NCBI GenBank assembly: GCA_032358255.1
Contig: JAULBX010000004.1
Span: 1-64,000 of the forward strand
Reading direction: 5' to 3'
Source of the DNA: Heterotrichella gracilis
Lineage: Eukaryota; Sar; Xanthophyceae; Tribonematales; Xanthonemataceae
Length of the DNA stretch: 64,000 bases
Numbering within the stretch: the stretch's first letter is position 1; each line of letters starts with the position of its first letter. The position numbers and the translations under genes are program-made. The notes under the pieces were generated by a model, which worked only from the letters and a program-made list of their open reading frames with translations, ran no database searches and was not told the origin of the DNA. Positions 1-64,000 of the stretch are shown one piece after another.

Positions 1-442
1 ACCCCTTGCTTAGTTGAACTCAAGACTCAACTCAAACTCAGGTGCTGAGCCAACGGCTGGGTCGACCGTTGGAGGAATTGTACATATAATGCGGGGCAAT
101 TATTTTTTTAAGGGATGGTGTCAGCAAGAGGCAGCTCCAGGAGGTCATGCAGGTGGGGGGCGGGGGTAATGAAAATGGTAATAAAGCCCCTCTGTCCAAA
201 AGTGGTATTAGGTGATTAGTGTGCAGACAATGCGAGGCACCCTTCACAAGTCCATTCCATCCCTTCTCCCTGCATCAGCCCCCACAACCCCCATTTCATT
301 CCCCTCGCTCCTCTCCCCCTTCTCAGGACGAGCTGATTCAGGTGATCACGGCTTGTGTCTTGTTTGAGTAAGAAGTTAGGTGTGGACGCCACGAGTGCAC
401 CATACCACCCCCAAACTAATCTCCCCTTTTCCACCCCCCCAG
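1..442. other. Argonaute intron sequence with a decayed exon-start copy
   Basis: No confident coding exon is visible here, so the upstream Argonaute exons lie to the left of the window. At 326-360 an AG followed by a stretch that would read D-E-L-I-Q-V-I-T-A-C closely resembles the start of the real exon at 443 ([10 protein letters not shown]). It runs into a stop after about 15 codons, so it is best read as a decayed duplicate of the exon start. Confidence 0.6.
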
Positions 443-1991
443 GATGAGCTGAACCAGATGATTGCGGCCTGCCAGGAGATGGGCGACGCGGGTTCTGAGT
501 ACCGCCCCCCCATCACCTTTGTGGTTGTGCAGAAGAGGCACCACACGCGATTCTTCCCAACCAGCCCCAACAACGCAGACAGGAGCGGCAACGTGCTGCC
601 AGGTGAAGATTGTTTTATGTTACAATTGGATTATATATTTTATGTTTAAACAAAAGACATTTTCTCAGGAGCGGCAACGTGCTACCGGGGAGCAAGGGGC
701 GGGGTGGGGCGGGCACCATTTGTGTGGTACAATCACCAGCCCTGCTTAGTATTCAATCAATCTTAGGCCTATGCTATGTACTGCGTGATCCTGGCCAGCT
801 GCATGTGTGCACCAAGTGAGGCGTGCACGCAATGCATGGCGCAGATTCCGCAGGCGCCAGCCAGCCCACCCTCCAATGTACCCACCTGCCCTCACTTTGC
901 TGCTTGCCTTGCCGTTCATGCACTGAGCCTCAGCACGCTAGGCAAGCCCTTGTGGTGCGGCGTAGTGCAACGCACGGGCAAGGCAAGCGAGCAAGGGGAG
1001 GCTGGTGTGTGCATTGGATGTTGGGCTTGCTGGCGCTGTCCTGCCGTAAATGACACCCTGTGCGGCGGCCCATCCCATTCGGCAAACGCTTTGGCCCCCA
1101 AAAGGTCACCCTTAGGCATTACCCCTCCATGCACACACATTCCCCTGGCTCCTCCCCAACCCATGCCCTCCACTCACACCACTGTTGACGCCAGCGCATG
1201 CCCCTCCATGGACCCTAAACCTTAAACCCTCCCCCTCATCTCCCGCAGGCACCGTGGTTGACTCCGGCGTGTGCCACCCCACCGAGTTTGACTTCTACTT
1301 GACTGCACACGCCGGCATCCAGGGCCTGTCCCGCCCCGCGCACTACCACGTGCTGTGGGACGAGAACAAGTTCACCGCGGACTCGCTGCAGCTGCTGACG
1401 TACAGGTGGGTGGAGGGTTTAGGGTTGGTGTTAGGGTCTAGGGTCTAGGATTTAGGGTTAGGGTTCACGGCCCACTCGCTGCAGCTGCTGACGTACAAGA
1501 GGGCAGAGGGTCAAGCTTCAGATGAAATAGTTGCCCTCCTTGTGCAGTGAATGCAAGCTGTAAGTGGTAAAAGGGTAAGGAAAAGGGTTTTCCTAGTTAA
1601 GTCAAAAAAGCCGGAGAACCGAGTTCCCAAAGTTGTGTACTCTTTAATCACTGCCCTGCCTGTCCCGTGTGAACTAGAACCCGCCTTTCCTCCCTCGCAG
1701 GCTGTCCTACCTGTACTGCCGCTGCACCTGCTCCTTGTGCTGCCCTCCCTCCCAAATACTAAACCCTAATCCCCCCTTCCCCGCAGGCTGTCCTACCTGT
1801 ACTGCCGCTGCACCCGCTCCGTGTCCTACGTGCCCGCCGCGTACTACGCCCACCTGGCGGCATTCCGCGGGCGCGTCATGTCCGGCGCAGAGGACAGCTC
1901 AGAGTCTGGCTCCACCCGCAGCGGCCAAACGGGCAGGCCCGATGTGGCGCCCATCCACGAGATGCTCAAGAACAGGATGTTCTTTGTGTGA
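443..1991 (+). CDS. AGO: Argonaute protein, C-terminal half of PIWI domain (5' partial)
   Basis: Three in-phase exons, 443-602, 1249-1405 and 1787-1991, encode the last 173 residues of a eukaryotic Argonaute. Argonautes bind small RNAs and silence or slice complementary RNA. Visible family hallmarks are the QKRHHTR block, the [28 protein letters not shown] block and the [20 protein letters not shown] block, ending in the typical short hydrophobic tail M-F-F-V. The histidine in HYHVLWDEN is at the position of the last catalytic (DEDH) residue, so slicer activity is possible, but the D, E and D residues lie outside the window. The exon-3 start at 1787 was chosen over a near-identical AG-exon copy at 1701 because only the later copy reads through the conserved CTRSVSY motif. 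Exon-derived repeats lie in both introns and beyond the stop. Confidence 0.95.
1406..1500 (+). repeat. Telomere-like tract followed by copy of AGO exon 2 end
   Basis: Directly after the exon-2 donor lie degenerate TTTAGGG units (about 1417-1465). Then comes a second copy (about 1465-1499) of the last 35 bases of exon 2, reading CACTCGCTGCAGCTGCTGAC and onward. The copy is intronic and is not needed for the protein. Confidence 0.8.
1697..1786 (+). repeat. Decayed duplicate of AGO exon 3 start plus telomere-like unit
   Basis: Bases 1697-1735 repeat the acceptor and first roughly 35 bases of exon 3 (1783-1825). The two copies are separated by about 45 bases that include CTAAACCCTAA. The first copy diverges after the CTGCACC codons and would lose the CTRSVSY motif. 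Confidence 0.75.
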
Positions 1992-4166
1992 GGGGAGGGA
2001 ATTTGATGGGGCACGTGTCCACCAGGTGTTCAAGAAGTGGATGTTGTTTGTGTGAGGGGGTTGGGGTTGATGGGCCGCCTTTCAAGAGGGGTGCTGAAGG
2101 AGGAAATTGACCTGGTTGCTACGCGTCAGCGCTGCTCTGACTACAGCAGGATGTTGTTTGTGTTGTGCTGGGCCGATGGGGAGCCCGTTCACGAGAGGAT
2201 CAAGACCGACAGAGACTGGGCCGCTACGCTGCTCTGAATACAGGCGGGGTGCTGGAATGGGGAAAGGGAGGCACATGCGCAAGCCACAATGTTGACGGGG
2301 GGTTGGAGGTGGGCGCAATCAGGATCACAAGAGGCTTGGGAAAAGTGGTCTTGTAGAAGTGTTTGTGTGGGGCGCGGAGGGGTCTGGAGCGGTTGCTCCA
2401 GGGTTTTAGGGTTGCTGCCAGGCTATGCTATGTGTGTGCAGCGTGGTGGCTATGGCAGGTTCTAGGGTCAGCATTGGACCCTAAACCCCTTCGCCCCTTT
2501 AAAGTTGAACCCCAGTCTCCACCTTTAAAGTCATGTGGAGGGTTTGGTAGTGTTTGGCAGAGGAGAGGCGCAAAAAGTGGTTTAAGTGTTTTGTCATGTT
2601 TTTAGGCGTAGCAGTTTGTTTTGTGTCATTTGTGTTGCTACCGATATGCACTGTCGCGTGTTTTGCGCAGGTTTGCAGTAATCGTTAAATGTTTTACCAG
2701 CGTCGCCGACGCTGCTGCATAGTGTGTAGTAAATTGTCAACCTGTAGTAAATGGTCCATCCGGTCTTGTTGTAGACCAGTTTTGCACCTAGCATTACCGA
2801 TATTATCTGCAATATGAATAATGTACATGTGAACCACTGCTGTGGTGTGGCTCTGGCGTTGCGCGTTGCGCGTATTCTGTTACAGTAGCGCTGGCCACTT
2901 TGATTTTGTCCCCTGCGATTTGTCAAATGAACCTGTTTGGTAGGCCATGGTACTCACTACGGTAACCGTTACGCTAGTAGTACTGTACTGTAACAGTAGC
3001 TAGTGCATAACGCTGTCAGGAAGTACTGCATGAATCAGGACCTAGTAGTGAATCATTCATTACTCAACAACATGAAGCAGACATTGCGTACCAACATCAA
3101 TTCAAGATTAAACCGAAATTTTCCTTTATGGATGATCCTGCTGTAATGACAGACAAATTAGATTAAATTTTGTACCAGCCAATCTGCAGGCCTGCCGGCC
3201 CAATCTAGACAGTCGCTGCCAGAAGAAGAAAGAAAGCATGAAAGCGCCCACGGGAGACACTGTCAGCCAGTCACAACACACACAGCAGGGTGTGTTCCAC
3301 TAGAACTGCCGCGTCGTCACTGACTTTGTTACAACTTTAGTAGCTACAGCAGCTAATTGCAGTGTCACTGACTGTCGCCTCAACCTCTCCATGCTTGCTC
3401 GTACGGACCGTGTACCGGGTACTGATCAACTTGAGTGTAGCAACCATGACTCCACTCTGTTTGAGGCATGCATATGCCCCTAACTGCAGTCACTGTGGCC
3501 CCGGTGCCCTAAATTCAATATTGCCGCGGCAGGCGGTCTCCGAGGTCAAAAGGTATTGTTCCATGGATTGCAATTGGCAGTATAATGATTACTATTGGCA
3601 GGGCCTGGGTCCCACAAGTGGTATAATGTATATTGGCGTACTGGACGTTGGACCGCTTCTCAAGTAAGGCTTTCAGGAAATTGCTGCAGATAATTGTATT
3701 CATTTTAGTATCTCCACCACCATGGCATGACAAAACATGGCCCAGCTCGTCGAGCTGATATGCTTGGAAGCAATGCCATGTGAAAATGGAAATGCAAGAA
3801 CAGCTGTATGCATTAGTGGAACAGGTTTGAGAAACCAAAACTCTTAGACCCACAGTGCTGCATAAAACAGGAGCTAGTACACAATGACAGGACTAGTAAA
3901 CAATGCAACTCGCAGAACAATTCTTATACCCATTTCAGAAAGCAAGGAGCAAAAGCAACAAATAAATGAAACAAAAAGTTCTGGCGGCCCCGACAAATGA
4001 AATCCACGCCCATCAGAGTGGCAAAAGCTTTGGCTCATAACCCCTCGCACAAGGTCTGGCGCATGAACCCTACTTTAGGGTCACAGCTGCATGCCTCTCA
4101 ACGAGGGCAGAGGTTCAGCCTAAAGACAAACTGCTAGCGTGCTCCCTCAGAAACCCTACGCTAGGG
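1992..4166. other. Convergent intergenic region, AGO / finger-protein gene
   Basis: No gene is recognised. The first 250 bases hold two degraded copies of the AGO last-exon end (about 2017-2056 and 2145-2210). The rest is more AT-rich than the genes and shows no exon-like conservation in any frame. It probably contains the 3' untranslated regions of two genes that end towards each other. Confidence 0.5.
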
Positions 4167-7100
4167 TCAAAGCTGTATGGCTGCTCCCTTAGGTTGCGGC
4201 AGCAACTCCCCTGGGGGTACGTCCACCCGCTGGTACCACACCCGCCCCGCACCCCCCACCACCCCCGCACCCCCTCTGGTGCGCAGGCTCAGCGCCTCAG
4301 CCCCCGCCAACCCCGCCAGGCCCTGCCGCGCCGCAGCCACCTCCTCGGCAGAACGCAGGCCACCCACTGTGCGCAACAGCTCCCCATAGTTCTGCAAGGG
4401 GGAAGGGTTTAGGGTTTACGGGGCGGTCCTCACCCAGGGATGGAACCAGCTGTTGAGGGCAGGTGCGGGTATGGCAAGGCCCTGTATTTCCCACGGATGG
4501 GGCTGGTGCGCAGGGTGAGCGATTAACTTGTTTCAAGCCGATGGTGCTGCCCTCCACAAAGCGCCCACTTTGCAGCACTGCACCACCAACCAAGCTGCAG
4601 GCACTTCACAATCAGCTGCAGGCACCAATCGATCTGCAAAGCGCTCCAGGGAACCGACGATTCCAGTGCGTATCCGTGACCTGCCGAAACCCGTTGACAC
4701 CATGCCCATGCCACCCACCCACCCACCCACAGCAGCCCACCCCACCCCTTCCAACACTCACCACCAGCTTGCGGTTCATGGCCTCTCCCGCCCTGGCTAG
4801 CTCCTCTTCCTGTGCCTCCACACCGGGGGCATCACCCGGGGGGAGTCCACCCGCTGCGGCTGCCATTTGGGAGAGGGCTGCTGCGCTGCAGGCACTCGCG
4901 TGGCGCTGATCTGGAATGGGGGTGGAAACAGTGATCATATGGCGATGGTGGACTGATGATGATTGTGTAACGATGATGATCATGTAATAATCATGCAGCG
5001 ATGGATTGTAGTACAGTATTTATATGGTCACATGGTGACAATCAACTGGGTGCATCAGTGGATCCCTGAGCCTTGAATTAAAGAGCCCGTTCCAAATCCA
5101 TGACACTGCAGATTTGGCCAGCCCCCCTTCCAGTAGCTACCCCACCTTAACCTCCACCACCCCCACCTGCCATGCACTCCTCCACCCCCTTGCCCCCAAA
5201 CAGCTCCCCCAACAGGGCTGCATTGGCCTGGTATCGATCACACGCCTCCTCACGATCCTCTACCTCGGCCGCGTCGCCCCACGCGTACACCGCGCGCTGC
5301 CAGGCAGCAACGTGCTCCTGCTCCTGTAGGTGGATGGGGGCATGGGTGGGTGGATGGGATGGGACATCGAGAGAGAAGAGGGGGGGGCAACAAAAAAATT
5401 GTGTCACAAAAACATCCCTTGGTGAGCCAGGCTGCTTAGAAAGCATTTGTATTGAGAAAATCATCATAGCTTGTTAAAAACAATATACGGTAGAAATCAA
5501 GCTGTTCTGGGGGAACATCCCGGTCCACCCCACCCACCCAAGCAATCACCCCACCCTCCATCCCTGCCACCTCGTCCAGCCCCCACCCCCCAAATCCCCA
5601 CTCACCCGCTGGTACGCCACCAGAGTTTCCTTCAGATCACGCAGCTCATCCGGCTTGGGGCGGGGAGGGGGCTGCGGCTGCGCCCATGCCTGTGGCTGCG
5701 GCCGTGGCTGTGGCTGCGGCTGGTGGTGGGTGGTGGTGGGGGCGAGGGGGGGCCTGGCGCCTGGCTGTGGCTGTGGTGGCTGAGCGGCACCTGCTGTGGG
5801 GCGCACATGTGCGTGGGGGTGTTGCGGTGGGGATGGAGGACAGGGGCATGGGGATTGGTGTACATGACGGGGATGGAAGGGCAGCCATTGTCGGCAATAC
5901 CACATCCCTAACAGAGCACCTCACGCATGAAACCCTTACAGACAGCACCCTCATTCACAGCACCCCACATTGGTGCAGTCATATCCACAGTAGCGTTAAA
6001 ACCCTTCGCTACGGCGTAGGGTCCCTGCCATACCTGCTCCACCGCCGCCTGTGGGGTTTAGGGTTTGCGGTCTGGGGCCAGTGGGGTTGGCGCCAGGTGG
6101 GGCGGGGGTGGGTGGCTGCGCTTGGGGGGGCTTGCCACCCACTGCAAGGGGGTTGGGAGGGGGAATGCCGTCAAGGGGAGGAAACTGTGCGTGTGCTGAT
6201 GTGTGTGTGTGGGAGGGTCATTGTGTGATGCTCGTTGTTGCAATATGCACTTGAAAATGTGTGCATAACGTGCATGTGTGCATCACACCCGTTTAAAAAA
6301 GACAAAAACTTGTCGTGATGCATCATTCGCTTCCTCAACATACCCTACTCCTTAGCCCCCTTAGCGTACCCTTATTGTGCATGTTGCACTCATTGGTTTG
6401 CCTTGATGCATGATTGGCCCCTTTCTCTCACCCTAATTCCCAACCCTAAAACCCTTATCGTACCCTTGTTGTGTACGTTACAGTCGTTGTTTGCCTTGAT
6501 GCAGCAGGACTTGCACAGCCCATGGCGGCATCTGCGGGCGGGGAGGAGTGGTGGGGTCGAGTAAGCACAGACGAAACAGTTGCAGTTGATGCAGGCACAG
6601 ACGAAACAGTTCCAATGGATGCACAGGCACAGACGGGACAGTTCCAGAGGATGCATAGGCGGCTGGGCTTTGCCTGCGAGACATACCATGCCCTGCTCAG
6701 GGTTTTGCCGGATTACGGGAAACTGTTCAGGTTTAAGGCTACGGGGAATAAAGGGGACTCTATGGGGTATAGCGTTCAGGGTTTAGGGTTCAATTACGCA
6801 AACGATGAGTCAGTCGCCTCACTTGCCAGGCATTGCAACAACATTCCCCCCTTCCAAAGGTTTGTAGGGTTCATGTTCACTGCTTAGGGTGTAGGGTGTA
6901 GGGTTTCTGTCGCACGCACGATGAGTTGGCTGCCTTCCCACACCCAGGACACGGAGTGGATTGCTTCCTCTCCCCTTTACCCCCCACCCACCCCTGGGCC
7001 CCACCCGGCCCCCCAGGCTGCAGTGGGGGGCGGGCCGACGCACCCCCGCCACCCGGCATGCCCGCTGACGGGGCGCCAGGTGGCGCCCCCACAGCCGATG

Positions 7101-7947
7101 GCGGACCGCCATTGGGCGCCATCCCGGGATGTCCATTCGGCATGGCTGCTGACGGGGCGCCAGGTGGCATCGCCGCAGCGGTCGGTGCGTCCGGGGGCGC
7201 CACTCCATTGCCTGCAGCCGTCCACCATTGGTGGGGTTGGCCCTGGACTAGGGTTTGGGCTAGGGCTTGCGGCCCGGGCTGGCCCTGGGTTAGGGATTGC
7301 ATTAGGGAGTGTGTGAACCCTTGAGGGCCGACCAGCGTGTTTCCATGCGGGTGAGAGGCGCTGAGCTGGGTGGGGAGCTGGTGCTGGTGGGGATGCTGCG
7401 CCGCTGACATTGGCATTGCCTGCCCGGGGGTAGTGCCCGACAGCATTTGCTGTGCAGGGCCGGGGGCGGATGCTATACCCTGGGATGATGCCAGGAAACT
7501 GGTGAAATCCATTGCCTGTCCCTGGAGAGGTGTCGCGAATCCCTGTGAGGGTTGTGCCAAGCCCTGGGAAGATGTCGCAAAACCCTGGGAAGGGTTTGGG
7601 AGGCCCTGGGATGCCGACGGGTGCGCCTGGGGCTGGGTGGGGTGTGGGGCATGGCGCTGGGATGCGGTGGTGAATGCGGCAAATGACGAGGGGCTGGAGG
7701 GGTGGGGGGTGGGGGGTGGGGGCCCCACGGGTGGCTGTGGGGGGTGGCGCTGGGGGGGGTGGTGCTGGTGCCAGGCCTGTAGGTGCTGGTGCATCTGGGG
7801 GGGGAAGGAGTGGGGGGTGGGGTATAGCAGGGGGGCGGAGGGGGCTGACGAATTTGTCCCCGGAATTGGCTGGTTGGTGGGTGGGGGTTGGCCAGGGACG
7901 GTGCCTGCTGCCGCCCCATACTGTGAAGGCAGCATGGCTGCCTGCAT
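4167..7947 (-). CDS. Pro/Gln-rich protein with SHI-type cysteine finger and helical C-terminus
   Basis: Seven phase-consistent exons (minus strand: 7947-6920, 6531-6464, 6141-6034, 5793-5606, 5323-5167, 4910-4762, 4391-4167) give a 640-aa protein. Residues 1 to about 325 are Pro/Gln/Gly/His-rich low complexity with repeated S-Q-G-(F/L) units. The exon 1/2 junction assembles a cysteine array C-x2-C-x7-C-x4-C-x2-C-C-x6-C followed by x2-H. This is the spacing of the SHI/STY/LRP1 (DUF702) RING-like finger of plants, where it acts in transcription factors. A second Pro-rich stretch follows. Exons 4-7 then encode charged helical segments (D-E-L-R-D-L-K-E-T-L, E-Q-E-H-V-A-A-W-Q-R-A and so on). The finger and low-complexity context suggest a nuclear regulator, which is inference. 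I do not recognise the C-terminal domain. The start is the first ATG of the open frame, and an upstream exon is not excluded. Confidence 0.7.
6034..6141 (-). repeat. Telomere-like unit inside a predicted exon
   Basis: The plus strand carries GGGTTTAGGGTTTGCGG at about 6053-6069 inside predicted exon 3 of the finger-protein gene. On the coding strand the unit reads as the residues Q-T-L-N-P. The exon is supported by in-phase GT and AG borders on both sides, so a telomere-like insertion may have been recruited as protein-coding sequence. Confidence 0.5.
6364..6500 (-). repeat. Exon-end duplicate of the finger exon separated by CCCTAA-like tract
   Basis: Bases 6366-6402 repeat, with changes, the end of the cysteine-finger exon and its donor (6458-6500; both carry TACCCTT(A/G)TTGTG and TTTGCCTTGATGCA). 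Between them lies CCCTAATTCCCAACCCTAAA. Confidence 0.75.
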
Positions 7948-9859
7948 GGTGGTGGTGGTGGGGGTGGGGGTGAGGCAGGGGCAGGGTGGTGATGGGTGCG
8001 TGCAGTTGTGGTGGGTGGATGGGCGGAGCTGTGGTGAGTGGGTTGTGCGTCACTGTGTGCAGTTGCTAGGGGCTGTTTAGGTGTGCACAAGGTAGGTGTT
8101 GCTTCGTGAACCCAAAAGGGAAAAGCAGGCAAAGAGAACCAAAGATAAAACACAGGCTTGCCCACGCCCTTGCTGCCAAACAACACGTGCTGCTGCTGTC
8201 ACCAGGTTGCATGCATGCATATAGCGAAACAGTGCTCCAGCCCAAATGTCGTTACTTTGCCCTCCGTTTCGCCACACGTCGTCAAAAAAAGCCACCGCAG
8301 CAGACCACGTGCGTTGCGGATACACACAGCATACCTGAGACAGCCGCCCCGAGGGTTGGGTCGCTCACTCTCCTCCTCCACCCACAGGGCGTGTCACCTC
8401 ACACATCCTCCTGGCCATGGCCCCTCTGATCTGAGGCACTAGGGTGGTTTTAGCCAAGCTTTCGCACGGTGCGCGCCCTGTACCAACCTGGTATGCTGTG
8501 TAGATTGCTGGTTTGCACACCTCGTTTGTCCTTGTGGAGGTGTTACGCAGGCAGTACTTGGAAATAGCCTGGACCCAGGGTCTAAGGGGATTGATTACAA
8601 GGTGGGTGCAGATAGCAAGAAAGGCGCAGGTTGTCTCAAGACAGGCGCGAGTCGCGTTGGCTAGCCCGCACACGAAGGGGGTGTCGCATCACGGCGCATA
8701 TACATATTCAAAACCGCGCCAGGCTGTTTCAGACCGCGGTACCGTTTTGTCAGGGTGACTTGCAAGCAGATTAGGTGGAAGGGCAGCGGCTGGAAGTGCA
8801 GAGCGGTGTCAGTGTGACGAGGGACTACGTTGGAACCTTCAAAAGCACTTCGCCCACAAGGCTTACGAGGGTCATGGTTGGTGAGAAAACCCTTAGGGTT
8901 TCTACAAGCTGGGTAGGGTACCAAAGTAGCCCTTGCATTCAAGTTGCAAGTGGCAGCACAAACCACAGACACGTCTTTGTCGCTGACAACACAACCAAGC
9001 TGCAACAGTCACTTCTTACCAGCACTGTGCACGGCAGTATATGGTCCAAGGGAATACCTGGTACCATGAACCGTACTGTACCACCCAACAGGAACTGCAG
9101 TTCAAGCAGCTGATTACAGCTGTCCAGGTGCTGTGCAAATGTTCCCATAACGTACTGTAAAAGCACATACCCTAGGATAGAAACCCCGCCGCCCAGATTC
9201 CTACCATAGCCCCTGATGGTCCTACCAAACCTTTCCCGCGGGGATCAAGTTGGATTGCAGTTTAGAATTCAATTTGCAAAGGAGGAACAATTATAATTAA
9301 TTTGCTATTTCCTTGTCCACAGTCCGAAATCTCTGGTGACCGCTGGGCCCCAAAATGCCAAACTGTCCCACATGCGGCCAACACTTCTGTCGGTGACGGC
9401 ATTCCAGCCAGCCAATCCAGAAACCATGCACCAATCCGCAAATACATAGCCAGAAGGACACAGCCATCACAACTGAGACGCTGAGAACCAGCCCCAACGT
9501 CTCGCCCCTTGCATGCCAGGGGTGCTACCGCTGGCCGGGTCTGGGAGGGGAGGAACCCATCCTGCAATCAGGGTGAGCGCACCTCAGCATCATCGTAACA
9601 ATGACGTATGAAGATTGATAATAATCGATCAAAACACACCCAGGCAAAAAAGATATACCCCCTGTGCAGCCTAGCCCACCCCATCACACATGTATCCCAT
9701 ATTCAGGGACCCTCATCGCCTTCGAAGGTCAAAGTTTGCCAGAGTGATGTGCACCTGGCTGCACCAGCGCCACAATCTAATCCCCACTGGCATGCCAACC
9801 GTTAGCATGAACATCGCGCCTGCCATTACCCCTTTCTCCCTCCCCCATCGCTCCAGCCC
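7948..9859. other. Intergenic region without recognised gene
   Basis: This lies upstream of the finger-protein gene and downstream of NTH1. I see no family resemblance, no consistent exon chain and no RNA gene. The first hundred bases hold a G-rich run (plus strand) that is probably the 5' leader of the finger-protein gene. The NTH1 3' untranslated region should occupy the right end. Confidence 0.5.
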
Positions 9860-12495
9860 TCACCTGGTATAGGGTGGCACCGCTGCCCAGCTGCACACTG
9901 CACAGGTGGTGGGGTCATGCGCCTTGGCGGGGCAGTGCTCGCGCCCAAAGTAGATGATCTGGGGAAAGGGGGGTCGGTAGGGTGATGGCTGGGTGGGGTT
10001 CCAAAGTGCAGGCCTGAGGCAGGTGCATGCTGGCAGTGTATGGTGCAACCATGTGGCGAGAGCAGTGACGGACAGCTGAGCGCAGTGTGTCCCCACCCCT
10101 CTCGTGCAGTGCATGGTGGAAAGAGCACAACACACCGCTGGCATTACATGGCCCACGCTCTTCTATATTCATGCACCCACATGCTGCGGGCACAGCATGT
10201 AACAACATCTACACCACATGCCACTGCCACCACATCCATACCACACACAACCGGCACCACATGCAACACACTCTACTGGCACCGTCCCTACGCAGAACAT
10301 CCCCCACCGCTACCCAACACCCACCTGCAGGTGCAGCGCCCCCCACATGTGGGTAGGGAACAGCCCCTTGAGCGCCACCTCTGTGTGCTCAACGCTACCC
10401 CCTGGGGCCAGCCCCCACCGCTGGGCCAGGCGGTGGATGTGGGTGTCAACGGGGAAGGCGGGGTGGCTGCAGGGGTGGGAGGGGCATAGGAGGAGTCAGG
10501 TGGTGTTGGGGGTGCCCGCACGGCGCGGTTGGTGTGGCCAGGTGGAGCATAGTCCGTAGGAAGTGGTCCGGTGGTGGTGTAGGAATGCCGTGGCTTACCC
10601 CCAGGGCTTTAAGCACAGGATATCATGCGGAAGCTTCAAGGGCAAGGCTTCATGCGTACAGATTCATGCACAGGATTCCCTCCCTCACCCAAAGGACTGC
10701 GCCATGACCACGCTTGCAGTCTTGTGCCCCACACCCGGCAGCGCCTCCAGTGCCTGCCACTCCCCTGGCACCTCCCCCCCATGCTCCCCCACCAGCATGC
10801 CCGCCATGGCCACAAGGTTGCGCGCCTTGGTGGGGGCAAGGCCGACCTGGCGGATCAGGTGCTCCACGCGGGGTACCTGCAGGGGGTTTAGGGTTTAGGG
10901 TTTGGCAGACCAGGTGCGCAACACGGGGTGTGTGTGGAGCAAGTGGCCGAGAAACAAGTTTGTGTTGCTGACTATCGTTCATACCTATCATATATTTTAT
11001 GGATGGAGAATCATGTGCTTTTGCATATATTTAAGTTGCCAACTATTTGCTTACATTCTACTTCAACATCTTAAAATGTTACTGCAAACTGTCACTACTT
11101 TGAAATGTTGTTCCACAGAAAAGTGATTGCAAATTATACTGAGATTGAATGTAAAATACAAGCATGCCAATAGTTCATGATAGGGTGGGGGCAAATGAAT
11201 TGGCATATATTATGCCGCATAATAAAGTATTCCTCTCCTCCACCCTCCACCCTTCCCCACCTCCATGGCCGCCATTGCGTGTGCATCCGGCGCCTCAGCA
11301 AACAGCGCTGGTGTGACCTCATTCACCTTCTTGTCGGTGGTCTGCGGGGCAAGGAGAGAGGGATGGGTCGGGGGCAAAGGACGGTTACAAACCTGCGCAT
11401 GTCGTCCGCACATGCACCCATGAGCCCTGCGTTGACCCCATTTGTCGTGGGGCGAATAAAAGGTGGATGCCTGTAGACAATAAGTGATACAGGCATTCCA
11501 CGGCATTCACAACCAAAGCATGCACCAAGTGCGGTAGGTGTGCAGGGGCATCGCCCTGGCGCCCATGCCCAGGGTCCCTTGTGGTAGTGGCATGCCACCC
11601 CTGCATGCACATGCGGCGTGCCACCCCTGGTACCACCTGCCCCTGCCCCTCCCCTCCCCCCCACCTGTGCAGATAGTATGACGGCCACCAGCAGCTGGAA
11701 GGGGGTGGAGTGGTCCAGGGGAATGGGGGGGTCGGGGTACAGCTCGCCCAGTATTGTCGCCACGCGCATGGCCTTGGCGCATTGGGCCTCGCTTGGGGGA
11801 GGCAGGGAGGGCATGGCCTTCTTTTGCTTCGCCTTGGGTTTTTTTGCACTACCCCCCGATGTGATGTCGGGCAGCACTGCAATACCCTTCGGCGTGGTTT
11901 CTGGCTTGATCATAAGGATTTCCTCCAGCGTTGTTTCTGTCTCAATCCTCGCGTTTTTGGGAGTGGCTGTAGGTGTGGTTTCTTGCTTGATCCTTGGTTT
12001 CTTTGCGCTAGCCTCGGGTGTGGTTGCTGGCTCGGTCCTTGGTTGCTTTGCACCAGCCTTGGGTGTGAGTTGTAGCTTGGCGCCTTTGCGCTTGGTGGTG
12101 GGTGTGGCAGGTGGCGGTTCCTGTGGGGTTGGAGGTGGTGTGGCGGGTGGGGGGCTGGCAGTGGTGGTGGTGGTGGCGGGTGGGGACGCCAGTGCCCTGG
12201 ACCGCAGCTGGCGACCGGTGGGTGTGGTGGTGGTGGAGGGTGGTGGGGGCTGCTGGTGGGGGCCACCATCGCTGGTGCCTGCCATTGTGCGGGTGGCGGT
12301 GGTGGTGGTGGTGGTGGTGGGTGGTGGTGCTGTGTGTCTGGGTGCTAGGGCAAACCGCTCCAGTCCAGGAATTGGTGCAGGTGGTTGTAGTGGGGCTGCT
12401 GGTTTGGAGGGCTTGAGGGCCCGTTGGGCTCTCTTCATGGCGAGGTGGTGGGTGCGGGCGGTGAGGGAGGTCAGTCTAGCACGGAGGGTGTACAT
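9860..12495 (-). CDS. NTH1: Endonuclease III-like DNA glycosylase/AP lyase
   Basis: Five exons (12495-11665, 11341-11261, 10876-10689, 10466-10325, 9958-9860) encode 446 aa. Endonuclease III excises oxidised pyrimidines and cleaves the abasic site in base excision repair. The catalytic domain starts near residue 235 (A-T-I-L-G-E-L-Y-P-D-P, then F-Q-L-L-V-A-V-I-L-S-A-Q-T-T-D). The helix-hairpin-helix L-P-G-V-G-H-K-T-A-S contains the catalytic Lys, and F-P-V-D-T-H-I-H-R contains the catalytic Asp. The first roughly 230 residues are low complexity (Thr/Pro runs) followed by several Lys-rich K-K-P-R-like segments that could localise the protein to the nucleus. The C-terminal Fe-S region is abnormal: Cys residues are at C-x9-C-x2-C and no fourth Cys precedes the stop. 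A good donor (CAG|GTGAGG) overlaps the stop, so one more exon is possible. Confidence 0.92.
10884..10903. repeat. Telomere-like TTTAGGG tract next to NTH1 exon 3 acceptor
   Basis: GGGTTTAGGGTTTAGGGTTT, nearly three exact heptamers, lies 8 bases from the exon-3 border in intron 2 of NTH1. No clear exon-end copy was found beside this one. Confidence 0.9.
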
Positions 12496-13657
12496 GGCGG
12501 GTGGGTTGAAGCATGGTGTGGGTCCGGGCTAAGGAACTGGGACTGGGACCCCGTATACAACTTCAGTCACTCTGTCACTTGGTACATCAGTTTATCAAGG
12601 GTCTGTGCATCTAATGCATGCATGCAAAATTCCAATCACTGTACAAAGACTGTTAAGCAGAAAGCCACGACGCTGAACGGCAGCGAAACAAAATGTCTAC
12701 AGCAGTGTAGTACGGCCTTCTGATTCTTCGCAGGTGCAGATCTAGCCAAGATTGGGGGCGCAAGTTACTTGCGGCAAGTACCGCAATTTCCAATAAATAA
12801 ACTGAAAACTGGCTCGCTTTTCAGAGCGTTTTTGTTCAAGCAGTGGTTCCATGGATAACTGTTTGGTGAGATAGCACCGTGCCCTTGGTTACTATCATGC
12901 ACAAACAACATATGATAGGTAGTTTTCGTCCAACCTTTTCCCAGTGCAAGATTAATGCTGGTCAACCAAGTTGATAATAGCAGGTGATCTCAGTTGACAT
13001 ACAAAAGCGCACGCGTATTTAGCAAATTTCTTTGAAAGACGCGCATTCAAGCAGCTATTTCAAGGCACCATTGTGGTCTGACCTTGCCTGCATGCAACGA
13101 GTACTTTATCCTTTGAAAATAACGGCCATGGTTTAAACCGGTTGCTGAGCTGAATGGTCCATGACACAGGGCTTGCAAGTCACGACAGGTGATGGTGTGC
13201 TATGGACACGTTAAAAATGCTTCAGACGCTGAAGGAGATAAGCAGTAGTGCCAGTGCAAAGATACGCAGCGTGTTGTCGAGACAGGAAAGTCAGGATGGA
13301 CTGGGCAACGGGGCCGACATTTCAAAAAGGCTGGCCTTCTCTTCAGGTGAGCTACAAACCTGTAAAGGATGCAGCTCTTAGCTGCTTATGTGTGTCTGGA
13401 AGTGCTGTCGGATCTGGTCACTTTGTTGCAGTTTATTGCTGTACTTGGAACTGGCGGTGCGTGGTCAAACCTGGGGCAATTGCAACACACGAGAAACTGT
13501 TCACGACAGCTTCACCCTTAGTATAGATCTCAAAGGACTTCGTAGAAGCCTATACTAAAGTCACCAATTCTGTTGTTGTGCTTGCAACTTCAAATTCCAA
13601 GTCTACCTCGCCCCTCATCTATTGTCTACCATTGCAGCAGCCGGCCCTTCTTCAGCC
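12496..13657. other. Divergent promoter region, NTH1 / FG nucleoporin
   Basis: About 1.1 kb separates the two start codons, which point away from each other. It must hold both promoters and 5' leaders. No protein-coding exon is evident. The AG at 13636-13637 before the nucleoporin start could be the acceptor of a leader intron. Confidence 0.5.
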
Positions 13658-16600
13658 ATGGGAGCGCCTGCTGTGCCCCTACAGCAAAGGTAATTGGCAA
13701 GCACAGCACTGCACGGGTGTTACCATACACAGGGGGCTGATTCGCATATGCATGCATATGAAACACTTGCACCAAACTTGAGCACTTGGGTGGATGCGCT
13801 CACAACTGGACCAGCTCCTCCTGGTGCTGCCATGGTCACACCAGTGTGGCCAGTGAAAATTTTGTTACCATACCATTCGAGTCCCGTGCATGTGTCCATC
13901 CACTTCCAGCGTCACGCCGCAGGGCCTCGCCATTGCTCCAATCCACCCCCAGCATTACCCCACAGCTCCATGCCATCGTCCCTCGCCACATCAGCAGCAT
14001 ACCTTGCCAGCCACACACCGGGTGCATACTGCATCATACCACCCTCTCAACCCTACATCACGAACCCTAAAACCCTAAAACCTCCCCGGGACAGGTCGAA
14101 CAAGCGCAAGGCACAGGAGCTCTCCCCAGGCGAGGAGGAGCGCTGGTCAGGGCCACCCCCCACACAACCCACCTCACACCCCTCACACCACCACCACCAC
14201 CACTCTGTGGTCGAGCCCCTATCCACCCCACTGCCTGCGCCCAAGCACAGCCGGACCCTAGGTGATGTGTCGTACATATGGGCGGAGCGGTCGGCCATCA
14301 GGCGCAAGGTGGACCACCCACAGCATCGCAGCCTGCTTACAGGTGAGGCGACACCCCGGCTAAGGGTTTATCACACCTCGGCAAAGGATGACTGCGCCAC
14401 ACGGCAAGTGCAATTGCATCACTGCCAGGGTAGTCGCAAGCCATGCGTGCCACCCCAGGCTGGCCAATTCAATTGAATGCTTTAATAGAACTGATGCAGC
14501 GATGGGATAGCCAGGGCACAGGTGCGTGGTGCAGCGCATGGAAGGCACTGCTCATCTGCTGTGTCATTAAAACTTGCAACTGTTCAAAATGTGGCATCAT
14601 CACCCCGTGCAATGTGCCGCATCAGTAAGTTGGTCGCACTGACATGCCATTCCACCACACAGCCCGGCATCCCCCTCGAGTGCCCAGCCTGTTGTCCGGG
14701 CTTCGGCGCCCAGCGGCGCTCCCGCCCCCACCCTCCGCCCCCTCCTCCGTTGGCTCCACCAAGCGGCGGCGAATCAACCTGGGGGCCGCACACCCCGCAT
14801 CAGCAGGTGGGGTGGTGGGTCGGGGTGGGGTGGGGTCGCGTATGCACCTCGCCATAATGCATCTTTTAGGCGTACTTGAATGCCACTTAATCACGGCTGT
14901 GTGCATGGCCAACAGGGGCACATCTGTGCCTTGTGAACGGGGACATTTAATGCCATTTTTATTCACATTTGTTTTTGTAATTGCAGTATTTTTATATCAT
15001 ACATGTAAACCTACATGTGGTGTGTGATGCCCGCGACAGCGCGGGTGGTCCTTGCCTTGCAACTCACACTCCATGCGCCGCCGTTCCCCAGTTTCCTCCC
15101 CAGGCCTGCGCCTGCGCCCCCTCACCCCCCTTGGCGTGGAGTCAGACGGTGGCGTGGACGCACTGGCAGACTTCCAGGAGCTGTTCCCATCACCTGCACC
15201 TGTGCCCGCATTCGCGCCCGCCACACTCACTGCCGCGCCAACAGCACCAGCAGCGGCGCAGGCGCCTGGACCTTCAACCAGCGGTGCGTGCCCTCATCCC
15301 CCTGCCTCCCCTCTGCCAAGGGGTCCATACACCCACATGGATTCCTCAACAGAACATGCATTAGGCACTGCATGACCACCACAGTGTTGCCCCAGATCCT
15401 GCCTGCTAGTGGCGGCTGCTGCAGTCACCTGGCGCACAAATTCATTAAGCCATCACTGACGTCTGATGTATTGTTACATATGTGTGGCTGCTTGTTGCCA
15501 GCCTGGCCTGTGAGTTGCATGCATGCCAGCATCTGGCAAGATTAACAGCCAGTCTTGCACCAGCGGCCTCGAGCAGTGCTATCCTGGAGCTGTGCATCTC
15601 ATCTGTTGATCTCGGCCGGTGCTGTGCTTTGTATCGTCTAGTACCCCACTTATTCATAAGCATTGGCCGCTGCAGGCTCTGCTGCGCCGCTGTCGGGCAT
15701 TGCTGCCGCTATTGCCGAGGCCTCCAAGCCACCCACGCGGCGCGGCTCCAAGAAGGCGGTGGCAGGCGAAGCAGGTGCGTGTGCAATGCATTGGCATGCA
15801 GCAACCCGTGTGCACAGCAGCGTACATACGCGTACAGCCACAGACCATGGGAGAAGCCACACATGGATACACTGCCCTTATAACAATGGCGTACGTGTAC
15901 AATACGTGATGGATCATACACACGCCTACATGCATGTGGGCCCAGGTGGTGCTCAGTAGTGAACTGAGTTCATTTGTGCTACCAATTTTGATGGAGGGCT
16001 GGGCGCCTGGTGGCACGGATACTAACCCTTGAATGCGTGGTCATTGGCAGGGGCTGCAGAGGGTGCAGCAGCAGCTCCAGCACCAGACTCCACAACAGCA
16101 GCACCAACATCCACCAGCACCGCCGCAGCCAGTGCAGCAGCAGACGCATCCACCACAGCCGCACCCACCACCAGCAGTGCAGCGGTCCCACCCATGTTCA
16201 GCTTTGGGGCACCAGCCACCGCCCCGGCCGCCACCACCGCAGCCACCAAGCCCGGCGATGGTGCCGCCCCAGTGCCACTGTTCTCGCTCTCGACGACAGC
16301 TACTGACAGCGTGACACCTGGCACCACCTCAGCTGCCAATGGCATGGCTGCAGCTGCAGGCGACAAACCGCCGGCAGGGGCAGCATTCCTCAACCCACCG
16401 GCATCCAGCACAGCGCCACCCACCTCTTCCACCACCATCCCACCGCTCTTTGGTGGGCCTGGTTTCGCGCTGGGTGCAGGCGCGGCATCCAGTAGTGCAG
16501 CGCCCGCTGCCACCAGTACCGCACCCATGTTTTCATTTGCTTCGGCGGCCTCGACTGCGGCGGCAAGCGCTGGGGCTAAGACAGATGGCGCCACCGACAC

Positions 16601-17522
16601 CAGCCAGGTGGCAGCGCCTGGCGAGGCGAATGGGCTTGCATCACTGGGTGCTGGTGGTGCGAAGGCATCTGCCGGGACCACGCCTTTCACATTTGGGGGT
16701 GCTCAGCCGAGGTCTGGGGCAGCAACAACCAGTTCTTTCACGTTTGGAGGCGCCCAGTTGACAGCCGCGTCAGGATCAGGCCAGCCTGCAGGCAGCACGG
16801 GGGCCACCACATCATTCTCGTTTAATGCCTCGCAGCCCCCTCCGGCATCATCAACAGGGGCGGCACCATTCAGCTTTGGCGCATCCCAGCCCAGCGCGGT
16901 AACCGCACCTGCATCTTCTGCAGCGCCCACGCAGCCCTTCACATTCGGGAATGCCCAGCCCGCCAGCAAGCTGCCAGGTGGCGCCAGCGCAACGGGAGCT
17001 GCGCAGGCGGCCGCCGCACCCTCCACCCAGAGCACGCCAGCGTTTTCCTTTGGCGGGGGCGCAGCTCCAGGCAGCTCGGCTGCGCCTGCAGCTCCATTTG
17101 CCTTTGGGGCCACGCCAGAGGCCAACGGTACCCCAGCATTTGGGGGTTTTGGCGCGCCGCCCACAAGCACTCCGGCGTTTGGCGCAGCGTCATCCAACGG
17201 GACTGCCTTTGCTGGGTTTGGCGCCGCGCAGCCCGCAGCGGGCGCCGCGCCTGCATTTGGAGCCCCACAAGCAGGTCGCAATGCCCCGTTTGCCTTTGGT
17301 GGCGCCCCCCAGCCTGCGGCGGCGGGCACTGGTGGGGGGTTCACGTTTGGCGGTGCGGCAGGGGGCGCGGCGGGGCAGGCGTTTGGCGGGTTTGGTGGCG
17401 GTGGCGGTGCCCCCACCCTGCAGTTCCAGGCTGGCACTCCGGCAGCAGGGGGTTTTGCGCTGGGGGCTGGGAATGCGGTGCGGCGGACAGTCAAGGCACG
17501 GGGCCGAGGGGGGCGGCGGTGA
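13658..17522 (+). CDS. FG-repeat nucleoporin, NUP1/NUP136 (Nup153-type) candidate
   Basis: Six exons (13658-13689, 14095-14342, 14663-14806, 15092-15283, 15676-15774, 16051-17522) give 728 aa with every phase matching. The N-terminal third is basic, with K/R clusters such as S-N-K-R-K and S-T-K-R-R-R-I-N-L. The last exon is Ala/Ser/Thr/Pro-rich and carries at least 15 FG motifs of the F-x-F-G and G-F-G types. It ends in a basic tail, A-V-R-R-T-V-K-A-R-G-R-G-G-R-R. FG repeats form the permeability barrier and karyopherin docking sites of nuclear pores. A basic N-terminus, long FG domain and basic C-terminus fit the nuclear-basket nucleoporins (plant NUP1/NUP136, animal Nup153). There is no Nup98 autoproteolytic domain. 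ATG 13658 has a good context (GCCATGGG). Assignment to NUP1/136 rests on layout, not on a diagnostic domain. Confidence 0.85.
14061..14082. repeat. Telomere-like CCCTAAAA tract before nucleoporin exon 2
   Basis: CGAACCCTAAAACCCTAAAA lies 15 bases upstream of the exon-2 acceptor. Here the units are octamer-like (CCCTAAAA), the Chlamydomonas form, whereas most tracts in this window are heptamers. Confidence 0.85.
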
Positions 17523-18729
17523 GAAGGCAAGGTGCTGTGGTGCACGTGAGGCAGCTGAAGTCTCCACTTAGTGGTAGGCTGCCACTTGGCGGCAACATGT
17601 TGGTCAACATGGGTTGGCATTGGGCAGCCGGTTTTGGTGCTTGCTGCAATGTAAGCAACCAGGTGTAAGCCATTGGCATGCAAGGGATTGTATGTCAGCG
17701 AAAGTTTACCACTTGCAAGGCATTTTTCTTTTTCATGGTTGTGTATTGTTGTGCGTTCCCGTGACATTAATTGCACGTTTGACTGCTTTGTACCGCATCG
17801 CTTCCATTTTTAGCGTCTCACCACACCAGTGGGCATCGTGATTTGTGTGGGTTGATTCCACATGATGGGCTGGACTGTTGCTTGCTGCATCGTCCCACTG
17901 TTGCACTGCGTTGCGCATTCTCAAATATAGCAAAGCATCTTAGCCAGTGTCCTGATTGTGGACGACATTCATTGGCATTGTGCTGAATTGGTCTTTTGGA
18001 AAAGGTTGAATCACTGAGAGGAAGTACTGCTGTATAGAATTGCGTTTTGAACAGAAAACAGTTTAAGGAAGTAGTGGCAACTTAGGGTTAACCGTTTCAG
18101 TGCTATAATTGCTCTGATGGCTGATTAAATTCCACACTATCCATCGTGCATGATGTTGTAAACAATGGCAGGGATCCCATCCATGATCATGATCTTGGCG
18201 CTACTGCGTCCTGATCGTCATTCGGAGATCTCCTAGAGCTTCGTTCTTGTGACGTTCGACGGTTCCTCATCTTGGAGCAGCTGCCTAGGCTGTGTCCTTG
18301 CCTGGCTAGGGTTTGGTGTACTACACCATAGGGTTTGGGCCAGTAGGAGGAACCGTTCAGTGCCCGGGCGTCACACGAACGTTCGTTTGCTCTGGGCAAA
18401 CAAAGGAGCTACCAATGCCAACACACCTACATGCACGATCGCGTATACAGGGTTCAACATATATGTCTTGTTTGCAGGCAACTTGTCTACCCGCTACTGG
18501 GAACGCGTGTATCCTCCCATCGCATGTCAGCGGCATGCCACCCGCCCACCTGGGTTTGCACCGACCAGGGTTGTGACGACGTCGTTGCAACCACGTACCG
18601 CTGTTGCTGATACCTCTACAAACCTACGGAGCTGCAAGTATGATCACTGTACATACACAACCCACGCGCACCTGCCCGGCCCGCACTTCCATCCAGCCCT
18701 GATTCCCACCATCTTCTGGTGACTTCACC
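17523..18729. other. Intergenic region, nucleoporin / PPTase
   Basis: No gene is recognised. A TGTAA pentamer at about 17650, roughly 130 bases after the nucleoporin stop, resembles the polyadenylation signal of chlorophycean algae. The rest should contain the PPTase promoter. Confidence 0.45.
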
Positions 18730-21222
18730 ATGACTGTGGACGACAGCCTGCGCCTCAGGTGGGCGGTGGACATCGCGCAGTGGCGCTCCACCGCCGCCGA
18801 GTGGGCGTTTCTCCTGGACCTGGTGGGCCCCGCCGAGGGCGAAGCAGTGGACAAGTTTTCCAAGGAGGATGACAGGAAACGAGCCCTGGTGAGCAGGCTA
18901 TTGGCTCGACAGTGCTGCAGCGTGGTGCTGGGCATACCGTACGCCAGCGTGCACATAAAGCGCACCAAGGGCAAGAAGCCCTTCCTGGCCAACAAGGGCG
19001 TGGACAAGAAAAGGGCGCCAAACTTCAACTTCAGCATCTCCCACGAGGTACTGGAAGGCCACAGTCATATGCATGCATAGGGCCTGGGTCTGCAGCACCT
19101 GGTATTCACCTCTGGTATGCAACCTGCTCCCTTATTTATCCACCTGCACCCCAACCAACAACAAGAAGCACTGTGTGCACTCCCGCCACGGCTCGCCAAC
19201 GCAGCAGCCAACTTCTGGTTTCAATAGGCATGCCACCCTTTTCAGCGCGGTCTTACAGCCTGCTGACCCCCCCTTGTGTGTGCAGGGCGACTACGTGGTT
19301 GCTGCCACTGAGCCTGTGTGCCTGTGTGGGGTGGACGTGGCTGCACCCAACCAGGTCAGGGTGGTGAAGGGGCGGACGCTGGAGGACTTCTTCAGCAGCT
19401 TTACGAGGTCCTTCACCGCACACGAGGTACAAAGAAATGGAAATGGGGAAGGAAGGATCAAACATGGGGAACCAGCTTCACGCTGCCTGTCCTTGACACA
19501 TACATGTAGTTGGCGTATGGTAGGGTTTAGGGTTCCTCAGGTTAGGGTCGAGGGTCGAGGGGTCCCTATTCTTCATCCCAACTGTCCTGATACTAAGTGA
19601 TGTGCACGTGTTTGTTTGTTGCAGTGGGAGGTGATCCGCGCTGCTGGCCCCAGTGAGAAGGCCATGTCGGACGCCTTCCAGCGCAACTGGAGCCTCAAGG
19701 AGGTGGGTACCCTTAACCCTTAACCCTACATTTTAGGGCATGCGCATCACCACTGCACACCTATGGCAGCGTTATATGCAGGGTGTTGATGACTGCATTG
19801 CGACTGTGCATTGATTGCTAATTGAGAGACAATGTACCATTTTTGGTTATGCAATTGACCATCACACCACGTTTGGCCTTGGCCTAGAAATTGTAACTTA
19901 AGATACCCTAGACCCTCTTGTGTTGTGCCTCTCCTGCAGGCCTTTGTGAAGGCGCGTGGTGATGGGCTTGCCTTTGACCTGGGCACCGCAGAGTTCAGGT
20001 TTGAGGGGGGCCCGTGGTCAGATTGCGCCACCGTCACTGTGCTAGGGGAGCACAAGAAGAGGTAAAGCTTAGGGGCACATTCTTCGCTGTTGAGTGCGTA
20101 ATTTGGGGGCCAGCATGGAGGACAGGTCTGCATTCGTTAGCTCAGATTTGCCCCTAGGCGGCGGTAATGACCGTGAAAAGGCAGATGATGTATGGCTACT
20201 GCCCATGCTATGCACCCCATGTGGCAACCATCACATGCCCTAGTGCCGACCGGCATCAGAGGTATACTAATACACTAACGTAGCCCCTTTTAGCAGATTA
20301 GTATACCCCTGCCGGAATGCACATGGCCCTGGCAGGGCACATGACCAATTCCTGCCTGGCACTCGGGAACATAAGGTTTCACCCCCTGTGCAGGTGGAAG
20401 TTCTTCCTGCAGCGCCTGGGCGACTGCCACTGGGTGTCGGTGGCGCGGGGTCCACCTGAGGCCATGATCGACGCAAACGGGGTAGGCACTCGCACCCTGT
20501 ACAGGCCCTTGCGCAGCTGGGGTATACCATCCATGTACATGCTGCCTGTACATGTCATGCCACACCCCCATGCCCTCGTTGCTGCGACCATGGGCAGTGC
20601 GTGCTTGGTGGCAGGTGCACAGATGGCCCCTTGCATGGGGCCTTTGGGCATTGGTTGGATCCCCATGCATGCCCATGAAGCAGGCCTTATCTCCAGTGAT
20701 GCATGCCTGATCCACACACCCAGAGGTGCATGCCTGATCCCAATCCCCAGTGATGCCACCGCCTGATCCCCATCCCCATGTTCCCGACAGGACTTCAAGC
20801 GCAGCCTTCAGCGGCCCGCCATCAGGGAAGCAGACCTGCAGGTAGGAGGGCAAGGGGGTTGTGTAGGCTTAGCTGGTGCCTGTTTAACGACCCGTTTCAT
20901 GTCTACCCCGCCCCAATCTTCTTACCACCCCTGTGCCGCCCCCTGCTGAAAGTACTGTGCGATTCCCCAACCCAAAACCCGAAACACTTCTGCCGTTCCC
21001 TGCAGGAGGCTCTGTCTGCACCCAACCCTCAACCTCAAACCCTAAACCCTGGGCCGCCCTTGCTGGGCGGTCCGTCTGATCTATCAACCCTAAACCCTGT
21101 GACTTCCCCTGCAGGAGGCTCTGTGTGCCCCCAACCCCCCCTTCTCCCTGGTGTCCATCGTTGACCTGGTGCCTGAGGACAGGCGACAGGCATTCCAGGC
21201 GGCAGGCGGGGACCTGCTGTGA
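18730..21222 (+). CDS. 4'-phosphopantetheinyl transferase, Sfp/AASDHPPT type
   Basis: Seven exons (18730-19047, 19286-19426, 19625-19702, 19940-20061, 20394-20481, 20791-20841, 21115-21222) encode 301 aa, with all phases matching. The enzyme transfers phosphopantetheine from CoA to a conserved serine of carrier proteins. Diagnostic motifs are F-S-I-S-H-E near residue 100, G-V-D-V (Mg-binding Asp) near 120 and W-S-L-K-E-A-F-V-K-A (the W-x3-K-E-A-x2-K signature) near 175. The length suits the eukaryotic cytosolic AASDHPPT group. For exon 7 the second of two nearly identical AG-GAGGCTCTGT starts was used (21115 rather than 21007) because only it reads to the stop. CAGCT-rich repeats and an exon-end copy follow the stop. 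Confidence 0.93.
20998..21128 (+). repeat. Duplicated exon-7 start of PPTase around telomere-like tracts
   Basis: The stretch CTGCAGGAGGCTCTGT and neighbours occurs at 21003-21018 and again at 21109-21124. The DNA between contains CTCAAACCCTAAACCCT and CAACCCTAAACCCT. Only the second copy continues as coding sequence. Confidence 0.85.
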
Positions 21223-21887
21223 GACAAACTCAGATCACCTGCACAGCTCAGCAGCTCAGCAGCTCAACTCAGCAACTCAGCTCATTAACAGGGGCGCGGC
21301 ACACCAGGCAGCAGGCAGGGAGCTCACTGTGAGAAAACGTCTCAGCTCAGCAGCTCAGCTCGGGAGCTCAGCTCAATGGCCTGACGCGCACTCTGATGGG
21401 CACGCTTTCGTATGCACAGCATTTGGTGGTAAACCCTGTTGAAGGCAGCAGTTGAAGACAAGACCTTGCCTTGTATGAATGAATGAACACGAAAAAGGAA
21501 CCAATTTACAATATTACTCAGTTGACAGTCCAACTAGAGGCAGAATAACAGAACAGAAGCCTGAATCTGGCCAGAATGGCGGGAAATGCGTCCCCGTTTG
21601 TAATATTATTCCAGTAAAAATATTCAAACTTTTTAAAAGCTGTTGCAACATCGTTGATAGAGCTAACGCTTTCTATTGCAGAGCAAAGAGCTGTTGGTAG
21701 CCAACTGCCCGTCAGCGAAACCCCCTGCTATACCCCCTCGAAAACGCTTGCTGTTGCTCTACACCACGACCCCTATCACTGGTGTGGGCAATAAGGAGGT
21801 TCACGTCGGCTTTTGAAAGAGGTTCAGAGACATACCGAAAGCCACATGGCCACGCCAAGCGCAGTTCAATAGACATAGATACGCACC
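21223..21887. other. Intergenic region with CAGCT repeats, PPTase / FAS2
   Basis: Bases 21236-21375 contain many copies of CAGCTCAG and relatives, plus a decayed copy (about 21290-21345) of the PPTase last-exon end including a CTGTGAGA stop-like sequence. The remaining 500 bases hold no recognised gene and include the FAS2 promoter. Confidence 0.6.
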
Positions 21888-24800
21888 ATGAGGGCCAAGA
21901 CGCTTCAGATACGGTGGCACGACAAGGAGGCCGTCTACTCCCTTGACTTCCACCCATCGGGGTTGTTGGCAACAGGCGGAGGGGACAAAACCATAAAGCT
22001 GTGGGAGGTGCGCTGAGCATACAACGTGCTATTTGCAACCCATTACTGCCTTTGCAGCAACAAAGGGCTTTCTCAGACCACACATTCCGTTGGCTGCCCT
22101 GCAGCGGTGATTGGTGCTGTGTTCATGTGCCTGCTATATACACACGATGCAACGGGTTGCAGGTCAAGTGTTCAGAGGATGGGGAGCCATCAGCGAGGCC
22201 CCTGGCAACCCTTGAGGGCCACAGCTGCACCGTGAATGCCGTCCGCTTCTCACCCACAGGTGAACATCTGCACCTCACCATCCTCCAAGGGAGTGGACGC
22301 TCCTGCAGTGCATGGTGGCATTGATCACCACCCCCACCTGGTTGCACCACTCTGTGAACCACCTCAACCTCTCAAAGGGGTTTATTGATTGAACTAGCTC
22401 CAGTTCAAATGCCCCATAGCTGCCCCACCGCCATTCACTAGCACACTCTGTTCCCCCCCCCGTGCACCCACTCCCTCAATCGGCCCCCACCCACCCACCC
22501 ACCCACCTCCCCACAGGCCAGCAGCTCGCCTCCGCGGGTGACAAGGGCGAGCTGCTGCTGTGGAAGGAGGCGGCGCCCGGCACAGCAGCCCCCGCCTTTG
22601 GCAGCGAGGAGCCCGTGGGCGAAGTGCAGTGGCAGCGTTGCAACGTCCTCAGGTGACAACGCCTCGCCAGCAATAGCACCAGTAACAGATACCTGCCTGT
22701 ACTCCCGTCAGTACGCAGCCAGAGTGTCGGTGGCAGTCGTGCTTGCACGCTTTGCGCCACTCAGCACTGTGTAAACCGAGGTGGACCTCGGGTGTAGTGA
22801 CGGTTGCTTGTTGCTGCACTGCAGGGGCTGCATGGGATACAGATCTACAAACCAGCAATGCTCCCCAACTGGCATATGCACCAAGGCACAGATTAATGCC
22901 CACCTCAACCCTAAGCCCTAAGCCCTAAACCCTCCCGCAGGGGCCACCTGGACGACGTCCAAGACATCAGCTGGGCCCCCGACGGCGCCGGCCTAGTATC
23001 CGGCTCGGTTGACAACGGTGTGATTGTGTGGGACACAGATGCCACTGGGTCCAACAAGGGCGTTGTGCGGTGGCAGGACCACAAGCACTTTGTCCAGGGG
23101 GTGGCCTGGGACCCCTCGGGGGGGCATGTCGTCACGCAGAGCACAGACAGGACCGTCAAGTGAGTGGGGAGGGAAAGGGGGGTAGTGTGTTAGAGCGTAG
23201 GCAGACCGTTGAGTGGGTGTGGTTTGGTGGGGCAGTAGGGCTGGTGGGTAGGGTGTTGCATGTGATTGTAGAGTGCTGTGCGGTGGCAGGACCACAAGCA
23301 CTTTGTGCAGGGGGTGGCCTGGGACCCCTCGGGGGGGCATGTAGTCACGCAGAGCACTGACAGGACTGTAAAGTGAGTGTGGGTGGGTGTGTGCGGGGGG
23401 GGCGCGCTGGTGGGGGGGTTGGGGGGGCGTAGGCAGGATCGTCAAGTGGGCGTGGTGGGTGGTGGGGATAAGGGCTGGTGGGAGGCGTGGGTCGCGTGTG
23501 ATTGTAGGGTGTTGCTTCTAATCTGTACATGGCTATTGTAGTTGTAAACGTGTATTGCATGCGTTCCGGCAGTACAGCTAGATTAGCAATCATAGTGTGC
23601 GATGGCTCACTAAGGCGCTGCCACCTGGCGCCTCCCGCAGAGTGTATGCGCCACGCGTGGCTGTGGGTGGCAAGAAGGGCGGCTCCAAGGCCCTCCTCAG
23701 CTGCGTGGCGGCCAAGGACTTCCTGTGCGCACATGTGCTCAGCAGGAGGGCCATGCCTGTGGCAGGTGCGGCGGCATGTTTAGGGTTTAGGGTTAGGGTA
23801 CACCCTCCTGGGCGCCACGTGGCAGCGCCTCAGTGAGCCGTGCTCAGCAGGAGGGCCATGCCGATGGCAGGTGCGGCCAAGTCAGGACAGTGTGGGGGCG
23901 TAGGCCGGTGCTTGGTTTCAAAGCCCCAATTTTTATTGTACGTGTGGTTGTCACGGGGTAGGGTGTCAACAATTCACAGCTGGAATGCACACACTGCAAT
24001 TCAGCAGCATTTGGGGTATTTATGGAGACACATGGAGCAGTGCTCCGTATATTGCATCGCAGTTGTGCTCAACTCCCCCCCCGCCCCCCCTGCTGTGCAG
24101 AGGCCGCGCCCACCCCCGATGGCCGCAAGACTCCCTCCTCCAAGCACTTCCTGTTCCATGATGAGTCCATGGCTGGATTCTTCAGGAGGCTGGAGTGGTC
24201 CCCGGATGGTAATCTACAGCAATGAACCCTGAACCCCAAACCCTTCAACTTTATTGGCCCAAACGTATTCGAGGTGAATGGTTTATGGGGCTTAGGGCTT
24301 CTTCAGGAGGCTGAAGTGGTCACCAGATGGTGCGGGGCTGCATCGGTACAATCCATGGCATTTCATATATAACGGTGACACTGACTTGGTTGTATATGCA
24401 TGGGCAAGTGCGGATGCGCCTCAAAGGGCAACTGCACCCAGTCCTTGCATGAGGAAATGATTGCATTGAGGTAGATGGGGGGCATGTAGACTGCCGTTGC
24501 ATACTTTGGGTTGCAAGACCACATATGCTGCAATGGCGCAAATGGGGTTCTATAGTTAGGGGTAAGGGTTTTATTCAGACCCTAAAGCGGTGCTGGTTGC
24601 CCCACATCCTCCCCCTCTGCAGGCTCCCTCCTTGCCATCCCCGCCGGCACCTTCAAGTCCTCCCCTGACAGCCCCCACTGTAACACCACCTACCTGTACC
24701 ACACGGGACACTGGGCGCAGCCGCTCATGCACCTGCCGGGGCCCTCAAGGGATGGGGTGCGTGGGTGGGCTGGGGGGGTGGGTGTGGGTGCATGGCCACC

Positions 24801-27800
24801 AGGGTGCTGCAAGTGTGTTGCTCTCCGATGACGGCTGGGAATACCTATCTGTTCATTTTTATTGCTCTTGGGATACGATGTTGCCTTGCATGGCAGCCTG
24901 GTTTAACAAAATGCCCTTGCATGCGGTGGGATGGCGGCGTGGCCTGCCAGGACCAGGCGCATGGGGGAGGGGGCAGGCAAGGGAGGCGCAGGCCCTGAGC
25001 GCGCATGGGGCTTGGGAGCGCCCCCTGTGTGGCCCTGGAGGGCGCAGGCGGGTGGTGGAGGGCCCTGTAAATGATCAAAGCGCCCACACATTGCATGCCT
25101 GATGCAGGGTGTTACGGTAAAAGGCCGTCCCCTCATGCAGCAATCTATCCACCTGGCCACGCAAATTGGCACATCCACTGTCAATCCTAAACCTCAAACC
25201 CTAAACCTGTCCGCATACGCCCTCCAACCGGATGTATTGAAGCTGTCCCCCACACTGCAGGCCACCATGGCTGTCCGGTGGTGCCCCGTGCTGTTTGCGC
25301 CTGATCCCCCACCCGGCGATGAGGGGGCCCCTGCCCCCACCACCCCCGGCACCCCCCCTCCTCCCATCGCCCTGCCCTACCGCATGGTGCTGGCGGTGGC
25401 TACACTGGACAGCGTATTCCTGTATGACACGCAGGTGGGAAAACACCCTACTAAAACCCTAAACCCTAACCATCAACTGCCCTACCGTATGGTGCTGGCG
25501 ATGGCTACACTGGACAGCGTCTCCCTGTATGACACACGGGTGGGTCCCTGCTTAGTTACAGTTAGCGAGCTTTGTAGCGCGACTTCACGAGCACCAAGGC
25601 CATTTAATTGGCCCTTCAGGTATAGTCGGTGGGATTAGTACCCGCTCGACTGCTCACCTGGGAATGACGTAGGGTCACTTTCTGGATGGGTTGCTTAGCT
25701 AAAGGGTGCACAGCTTCGCGGCTGATGCCTCGTCCCCAAAATTACGTGTCTCGCGTAGGGCTTTACCTGTTTTTACATGCATCCCAGCAATGCCCAGATT
25801 AGCAGTCGCAATTGGAAATATACCCATGCGGCGCCAAGCAAGTTGAACTGTATGCATTTGGTCATCTTGCACAATCTGAGGTCCTGCTGCTTGAGATCAA
25901 CTGTTGCACCTTCTGTTTCAACCAAGCAATTGATGCACGCATGCACGCATTCGATCTGAGCACTTTCCTCCCCTTGCCGTGCAGTTCCCCACCCCCCTTG
26001 CGGTGATCGGCGCCCTGCACCTGGCGGAGATCACTGACCTGGCGTGGTCATGTGACGGGCGCATGCTGGCAGTGTCGTCAAGGGATGGATTCTGCAGGTG
26101 GGTGTGGGGGGTGGAGATGGTAACGCATGCTGGCACACCACGCATTGCAGGCATGGCGTCACATCCCGCCTGGAGGGTTCAATGTAACAAAGCTGTATGC
26201 TGCCTGCCGTGGGTCATGATCAGGGTAGGCAAAGGAGGTGGTATTACCCTCCTCGCCTCTATGATTACCCTCCTCAACTCTATGCCCCGCCCTGTCTTAC
26301 ACCTCTTACACTCTTCCCCCCGCTCCCGCAGCATCGCCACGTTTGAGGAGGGGGAGCTAGGTGAACCCCTGCCACTGGCCAGCATCCCCACACACATCGC
26401 CAGCAGGGTGGCGGTGGCGGCCAAGCGGGTGGCCCCCCGCACACCACCAAAGGCTAAGCCCAAGCACACCAAAGCCAAGGTAACACTCCCCTAATGCATC
26501 GCTAGGAATATCGCAGTTTACGTGGTTGCCATGGTGGGGAAGGGGGGGGCACATGTGGATCCTCAGACGGGGCGGACTGCGGGCTTGCTCTCGGCTGGGG
26601 GTCTACACGACCCTTCATTAGGGTTCCCTCTGCTGTCCACGACCTAGTTGCAGTTTATGGGGAGACATGCCATTACATTTGCTTGGAGACGTAAGTAGCT
26701 AGGAAACACAACCTGTGTGTTCATTCATGCCCTACCCCTCGGTACTCTCATGTTGAACAGTGCGATGTTGGTGGCGCAGGGTCCAAATGCCTGCAAGGGC
26801 AGGTGCCAGAGGGTTGCCTAAGCTAAAGCAATGTTGTGTGCGCAGGTGGATGTAGCACCAGGCGACCACGCAGCGCCCCTTGCCACCCCACCCGCAGGGG
26901 AGGCGCCAGCTGGCAGCGCCCCCACCCCCCCCATTGTCATCGACATCACCAACACCCCCGAGCGCCAAGGCGCCGGCTCCGCGAGGCGCATCCAGCCCGC
27001 GCCCCTCCCCGGCCCAGCCACCACCGACAAAACGCGCATGCAGCCTGTCGCCATCGGCGCCAGCTCAGCGCCAGGTTCTCAGCCGGGCGACAAGAAGCGC
27101 ATCCAGCCTGTGCCGATGGCCCCCGGCGCAGCGCCGGGGGGGGCCGGCGGGGTGGGTGGGGAGCGGAAACGCATCCAGCCTGTTGCCCTGGAGGCAGCAC
27201 CAGCACCAACATCAGCACCAGCAGCGCTGCCGGCTGCAGCACCCACCCCCCAGGCGGGTGCAGCCACGAAGCGGCTCCAGCCCACCTGCCTGGATGGTGG
27301 GGGGCCGGCAGCGGCGGCGGTGGCGGCGGGCCAGAAGAAACGCATCCAGCCGGTCGCCATCAGCGCCAGCTCAGCGCCAGGTCAGCAGGAAGCCAATGGC
27401 ACCGTAGCCAATGGTGGTGCAGCAATTACTGGTGCCGCCACTGCCAAGCGCGTCACGCCGACTCCCATGGCTGGGGGTGTGGGTGATTCTGCTGGAACCA
27501 TCTCGGGTGTGCGTGATGCAGCGCAAGGAGAGGGCGTGGGTGGCAGCCCTGGGGCCCAGCAAGGGGGTGATGGCACGAGTGGGTCGGGGAAGAAGCGCGT
27601 GAGCCCCACGCCATGTGCCACAGGTAAGCGCCACTGGCCATTCTATCACAGCTCCTTGAGCATGCAAGTGTACGCATGTTTCACATGAAAGGCACCTGTA
27701 AAATATAGTTTTCCTGTCTTGGCGGACCACATGCAGGTGCATGTTCACCCATATCTACATTCACAATTGGCCGGTGTCATGCCAGTGATATGCCCACATG

Positions 27801-28219
27801 GCTCAGGGCCACATTGACTGCATTTTGATTAGCAACCCCCCCATAATTTGACCAACGCACACATGTAACAACATGTGGGCCCCCACGCTGATGCCCACAC
27901 TTTGTGTGGCCCCTGCCCAGGAGACGCCAAGAAGGCCAAGCGCATCACACCACAACCGATGGCGGGGGCGCCTGCACTGGATCAGGACCTGGCACATGCA
28001 CCCGCCACCGCCACCACAGCTGCGCCCACCACCTCCGCTGTGGCTGTGCCAGCTACCACCACTGCAAGTGTGCCCGTGGTAATAGTGGATGCGTCCCCCG
28101 CCACAACCGCGGCTGCGCCTGTGGCCAAGCCCCCTGCCAGGGCTGGCGGGTTCAGCATTGCTGCCATGGCTGCCGCAGCGGGGACGAAGGCGGCCAATAA
28201 GAAGGCACAAAAGGAGTGA
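21888..28219 (+). CDS. FAS2: CAF-1 subunit B (p60/FAS2), WD40 histone chaperone subunit
   Basis: Twelve exons (21888-22007, 22163-22259, 22517-22652, 22941-23159, 23641-23765, 24101-24208, 24623-24756, 25261-25434, 25985-26097, 26332-26479, 26846-27623, 27921-28219) give 816 aa with all phases matching. The chromatin assembly factor 1 middle subunit deposits H3-H4 behind replication forks with ASF1. Residues 1 to about 450 are a WD40 propeller with p60/FAS2-specific blocks: F-H-D-E-S-M-A-G-F-F-R-R-L, S-L-L-A-I-P-A-G, A-V-R-W-C-P, L-P-Y-R-M-V-L-A-V-A-T-x-D-S-V and S-S-R-D-G-F-C-S. From about residue 459 the tail is disordered and holds nine R/K-(I/V/L/M)-x-P motifs resembling the ASF1-binding B domain, between residues 505 and 728. 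A hydrophobic-acidic I-V-I-D-I (488-492) could bind SUMO. The exon-8 start at 25261 was preferred over 25108 because it restores the family order G-x-A-T-x-A-V-R-x-C-P. Confidence 0.95.
22907..22933. repeat. Telomere-like CCCTAA tract at FAS2 intron 3 acceptor
   Basis: Degenerate CCCTAAG and CCCTAAA units lead directly into the CCCGCAG acceptor of exon 4. Confidence 0.8.
23160..23374 (+). repeat. Intronic copy of FAS2 exon 4 end
   Basis: Bases 23268-23374 repeat about 100 bases of exon 4 (23060-23165) at high identity, including the donor. The copy would encode most of R-W-Q-D-H-K-H-F-V-Q-G-V-A-W-D-P-S-G-G-H. It has no usable acceptor and was left out of the gene model. Unlike most other cases here, the spacer has no clear TTTAGGG unit. 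Confidence 0.9.
23729..23876 (+). repeat. FAS2 exon 5 end duplicated around a telomere-like tract
   Basis: GTGCTCAGCAGGAGGGCCAT plus the donor at 23733-23772 recurs at 23838-23876. The DNA between includes GTTTAGGGTTTAGGGTTAGG (about 23779-23800). Confidence 0.9.
24178..24332 (+). repeat. FAS2 exon 6 end duplicated around telomere-like units
   Basis: TTCTTCAGGAGGCTGGAGTGGTC at 24178-24200 recurs at 24298-24320 with one change (AAGTGG). The spacer carries GAACCCCAAACCC and GGGCTTAGGGCTT. Confidence 0.85.
25372..25545 (+). repeat. FAS2 exon 8 end duplicated around CCCTAAA tract
   Basis: The last roughly 65 bases of exon 8 (25372-25437, coding L-P-Y-R-M-V-L-A-V-A-T-L-D-S-V) recur at 25478-25545 with few changes. 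The spacer (25453-25470) is CTAAAACCCTAAACCCTAA. Confidence 0.93.
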
Positions 28220-29159
28220 CATTTTCAACTAGGATATAGAAGAGCGGGGTCTGCCGATCATCGTGACACACCACTGTCCGAGACTGAGTGTTGTTGGGCC
28301 GATATGAGGCGCCACTTGGGGAACTGTGCTGCTGGCAAGTATTGTGAATTGGTTACAGCTAGTCAAAGTTAGGTCACCGTAGCACGCATTCCAGCAGTGC
28401 ATGCAGATCACCAGACTGGTCCGGCCTCTTGTGAGCGGCACCAGGCAGTATTCTGTGCAGTATCTGTTCAACTTGGTGACATTCTGATTGTCAATTCAAT
28501 GATTGATCACGGGGCGCTCACTGTCTATCAATGCATACCATGAGTAGTACTGTACTATGCGCCCCTTGTAACATGCTATGGGTAGCAGCCAGTGGCCCCT
28601 TATCTCCGCCTTTGTTTCTTTCTAGCAGCAAACAGTGCAACAGCCGTGCTGTTGGCTCCTGCACCAGCCCGGCTGTCAGCGGAGCGCAACTTGATGCATA
28701 ACAGAATAACAGAAAGATGATGAAAAGCCCGCCGCAGTCCCTGATGCATGCATGATCAATCAACGTGCAAAAACAATCTGATCCAAATTAATTGTGACGC
28801 ACTCAGTGCAGTCTGCGCAGGTAGTTACAGACTTGGTCTCAGACTGTTGCCCATATTGAATGAAGCAACCATTGGTACCACGGGAAGAAAACTATACACG
28901 CCTGCCCAGCAGGACATGGCGGCAACACAATGCAGCTATGGCATAAATATACTCTTAAGTCGTAGGGTACAGCAAGCGTGACATGGAAAAATCAGTGAAA
29001 CACCAGAGTTTCCACCAGATGTTTTGTCATGCATGCAGAATTCAAATTGTTGCCGAAAATGTTTACCACGGTAGCATCACTGCTGTGGCCTTAAAGGCCA
29101 AAGTTTGCGCGGCCCCTTCCTTCCTTCCTGGCAATCCCACACATGCCACCGCCAGCACC
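28220..29159. other. Convergent intergenic region, FAS2 / GT61-like
   Basis: No gene is recognised. The region is less GC-rich than its neighbours and should contain the two 3' untranslated regions. Confidence 0.5.
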
Positions 29160-32100
29160 TCAGTCCTGCCCTGTGCTGCCCTCCCTATGCGGGAACATGC
29201 GCGCCACCTGAGGGTACACCACCTCCAGCAGGTGGCGCCGGTGGTGGTGGTGGTGATGGTGGTGGTTGGGCGTCACATCCTCTTCTATCTCGCCACCAGC
29301 GTCGCCACCCACAGCCTGGACCGCAGGCGTGTCCCCCACAGCCTCAGATGTAATATCCCCCCCTGGCTGCGGTTCCTGGCCAGCGGCTGGCAATGCTCCC
29401 GCCCCCTCCCCGCCCTCCACTGCCTTTTCCACCTTGACACCCTCCCCTACTGTCCCCTCTGCTTTTTCCAACTTGGAGACCTCCGCCACTGTCCCCTCTG
29501 CCTTATCCACATAGGTGTGCTCCACTACCCCCTCCTTTGCTGTGTCCACCTTGGCGCCCTCCCCTACCGCCCCCACCTCTGTCGTTTCCACCTTGGCACC
29601 CTCCCCTCCTGTCCCCTCTGTCTGTTCTACCTTGATGCCCTTCCCTCCCACCCCCTCCGTCACCTCTGCCTTGACGCCCTCCCCTCCCACCCCCTCCGTC
29701 GCCTCTGCCTTGACACCCTCCCCTCCCGGCTCCCCTGCCTTTTCCACCTTGACACCCTCCCCTCCCGCCTCCCCTGTCCTTTCCACCTTGAGGCCCTCCC
29801 GAATCGCCTCCCCTGCCTTTTCCACCTTTGCGCCCTCCACTGCTTTTTCCACCTTGGCCCCCTCCGCCACCCGCAGGAAGGTGGGCTTTGTGAACACCCC
29901 GCTGATGTGCCAGCCCGTGTAGTTTGCCACCGCGGCATCCAGCACCGGCCACATAAGGTTGGGGTCAACGTGCAGGCCAGAACCTGCAGCAATTTGGTGG
30001 ACCATCAGCTCACAAATACAATGAATAACAATATTATCAGTTCACAAAGACAATACATAACAATATTACAAGATGCAGGAGTAAGTGGACCATTACTTAA
30101 TGATAACAGTCAATAACATACATGTTCATAAGATAAAATAAGTACAGTATGAATCAAGGGTAGGTGATTTAGCTGCATTGACATCATCGGGCATACATTG
30201 TACAAGCAGTGCCAAGACAAAGCTTGCTGGCAGGCATGCTGAATACGGTGGCGTTCACGGCGCAGGGTAGGGTTTCGACCTCAGCAGTGCGCACCTACGT
30301 TGAAGATGAACTCCTCGCACAGCAGGTGGTCCAGCCAGAACATGGGATCATGGAATAGGGTTTAGGGTTTCAATCTAAGCAGTGCGCACCTATGTTGAAA
30401 ATGAACTCCTCGCACAGCAGGTGGTCCAGCCAGAACATGCCATCGGGGCACCTGTTGTGCTCCCACACCACCAGCTTCTGCTCCTCGCTCATCCGCTGGT
30501 ACTGCTGGTTGTCGTACACAGCCGAGGGCTTGATGTGCACGTGGTCCTCCCACAGGTTCACCATCAGGGACAGGGACAGCTGGGGAGGCGGGGGTGGGGA
30601 GTGGGTCAGTTGCATGCATACAAAATAATTGGGGTCTTGCTACTTACAATTTCTTGCTACAATTTTGTTTTTGATATGTTTAACGCGCACGTGGTCATCC
30701 ACAGGATCACCGTCAAAGACTTCATGACATGTGGTGCACACACACTCCATGCAGCTGGAGCAACGCAGCGCATGCATGCCATTGCACAGTCCCAAACGAG
30801 TCGCCGCTCCCCCCTCCCCTCCTTCCCATCCTGCTCCAACCACCACCAGCTGCTACAAATACCCACCCTCCCCCCCCCCTTCCCCCCAACTCACCTCGTT
30901 TGGCAGGTCCCGCACCAGCTCCTGCGCCGGGTACTGGATATTTTGATAGTCCCCCCGCCGTGTGGTCTGTATTGCCGCCGCCCCCCTGGGCAGGAACACC
31001 AGATTGGCCATTGGCTTGCCGAAGTTCCACACCACGATGGATGCCTGCGCGTATGCCTTTGCCTGGTCCCTGAAGGAAAGGTCCTCCAGGTAGAGCAGGC
31101 GCACTGCCACGTTGGCGCGCGAGTACCTGCGGGGTGGTTGGGAATACTTGGTTTAGGGTTTAGGTTGAATACAGCAGGCGCACAGACACATTGGCGCGCG
31201 AGTACCTGCGGGGGGGGAGTTTGAAGCGTGGTTTAGGGTCAAGCAGTCACATGGCGTATACAGGGTTGTGGTTCAAATCCCCGGCCAACACCCACAGCCT
31301 GACAACCAGTTCATGTGTCAGGCATGTTGAGCATCTCCGTTGCAAGTTGAAGGACAAGGGTTTTGTTTCCCACTTGATGGGTGTGTCATGCACGAGCTTC
31401 TCTATCTTGTGTATAATTAGTGGTCTAGGGTTTTGGGTTTTGTGTGCCCACCTGATTGGCGTGTCGTGCATGAGCTCCTCAATGTTGAGTATCTTGCCCC
31501 CTGAGGAATACTTGCGGTCCACGTACAGGATGACCAGCGGGGACAGAGGAGGGTTCTCAAGCAGGGGCAGGCTGAGGCAGTCGCTCAGGCGCTGACGCCA
31601 CCCGCCCATGATCTCGTGGCTGGGCTGCTTGCGCAGGTCCCTGCGGGGTGAGGTGGGGTGGGGATGTGAATGCAGGTAGTGCTGTGTGTGTTGGGGAGGG
31701 GGTGGGGATAGTGGTGGGTGGGCAAGGCAAGTGCGGAAATGCCATGGCAATGGGTGGGTGGGGGAGTGGGTGGCCACAGCAGTGGGTGGGCCCATGCAAC
31801 ACGAAGCTTGCGCCTGCAGGTGGCATGAATGGCCGCAGTCCGTGCCAGTATGCATGCCATGGGCGGTGGCTGCCAAGACTCCTGGGCCCTGCACCTCACG
31901 CCATTTCCGAGATACCCAACCCACACCGCCAAAACCCAGCTACCGCTGCCCTGAGCCACAGCCTTCACATACGGGTTCCTGGGGTTTTGTCCAACTACTA
32001 AAAGTTGATGCGCATGCACTATGGGTGGCAGTGTCAAGGGTTTAGGGTTTGCGCACGCACCATGGGTGGCAGTGGTCGTGGTCCGACCTGCACTCCCTGC

Positions 32101-33241
32101 CCCACCCCGCCAGCGCGCTGCCTATGACCACCACCTTGTCCTTCAGGTCGGGGTGGTGCAGGTGCAGCAGCGGGTTGGTGGTCAGGCAGCGCATAACCTG
32201 CGCGCCCAGGCACACAGGGTCAGAAACAACGGTGTAGCGCGGGTACGCTCTCAAGCCAGGTATCGTTGCTTGATTTGGCTGTACTGCTGGAACGCATGTG
32301 CGTCAGTATGTAAGGTACCTGACCCTACTCATTCCACCAACACCTAGTGGTACACAACCCATCAAGAATATGCCTCGCGGATATTTCTTTCCAGGCCCAT
32401 ACTTAAGGTGTGGCAGGTGAGTATATCCAGCCATCATGTGACAGCATGAACCACACAGTCTGGAAGTCATATGCCAGCACAGCACACCATCTGGTTGCCC
32501 ACCAGTTTCCCCCCCCGGCTCCCCCCCCTTTTTCCAGCCCCTCACCTGCGCAGGCTGGGCCCGCATCACCGCCGTGCTGTCCCCAGGCGCAATGTCGTTC
32601 AGCAGGATCACGCTGAGCGAGGAGGCGGGGTTGTAGGTGCAGTCCTGCCAGTGCTTGCACAGCACGTTGTGCAGCGAGGGCGCATACTCCGCCAGCACGT
32701 TAAAGTAGTCCCTGTAGAACAGAAAGTGGGCCAGCACCGCCTTGTCTATGCGCAGCACCTCGCTGTCTGCTTTCCAGGGGGTTTCGCCTGGCTGCACTGC
32801 TGTATATTTTAACAGCCCCCGCTCGTCTGCTGAGGCCTGTTGGTCCCCGCTGGCCAGCCAGTTGACGTTGATGGCGGGTAGGTTGGTGGGGAGCTGCGGC
32901 CCGGTGTAGTAGATCTGGCCGTTGTAGATCACCAGCTTGCTGAAGGTGCACACGTTGTGGTCTGGGTGCTGCCCGGGCTCCTGGGGCACGCATATGAATA
33001 AAATAAATATACGAATGAATACATCTACGCAGCCTGTCTTTGAACAGGCGTGTTGGTTCAGGAAGAGGGTTTAGCGAAGAACTGGGCAGTGCCCTCCTGT
33101 CCACTGTTTCCCCTGCCATACCTGGGGCACGCACTGGTGGCTGGTTTCGATGGGTACCTCGCCCACTACCTCCCCGAAGGTTGGCCTGAGGGCCAAGAGC
33201 AGGCAGCCCCACAGCGCCAGGGCTAGGTGGTGGTGAGCCAT
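29160..33241 (-). CDS. GT61-like (DUF563/EOGT-related) secretory glycosyltransferase with repeat tail
   Basis: Seven exons (33241-33122, 32980-32546, 32197-32061, 31640-31452, 31126-30895, 30579-30390, 29983-29160) give 708 aa in one frame. Residues 1-23 form a hydrophobic signal sequence or anchor (L-A-L-A-L-W-G-C-L-L-L-A-L). The middle resembles GT61: P-L-V-I-L-Y-V-D-R-K-Y-S-S, then L-E-D-L-S-F-R-D-Q-A-K-A-Y-A-Q-A, then A-N-L-V-F-L-P-R-G-A-A. GT61 enzymes transfer xylose, arabinose or GlcNAc in the secretory pathway. The family's usual G-x-H-G-A-x-L-x-N before that block is replaced by V-W-N-F-G-K-P-M-A-N, so the donor-site histidine is missing and activity is uncertain. The last roughly 240 residues are a tandem G-E-G-x-K-V-E-K-A array ending with eight histidines and a short tail. 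In family, lumenal location is expected. Assignment to GT61 is by motif order only. Confidence 0.65.
29360..29870 (-). repeat. Tandem repeat array coding the (GEGxKVEKA)n tail
   Basis: The plus strand shows repeated CCTTGACACCCTCCCCT-type units. On the coding strand these give about fifteen imperfect 9-17 residue units rich in E, K, G, V and A. They lie inside the open frame of the last exon of the GT61-like gene. Confidence 0.85.
30262..30450 (-). repeat. GT61-like exon 6 end duplicated around TAGGGTTTAGGG
   Basis: About 75 bases at the end of exon 6 (30375-30445) recur at 30270-30345 in the following intron with few changes. The spacer is GGAATAGGGTTTAGGGTTTC (30352-30371). Confidence 0.92.
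31090..31215 (-). repeat. GT61-like exon 5 start duplicated around telomere-like tract
   Basis: TTGGCGCGCGAGTACCTGCGGGG with its upstream AGCAGGCGCAC occurs at 31096-31133 and again at 31173-31213. The spacer includes GGTTTAGGGTTTAGG. The copy sits in the preceding intron. Confidence 0.9.
31362..31492 (-). repeat. GT61-like exon 4 end duplicated around TAGGG-like units
   Basis: Bases 31366-31402 (CCCACTTGATGGGTGTGTCA and onward) repeat the exon-4 end and donor at 31447-31483. The spacer contains GGTCTAGGGTTTTGGGTTTT. Confidence 0.8.
32005..32078 (-). repeat. GT61-like exon 3 end duplicated around TTTAGGG
   Basis: GCGCATGCACTATGGGTGGC at 32010-32029 is an imperfect copy of GCGCACGCACCATGGGTGGC at 32051-32070, the exon-3 donor region. 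AAGGGTTTAGGGTTT lies between. Confidence 0.85.
32981..33121 (-). mobile_element. Candidate introner-like element forming intron 1 of the GT61-like gene
   Basis: This 141-base intron ends with TGCGTGCCCCAG, the same 12 bases that end exon 1 immediately before the donor, so the intron is bounded by a direct repeat like a target-site duplication. Its interior (ACAGTGGACA, CTCTTCCTGA, CTGCGTAGAT in coding sense) aligns with a segment at 42655-42745 inside an intron of the truncated HAD copy. A direct repeat at the splice borders plus a dispersed relative is the pattern reported for introners in other green algae. This is inference, as only two copies are visible. Confidence 0.6.
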
Positions 33242-34985
33242 GGCTGGGCCACTGGAGGGCGGGTGCTGGGGCTACATGTGGGGGCTGCTGCTGGGCTGCC
33301 TTGGGAGGGGTTCCCAACCTGGGTGCCACCCCTGAAGCAGGGGAACATTTTGGTGAGGGCTCAGGTGCCAAAGACTTGTGGTGATCAAGTGCAGAGGATC
33401 AGGTTGTGAGGATAAGTCAGGTTCCAGCACCAGCTGATAAAAGGTAAACCCACGATTGGGAGGCTGGCCACGGCACCTGCAGCAAACACCCATGTACACT
33501 GTGTCCAACAACGAGCATTGCACTGCTGTGCTGCCGAGAGTGTAGGGTGCACACTACGAATTGTACAGCACACCATACCACTATCTTGCACTCGAGACGC
33601 AACCACAAGCACTGCTTGCTCACAGCCAACGTATACAGCCCCTCCTCAGGTTGAGACCCCTCGATCCATCTTGGGGTGCCAAAAATAACATACAACTCGG
33701 TGAAGCAATACAATGTAGGTGAAGCAAGAGGGCAGGATCGCAGCCCAACTCTACCTATTGCATTTAAGTGGGTAATTCATCAAAGCTTCTACTGAACGGC
33801 ACGCATTTTGCCATCCTATCGAGCATGCATGAACCGGGACAATGTCCACTGCTCCTTGAGGCATACCTCTCGGGTGACCAGATATATCGCCCTCCACGCC
33901 AAGTCGAGCCCAAGTTGTACCACGCCGGTTTGCTTTGGTTCCACTGAGCTTAGGTACGTTGCTGATCTAGGACTGTGTCGTGCACCCGAGCACCACACCC
34001 GCCAATTACCCGGTGATAGTGTGCACCAACTCACAAGGGCAAGTATCTGTCGATACGGTGTCAGTTGGTGGAGGGCACGCACTGTTTTTATGTCACAATA
34101 ACCCTGTCACAGGGCCTGTGTTAAAAGCATGTACGTGCCCAATTGGAGTCGTCAGGTGAGCGTCACCGTTCAACTCTTTCTTCCCCCTTGCAGTTTTCCT
34201 AGTTGGAGTTTTTAATATAATCTTTTCACACAATTTTGACCGTGACTGTCAAATAAATCTTGTAAATCTTGTTTGTAAATCTTGTAATTTAAAGTTGAGA
34301 AAAACACACGGGAAAACCCCCGTTGGGACAAGTCCACTGCGTCATTTGTCCCCTTTGATGCTTGCATTGATGCAACTCCCCCTTTCGAACCCCTTGCAGA
34401 AGTTGGCGCTAGCGGTTCAGACACTGAAAAAGGCCTGATACACACATAATGACTGGTACCACACAGAAGAAGGAAGAAATAGGACGCCCCACAATACTGG
34501 CTGCACACCACTTGTTTATAACGTTTGAAAATCACACACAGGCAGCAACCAGTGGAACATGGCGTGGACATAGCACCTTAGCAAAGCCCCATAAATTAAT
34601 GTCTGTCACTGTAGGCAGTACCATGGGGGGGCTCAGCAACCAACCAGGCTGTGGTCATGCGGGCGCAAAGTCCCCACACAAAGCCCAACCCTTGACAAGC
34701 GTGAGTGCAGTGCCGTTTTCAAGGGAAACAAGAAAGGCTGCCTTTTGTAATTGCGCCAGCAGTCAACTGACAGCAGACATAATACTTTAATAGCAGAGCG
34801 GCAATGCGGCTGCTCAGATAAAACAGAAGAAAAAAAACCGCAATACGAACTAGAAGAAAGCATACCTCACCCGTTCCGTTCACGCGTTGACCCAAAGCGC
34901 ACTTTGAGGTCAGGACTATAGCTATAAGTATAGCCCTAGAAGCTCATTGGATAAGTTGCCAGTGGAACACCTGCATCAGCTGGTG
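33242..34985. other. Intergenic region, SAPS gene / GT61-like gene
   Basis: No gene is recognised. It must contain the GT61-like promoter at the left end and the SAPS-gene 3' untranslated region at the right end. No RNA gene or transposon coding sequence is seen. Confidence 0.5.
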
Positions 34986-37900
34986 CTAGCGTTTGGTGGG
35001 TGTCAACCCATCCCGTGTGGATTGCTCCTGAGGCGGAGGCGGCCCCACCATCCCCTCCGCCCACATCAGGCTCGGCGCAAACCCTAGAGGGTCCTTCTGG
35101 TCCTCCGCTTCCAAAGGCTGCCCCCAGTTGATCACGGGGGAGTCCTCAAACCCATGCGGGGGGAGGGGAACAATCGGCTCATCACGCACCACCCCCGCCC
35201 AATACGCCGAGGACCGCGGCATGCCCCGCCTAGCGCTCTCCCCGCGGAATCTCCCATCCCCGCCAAGCCTGCCTCCATCCCAGGGCTGCATCCCAGGGCT
35301 AAGTGACATGTGCTGGCCCCCGCCCCATTGCTGCCCAGGGGAGGAACCCACCTCCCCCCCGTTTTCGGGCCACGCCAGGGGCCACTGCATGGGGATGGAG
35401 GGCGACAGGTCCTGCATCCCGGGGCTGTTGGCAAGGGAATTGTACACATCCTCCAGCATGGAGTTCATGTCATCCACCATGAGACCCGCGTTGCTTTTGG
35501 GCTGGCGGCTGGGGATGGGACCGCACTGCCACTGGGATTGCTCTCCCTCCAACGCATCCAGGCCGCCGCCTGCACCGTCAAAGCGTGACCACACGGGGCA
35601 GGCCTGCGCAAGGTACCACGAAGGGTCAGGAGGTGGTCAAAAGGGCTTACCAGCGGCGTGGCACCACCAAGGAGAGGAAAGGAGGTACGGTATTCCGGCT
35701 TTCTGCAGGCACTAGGGGTACACAGGTGTGCAGCTAGACCACATGGCGGACAACACCGGCAATTCCTTCATCTTGCCACCAATCATGCCCCACACCACAC
35801 CCCATAATCACATGGTTTTGCCCTTTGATGGTACCCAGTGGCATGCACATGCAGCGCACCGCAGGCGCCGATGGGTCCTGCAAACCTGATTTGAGAGCAC
35901 CCACCTGGAGGCATCGCTGTGCGGCTTGCAGCACCGGGCCCTGGCTGGGGTTGCGGCTCAGGCGGCGCAGGTGGCGCGCCATGTCGATCACAAAGCCGGC
36001 GTTGGCGGGGCGGTGGCAGGAGGGGTTGCCCACGAAGGACGAGCCTGCGAGAGGGGGGCAAGGGGTGACTCAAATGAGAAGTACTGCTACAGACATTTTC
36101 CTTTTTTCATCAGTAGTTCACTTTTTCTTTCCTTTCAATTTTATTGTTTGCGCCAGTGACATGAGTGCTCTGTGTGCAGTGCATGTGGAGGTTTGGGGTG
36201 TGCAAGGATGGGCCTGTATGCGACCAGGATGGAGGGAGGCCAATGTCAGCGACATCGAGGTGTGTGCTCACCATGTGGAGCGGGAGAAAAGCGGGACCAT
36301 TGCGGGCGCATGTGTGCATGGGCACCAATATGTGGCGGAAGAGTGGGTGGGCTTTAGATGCTGCCACTTATGGGTGGCTGTGGATCTTGCCAATGGGTGG
36401 CCATGCAATGACTAGTCACCCACCTATGTTGGCCACGGCATGCTGCAAAGTCATCCCCTCATTGACACCAGTGCTGCATTCCCCTTGCACACCAACAGTG
36501 CAGCTCCCCCCTGGGTCTCCAGCCACAGGCGAATCAGCGCCACCTGCGCTTGCCGCTGCAGGCGAAACCTCCTCTCCATTGGAGCCTGCCTCCCCTGGCC
36601 CCGCATCAGACCCTAGCTGGGGTGTGATCCCTGCTAGGGTCTCCTCCGAGAGGGAGGTAACCACCCCAGTGGCGGCGCACTGCGGCGTCAGGGGACCAAT
36701 ATTGGCCCCACCGTTGCCCCCTTGGCATGCCCCAAAATTCATACCACCGTTGCCCCCCTGGCAGGCCCCATTCCACTGCTGGTGCTGCGGCTGCGCAACC
36801 TCTGCGCAGCACGTTTCAGCTGGCGCCGCCCTCCCCATTTCACCCGCCATCCCCACATCCGCTTCCCCCCTTGGCTGCAGCGAGGCCAACACCAGCGGCA
36901 GCAAGGAGGACTCGCCTGGCGCCGCCCTCCCCGTTCCACCCCCCACACCACCATTCTCCCCCCTGGGGCGCAGCAAGGGCATCACCAGGGGCAGCCAGCA
37001 GTGGTTGGGGCTGTCAAGGGTGTAGCTCACCACGCGCGCCACGCAGCAGTGGAGGATGTTATTCGAAGGGGAGGAGAGCGCCAGCGCCACCAGGCGGGGG
37101 ACCACCTGCTCCCCCGCCAGCATGGCCCCCACCGGTGGCTGGTGGGTGCACAGTAGGGACTCAACCAACCGCGCAAGGGCCAAGGTGGTGCGCCCCACAG
37201 CCGCCTGCGGGGGGTGGGGGTGGATGGGGGGTTGAGGGGGAGTGGTGCGCCCATGGGGTAGCCGTGGAACAACATGGCATACTTGTCGTATGCGTATGAA
37301 TCCTCTACCATCGGCAGCGGTATGCTGGCCACTTGATGAGAGCCGCCCATGTCACCAAGCTCTGCTCAACCCCTCTCTCCCAGTACAATGCACAATACCA
37401 TGACTGCTACTTGACCTTCCACAAGCTCATGAGAGCCCATTTGTGAGTGCAAATTGGAGGCTTCCGGTGCACACAAAAAGTAATGATTTTGGGGGAATAT
37501 GACCATGTGTAGATGCTAGATTGTCAGAGGGCTCACTGGCCTATGCCACACCTGCTGGCGTGTGTCTGAGAGCGCGCCAGGTGGCAGCGGTGGCAGCAGC
37601 GATGCCAGCAGATGGGAAGCAGTCAGCACATCGCAAGCCAGGGGGCCCAAGGGGAGCGGGGCGCCATGCACCTGATCGCGGCGTTGCTGCAGGGAGGGGG
37701 GCAGATAAACATGTTATCTTATTTTTTACTAAATGTGCTTTTCATAAGATAAGCCCAATGTTGGGGTTGTAAGTGCGGGGTTGCAATAAACAATAGGTCG
37801 CAGTGGTACTGGCCCACAAGCGGAGGGGAACAGTTGCAACACAACTTGGTACATGGGACAACCAAGGAGGCCATCCACAAACTCCGTGCAGTGGCATTGC

Positions 37901-40314
37901 AATGTGCGCTGCAGCCTGTGCGCAGCAGCAGCACAAGGGGGCGGAGTTGGGGTTCACCTGCTGCAGCGACACCTCTGCCTGCAAGCCTGCGCTCAGGTTC
38001 TCGAGCTTGGTGGCCAGGCTGTTCCTCCCCTTGCGCCCCGCGGCCACATCCCTGGCCACCTGCGCACCACCCCATGCAACCTCAATGACCACCTCCAAGA
38101 TATACAGGCACCCGCCAGGGGGAAATCCAAGAATTCATCCAGATGGCAGCTTCAACGGTGCACCCATTGCCCATTCACCCATCCACCACCCACCCACCCC
38201 ATCCCTCACTACCCACCACCCTAGCCAGGCCATGAGCGCCGCAGTCACATGAGGGTCCAAACACACCCCTCCTCAAAACACCCACACCACCAGTCGCACC
38301 ACCACCACTTCCACCAGCCACCCACCTCCTCCCAGAACTCGGCACCTAGCGCCTCCGGCTGCGGGCTGGTGTCCCCAGCAAGGGCTGCAAGGTGGTCGAC
38401 AGGGAGGGATACGATGGGGCCATCCGCAGGGGGGTCGTAGGCGGGGGGTTCTCCTCCCTGCGAGGGTGGGAGGGGCCAAATGTCAAGGCATGGGTGTGCA
38501 GCCATGGGGCAACAGCGGGGCTCACGTGACCCACCAGGACCTTGCACAGTGCAGGTTTAAATATTGATTCAAACCTTGACACAGCTGCTTGTGGAAGGCT
38601 GCCTGTACCGCCTTTTCTTGCAATTGCAGATGTACGTGCAGACGTAGGTGTCAAGGACTTTAGTAACTTGACACCTGTAGACTTTCATGTTACAAGGGTA
38701 CATTGTGGATTGACTGCAACTGTTCCCCCGCCCCGCACCTGCAGCTCGAAACCCTCGGCTAGGTTCTCATCAAACTGCTCCATGAGGTTGCCCAGCGCAG
38801 TCTTCCACCAGTCGCCAATCTCGCGCGTGGCGGTGGCAAGCTCGGACTTGAGGTCGTACACGCGCTTGCGCAGCGCCTGGTTCTCGCACCGCTTGTCCTG
38901 CAGGGTTTGGGGTTTAACGGTCAGGGTTTGGGGTTTAGGGTCAAGGGCTTGCGCAGGCGCCTGGTTCTCGCATTACTGGGGTTTAAGGGTCTGGGTTTGG
39001 GGTTTAGGGTCAAGGGCCTGCGCAGCGCCTGGTTCTCGTACCGCTTGTCCTGCCAGGGTTTGGGGTTTAGGGTTTATGACTGCAAGCGTGATTATGATTA
39101 TGACTGGTCCCACACCCTAAAGCAAAACCAGGGGAGAACCAGGTGTGTACAAGGCTGACTCTGAAGCGTGCGCACGCGGCAGCGCAGAGCATCGTTGGCT
39201 GGAATGTATGCAACTCACCACCGCATTAGCTACCCGAAAACGCAAATACAGAAAGTTAAAAAGTAAGCAATGCATGAATATTTCTGTCAGGTTTTGAAAT
39301 GAACAGTTTTCCAAAACACCCAGCATACCTGCAGCCATTGCGACGCGGCCTCGCACACCTCCCTGGCCTCAGCGCACACCCGCTCCTTTTCTGCCTGGTC
39401 CCGCTCAGCCTGGCGCGCCATCTCCAAACGCTCGCGCGAAACCTCCTCCAGGCGCCGCTGAAGGCGCAGCTGCTGCTTGTCTACCTGGGAAAATGTATGT
39501 TTGGTCGAGGTGAGTGGATGCAATGAACGGGAATTGGCAACGGGTTACAATACCAAAGATTGGTGATAAACAGCGCAGGCATTATTGCTGGGACACGTGT
39601 AACCAACTAACAAACCACCTGGTGCATGCAGCCCTTGCTGCGCTTCAGCTGCTCCCCGCAGGCACCTTTTGTTTTAGGGTTTAGGGTATAAGGGTTTAGG
39701 GTGCCCACCTGGCGTTTAAGCTGGTGCACGCATCCCTCGCTGCGCTTCAGTTGCTCCCGCAGGCACCAGTTGTCCTGTCGCAGCTGCTGGAGCAGCGCCG
39801 AGGTGTCCCCAGGGGCCGCGATGGGGACGGGGACAAGGGGGAGGCTGGAGGGCGAGGGCGTGGGGAGGGAGGTGGGTGGCGAGGGGTGCGCGGGGTGGCG
39901 TGGGGGCCGCGGCGGTCCCGGGGAGGGCTGCAATGCGATCCCCATGGAGATGGGGAGGTTGAGGTTGGAGTATGGTAGGGTGGCTGCTGCTGGCTTGTTT
40001 TTGCCGTTGAAGGGTAATTCCGGTGCTGCAGGGGGTGGGAGGCCGCGGCTGGTGGGTGGCTGGGTGCAGGTGAGGGGGGGTGGGCTGGTGGGGGGTGTGG
40101 CCTGGTGGAGGATGGGGATGGCGCCGCTGCAGACGGTGTTGGTGCCGTTGGGGGTGGTTATTGGGGGCAGGAAGGGGGGGCTGATAAAGTCGCCTTCCTC
40201 GGGGGAGGATGCGCCTGGGGGTGTGGCCACTTTCTGCTTTTTACAGCTGGGCTCTGCATCGGGCTGTGGGGAGCGAGGCGGGGAGGACCCTGTAGGGTAT
40301 TGGTCGTCCTCCAT
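34986..40314 (-). CDS. SAPS-domain protein, PP6 regulatory-subunit-like
   Basis: Nine exons (40314-39709, 39484-39329, 38897-38739, 38457-38326, about 38059-37955, 37686-37552, 37204-36424, 36044-35905, 35603-34986) give about 943 aa. Residues 1 to about 175 are Pro-rich with a basic K-K-Q-K. Residues 175-305 are predicted coiled coil (L-L-Q-Q-L-R-Q-D-N, then a long E/R/Q heptad stretch in exon 2). The later exons resemble the SAPS helical repeat: A-C-D-V-L-T-A-S-H-L-L-A-S-L-L; T-L-A-L-A-R-L-V-E-S-L-L-x-T-H-Q-P-P-V; S-P-S-N-N-I-L-H-C-C-V-A-R-V-V. SAPS proteins target Sit4/PP6 phosphatase. The N-terminal coiled coil and a roughly 170-residue Gly/Pro insertion in exon 7 are atypical. The exon-5 acceptor is uncertain (38059 or 38092, same phase). 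Two fused gene predictions cannot be excluded, but every junction keeps phase. Confidence 0.6.
38885..39060 (-). repeat. SAPS-gene exon 3 start, three copies separated by TTTAGGG-like tracts
   Basis: GCGCAGCGCCTGGTTCTCGC and neighbours occur in the exon (38865-38897) and again at 38950-38976 and 39018-39055. Each copy is separated by repeated GGTTTGGGGTTTAGGGTCA-type sequence. Confidence 0.92.
39620..39770 (-). repeat. SAPS-gene exon 1 end duplicated around TTTAGGG tract
   Basis: The segment CTGCGCTTCAG(C/T)TGCTCCC with CGCAGGCACC at 39637-39666 repeats exon-1 sequence at 39740-39769. The spacer (39670-39701) contains TTTTAGGGTTTAGGG and AAGGGTTTAGGG. Confidence 0.92.
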
Positions 40315-41880
40315 TGCTCAGCTGGCAGGCTGTCAGGGGCCCTAGGGAGGGCACAAGGAGGCTAGGGTCAGGCAAGGGTATGGGTACTGGGGATAAGGGC
40401 AGAGATATTGGGTTAACAACAGTTGGGTTTGGGAAGGTTGTGCTATGCCGGACTGGTCTAGAAAGCCAGCAGGTTCAGCAGGAAAGCCCTTCGCATAGGG
40501 GCGACACATATGCATGCATGCTGACACAGCCTCCAGTTCAAACGCCAGGTAACGCCATCCGACAACTAATGGCTCAAAACTCAGTGGTGGTCTGCAACCC
40601 GCATCGTCTACGCACGCCTTGCTCTAAGTGCAGTTTGCTGGTCCAAAGGGCACGTTTGGACGCAGGCATGCGGTTGCATCGATGGTGAGCTCATGCCTGC
40701 ACCACGGCCTTTATGCACGGTGCCATCACGTTACTTCGTGCCTGATAGTTGAAACACCACCTATCTACTTAAACGACCGGCTCGTAACGTGGGTTTGCTC
40801 CTTGGGCGAGAACAGGCGACTGGTTTACGTTATACATCCCACCCCGTTCCACACGATAGGGGGCTGTCCACATGCAGCAAAGCAACGCCCTTTCCGCGAC
40901 TCCCGACACAACCCACCTGCCCTTTAGCAAGCTCCTTTACCATCCCGCATTCTGCGGCCTGTGAAGCTTGGCGAAAAGAGAACTGCGTTTGCAGTGACGA
41001 GTCGCATGCATGCATTACCCCGCTGACCTCTGTTGCAAAACTGGGCACTAAGTGCGGCAACTCGCAACCCTGTCTGTTCAACTACCCTCGCTACACGAAG
41101 TACCGGCATGGGTTAGTCAACGGACACAGCGCCTACGAAGCATACTCACGAAATAGTACACACCTCAGCTCTTTTTGTGACTCCTTGTTGGAAAATTCTG
41201 GCCTCTCGGCCAAGACTTTTTCGTCCCCGTAACGTTATCACAGTTAAATCCACCCTGATGGGTTCATGCCTAGGGCTCAGCTTTAGCACATTAGCTGACA
41301 GCAGGGCTTGCAAAGATTGGCTTGAACACATTGCAACTCAAATGTGTGTGTATTTTGCACAAGCACTTCGTGCACGAATATCCTGTGATTTTATAACCTT
41401 TGCGCCATGCCAGCACACAGGCACACCGAAGTCTGAAAAAGATAGTGGGCGCATCCCAATTGATGCAAACCAAACATACTACGTTGCAAGCTATGAATCA
41501 CTGGAGCGTCCACACTCGGAGTGTGCAGACACCAGCCTGTGGTGCACATGCCTGTGACGCACTCTGAAACCCTAAAACCCTACTGTATAAGCGCTATTCA
41601 TGCTTGAAACCCACTGTAGTGTATACATTTAAACCCTGCCTAAGCCTTCAATCCTACACTACTCGTACTCCTAAATTGATCAGCTTGTGTGTAACGTGAT
41701 GTACGTTTAGGTTGAAGTATAAAAAACCACATTGTTGTGTGTTATCATCTGGAAACCGCTCTGTATTTGATACACTCAGCTCCCCGTCTGTGTCCAGACA
41801 TGCATCTGCATATTGGAATATATCATCTTGTTTTCTGTATGACTAGCACTCCAATCAATATCAATTTGTTTTCTGTATCT

Positions 41881-41884
<4 letters not shown>
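40315..41884. other. Promoter and intergenic DNA upstream of the SAPS gene
   Basis: No gene is recognised. Open frames here lack family resemblance and splice context. The region becomes AT-richer to the right. Confidence 0.5.

Positions 41885-41923
<39 letters not shown>
41885..41923. repeat. (AT)n microsatellite
   Basis: An uninterrupted run of about 19 AT units lies at the left edge of the duplicated HAD segment. It is absent at the matching edge of the other copy near 49200. Confidence 0.97.
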
Positions 41924-41925
<2 letters not shown>

Positions 41926-42154
41926 AATATAGTCACGACGATGTCAAGCAACTAGTATGTATACGATAACAGTCAAGTGTGAAGTCATACTCCTGATGCT
42001 ATGGCATGCTAGGCTAACTTTAAACAAAAGGGCGGTCCATTCCTGCTTTGTCTGCACGGCCTATTTTGTACCTTGTCCTAGTGAAGCGGAAACACCTCTA
42101 ATCACGGAGAACAACAGTGATATCTCGCAAAGCTATCATGCCATGCGGTGCACC

Positions 42155-43241
42155 TCAACCACGTGCCGCTGCCCTGCACTCCGCATGCACTGGCACCCCT
42201 TGGGCCGCCCTGCCCCTGCGTGCCAGGCTGCGCACCAACTCCCCCCACCACGCCGCACTCAGCCCCTCCAACCCGTCCACCTTCATTGCGCTGAACCCGC
42301 CCGCCACCGCCCGGTCAACGTTTTTGGCATTGTCATCCACCAGCATCACCTCCCAGGGACTCAGAGGAGCATGGCCACGCTCCCTGCCATGTGACTCTTG
42401 CCAAGGGTTGTCCTTGGCTGAGCCTGTGCCTGCTAATACCCCCCCACGTGCCAGGACTGGCTGGCCAGGCATGACCTCCCCCCTGCTCCTGGCATCGATG
42501 TCGCCGCCGCTGGAGGAGGAGGGCGGCGGGGTCTGAGGTGCATTGTGAGGCAGTACCTGCGCAGCCTCCAGTACCTGCTCCAGCCACAGGTTCTTTTTGA
42601 ACACGTAGGGGGCCCTCTGCCACGAGTGCCTAAAGCACCTGCAGTAGAAACGTAGAAATAAATATCTACGCAGCGTTGGTCAAGGAAGAGGAGTTAGTGG
42701 AGAAAAAGGCAATACTCTCATGTCCACTGTGTCCTCTACCCTATTTATCTGGTGCCCTCCTCATGGGATAATATTAATTAGTTGCAAATTGGTGATTGGC
42801 CCATGGCTGAATTCGAACAGGCAATCATTATAACTCACGAGCTTGGTGGGTTATCGCCTATTTAGAACCAGTTGTTGCCAGCCCACGTCATGCCCCCGTG
42901 TGTGGCATGGCTGGTGATCCACATGCGCTGGGACACTTGCCAAATGCCAATGTTGCAACCTGATGTGGTGCTGCGTAACGCTCCAATGGTGCGCACCGCC
43001 ACCACACACATCCCAGCCACCCACTCACATGACTCTGTGCAGCGGCAGCGCGTCGCCAAACAGCGTCTTTACCACCCTCTTCACGTAGCGCCGCGAGGCA
43101 AAGGACGCCTCCCACACCTGGCACCCCGCGGCGGCAGCAGCAGCCTGCAGCGCTTGCAGGAAGGCTGCGTTGGGGGCCAGGCGGAAGATCAAGTGGCGCT
43201 CCAGGGTGCGCCCTGCCTCGTCATCTGGCCGCAGGTTCCAG
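42155..43241 (-). pseudogene. Truncated HAD phosphatase copy lacking the motif I exons
   Basis: Two exons, 43241-43029 and 42638-42155, are open, keep the splice phases of the full copy and retain the terminal acidic HAD motif M-L-V-D-D-N-A-x-N-V-D-R-A. No counterpart of the upstream exons with D-I-D-D-T lies between here and the next gene. Without that Asp motif a HAD enzyme cannot work, so this is probably a 5'-truncated pseudogene made by the segmental duplication. Because the frame is intact it may be young or transcribed from a new promoter. Its intron (42639-43028) is about 130 bases longer than the same intron in the full copy, from insertion of element-like DNA at 42650-42850. Confidence 0.75.
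42650..42770 (-). mobile_element. Second copy of the candidate introner-like element
   Basis: In coding sense it carries ACAGTGGACA, CTCTTCCTTGACCAAC and GCTGCGTAGAT in the same order as the GT61-like intron at 32981-33121. It lies next to the acceptor of exon 4 of the truncated HAD copy and is missing from the corresponding intron of the full copy (49920-50179). It therefore inserted after the duplication, or was lost from the other copy. Confidence 0.55.
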
Positions 43242-43601
43242 CTGGGGAAGGAGAGCATGGCAGGGGATCAGCAAGCCAGCAGGGGATCCGCACGCCAGCA
43301 TATGTGCTAGTAAGGTCGTGCTAGTATGTGATTCTTTGGTAAGCAGGTGCAGTAGGCCTCCCTATACTCCCTATTTAGAGGATGTGTGGATTCCATTCCC
43401 TGCAGACTTGCTTGCTCATGGTGTTTAGTGAACAAAGCCGTTGCTTACTTATCACAGTCACGGCTGTGACTCCCCGTCTGTCTGTCACAGATGCATGCAT
43501 GCATACAAGCACAGCATCTTTTTCTAGTAGCATGCTTCTACCATCAAACAAAGTATGACCCGTAGTATGACCCAAAAAGCACAGTATCATTTTTCTGTGT
43601 C

Positions 43602-43856
43602 TCATAAACCATGAGAACTACTTTCCCTTGCACTATTGTACAGCTCGTGCAATCCGGTCAGTTGCAACACCTTGTTCTGTGCTAAGTTGTGCCCACTACC
43701 AGATACCGCTGCCCCCGCCTGCACTGGCACCTCTGCGCCGCCATGCCCCTGCGCACCAGCACCCCCCCATACCCCTATATTCAGACCCTCCACCTCATTC
43801 ACCTCCATGGTGCACCGCAGTGGGGCAAAGTCCAACAAGCGGCTGACCAGTGCCAA
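43602..43856 (-). pseudogene. Degenerate third HAD C-terminal fragment
   Basis: The reading M-E-V-N-E-V-E-G-L followed by a G/A-rich stretch and E-V-P-V-Q-A matches A-L-E-V-N-E-V-E-G-L-S-A-A-W-W and G-V-P-V-H-A of the full HAD copy. The flank TGTGCCCACTAC is shared too. The HAD aspartate motif is not present. This is a decayed partial copy of the last exon. Confidence 0.6.
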
Positions 43857-44063
43857 TGGGATGCCATGCCGCTCAACAAATGCCGCTCAACAACCCCCAC
43901 GCTGAGCCGTGTGCTGTTCTGTTCGACAAGCATCTGCGTTGCCTAGTGAAACCACTCCTCTTCGCGCGCTGTCGCTGCAAGGCTAGCTGGGTAGTGGAGC
44001 ACACAAAATTCGCACCATCACATGTGTACACTGCCACTGCGCGTGCGCCAGCGCTGCTGCGCC

Positions 44064-47000
44064 CTACCAATCCTTGTACGGCGCCAGCTTCCCAGTCAGC
44101 ACCTTGAGCCTGCCGGGGGCCTCCAGGCTGGCGTGCAGAAACACCTTTTTGGATGTCAGGCCGTTTGCCCCCATCACGCCCTGGTCTGACACCAGCCTAA
44201 ACAGCGCCGGGCTGACCAGCCAGCCCTCCACCTTTCGGTCCTTGTCATACATCAGGAGTTGCTGCCGGGGGCTGGCGTCGGTGTCTGCCGTCTGGACCTG
44301 GAATGCACGGGGGGAGGGGCGTGTGGGACATTTAATTCTTATTATTATAAATCAATTACAATCTTGAGACAAGCATGCAGACAAGCATGCAGAGCAGCAC
44401 CTCAGCTTGTACCGAGTGCGGCGGGGCGTGGTGTTGGCGCCTGGCTCATCACCCACAGCGGCATCGGGTTCGGGGTCTGCAAACTGCACAAGGCATTAAG
44501 GCACACATCATTGTATTGTAAGGTATGTACAATGATGTTGGCAGTGCGATCACAGGATGATGTGACGACTGCCATGCAATCACAAGTGATCATTGCCACT
44601 GCAATCACATGGGTGGCGAAGTGATCATTGCCAATTCGCACACATGGTGGCAGCCTGAGAATTGTGGCAATGATGGCTGCCTTGAACAAGTATAAAATAC
44701 ATGTGCACATGATGACTACATGGATAACAATGGTTTGCATTGTCATGAGTTATCAAGCTTGCATGTACGCATGCTCAGCGTCGTTGGCAGAGCCTTGTTG
44801 GGGCGTGCTGTAAAGAACTGAAACCCTACTCATGGCTCTGCACCACACTGTCCAAACCCTAGTTTAGGTTCTTTTGGTAACTGCGCGGTCGCCTTTGCTG
44901 AGAGGTTCTGCAGGAATCTTATTGCAGAGGGTTTACGATAAGATCTACGGTCATTGCCCATTAGTATTTGTGTTTTCACCCCACCTTGTGGCACATGGAG
45001 CAGCGCCTGTTCAGGTCACTCATCCGCTCCGGGTGCTCATTGCGCTCTGTGTTGCCCTCAAACATGTTGCCATCCAGCACTGGCTTCCTGGTGCTTGTCT
45101 GCATCACCTGCCCCTCCATCCTCAGTGCCGCCATGCCTGTGGGTAGGCTGCGCATGGCTGCCCTATCCTGGGGAGTGGAGTCTGCACCACAGCTGGGGCA
45201 ACACATACTGAAAATTACAAATGGCTTGGAGTACGCTACTTGTTTAATTCATAGTAAGAAAATATCTGCACTTGCAGACAGACCGGTTGAAGATGCCAAC
45301 AGGGACAGATCGTGAGAGTGCCAAGCGGGATGCATTTACCAACAGTCGCCACACGCCATGCAGCAAGGGCTTGTGATGTAGAGTATGAGCACCTTCTCAG
45401 AGTATGGCATCTTTCTTGGCAGTGCTGACCATTAATGTTGCAAAAAGATCAGTATTGCTACAGCTGCCTAACTGCTTTGGCTGGTGGGGAATGCACCCTT
45501 GAATACGCAGCCTGCGACCCGGCAGTGCCATTGGTCCATTGGCAGACAGGCATGGCAATGTGATGCAATGTGTTTCCACCACCAGCATGTACCCACCATT
45601 GAAGATGTCGACAAAACCCTTGCCTAGGTTGTGGTGGATGCTGTTATTCCGCAGGGTGACCGTTGCCTCCCCGTTCATGCCCAAGTATACTCCTCCACCT
45701 GGAGATGGCACGTGAGGAGTGAGAACTCACAAAAAGAAAAAGCGTTGGGGTCACAGAGCATCAGTGAGGGAGAAGGCTTTGTTGTGGGAGGGTCCGGGGC
45801 CGAAAGGGGCGCCCCGTGACAAAGTGCACGTGGCAAGGCGCAAATTGCAATGCCGCAGCACCATGAAGCGCGTGCAACAAGGTGCAATGGGCAAGGCGCA
45901 CATTTGTTGCTATGGATGTCGTTCCCCTCTGGCACCGCACTGGATCCGCTCTTGATCAGCACACCCCAGAAGGTGTTTTCAAATACGGCACACCTGCAGG
46001 GTCAAGCAGCAACTTGGATAATTTGAAATGGCCACATTTCCACACACAATGCCATCCAACCCCCATGATTGCTAAGTACCCCAGCTAGCGCATGAAATGG
46101 ATTGCAGACTTCGTCAGTTGCTTCATATTGTGTGAACGGTGTCATAGAAGGTAATAGGAATCCTTAACGCCAGCGGGTTTTGATGTGGACCAAATCGTGC
46201 GTCATGCAGGTCTGAACCCAACAACAACAGCGTTCATGCTGCAACTATCAGATTGAATGTGGAGGCTTGCCCATTCCAGCACTGCCTATTTCCTTGTGGT
46301 GCGAGGTAGCCATACATCCTCTGACAGGTATGTGCCCAAAAACCTCACCCTATCACCTCCGCCTTGCTGCCATCATCCACAGTAATGCCCTAGCTGCCAT
46401 TCTGGTACACGCGGCACCGCTCAAGCTTGACTGCAGACTTGGTCTTTGGATCTGCCAGCGTAATTTGGATTCCCTCGTTGCTGTGCCCGTACACCGAGCA
46501 GTCAGTCAGCTGTACTGGCCCAGGCTGCTTCCAGAGAAGGAACCCCTGCCTGCAAACATGGGATGTGGGCTCATGGTCAAGCAGGGCCCTAGCCTACGGT
46601 CACGTGCCAAGGTAGGGCCCTAGGGGTCAAGAGGTCCACATGGGGATGGAAAACTACCTTTGGCCCATGTGCAGGACTGGTGCCAAGTGCATAATCGCGT
46701 GCTGGATGGTGCGGTTGATGTGCTTCGGTTCTTGCATGCAAGGTTTGTCCCCTGCACACACGTGCCCTGCCCCTCACATGCCTGTGCCAGCACATCCATG
46801 CCACCCTGTACAGCTGGATGGGCTTTTGGGCAGCAACATTCTCCTAAACAGGGTTCTTCTTATTACTATTTTTATGTATTCCCCTTCTCCTAATAAAGAT
46901 TACCAAAGGGTTACCAAACAGGGCATCGCACTCACCTGCCGTCATGCACAGTACACCCCCGCAGCGTCAAACTTCCCCCTTGCAAGGCCTCCAATCCCGA

Positions 47001-48956
47001 CTTGACATGGTGGTGGATGTCACACTCCACTAGCACGATAGCGGTCCCTTTCCCATGGGCCATTGTCCCCCCCGCCTCTTTGCTCCCTACTATTTCACAC
47101 CCCTAAGGTAGAGGGAGGAGCCGGCCAAGGCAGACACCACTGGCATTTGAGAAGGGGAGGGGGATGGAAACCTGCATAGGGGGAAAGCATGTGGGCTGTG
47201 CGGCGGGTATGCTCAAGCAAACACAGGGCGCAGATTCAATTTGCATGCTCCAAATGGTTCGACCATGCCCCTTTCTGGTCTTCATACCCCCATGGCGATT
47301 TTGGCTGAAAGTGTGCACCAGATATTTGGCAAATCCCACGCAGAAATTCCCCAACTAAACGTAATCCTGAAGGGACATTTCACATTTCCTGACTGTTATA
47401 AAATGCTCAAATGGAAGACCCACATGAATGTTTACCTGCAGTAGAAAGCAGCACATGCCCCCTCGGTGACGAAGAGCGTATGCGCCGCAGCCCCTACCAC
47501 ATCCAGCCCCTCCACCACCACCGTCCCCTGTGAACCCCCCACACGGCACTCCAATGTGTTATTGGCACCAAACGGCCTCTTGCGCAGCTTGAGCGTTGGT
47601 TTACCCAGGCCAATGAGGACCAAGGGTTTGGTGAACAGTCCGCTGGTGATGGCATAGGTTCCGGGTCGGACGATGATGATGCGGTTGGGTAGGGAGTCAC
47701 CTGGCCGGCATACCACCTGTGAAGCAAGGGGTGTGCAATACGAGGCGTAAATTGTGCTAGGGATTTTCTAACACTGGCAGCAGTTAATGATACACATTAC
47801 TTTAAGCACGTGGCTTGGGAGACCTGCAAGATTTGTTGCAGCTCTCCAATAATGGCAGAGTGTGATGCTTTGGCCGGGAATGCCTTCTACTGTAAGCTTG
47901 CGATGCTCAGCATGAGTTCACATATTCACAATGAAACTAATTATTTGCTAGCTGGTTGAGAGATTTGGGGGTGGGGGCCAGCAGCTTCCTTGCACTCAAC
48001 GTCCTATCACTGAGTGATACTGCAAGCCTGGGCACATAAAACCGCCCTGAGTGAGGAACAGCACGCAATACCACATCTCAGGGCGGACATAACCTGCTCT
48101 GCAACGCGGCGTACAGCTCGCGGCGTAAACCCATCCCAAGCCTGGGAATAAATTGAAGTTACTCACCTTATCCAGCTCAGTGTACCCCCTTGAGTCCTGC
48201 GCTTCGCTTGCGGTGACAACATCAAACCTGGCAGGGACCTCCAGCCCGTGCTTCTTCCACTGGTAGTGCTCCTTGGCTTGCGGGTCCAGGGTGAGGGCGC
48301 ACGCAGCATAGGCGATGGCCCGGAGCTGCCGACACTGGCTGTCTGCAGCTGATGGGGTTTGTGCGTGTGGACTGGTTGCGGCGCCCTGCGGGCGGTGGTT
48401 GACCGTAGCAACCTGCCTAGCAGCCTTTTGCTGGCATATGTACTAGTGGGTGTGGCGCCTGGGAAGGTGCATGCTGTGCCACTCTGCTTGGTATGCATAT
48501 TCCCAACGCAACCTGTGCCTACTGACTAAAACAGGAGTCTATTCTGCTTCACAAGTCATGGCGTTATACTCAGACCCTGTGGGCCATAGCCTGGCCACAG
48601 CAAACGCCCGCACCTTGAAGAAACTGTATGGAAACACATGGTAATGCATGGCGTAATGCAAGTGCTCCTACCTTTGCCCACGCCCGCAGCGATGCAGCTG
48701 CAAGCACGTAACCCTCGGTATCGCTAGGAAGCAGCTCAGTCAACCTTTGCGCTGCCTTGAAAGCCTTCTCGCCAGCATTAGCAGCGTGGCTATTGAGGTG
48801 GGAACGGCACAGGCCTGATAGTAGTTGCCCCTTTTCCTCTGCACCCACACCATCACAGGCAAGTGCTTCCGTGAACAGAACCTGCCCTCGATCAAAGTCC
48901 TTCGTGGCCAAGGCTACCTGGGCCTCGTCCATCATCGCCTCGACCTCTGATGCCAT
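44064..48956 (-). CDS. TPR plus right-handed beta-helix protein with Cys-rich segment
   Basis: Exons on the minus strand: 48956-48672, 48334-48167, 47716-47436, about 47082-46936, 46549-46409, 45993-45902, 45698-45597, about 45395-45340, 45192-44985, 44483-44401, about 44271-44064. The N-terminus has two or three TPR-like helical pairs (A-Q-V-A-L-A-T-K-D-F-D-R-G; A-Y-A-A-C-A-L-T-L-D-P). The centre is a parallel beta-helix with short repeats around N, G and hydrophobics (G-T-Y-A-I-T-S-G-L-F; C-S-V-Y-G-H-S-N-E-G-I; N-N-S-I-H-H-N-L-G-K-G). This layout resembles FBXO11-like and carbohydrate-active beta-helices. A cluster C-C-x2-C-x2-C-C-C and a later C-x2-C-H may bind metal. I do not recognise the last roughly 70 residues. 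The junctions of exons 4, 8 and 11 are uncertain, so the exact product is not fixed. TPRs suggest an adaptor role in the cytosol or nucleus. Confidence 0.65.
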
Positions 48957-49465
48957 GGCAGCAGTTTACTCACCCACTTTACTGGTCCAGTTACATAGAC
49001 GTGATATGGTCAACCAGAGTGGTATACGTTTAATTTACATAGTGAAAGCCACCTGTTGTGTGACTAGCTGTTCAAACCTCCACGTTCTCGCCCACACTGC
49101 ACGAATGCAGAATGCATGCATGCATCTGCAGATCGACCAAAATACCGATTGTTCTGTTGGCGAGCACTTCAAATTATGTCAAGTTGTTTGTGTGTCTTAG
49201 AATATAGTCACGACGATGTCAGGTACTACTATACAGGCTATCGTTACGGTGAAAGTCAAGTGTGAAGTCATACTTTTGATGCTATAACATTCTGGGCGAA
49301 CTGCAAAAAAGTGCGGTCTATTCCTACTGCACCTGCACGGTGCTTTCTAACCTCTGTCCTACTAAAGCGGGTATAACTCCAACCTGTGGACAACATTGGT
49401 GTCTTGCAAACCTATCATGACATGGGGTGCACCACAGTCATGTGCCCACTACAGCCATCGTTGCC
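48957..49465. other. Intergenic region, full HAD gene / TPR beta-helix gene
   Basis: The left part is the beta-helix gene promoter. From about 49203 the sequence belongs to the duplicated HAD 3' flank. No gene is seen. Confidence 0.55.
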
Positions 49466-50420
49466 CTACGCACCCCGTGCTGAACTGCACACTGCGTGCA
49501 CTGGAACGCCTTGGGCTGCCCTACCACTGCGAGCCAGGCTGCGCACCAGCTCCTCCCACCATGCCGCACTAAGCCCCTCCACCTCATTCACCTCAAGTGC
49601 GCTAAACCCACCCGCCACAGCCCGGTCAACGTTGTCGGCGTTGTCATCCACCAGCATCACCTCCCAGGAACATAGAGGAGCATGCCCATGACCATGCCCA
49701 CCGCGGTAATACGGGCCAGGGCAGCGGAAGTCCATGTCTGAATTGGTGCCCCCACATGGCATGCCCTTCCCCCTGTCCCTGGCATCACCGCAGCAGCAGG
49801 AGGGCGGCGGGGCTTGAGGTGCATTGGGAGGTGGTGCCTGTGCGACCTCCAGTATCTGCTCCAGCCACAGGTTCTTGTTGAACACGTAGGGGGCCGCTTT
49901 CCAGGGGCACTCAAAGCACCTGCGAGGGAACGTATGGCTTGGTGAGGTATTGCCTTGCTTAGGATCAGTTGTTGCCAGCCCAATCCATGCGCTGCATGTG
50001 GGCTGGCGAATGATTTACATGCAATGGGACACTTGCAATGGTAACCTGTGGTGCACCACCTGCATCTGTCCACAACGCCCCGCCAAAACCCAAATGTCCA
50101 GCAGGCATAAGTGCCTGACCATTGTGCGCAATGCTGTTGTGGCGCATCGCCATCACACGCAGCCCAGCCACCCACTCACATGACCCTGTGCAGCGGCAGC
50201 GCGTCCCCAAACAGCGTCTCCACCACCCTCTTCACGTAGGGCCGGGAGGCAAACGACGCCACCCACACCTGGCACCCTGCGGCAGCAGCAGCAGCCAGCA
50301 GCTCCTGCAGGAAGGCTGCGTTGGGGGCCAGGCGAAAGATCATCTGGCGCTCGCGAGAGCGCCCTGCCTCGTCACCTTGCTTCAAGCTCCTGAGGGGTGC
50401 ACAGCATGGCAGGGGATCAG
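49203..50420. repeat. Segmental duplication, right copy (within the full HAD gene)
   Basis: Counterpart of 41926-43270, in the same orientation and about 7.3 kb away. Exons match better than the flanks and introns, as expected for an older duplication. Confidence 0.9.
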
Positions 50421-51914
50421 CAAAAAGCCAGGTGTGTGCCGCTAGTGGTGCCAAGCATGTCAGCACTTTTCCTGCAAATTTGCCAAAAGCCTAATGTGTG
50501 TGTGTGGTGTGCAATACGGGATTGCAGGGTTCATACCTGGTTAGAGGGAGCGGCTCAAGCGAAGTGTCACAAAAAGCGGTTACCAGGGCATGTTGGTTGT
50601 GGCAAATTGTGCTGAGGATATCTAAGGCTGGGGAATTACTGTCACCCCAGGGGTGGGGGAGGTGGGGTGACAGTAATTTCCCAGCCTTGCTGTGATATTA
50701 ATCTACTTGAAAACGACTCCCATACCTTCTTATCGCACCCCATTGCTCAAACAACTTGTGATTGCCTCCACGCATGATGATGGTGTCGTCAATGTCCAAC
50801 ACGAGCACTCGTAGCTGTGGAGGAATTTTCACATCAAAGCTCCCGTTGCGATCGCTGGAGATGCCAAGCGATGGCGATCCGTCTGTGATTATTGCATGAA
50901 AAACAATTTCAACCATCATCCCTTGATTATTCTCCCCTGATCATTCTTGCAACTTGCGCAAAATTCATGAGTGGAATGGCCATCATGATACATTATCAAG
51001 CCCAGTCTAGTGCTTCTGCACTTACGTCTGGGAGCTCCACCTGTGTTGCTTGGGGTGGTAGTCGAGGCTGTGTTGTTAGAAGTGATGCTTGTACTCGAGG
51101 CCTCAAGAGGAGGGTTGCCACTGGGAGGCACTTTGGGTTGATATGATGTTTGGTTGTCTGGTGGTTGCGACACTGTCTTCTTTCCTTGAGTGGCATCTAC
51201 GTGAATATGGTGTGCGGCAAAGGCCTTAGTGTACTTTGCTGTTGCAGGGAGTTGAAGAACTAGCCTGAGAGGTTTGCGGCTGGAGTGGCCTAGCCAGGCC
51301 CCCGCCAATATGTCAGTACAAACTCCAATCGCTGCCTGGCTGATGCAAAGCTTTGAAGCCACGTCGCTGTCATCATCGGTGGTTTCTAATGCTTGGGATT
51401 GCTGGACCCACCCTTGTTGCGCTGCAGCTGTTGTTGTTTGGAGCTCTTTCTCAGGGCTGGTGTCGCTCACCACAGCACACTGTTGTGAAAGTCTGGTGTA
51501 CCAGTGTCCTGGCACAAGGGTGTCCTGATACAGTGTTCCAAAGGTTGAGGAGTTGTGTACTGGTCCACTTCCATCTGTGCTGGCCAGCTGGTCAGAGTTG
51601 CCAGGCGAAACTTCCAGTTGCAGTGTACTGCTAGGCGTCCTTTTCAGGAATGACTGTATCTTCTCGCTGACCCTGTTGATTCCTGCTTTCAAGGCTGCTG
51701 TACTGTGAGCCCTAGGTTTAGGTTGAAGGGCTGAGGTGTGGTTCTTGGCTTCATGGCTCCTGCTGCCTTGCAATTGCCGTAGGCCTAGATTCAATCGAGT
51801 AGCTGAAGAGTAGTCTGGCAAAAGGCTGAGGTGTGGTGGGAGACCACACAGAGGCGTATCCATATCTTTTAAAGAGCCTTGCTTCAACCTTCGACGAAAG
51901 TGGGCGTCAGCCAT
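49466..51914 (-). CDS. HAD-superfamily phosphatase-like protein (full copy)
   Basis: Four exons (51914-51026, 50882-50726, 50389-50180, 49919-49466) give 569 aa with phases matching. Residues 1 to about 295 are Ser/Thr/Pro-rich and probably disordered. HAD motif I is L-R-V-L-V-L-D-I-D-D-T-I-I near residue 325, with both catalytic Asp residues. The middle block Q-V-W-V-A-S-F-A-S-R-P-Y-V gives the motif II Ser. M-L-V-D-D-N-A-D-N-V-D-R-A gives the metal-binding motif IV. The core resembles magnesium-dependent HAD phosphatases of the MDP/polynucleotide-phosphatase kind, but the substrate cannot be told. ATG 51914 opens the long first exon. A paralogous 3' half lies at 42155-43241 and a remnant at 43602-43856. 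Confidence 0.85.
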
Positions 51915-53351
51915 TGCTGCTATGGCGTCAGTTGGAGGTATCTAGGCTAGGCTGCAGCACACCAGATGGTTGAGATCACTTGCAGGAGACTAGCCATGCG
52001 AAAACTTAGTCTAAACTGTCAGGCCTTTCATAATATATTGCTTTGTAGTGGACTAGACATTTTTATTGCGAGAGGGGACCCCGCAGTAACGAACCTGGCG
52101 AAAAGTGGACTAGTTACTCATCGCATGCCGTATCATTCCGTTCAACGGCAGGCTGTGTCGAAAACGGTCACTATACACTCAAGAAAAGCGGTGCCAAGTA
52201 TGTATTGTTTTAGCCAGCACCAAAGTCGGACTTGGTATTGCTGACCAGATAGTTGCCCTAAACCACAATCATGCTGCAAGGCCATTCAGGGGCACGACCA
52301 AACTGAACAGTCAACGGATCGGCGTCAAGCTCTTGACGTCAACAGGCCACGGTGCTATGGGGTTTGCCAGTTTTTCGGTGTTGGTTTGCATCTGTATCTC
52401 TCTGCTCACACAACACTTTAACGGGCTACAAGCTTGGGGTGTTCACCCCTTGCTGGCCTAGATAAGAGGCATGAGTGAATTCTCCCCAGGACCATGTCCT
52501 GGAAAACCGGTCCAAGCGCTAGATGGCCTCTTTATTGGGCTGTAACCATTGCGCAACTATGCTGGCATAGGCAACAGACATGCCAAACGTGGGGTGTAAT
52601 GTAGCCTTGGAGGGGACTACAACAGGGACTACCCCAGACAGTTTTTGCCGTGCGTAACACAAGGGTTTGCTAAACCAACTTGTGTTGGAGGGGCAGTCTT
52701 GCCATAAGACTGCATGTACATGGTTTCCGCAGATGCAACGCATGGGTGCCTATGGAACAAAAGTTCAAATGCAACATCCAGTGGGGGCGAGTTGGCAGGT
52801 CATTTCCACTGCAAATTGCACTGTCTTGGGGGAAAGGTGGGGGGGGGTATTGTGCGGTGACTAAGGTTTGCTGCAAAAAATCAAGCACTTCATAAGAACC
52901 ACCATAAGCAGATACCTGCTACTATCGTGACACGTCGACGACAAGGAATTACCCTGAGTGGCCGTTCCTGCTAGGTGACCCTGAACGTTGCTGCCACCTC
53001 ACACGAGTTGCCATGGCATTCCTGCTGGGCAACTCCAAAAACGCAAGTGCGCTGAACCCATATAGCGGGACGCAGGTTTTGCAGCAATGCCTTGCGGCGA
53101 GCACTTTCCATCTTCTACATCTGCTTTCATCTGCTTTCCTGCTGTCATGCTGCTCCAGGTACTTGCCACCAAATCCAGGCTTGAATCAGCTGCATTGATC
53201 CCAGTGGCGGGTACCTCCCAACTGCTCCTCAGCTCTCCTCCTCCTCCCTTTGCACCTCCTGCTCCCCAAAGTAGTCATCGCCACATGCTGCCCCAAATCC
53301 AGGGTTGAATCAGCTGCATTGGTTCTGGTGACAGGCAGCTCCCCGTGCTCC
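51915..53351. other. Intergenic region, glycine-rich protein gene / HAD gene
   Basis: No gene is recognised. The right end (53175-53345) contains a tandem duplicate of the last exon of the next gene. Confidence 0.5.
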
Positions 53352-53410
53352 TCAGTCCTCCTCCTCCTCCTCTTGCGCCTCCTCCTCCGCAAAGTAGTCA
53401 TCGCCGCCAT
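53172..53410 (-). repeat. Tandem duplicate of the last exon end of the glycine-rich protein gene
   Basis: Bases 53172-53290 resemble 53290-53405. Both contain AATCCAGG(C/G)TTGAATCAGC, CTGCTCCTCAG-like runs of TCC, and AAGTAGTCATCGCC. The real stop is in the right copy (53352-53354), so the left copy lies in the 3' untranslated region. Confidence 0.85.
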
Positions 53411-55241
53411 ACTTGGACAGCATGTCCTGCTCCAGCACGCCCACTTGTGTGCCATCTGCAGCAGAAAAAACACTAAATTCGCTGTGGCGTTTGCATCACA
53501 TGGATGCAGCATGACCCAGGGCATCTTGAAATCGAAACTCAGCATGCAGCACCATTGAAATTGCATCCCCCGCATCGATGTGCATTCACCAGTGCAGCTG
53601 CACCCAGGGAGCTGCATCAGGAATGCGATTGACATGCCACCCTGCCCATGCCTGCATATTTACAAAATAAACAGGCCCCACCATAGATGCCCATGCAAGT
53701 CCTGGCATGCATCCCAACACCATGCGCCCACCCACCTGCAGCCGTTTGCAGGCCTGGCGTCAGCGTCTTCCCCATGTTCTTCCCCGGTAACCGCGCTGCT
53801 GGGCCATTGAGCCGGAACACGTGGCGGAACAGCGCAGCCAGTGTCGACATGAGGGGCTTCCACAGGGCCATGGCGCCCAGCGCTAACGAGAACAGGAGCA
53901 CCGCCCCCACGGCCTGCAGGAAGCCCTTCATGCCCCCCTTGAACTTGTCTGAAAAGTCGTTGAAGTCAAACCCTCCAAACCCGCCGCCGCCGCCGCCGCC
54001 ACCCCCACCGCCACCGCCACCGCCACCGCCACCTCCTGCAGTGGTTAGGTTTTCATGCATCAGCATGGCTTGAAATGATCATGTATCTATTGCATGAATG
54101 CACAATGCATGACGGACATGGCGCATGCACTACAGCACCATCCTGGCGCTGTCAGGGTGCAATACTATATATACCCAGTGAAAACACTAAAGTGCAATGG
54201 TATGGACCAGTGCTAATTATGGGTGTGAGCGTGAAAGGGCACTTAGCTCCCTCTGCCGGGTGCATTGCACGTGTTGATTACAATGCTGCTGTCAACGGCT
54301 GTGAGCGCTCACCTCCCATCTTCTTGGCCCGCTTCTCAGCCAGGGCAAAGGGATCTGGCTTGCCCTTGAACATCTCTTGTAGCGCCTTTTTGGCCGCCTC
54401 CTGCAGGTGGGTGGGGGGGTACGGCTAAAGCCAAGCTTGCAGTGGTTATGCTTGTCTAGCACAGTGGCATGCGGCAACGTGCCATACGTTTCCTTGCCGA
54501 AAGAAAGGGCACACCTGGCCCAATTTCGCACTGGCAGGTGTACCCTTGTGCAGGCACAATACTGCACAAGACCCTCAGCCAGCAATCAAGAATAGTGCCA
54601 AAGTGGTATCCGCACCTCTTTGTCGTCCTTGCCCTTGCCAAACTTGAAGTTAAAGCCAGTCCCGCCTGCCGCTGCTCGAGTGAACAGCTTCGTGGCATGG
54701 CGCGTGAGGTGGGTAGCCCTACATAGCTGCAGGCGCGCCTGGCGTGTGGGTTGCAACAACTGCACTTGACCTGCACACGTGGATGCAGAATACAATAAAC
54801 CTCCGGTGTATGTTTGTGCGGTGCAGTTGGTTGGATGGGCCCCCAGTAGGTGCTTGTGCAGTAGTTGGTTGGATGGGCCCCAGCAGTGGTACAAGCCTGG
54901 TTGGCAGCACCCCGTTACGTTTCTGTGATGCAATGACTGCACACGTTCACCTATTCCTGGTATGGTTGTGCTTCAGCAGACTTGTGCACAAGCAGGGTAC
55001 AGCAAAACCAGGTGCAGTGCAAGCCTGCCCCTGGACGCCCAACATGCACTTTGATAAAACTGCGGCAGCAGCCTTTTAAGCGACACCACTTAAACTGAAC
55101 CTTGCTTTCAAACAGTGCATGCAAGCAATACGGAGGTGTGCTAGCAACAGCAGCAAGCAGAGCTGCAAAACTATACCCATCGTCTGCACACCCACCTGCA
55201 CGACCAGCCTGAGCCAGCAAGCTCGTTGGAGAAACTATCAT
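53352..55241 (-). CDS. Small glycine-rich protein with one membrane segment
   Basis: Five exons (55241-55196, 54671-54616, 54400-54313, 54035-53736, 53455-53352) give 197 aa with phases matching. In order there is a short N-terminus M-I-V-S-P-T-S-L-L-A-Q-A-G-R that could start a plastid or mitochondrial targeting peptide, a basic helix (E-A-A-K-K-A-L-Q-E-M-F-K-G-K-P-D-P), a poly-Gly tract from GGC/GGT repeats, F-D-F-N-D-F-S-D-K-F-K-G, one hydrophobic segment (F-L-Q-A-V-G-A-V-L-L-F-S-L-A-L-G-A-M-A-L-W) and a very acidic tail, A-E-E-E-A-Q-E-E-E-E-E-D. I do not recognise the family. An organellar inner-membrane protein is a guess from the layout. The start was chosen because its phase joins exon 2. 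Confidence 0.65.
53979..54033 (-). repeat. GCC/GGC trinucleotide tract coding poly-glycine
   Basis: About 18 consecutive GCC/ACC-type triplets on the plus strand encode the glycine run at the start of exon 4 of the small membrane-protein gene. Confidence 0.95.
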
Positions 55242-55884
55242 CTTGACGCTTGTTAGTGTTTCTGTGTGTTCAACGGCGCCAATGGCGCTCTTGTCTGCTT
55301 GGCAACAGTATGGAAGCAACGTTCACACACTCGAGCACTGGCTCCTATGCAGCCGCCAGAGACAATACAGCAAGGGCTCCGCAGCACACTAGTCCACAGC
55401 AGGCAGGTATGTATGTGATGCAAGTCCAGCGCAAACACTGATGCGCTCAAAAAGGCCAATGTGGCAGCTGCAGGCAATGCATGCGTTCTTATCTCTCGGA
55501 TAAGCCTCAAGTGGCGCAAGACAAAACCCTAGACGGAATCAAAACCCTATCTAGTGCACTGATTAGGCAGCCAATTCTCTGTTGGCACAAAACCAACCAG
55601 AGTTGCAGCGTTTGGTGGAGTTTTTGCAACGTGGGCAGGCCCACAATTTGTTAAAGACTTTGCACAGTGTGCGGATCCCAGGCGCGGTCTGCGCGTAGGC
55701 CAGTGACAAGTGGTTGCCGTGAAAACCGATCGCTGGATCGGGGCACAGCAGTACTGGTTGATCAACAACGTCCCGTTGGTCCATATTGTTTCAAACTCGT
55801 TGCAGGTAGTCAATAACGGGTTGCGCTCAGGGCGGCCTGGTACACCCCTCGTTGCATACGGTGGTGCGCTCTACATCGCCCACG
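55242..55884. other. Divergent promoter region, glycine-rich protein gene / MTHFR
   Basis: The two start codons face away from each other across 643 bases. No exon or RNA gene is seen. Confidence 0.5.
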
Positions 55885-60966
<5,082 letters not shown>

Positions 60967-62696
60967 GGGGAGGGCGGCGCCCGGGGGTGGGGGGGGTGGA
61001 GTGGGGGCTGCTGGGGAGAAGGGCGAGAGGTGCGGCGGCGTGGGGGGGTGGGGCGGGGATAGTGAGGGGGCAGCGACCCAGTGGTGGAGCCTTGGGGGGT
61101 GGCTGGGGCTGGGTGAGGCCACCAGGGCAGCAGAGTTGTTCATCATCTGCAAGCCAGTAAAGTTTTGCCAAAAGGCGCGAATTGTTGTTGCTAGAGCTTG
61201 TTGCGCAGCGGCACTGGTCATCAGCGTGCGTGCGTAGCAGTGCGCTTATGGACAATAAAGTAACCAGCATGGCTGCGTGAGCACATGCCCGTGTGCTTGG
61301 TGTAACAGTGTGCGCCACATGGTGACATTCATCTAGTCAGGGTGTATTCATTTTTACAAACTGCAGTTTTGACCCTCGCAATTTGTACAGTACGTATATA
61401 AGGTACTCTGCTTGTGCACACAGCACTGTGACAAATCTAGGAAGTCTTGAAAGTTCAACATGACATGCAAGATATAAATGTCCTCCCGGCAGGGTGCTTT
61501 GAGTCTGTATCATGAACCATGAACTGCACGCATGGGTGGCTTGTGCTATTATCGGATAGAATTCACAATTATATAAATATACCATTTGGAGTGTGGGACC
61601 TGAGGCCCCCATGACTCAGTCCATGACAGATGATAACAAATTGATGTACTCTTGAATTACCAATAATTTATCGCCAGGGCGCCCCGGTGCGCAGTATACT
61701 GCACGCACTGAGAGTGGCATGCATGCAACTATTATAATATGTACAAAACGTTGGCCAGTGGCCCTGGGCCCCTAACCCCGCCTCTTGACACAGCGTGCGG
61801 CCCCTCAGGAAAGTTAACTTTCTTCCAATGGAAAGTTAACTTTCCTGAGGCCTGAGTCACTTGGACCAGGTCGGGCCTGCCAGGAGGTCGGACATGATGT
61901 GCCAGTCTGTACCAGACACGTCTCCGAAGTCCATTGGCAAAGCACATTTAATTTAATGATCACCACAGTGGCAAAGTATGCATCGCCCATGCATGCCTGC
62001 CACTGTCAAATTGAATCAGCAAGTCCAGTAAACGCTGGTATCAATAATGATAACTACCACCGTGTGGGCAAGAGCCCTTCAAGTCGGTTGTTGACCTCTC
62101 AAGGTTACATGATCTGATTCAGTGTACGCCTCGTGGGCCATAATTTGCAAACCCATCCACTGCATGCACGCATGGGTGACCCTTATACTGGCTACCACAT
62201 GTTGCTCGCTGATTGGGCAATCATGAGGTGGGTTCTGCACATGCAAAACGGCAGTCGTAACCTGAACTTCACAGTAGGCCTCAAAAGTAAAAAGTGCGGA
62301 TAACAATGGTGCAGCACAAGAGGCTCTTCAATTATTGCTGCCCTTGGAAAAAGATGCCACAGGCTAGCAATTTGCATGCAGTTTGAGCCCTCCACCTGCA
62401 GCTACATGGGAGGAATGCTCCCTGCTGCAAGTGTTGGCTGTCCCATCGCCTCTACCCAGGCACCCCCTGCAATGCAAGGCATATGCACAAAATAATAATG
62501 AAAGTTTGGAAACCACAGCCAGCTACATACAGAGAAACTGCGTTGACTGGCCAATGCAGCGCAGCCCAAGTCCACCACACCACTGCTGACACCGCTGCCA
62601 GCTGTGCTTGGATAAAATAGTATCACGGTCCCTGCACTCCTGGCAGCTGATCATTCGCCACAGCCCGCTGCGCGCCCATCTTCCCAGTCCATCCCA
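60967..62696. other. Convergent intergenic region, MTHFR / GLG1
   Basis: No gene is recognised. A G-rich MTHFR 3' untranslated region lies on the left, with AATAAA at about 61253. A perfect 20-bp inverted repeat lies at 61803-61850. Confidence 0.55.
61803..61850. repeat. Perfect 20-bp inverted repeat with 8-base loop
   Basis: CCTCAGGAAAGTTAACTTTC, then TTCCAATG, then the exact reverse complement of the first arm. Each arm also contains the self-complementary core AAAGTTAACTTT. It could be a MITE remnant, a foldback element or a structured RNA 3' end. Confidence 0.97.
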
Positions 62697-64000
62697 CTAT
62701 ACATCTCCCGACTTGAGCACCACGGTGTATGGCTTGTCCACGCCCGCATATCTCCTGTACCCAAACACCACCAGCGCCACCACCACCGTGATGAGTGACA
62801 CGATGGCCAACAGCGCAAACCACCCGGTGAGGGTGACCACGCTGGCGCCCCGCGCCTCGGGGTTGAGCATGGGGCCCACCCCGGCCTTGGAGGTCATTTC
62901 GTTCAGCTTGGCGGCCAGTGACGCGGAAACCTCGCTGTCGATGATCACGTCGCGGGGCGCGGCCACAATGACCAGGGAGCGGCAGTCGCCAGACAGGGTC
63001 TTGCCGTCCGCCACCTGCTTGGACAGGCAGCGGCCCACCGCGCCAATGCCAAACACGCCGCGGTTGCGCGAGTTGTTGTTGCAGGTGTATGCCACATCGT
63101 CGTCGCAGGCGCCTGCAGCACAAGGAGCATAATTACCTCACAGGTCTAGAGGGACGCGCATGGCAGACTTAGGTACTAGAGACCTTTCAGCGCACAAGAA
63201 ACCCTAAACCCTAAACATGCAGTACAAGCAGAGTCAGGACAGACTTGCCTGGCGGCGTTTGTATAAGGTGACTGCAAATCTTGCTACTTATGGAAGTTGT
63301 ATGCAATACTATTAGAGGCTAGTGTGCACAGGGTGCAAGAGTTCATGGAAATGGTGTTGTATCTAGTGTCACTTCCGACCCAAGAACCCACCAAGAACCC
63401 ACCTGTGAGTGCGCCGCCTGGCTTGTAGTCCCACAGCGACATCCTGACGGAGCGCGACAGCTCCGCCTGGCAGTTGTCGGCCAGCGTCTGGAAGTTCCTG
63501 ACCAGGCAGGTGAGCACCTCTGCGTGCTCGTGCGCCTTCCCCTTGGCCTCGGCGCACACCGCCAGCACGTCGCTCTCGCACTGCGCCGAGACGCCGGGGT
63601 CCAGCAGATAGTTGGTCTGGCGCTCCATGGCGCGCTTCTCAATCTCCGTCTTGCAGGCGGCGCCAAAGTCGGGCTTGGCCAGGTTCTCTTGCAGGCACTT
63701 GAACACACGGCCCTTGCCTGCACACCACAGCAGGAGACTCAAGTTAGGGTCTAGGGTTCAGAGTGAGGCATGTCCCCACAGGCAAACCCCACAAGCTCCA
63801 TAAGGCTTTGGCCAGCAGTAAGGGTTCTTGCAGCAGGTCTTGATAGGGTACGCCGGCGTGCTTCATGAATTTTTGACCCTACCTGGCTTTATCTGCTTGG
63901 CACTGCAGTACACAGCAATCTCCTCACTGCACAGCTTCTGCAGCTTTGGCCTGAGGCGGATGTCGCGCGATTGGATGATGTTCAGCTTGAGCTCCTCCTT
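62697..64000 (-). CDS. GLG1: Golgi apparatus protein 1-like (Cys-rich GLG1 repeats), C-terminal part
   Basis: Three exons are visible (from beyond 64000 to 63883, 63717-63403, 63112-62697), with phases matching; the 5' end is outside the window. The protein has Cys-rich repeats with spaced cysteines and charged helices (V-F-K-C-L-Q-E-N; C-K-T-E-I-E-K-R; C-E-S-D-V-L-A-V-C-A-E-A-K-G; V-L-T-C-L-V-R-N; C-Q-A-E-L-S-R-S-V-R-M). One membrane segment near the C-terminus (W-F-A-L-L-A-I-V-S-L-I-T-V-V-V-A-L-V-V-F-G-Y) and a short cytosolic tail follow. This is the GLG1/ESL-1/CFR type I membrane protein plan of the Golgi. Its role in algae is unknown. Immediate duplication of CCAAGAACCCA at the exon-2 donor (63391-63410) is seen. 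Confidence 0.9.
63196..63216. repeat. Telomere-like unit in GLG1 intron
   Basis: GAAACCCTAAACCCTAAACA, two exact heptamers, lies in the intron between the last two exons. Confidence 0.9.

Follow-up and report, generated by a model that had tools for sequence, protein, structure and literature searches.

The window (the whole 64-kb stretch analyzed here) carries an AGO (Piwi) gene, the CAF-1 p60 (FAS2) gene, a GT61-like gene, and an MTHFR gene model. The original prediction named 12 places where an exon end and its splice border recur as an imperfect second copy, with telomere units in the short spacer. Alignment found a direct duplicate at all 12 (Smith-Waterman scores 40 to 130), and the spacer held at least one telomere 7-mer at 11, a count that depends on the alignment end. 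The predicted layout, with telomere DNA between the copies, did not hold at 38885-39060, where the telomere-like stretch sits within the repeated unit. The splice border lay in or beside the duplicate at nine of the 12 places by gene model and at 20998-21137 and 31091-31216 by eye, whereas 32009-32074 falls outside the pattern because both of its copies are intronic. An acceptor-like CAG was read by eye in each copy at 20998..21137 and at 31091..31239, the latter being a place where the gene model made exons of both copies. The AGO acceptor duplicate at 1689..1824 is an addition to the predicted list.

Table 1. Exon-end duplicates and related features in the window.
Feature	Position	Strand	Basis
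AGO (Piwi) exon end and donor (1370-1418), copy (1463-1511), telomere-like spacer	1370..1511	+	Smith-Waterman, gene model, Pfam Piwi
AGO acceptor and exon start (1775-1824), upstream copy (1689-1738), CCCTAA spacer	1689..1824	+	
Exon-end duplicate, donor side, TTTTAGGG spacer	6358..6503	-	Smith-Waterman, gene model
Acceptor-like duplicate, CCCTAAA spacer	20998..21137	+	Smith-Waterman; border by eye, no model on + strand
CAF-1 p60 (FAS2) exon end and donor, duplicate without telomere units	23064..23379	+	Gene model, Pfam CAF1B
CAF-1 p60 duplicate, donor side, TTTAGGG spacer	23735..23877	+	Smith-Waterman, gene model
CAF-1 p60 duplicate, donor side, degenerate telomere-like spacer with a single 7-mer	24178..24331	+	Smith-Waterman, gene model
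CAF-1 p60 duplicate, donor side, CCCTAAA spacer	25372..25544	+	Smith-Waterman, gene model
GT61-like duplicate, donor side	30268..30439	-	Smith-Waterman, gene model, Pfam GT61
GT61-like duplicate, acceptor side, TTTAGGG between copies	31091..31239	-	Smith-Waterman; border by eye
GT61-like duplicate, donor side	31358..31492	-	Smith-Waterman, gene model
Telomere tract and duplicate, fully intronic, no border	32009..32074	-	Smith-Waterman
Acceptor-side repeated unit, telomere-like DNA inside unit	38864..39076	-	Smith-Waterman, gene model
Duplicate, donor side; modelled donor 12 bases beyond duplicate, adjoining tract	39619..39773	-	Smith-Waterman, gene model
MTHFR gene model, exon-end duplicate without telomere units	58174..58381	+	Gene model, Pfam MTHFR

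Counts were made in a 264-kb sample consisting of the window and 200 kb of a second contig. Genes were modelled without RNA by a small gene finder trained on the same 264 kb that it annotated, and Pfam searches served to check the proteins predicted by four models. The models fuse neighboring genes (4167-12438 is apparently one such case) and sometimes make exons of both copies. One model, 16022-27054, lies on the wrong strand over the CAF-1 gene; it supplies two of the 39 exon-end pair rows and is still counted in the figures below for tract densities, border tracts, pair classes, mismatch, codon positions, and splice dinucleotides.

We aligned each exon end with its adjacent intron and scored a copy at a Smith-Waterman score of at least 36, using 292 of 382 introns, namely those of at least 40 bp whose flanking exons measured at least 30 bp. 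Copies were found at 22/292 donors and 17/292 acceptors. Two of the 17 acceptor rows came from the wrong-strand model, and its removal left 22/283 donors and 15/283 acceptors. Comparison with the reverse-complemented intron or with another intron gave 0/292 in all four controls, and stretches of exon lying 60-120 bp inside the border gave 1/200 and 0/200. The exon-end duplicates are confirmed as real, and they reach beyond the window. Their spacer lacked a telomere 7-mer in 18 of 31 exon-end pairs, which indicates that duplication requires neither telomere units nor telomerase, and that the border bias belongs to the duplications and not to the patch alone.

The copies are of local origin. The CAF-1 exon end at 25372..25544 matched the whole assembly twice, both times locally, with no dispersed copy; searches of 39 exon ends within the sample gave six non-local matches, all from one query that holds telomere-like DNA, and no dispersed copy besides these. 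An introner-like dispersed family was thus absent at this scope (39 ends in the sample, one in the assembly). At loci L017, L018, and L021, three or four copies stood in a row with telomere-like DNA between them.

Among the matches listed, TTTAGGG arrays begin no more than 10 bases from the end of seven contigs, and the tracts in genes are this organism's own telomere repeat at internal sites. Tract density was 0.58 per 10 kb in exons versus 7.5 in introns (75 tracts, introns of 100-1500 bp). Less than 60 bp from a splice border, 32 of 56 tracts were flanked by a duplicate (30 separate places), compared with 2/23 tracts more than 120 bp away and 3/20 intergenic ones. The proposed comparison with random positions bore the association out, since only 110 of 1450 random intron positions had a duplicate; cross-paired tract flanks gave 21/3000. 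Further tract loci had a duplicate at 9/15, the weak L026 among them. Duplicate-flanked tracts numbered 7.87 per 10 kb within 60 bp of a border, 2.51 at 60-120 bp, 0.37 beyond 120 bp, and 0.44 in intergenic DNA, and thus reached a roughly 20-fold higher density at borders than in intron interiors, where the value of 0.37 rests on two events. Tracts without duplicates had a much smaller contrast between border and deep intron. The concentration at splice borders is therefore real and stronger than the original prediction said.

We also counted patterns across the 68.5-Mb assembly. The pattern TTTAGGGTTTAGGG had 5,629 matches, and the same pattern read backwards had five. For donors the whole-assembly counts agree with the sample result, and for acceptors they agree weakly: CCCTAAACCCT was found 1,403 times 2-22 bases before GCAGG and 1,018 times 102-122 bases before it, only a 1.4-fold difference. 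The pattern ending in GGACG instead of GCAGG was found 88 times, but GGACG is unfit as a control because it is a much rarer ending. Places where a donor is paired with a tract made up 15/94 near and 2/78 far places for CCCTAAACC, and 16/95 and 12/95 for GGTTTAGGG, three of these four counts covering the first 100 matches listed. Paired units themselves generate far matches, and the comparison gives no clear support for duplication across the assembly.

The intronic copies decay like neutral DNA. Mismatch between copies was 8.6% in the exon part and 12.9% in the intron part, which is near the ratio of 1.3t:2t expected for constraint on one exon copy alone. Mismatch at codon positions 1, 2, and 3 was 0.103, 0.082, and 0.162, respectively, and 17 of the 39 pair rows had a frame-breaking indel; both rule out a functional second exon as a general rule. 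The copies differ by 0-23%. The splice dinucleotide is retained in 23 of 29 copies, so that the decoy splice sites foreseen earlier are present as candidate sites in the DNA, and the offset between copies is a multiple of three in only 8/29.

What we observed, namely duplicates around a telomere patch, gathered at borders, of local origin, decaying neutrally, and with certain sites holding three or four copies, is best read, though tentatively, as scars of staggered breaks whose repair filled in the overhangs and inserted a patch of telomere repeats. We infer that each strand was nicked once, one strand within the exon and the other just past the border in the intron, which would leave long single-stranded ends. 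One end would often gain telomere repeats, most simply by telomerase, and the overhangs would be turned double-stranded during a presumed end joining, so that the interval bounded by the nicks, roughly 20-100 bp, would come to flank the patch on either side. The gene would survive because the copy adjoining the rest of the exon retains its exon end and splice site undamaged, while the other copy would stay in the intron and decay. Breaks with 3' overhangs are reported to yield tandem duplications, with second and third ones upon repeated Cas9 cutting (PMC5730883), and telomere insertion at breaks is described with letters in register with the insert (PMC2246262).

The original prediction had proposed such breaks; the local direct duplicates flanking the tract and the neutral decay of the intronic copy support it, but the support for telomerase is mixed. 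At least four in-register telomere letters were found at a junction in 18 of 35 primary cases, against a chance of about 1.2% per junction. Among these 18, five overlap by 4-6 letters and 13 by at least seven, and the latter may reflect a pre-existing tract or a tandem unit; the other 17 of 35 had no four-letter overlap at either junction. Simple telomerase priming at the G-rich donor side predicts TTTAGGG in sense; this prediction failed, as the sense strand held 10 TTTAGGG and 19 CCCTAAA tracts within 60 bp of donors. Nor does the scar mechanism give a reason why breaks or repair should prefer exon ends. It is possible, if rather doubtful, that this lineage has hot spots of break repair at its exon ends, where breaks coupled to transcription or splicing would be repaired again and again by copying the exon end, often with telomere repeats, lengthening introns from their edges and furnishing decoy splice sites.

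Other origins have to be weighed against these scars. A replication or repair strand with telomere-like letters at its end could anneal to a short CCCT/GGGT at the intron edge and recopy the exon end by template switching, which makes a staggered break unnecessary. This is conceivable but somewhat unlikely: copying was only local, single sites hold several copies with similar spacers, and at least four in-register letters lie at the 3' patch junction in 7/35 cases, but the exon bias was equal in pairs without telomere units (18/23, exon-exon and intergenic pairs set aside), and telomere-like seeds are therefore not the whole cause. Survivorship and visibility alone are unlikely to have produced the pattern. 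Here insertions would fall anywhere, coding ones would persist only when spanning a border, and the selected copy would keep border pairs recognizable for longer, consistent with the rarity of tracts in exons and of copies of the more interior exon stretches (60-120 bp). A simulation with near-measured decay, however, expects border pairs to make up 29-30% of those detected, whereas 31/37 were observed (11 exon-exon and four intergenic pairs are omitted from this figure; the ungapped alignment itself spans the border in 24 of the 31). An intronic fraction of 0.37-0.40 was expected for the duplicate, and 0.19 was observed. Survival and decay do not account for the border excess and are disfavored as its explanation.

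We consider it quite improbable that the tracts and copies are kept for splicing, with CCCTAAAC providing pyrimidines close to acceptors together with a CTAAAC that resembles a branch point, and the copies serving as decoy or alternative sites. The 23 CCCTAAA versus four TTTAGGG tracts in sense within 60 bp of acceptors and the retained splice dinucleotides fit such a benefit, but the frame-breaking indels, the changes at the first two codon positions, and the scarcity of offsets in multiples of three do not, and the acceptor-side orientation may be a mere purging of G-rich inserts. An assembly artefact, in which haplotypes or reads were joined in tandem, is hardly credible: the copies differ with a codon-position bias, and in the examples displayed, tandem arrays excepted, telomere DNA lies between the copies and never after the second.

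It had also been suggested that the process could create introns. No clean case with the donor in one copy and the acceptor at the matching place in the other was found among 369 introns. Two candidates, C2:148455-148621 and C2:60993-61146, miss the matching place by about 8 and about 15 bases, and the other high scores were introns modelled between two copies or a tandem exon.

Telomere insertion at breaks is already known, but a genome in which the scars collect at exon-intron borders would connect break repair with telomerase and the growth of introns. Such scars would be a natural record of break positions in genes and a source of duplicated splice sites. They offer a testable system for examining transcription or splicing as a possible cause of fragility at exon ends. 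If exon ends are indeed repair hot spots, telomerase and local duplication would steadily extend introns from the edges and supply decoy splice sites.

In the open-access literature available, we came across no account of splice borders where telomere tracts accompany exon-end duplicates, and PMC12730881 and PMC12633428 proved unrelated to the subject. Several known systems share part of the pattern. Plant telo boxes are likewise short TTTAGGG-type motifs scattered through genes; they are enriched in 5' UTRs in Arabidopsis and rice and not in introns overall, and their authors propose telomerase action on free 3' ends, but the available text mentions no exon-end duplicates (PMC3022908). Intron gain by tandem duplication (Rogers, 1989; Hellsten, 2011; via PMC4974935) also involves local duplication including splice signals, whereas here one copy is intronic, and no clean case of a donor and an acceptor derived from the two copies was seen. 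Direct repeats around intron borders have been described (Rogers and Bendich, 2025; PMC11782384), but these are 4-30 bp (mean 11.4) and come from comparing both borders of one intron, whereas ours are mostly 25-100 bp, one exonic and one intronic, often with a telomere patch. The duplications at overhang breaks (PMC5730883) resemble ours in that the overhang is duplicated, with further rounds upon repeated cutting; they arose at Cas9 breaks in mouse cells, and the accessible part of that report mentions neither a telomere patch nor a splice-border preference. Mammalian interstitial telomeric sequences (Nergadze et al.; PMC2246262; PMC7215372) are similar in being short, excluded from exons, and sometimes accompanied by a target duplication; they also have in-register letters at the junction, a trait for which the evidence from our tracts is mixed. 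According to the portions available, however, duplication is minor there (rodents 6/130, primates 4/25, horse 3/66 simple plus two combined with other changes), and the 31% intronic share in human was called compatible with random insertion. This expectation fits our tracts away from borders but fails at the borders themselves, where more than half carry duplicates and these duplicates are gathered.

Exon ends recur as second copies in the adjoining introns, often across a spacer of TTTAGGG/CCCTAAA units; direct duplicates were present at all 12 places listed by the original prediction. The sample comprised the window and 200 kb of contig 2 (264 kb, 0.4% of the assembly), plus 15 further tract loci; contig 2 was the first-listed contig, making this a non-random sample. 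The assembly spans 68.5 Mb in 903 contigs, with the window at the start of contig 3, and TTTAGGG arrays lie ≤10 bases from the contig start in at least seven of the contigs listed. A splice-aware gene model trained on the sample itself gave 42 genes and 382 introns in the 264 kb, with modelled splice signals CAG/GTGNGT (donor) and YGCAG/G (acceptor); Pfam identified Piwi, CAF-1 p60, GT61, and MTHFR products. When the 60 exon bases beside each border were compared with the adjoining intron, an intronic copy was found at 22/292 donors and 17/292 acceptors (22/283 and 15/283 without one wrong-strand gene model). Exon ends compared with reverse-complemented or other introns gave 0/292 in all four comparisons; segments of exon lying 60-120 bases off the border gave 1/200 and 0/200. 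The copies were local in searches of the sample and, for one exon end, of the whole assembly, and 16 of the 39 duplicate rows had a telomere 7-mer within the spacer.

Repeats and gene models at individual locations (C2, contig 2)
Location	Feature	Gene	Telomere units
Window 23064-23511	Exon end and next intron in tandem; 0.89 identity, 210 aligned bases	CAF-1 p60	None
C2:121119-121394 (L043)	98-base exon end present as second copy	Resembles adenylate kinase, by eye	None
Window 29403-29828	~11 copies of 39-base unit (13 codons)	GT61-like, last modelled exon	
Window 53164-53405	Tandem repeat, 123-base unit x2, 83% matches	No gene model	
C2:164284-171823 (L047-L048)	Gene model	Taken by eye to resemble two tandem LysR-type regulators	

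Nine-letter telomere tracts occurred at 7.5, 2.9, and 0.58 per 10 kb of intron, intergenic sequence, and exon, compared with 1.11, 0.87, and 0.14 for the pattern read backwards, and their distribution along introns was U-shaped (donor-to-acceptor bins 17, 6, 4, 4, 3, 5, 4, 6, 10, 16). The concentration of such structures at splice borders, stated in the original prediction, was borne out: duplicates flanked 32/56 tracts ≤60 bases from a border (30 separate places), 8/14 at 60-120 bases, and 2/23 beyond 120 bases, as well as 3/20 intergenic and 1/4 exonic tracts. At equal score, duplicates appeared in 21/3000 cross-paired flanks and, at random positions with true duplicates included, in 110/1450 (introns), 80/830 (exons), and 27/720 (intergenic). 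Across the three distance classes, duplicate-flanked tracts fell from 7.87 to 2.51 and 0.37 per 10 kb intron, whereas tracts without duplicates stood at 5.90, 1.89, and 3.94; the border excess is thus mostly the duplicate class. Of the 15 extra loci, nine carried duplicates, including one weak case.

Among tracts ≤60 bp from acceptors (window and C2:1-200000), sense CCCTAAA outnumbered TTTAGGG 23 to 4; such CCCTAAA tracts might provide the acceptor with pyrimidines as well as a CTAAAC resembling a branch point. In the whole assembly, donor AGGTGNGT was followed by GGTTTAGGG 437 times at 2-22 bases versus 136 at 102-122 bases, and by CCCTAAACC 165 versus 83 times; the contrast for the acceptor pattern was smaller, 1,403 near versus 1,018 far. 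These patterns reveal tracts beside donor-like letters, the duplicates themselves lying outside their reach.

Survival and visibility alone might produce the border excess, if duplicates arose evenly, viable ones were kept, and the constrained copy stayed recognisable. We simulated this by placing duplicates with tracts evenly, keeping viable ones, letting them decay with one constrained exon copy, and applying the identical detector. Intronic copies are free of coding constraint, and mismatches between copies (8.6% in exon parts, 12.9% in intron parts) fit the assumed decay. However, the simulation expects border pairs to make up 29-30% of detected pairs, against 31/37 observed (after exclusion of 11 exon-exon pairs and 4 intergenic ones; 13/14 with telomere units, 18/23 without), and a mean intronic share of the duplicate of 0.37-0.40, against 0.19. 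This gap indicates a preference for exon ends whether or not telomere units are present, provided that indel decay in introns is not far faster than assumed. Selection accounts for coding scars having to span borders, not for the border excess.

Our best reading is that staggered breaks were filled in and patched with telomere repeats. Repair of breaks with overhangs would duplicate the overhang, which fits the observed anatomy, and telomere repeats would be added during repair, as in mammalian insertions. In-register telomere letters reach at least 4 into the duplicate in 18/35 primary cases (chance ~1.2% per junction); overlaps of 4-6 letters (5 cases) are expected from priming or microhomology, those of at least 7 (13 cases) may reflect an older tract or tandem unit, and the remaining 17 have no overlap reaching 4. 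Given this split, telomerase is a likely candidate source of the patches, judging from junction letters, and the reading as a whole stays tentative, a little short of an even chance. The event therefore recurs or is expanded in place: certain sites carry three or four copies with telomere-like DNA between them. Exon ends may be more prone to breakage, or breaks there may be handled differently in repair.

In published work, repair of breaks with overhangs duplicates the overhang (PMC5730883), and mammalian breaks acquire telomere repeats (PMC2246262), both being points of likeness to our sites. Unlike the cases described there, those in Heterotrichella gracilis combine a high share of duplications with placement at splice borders.
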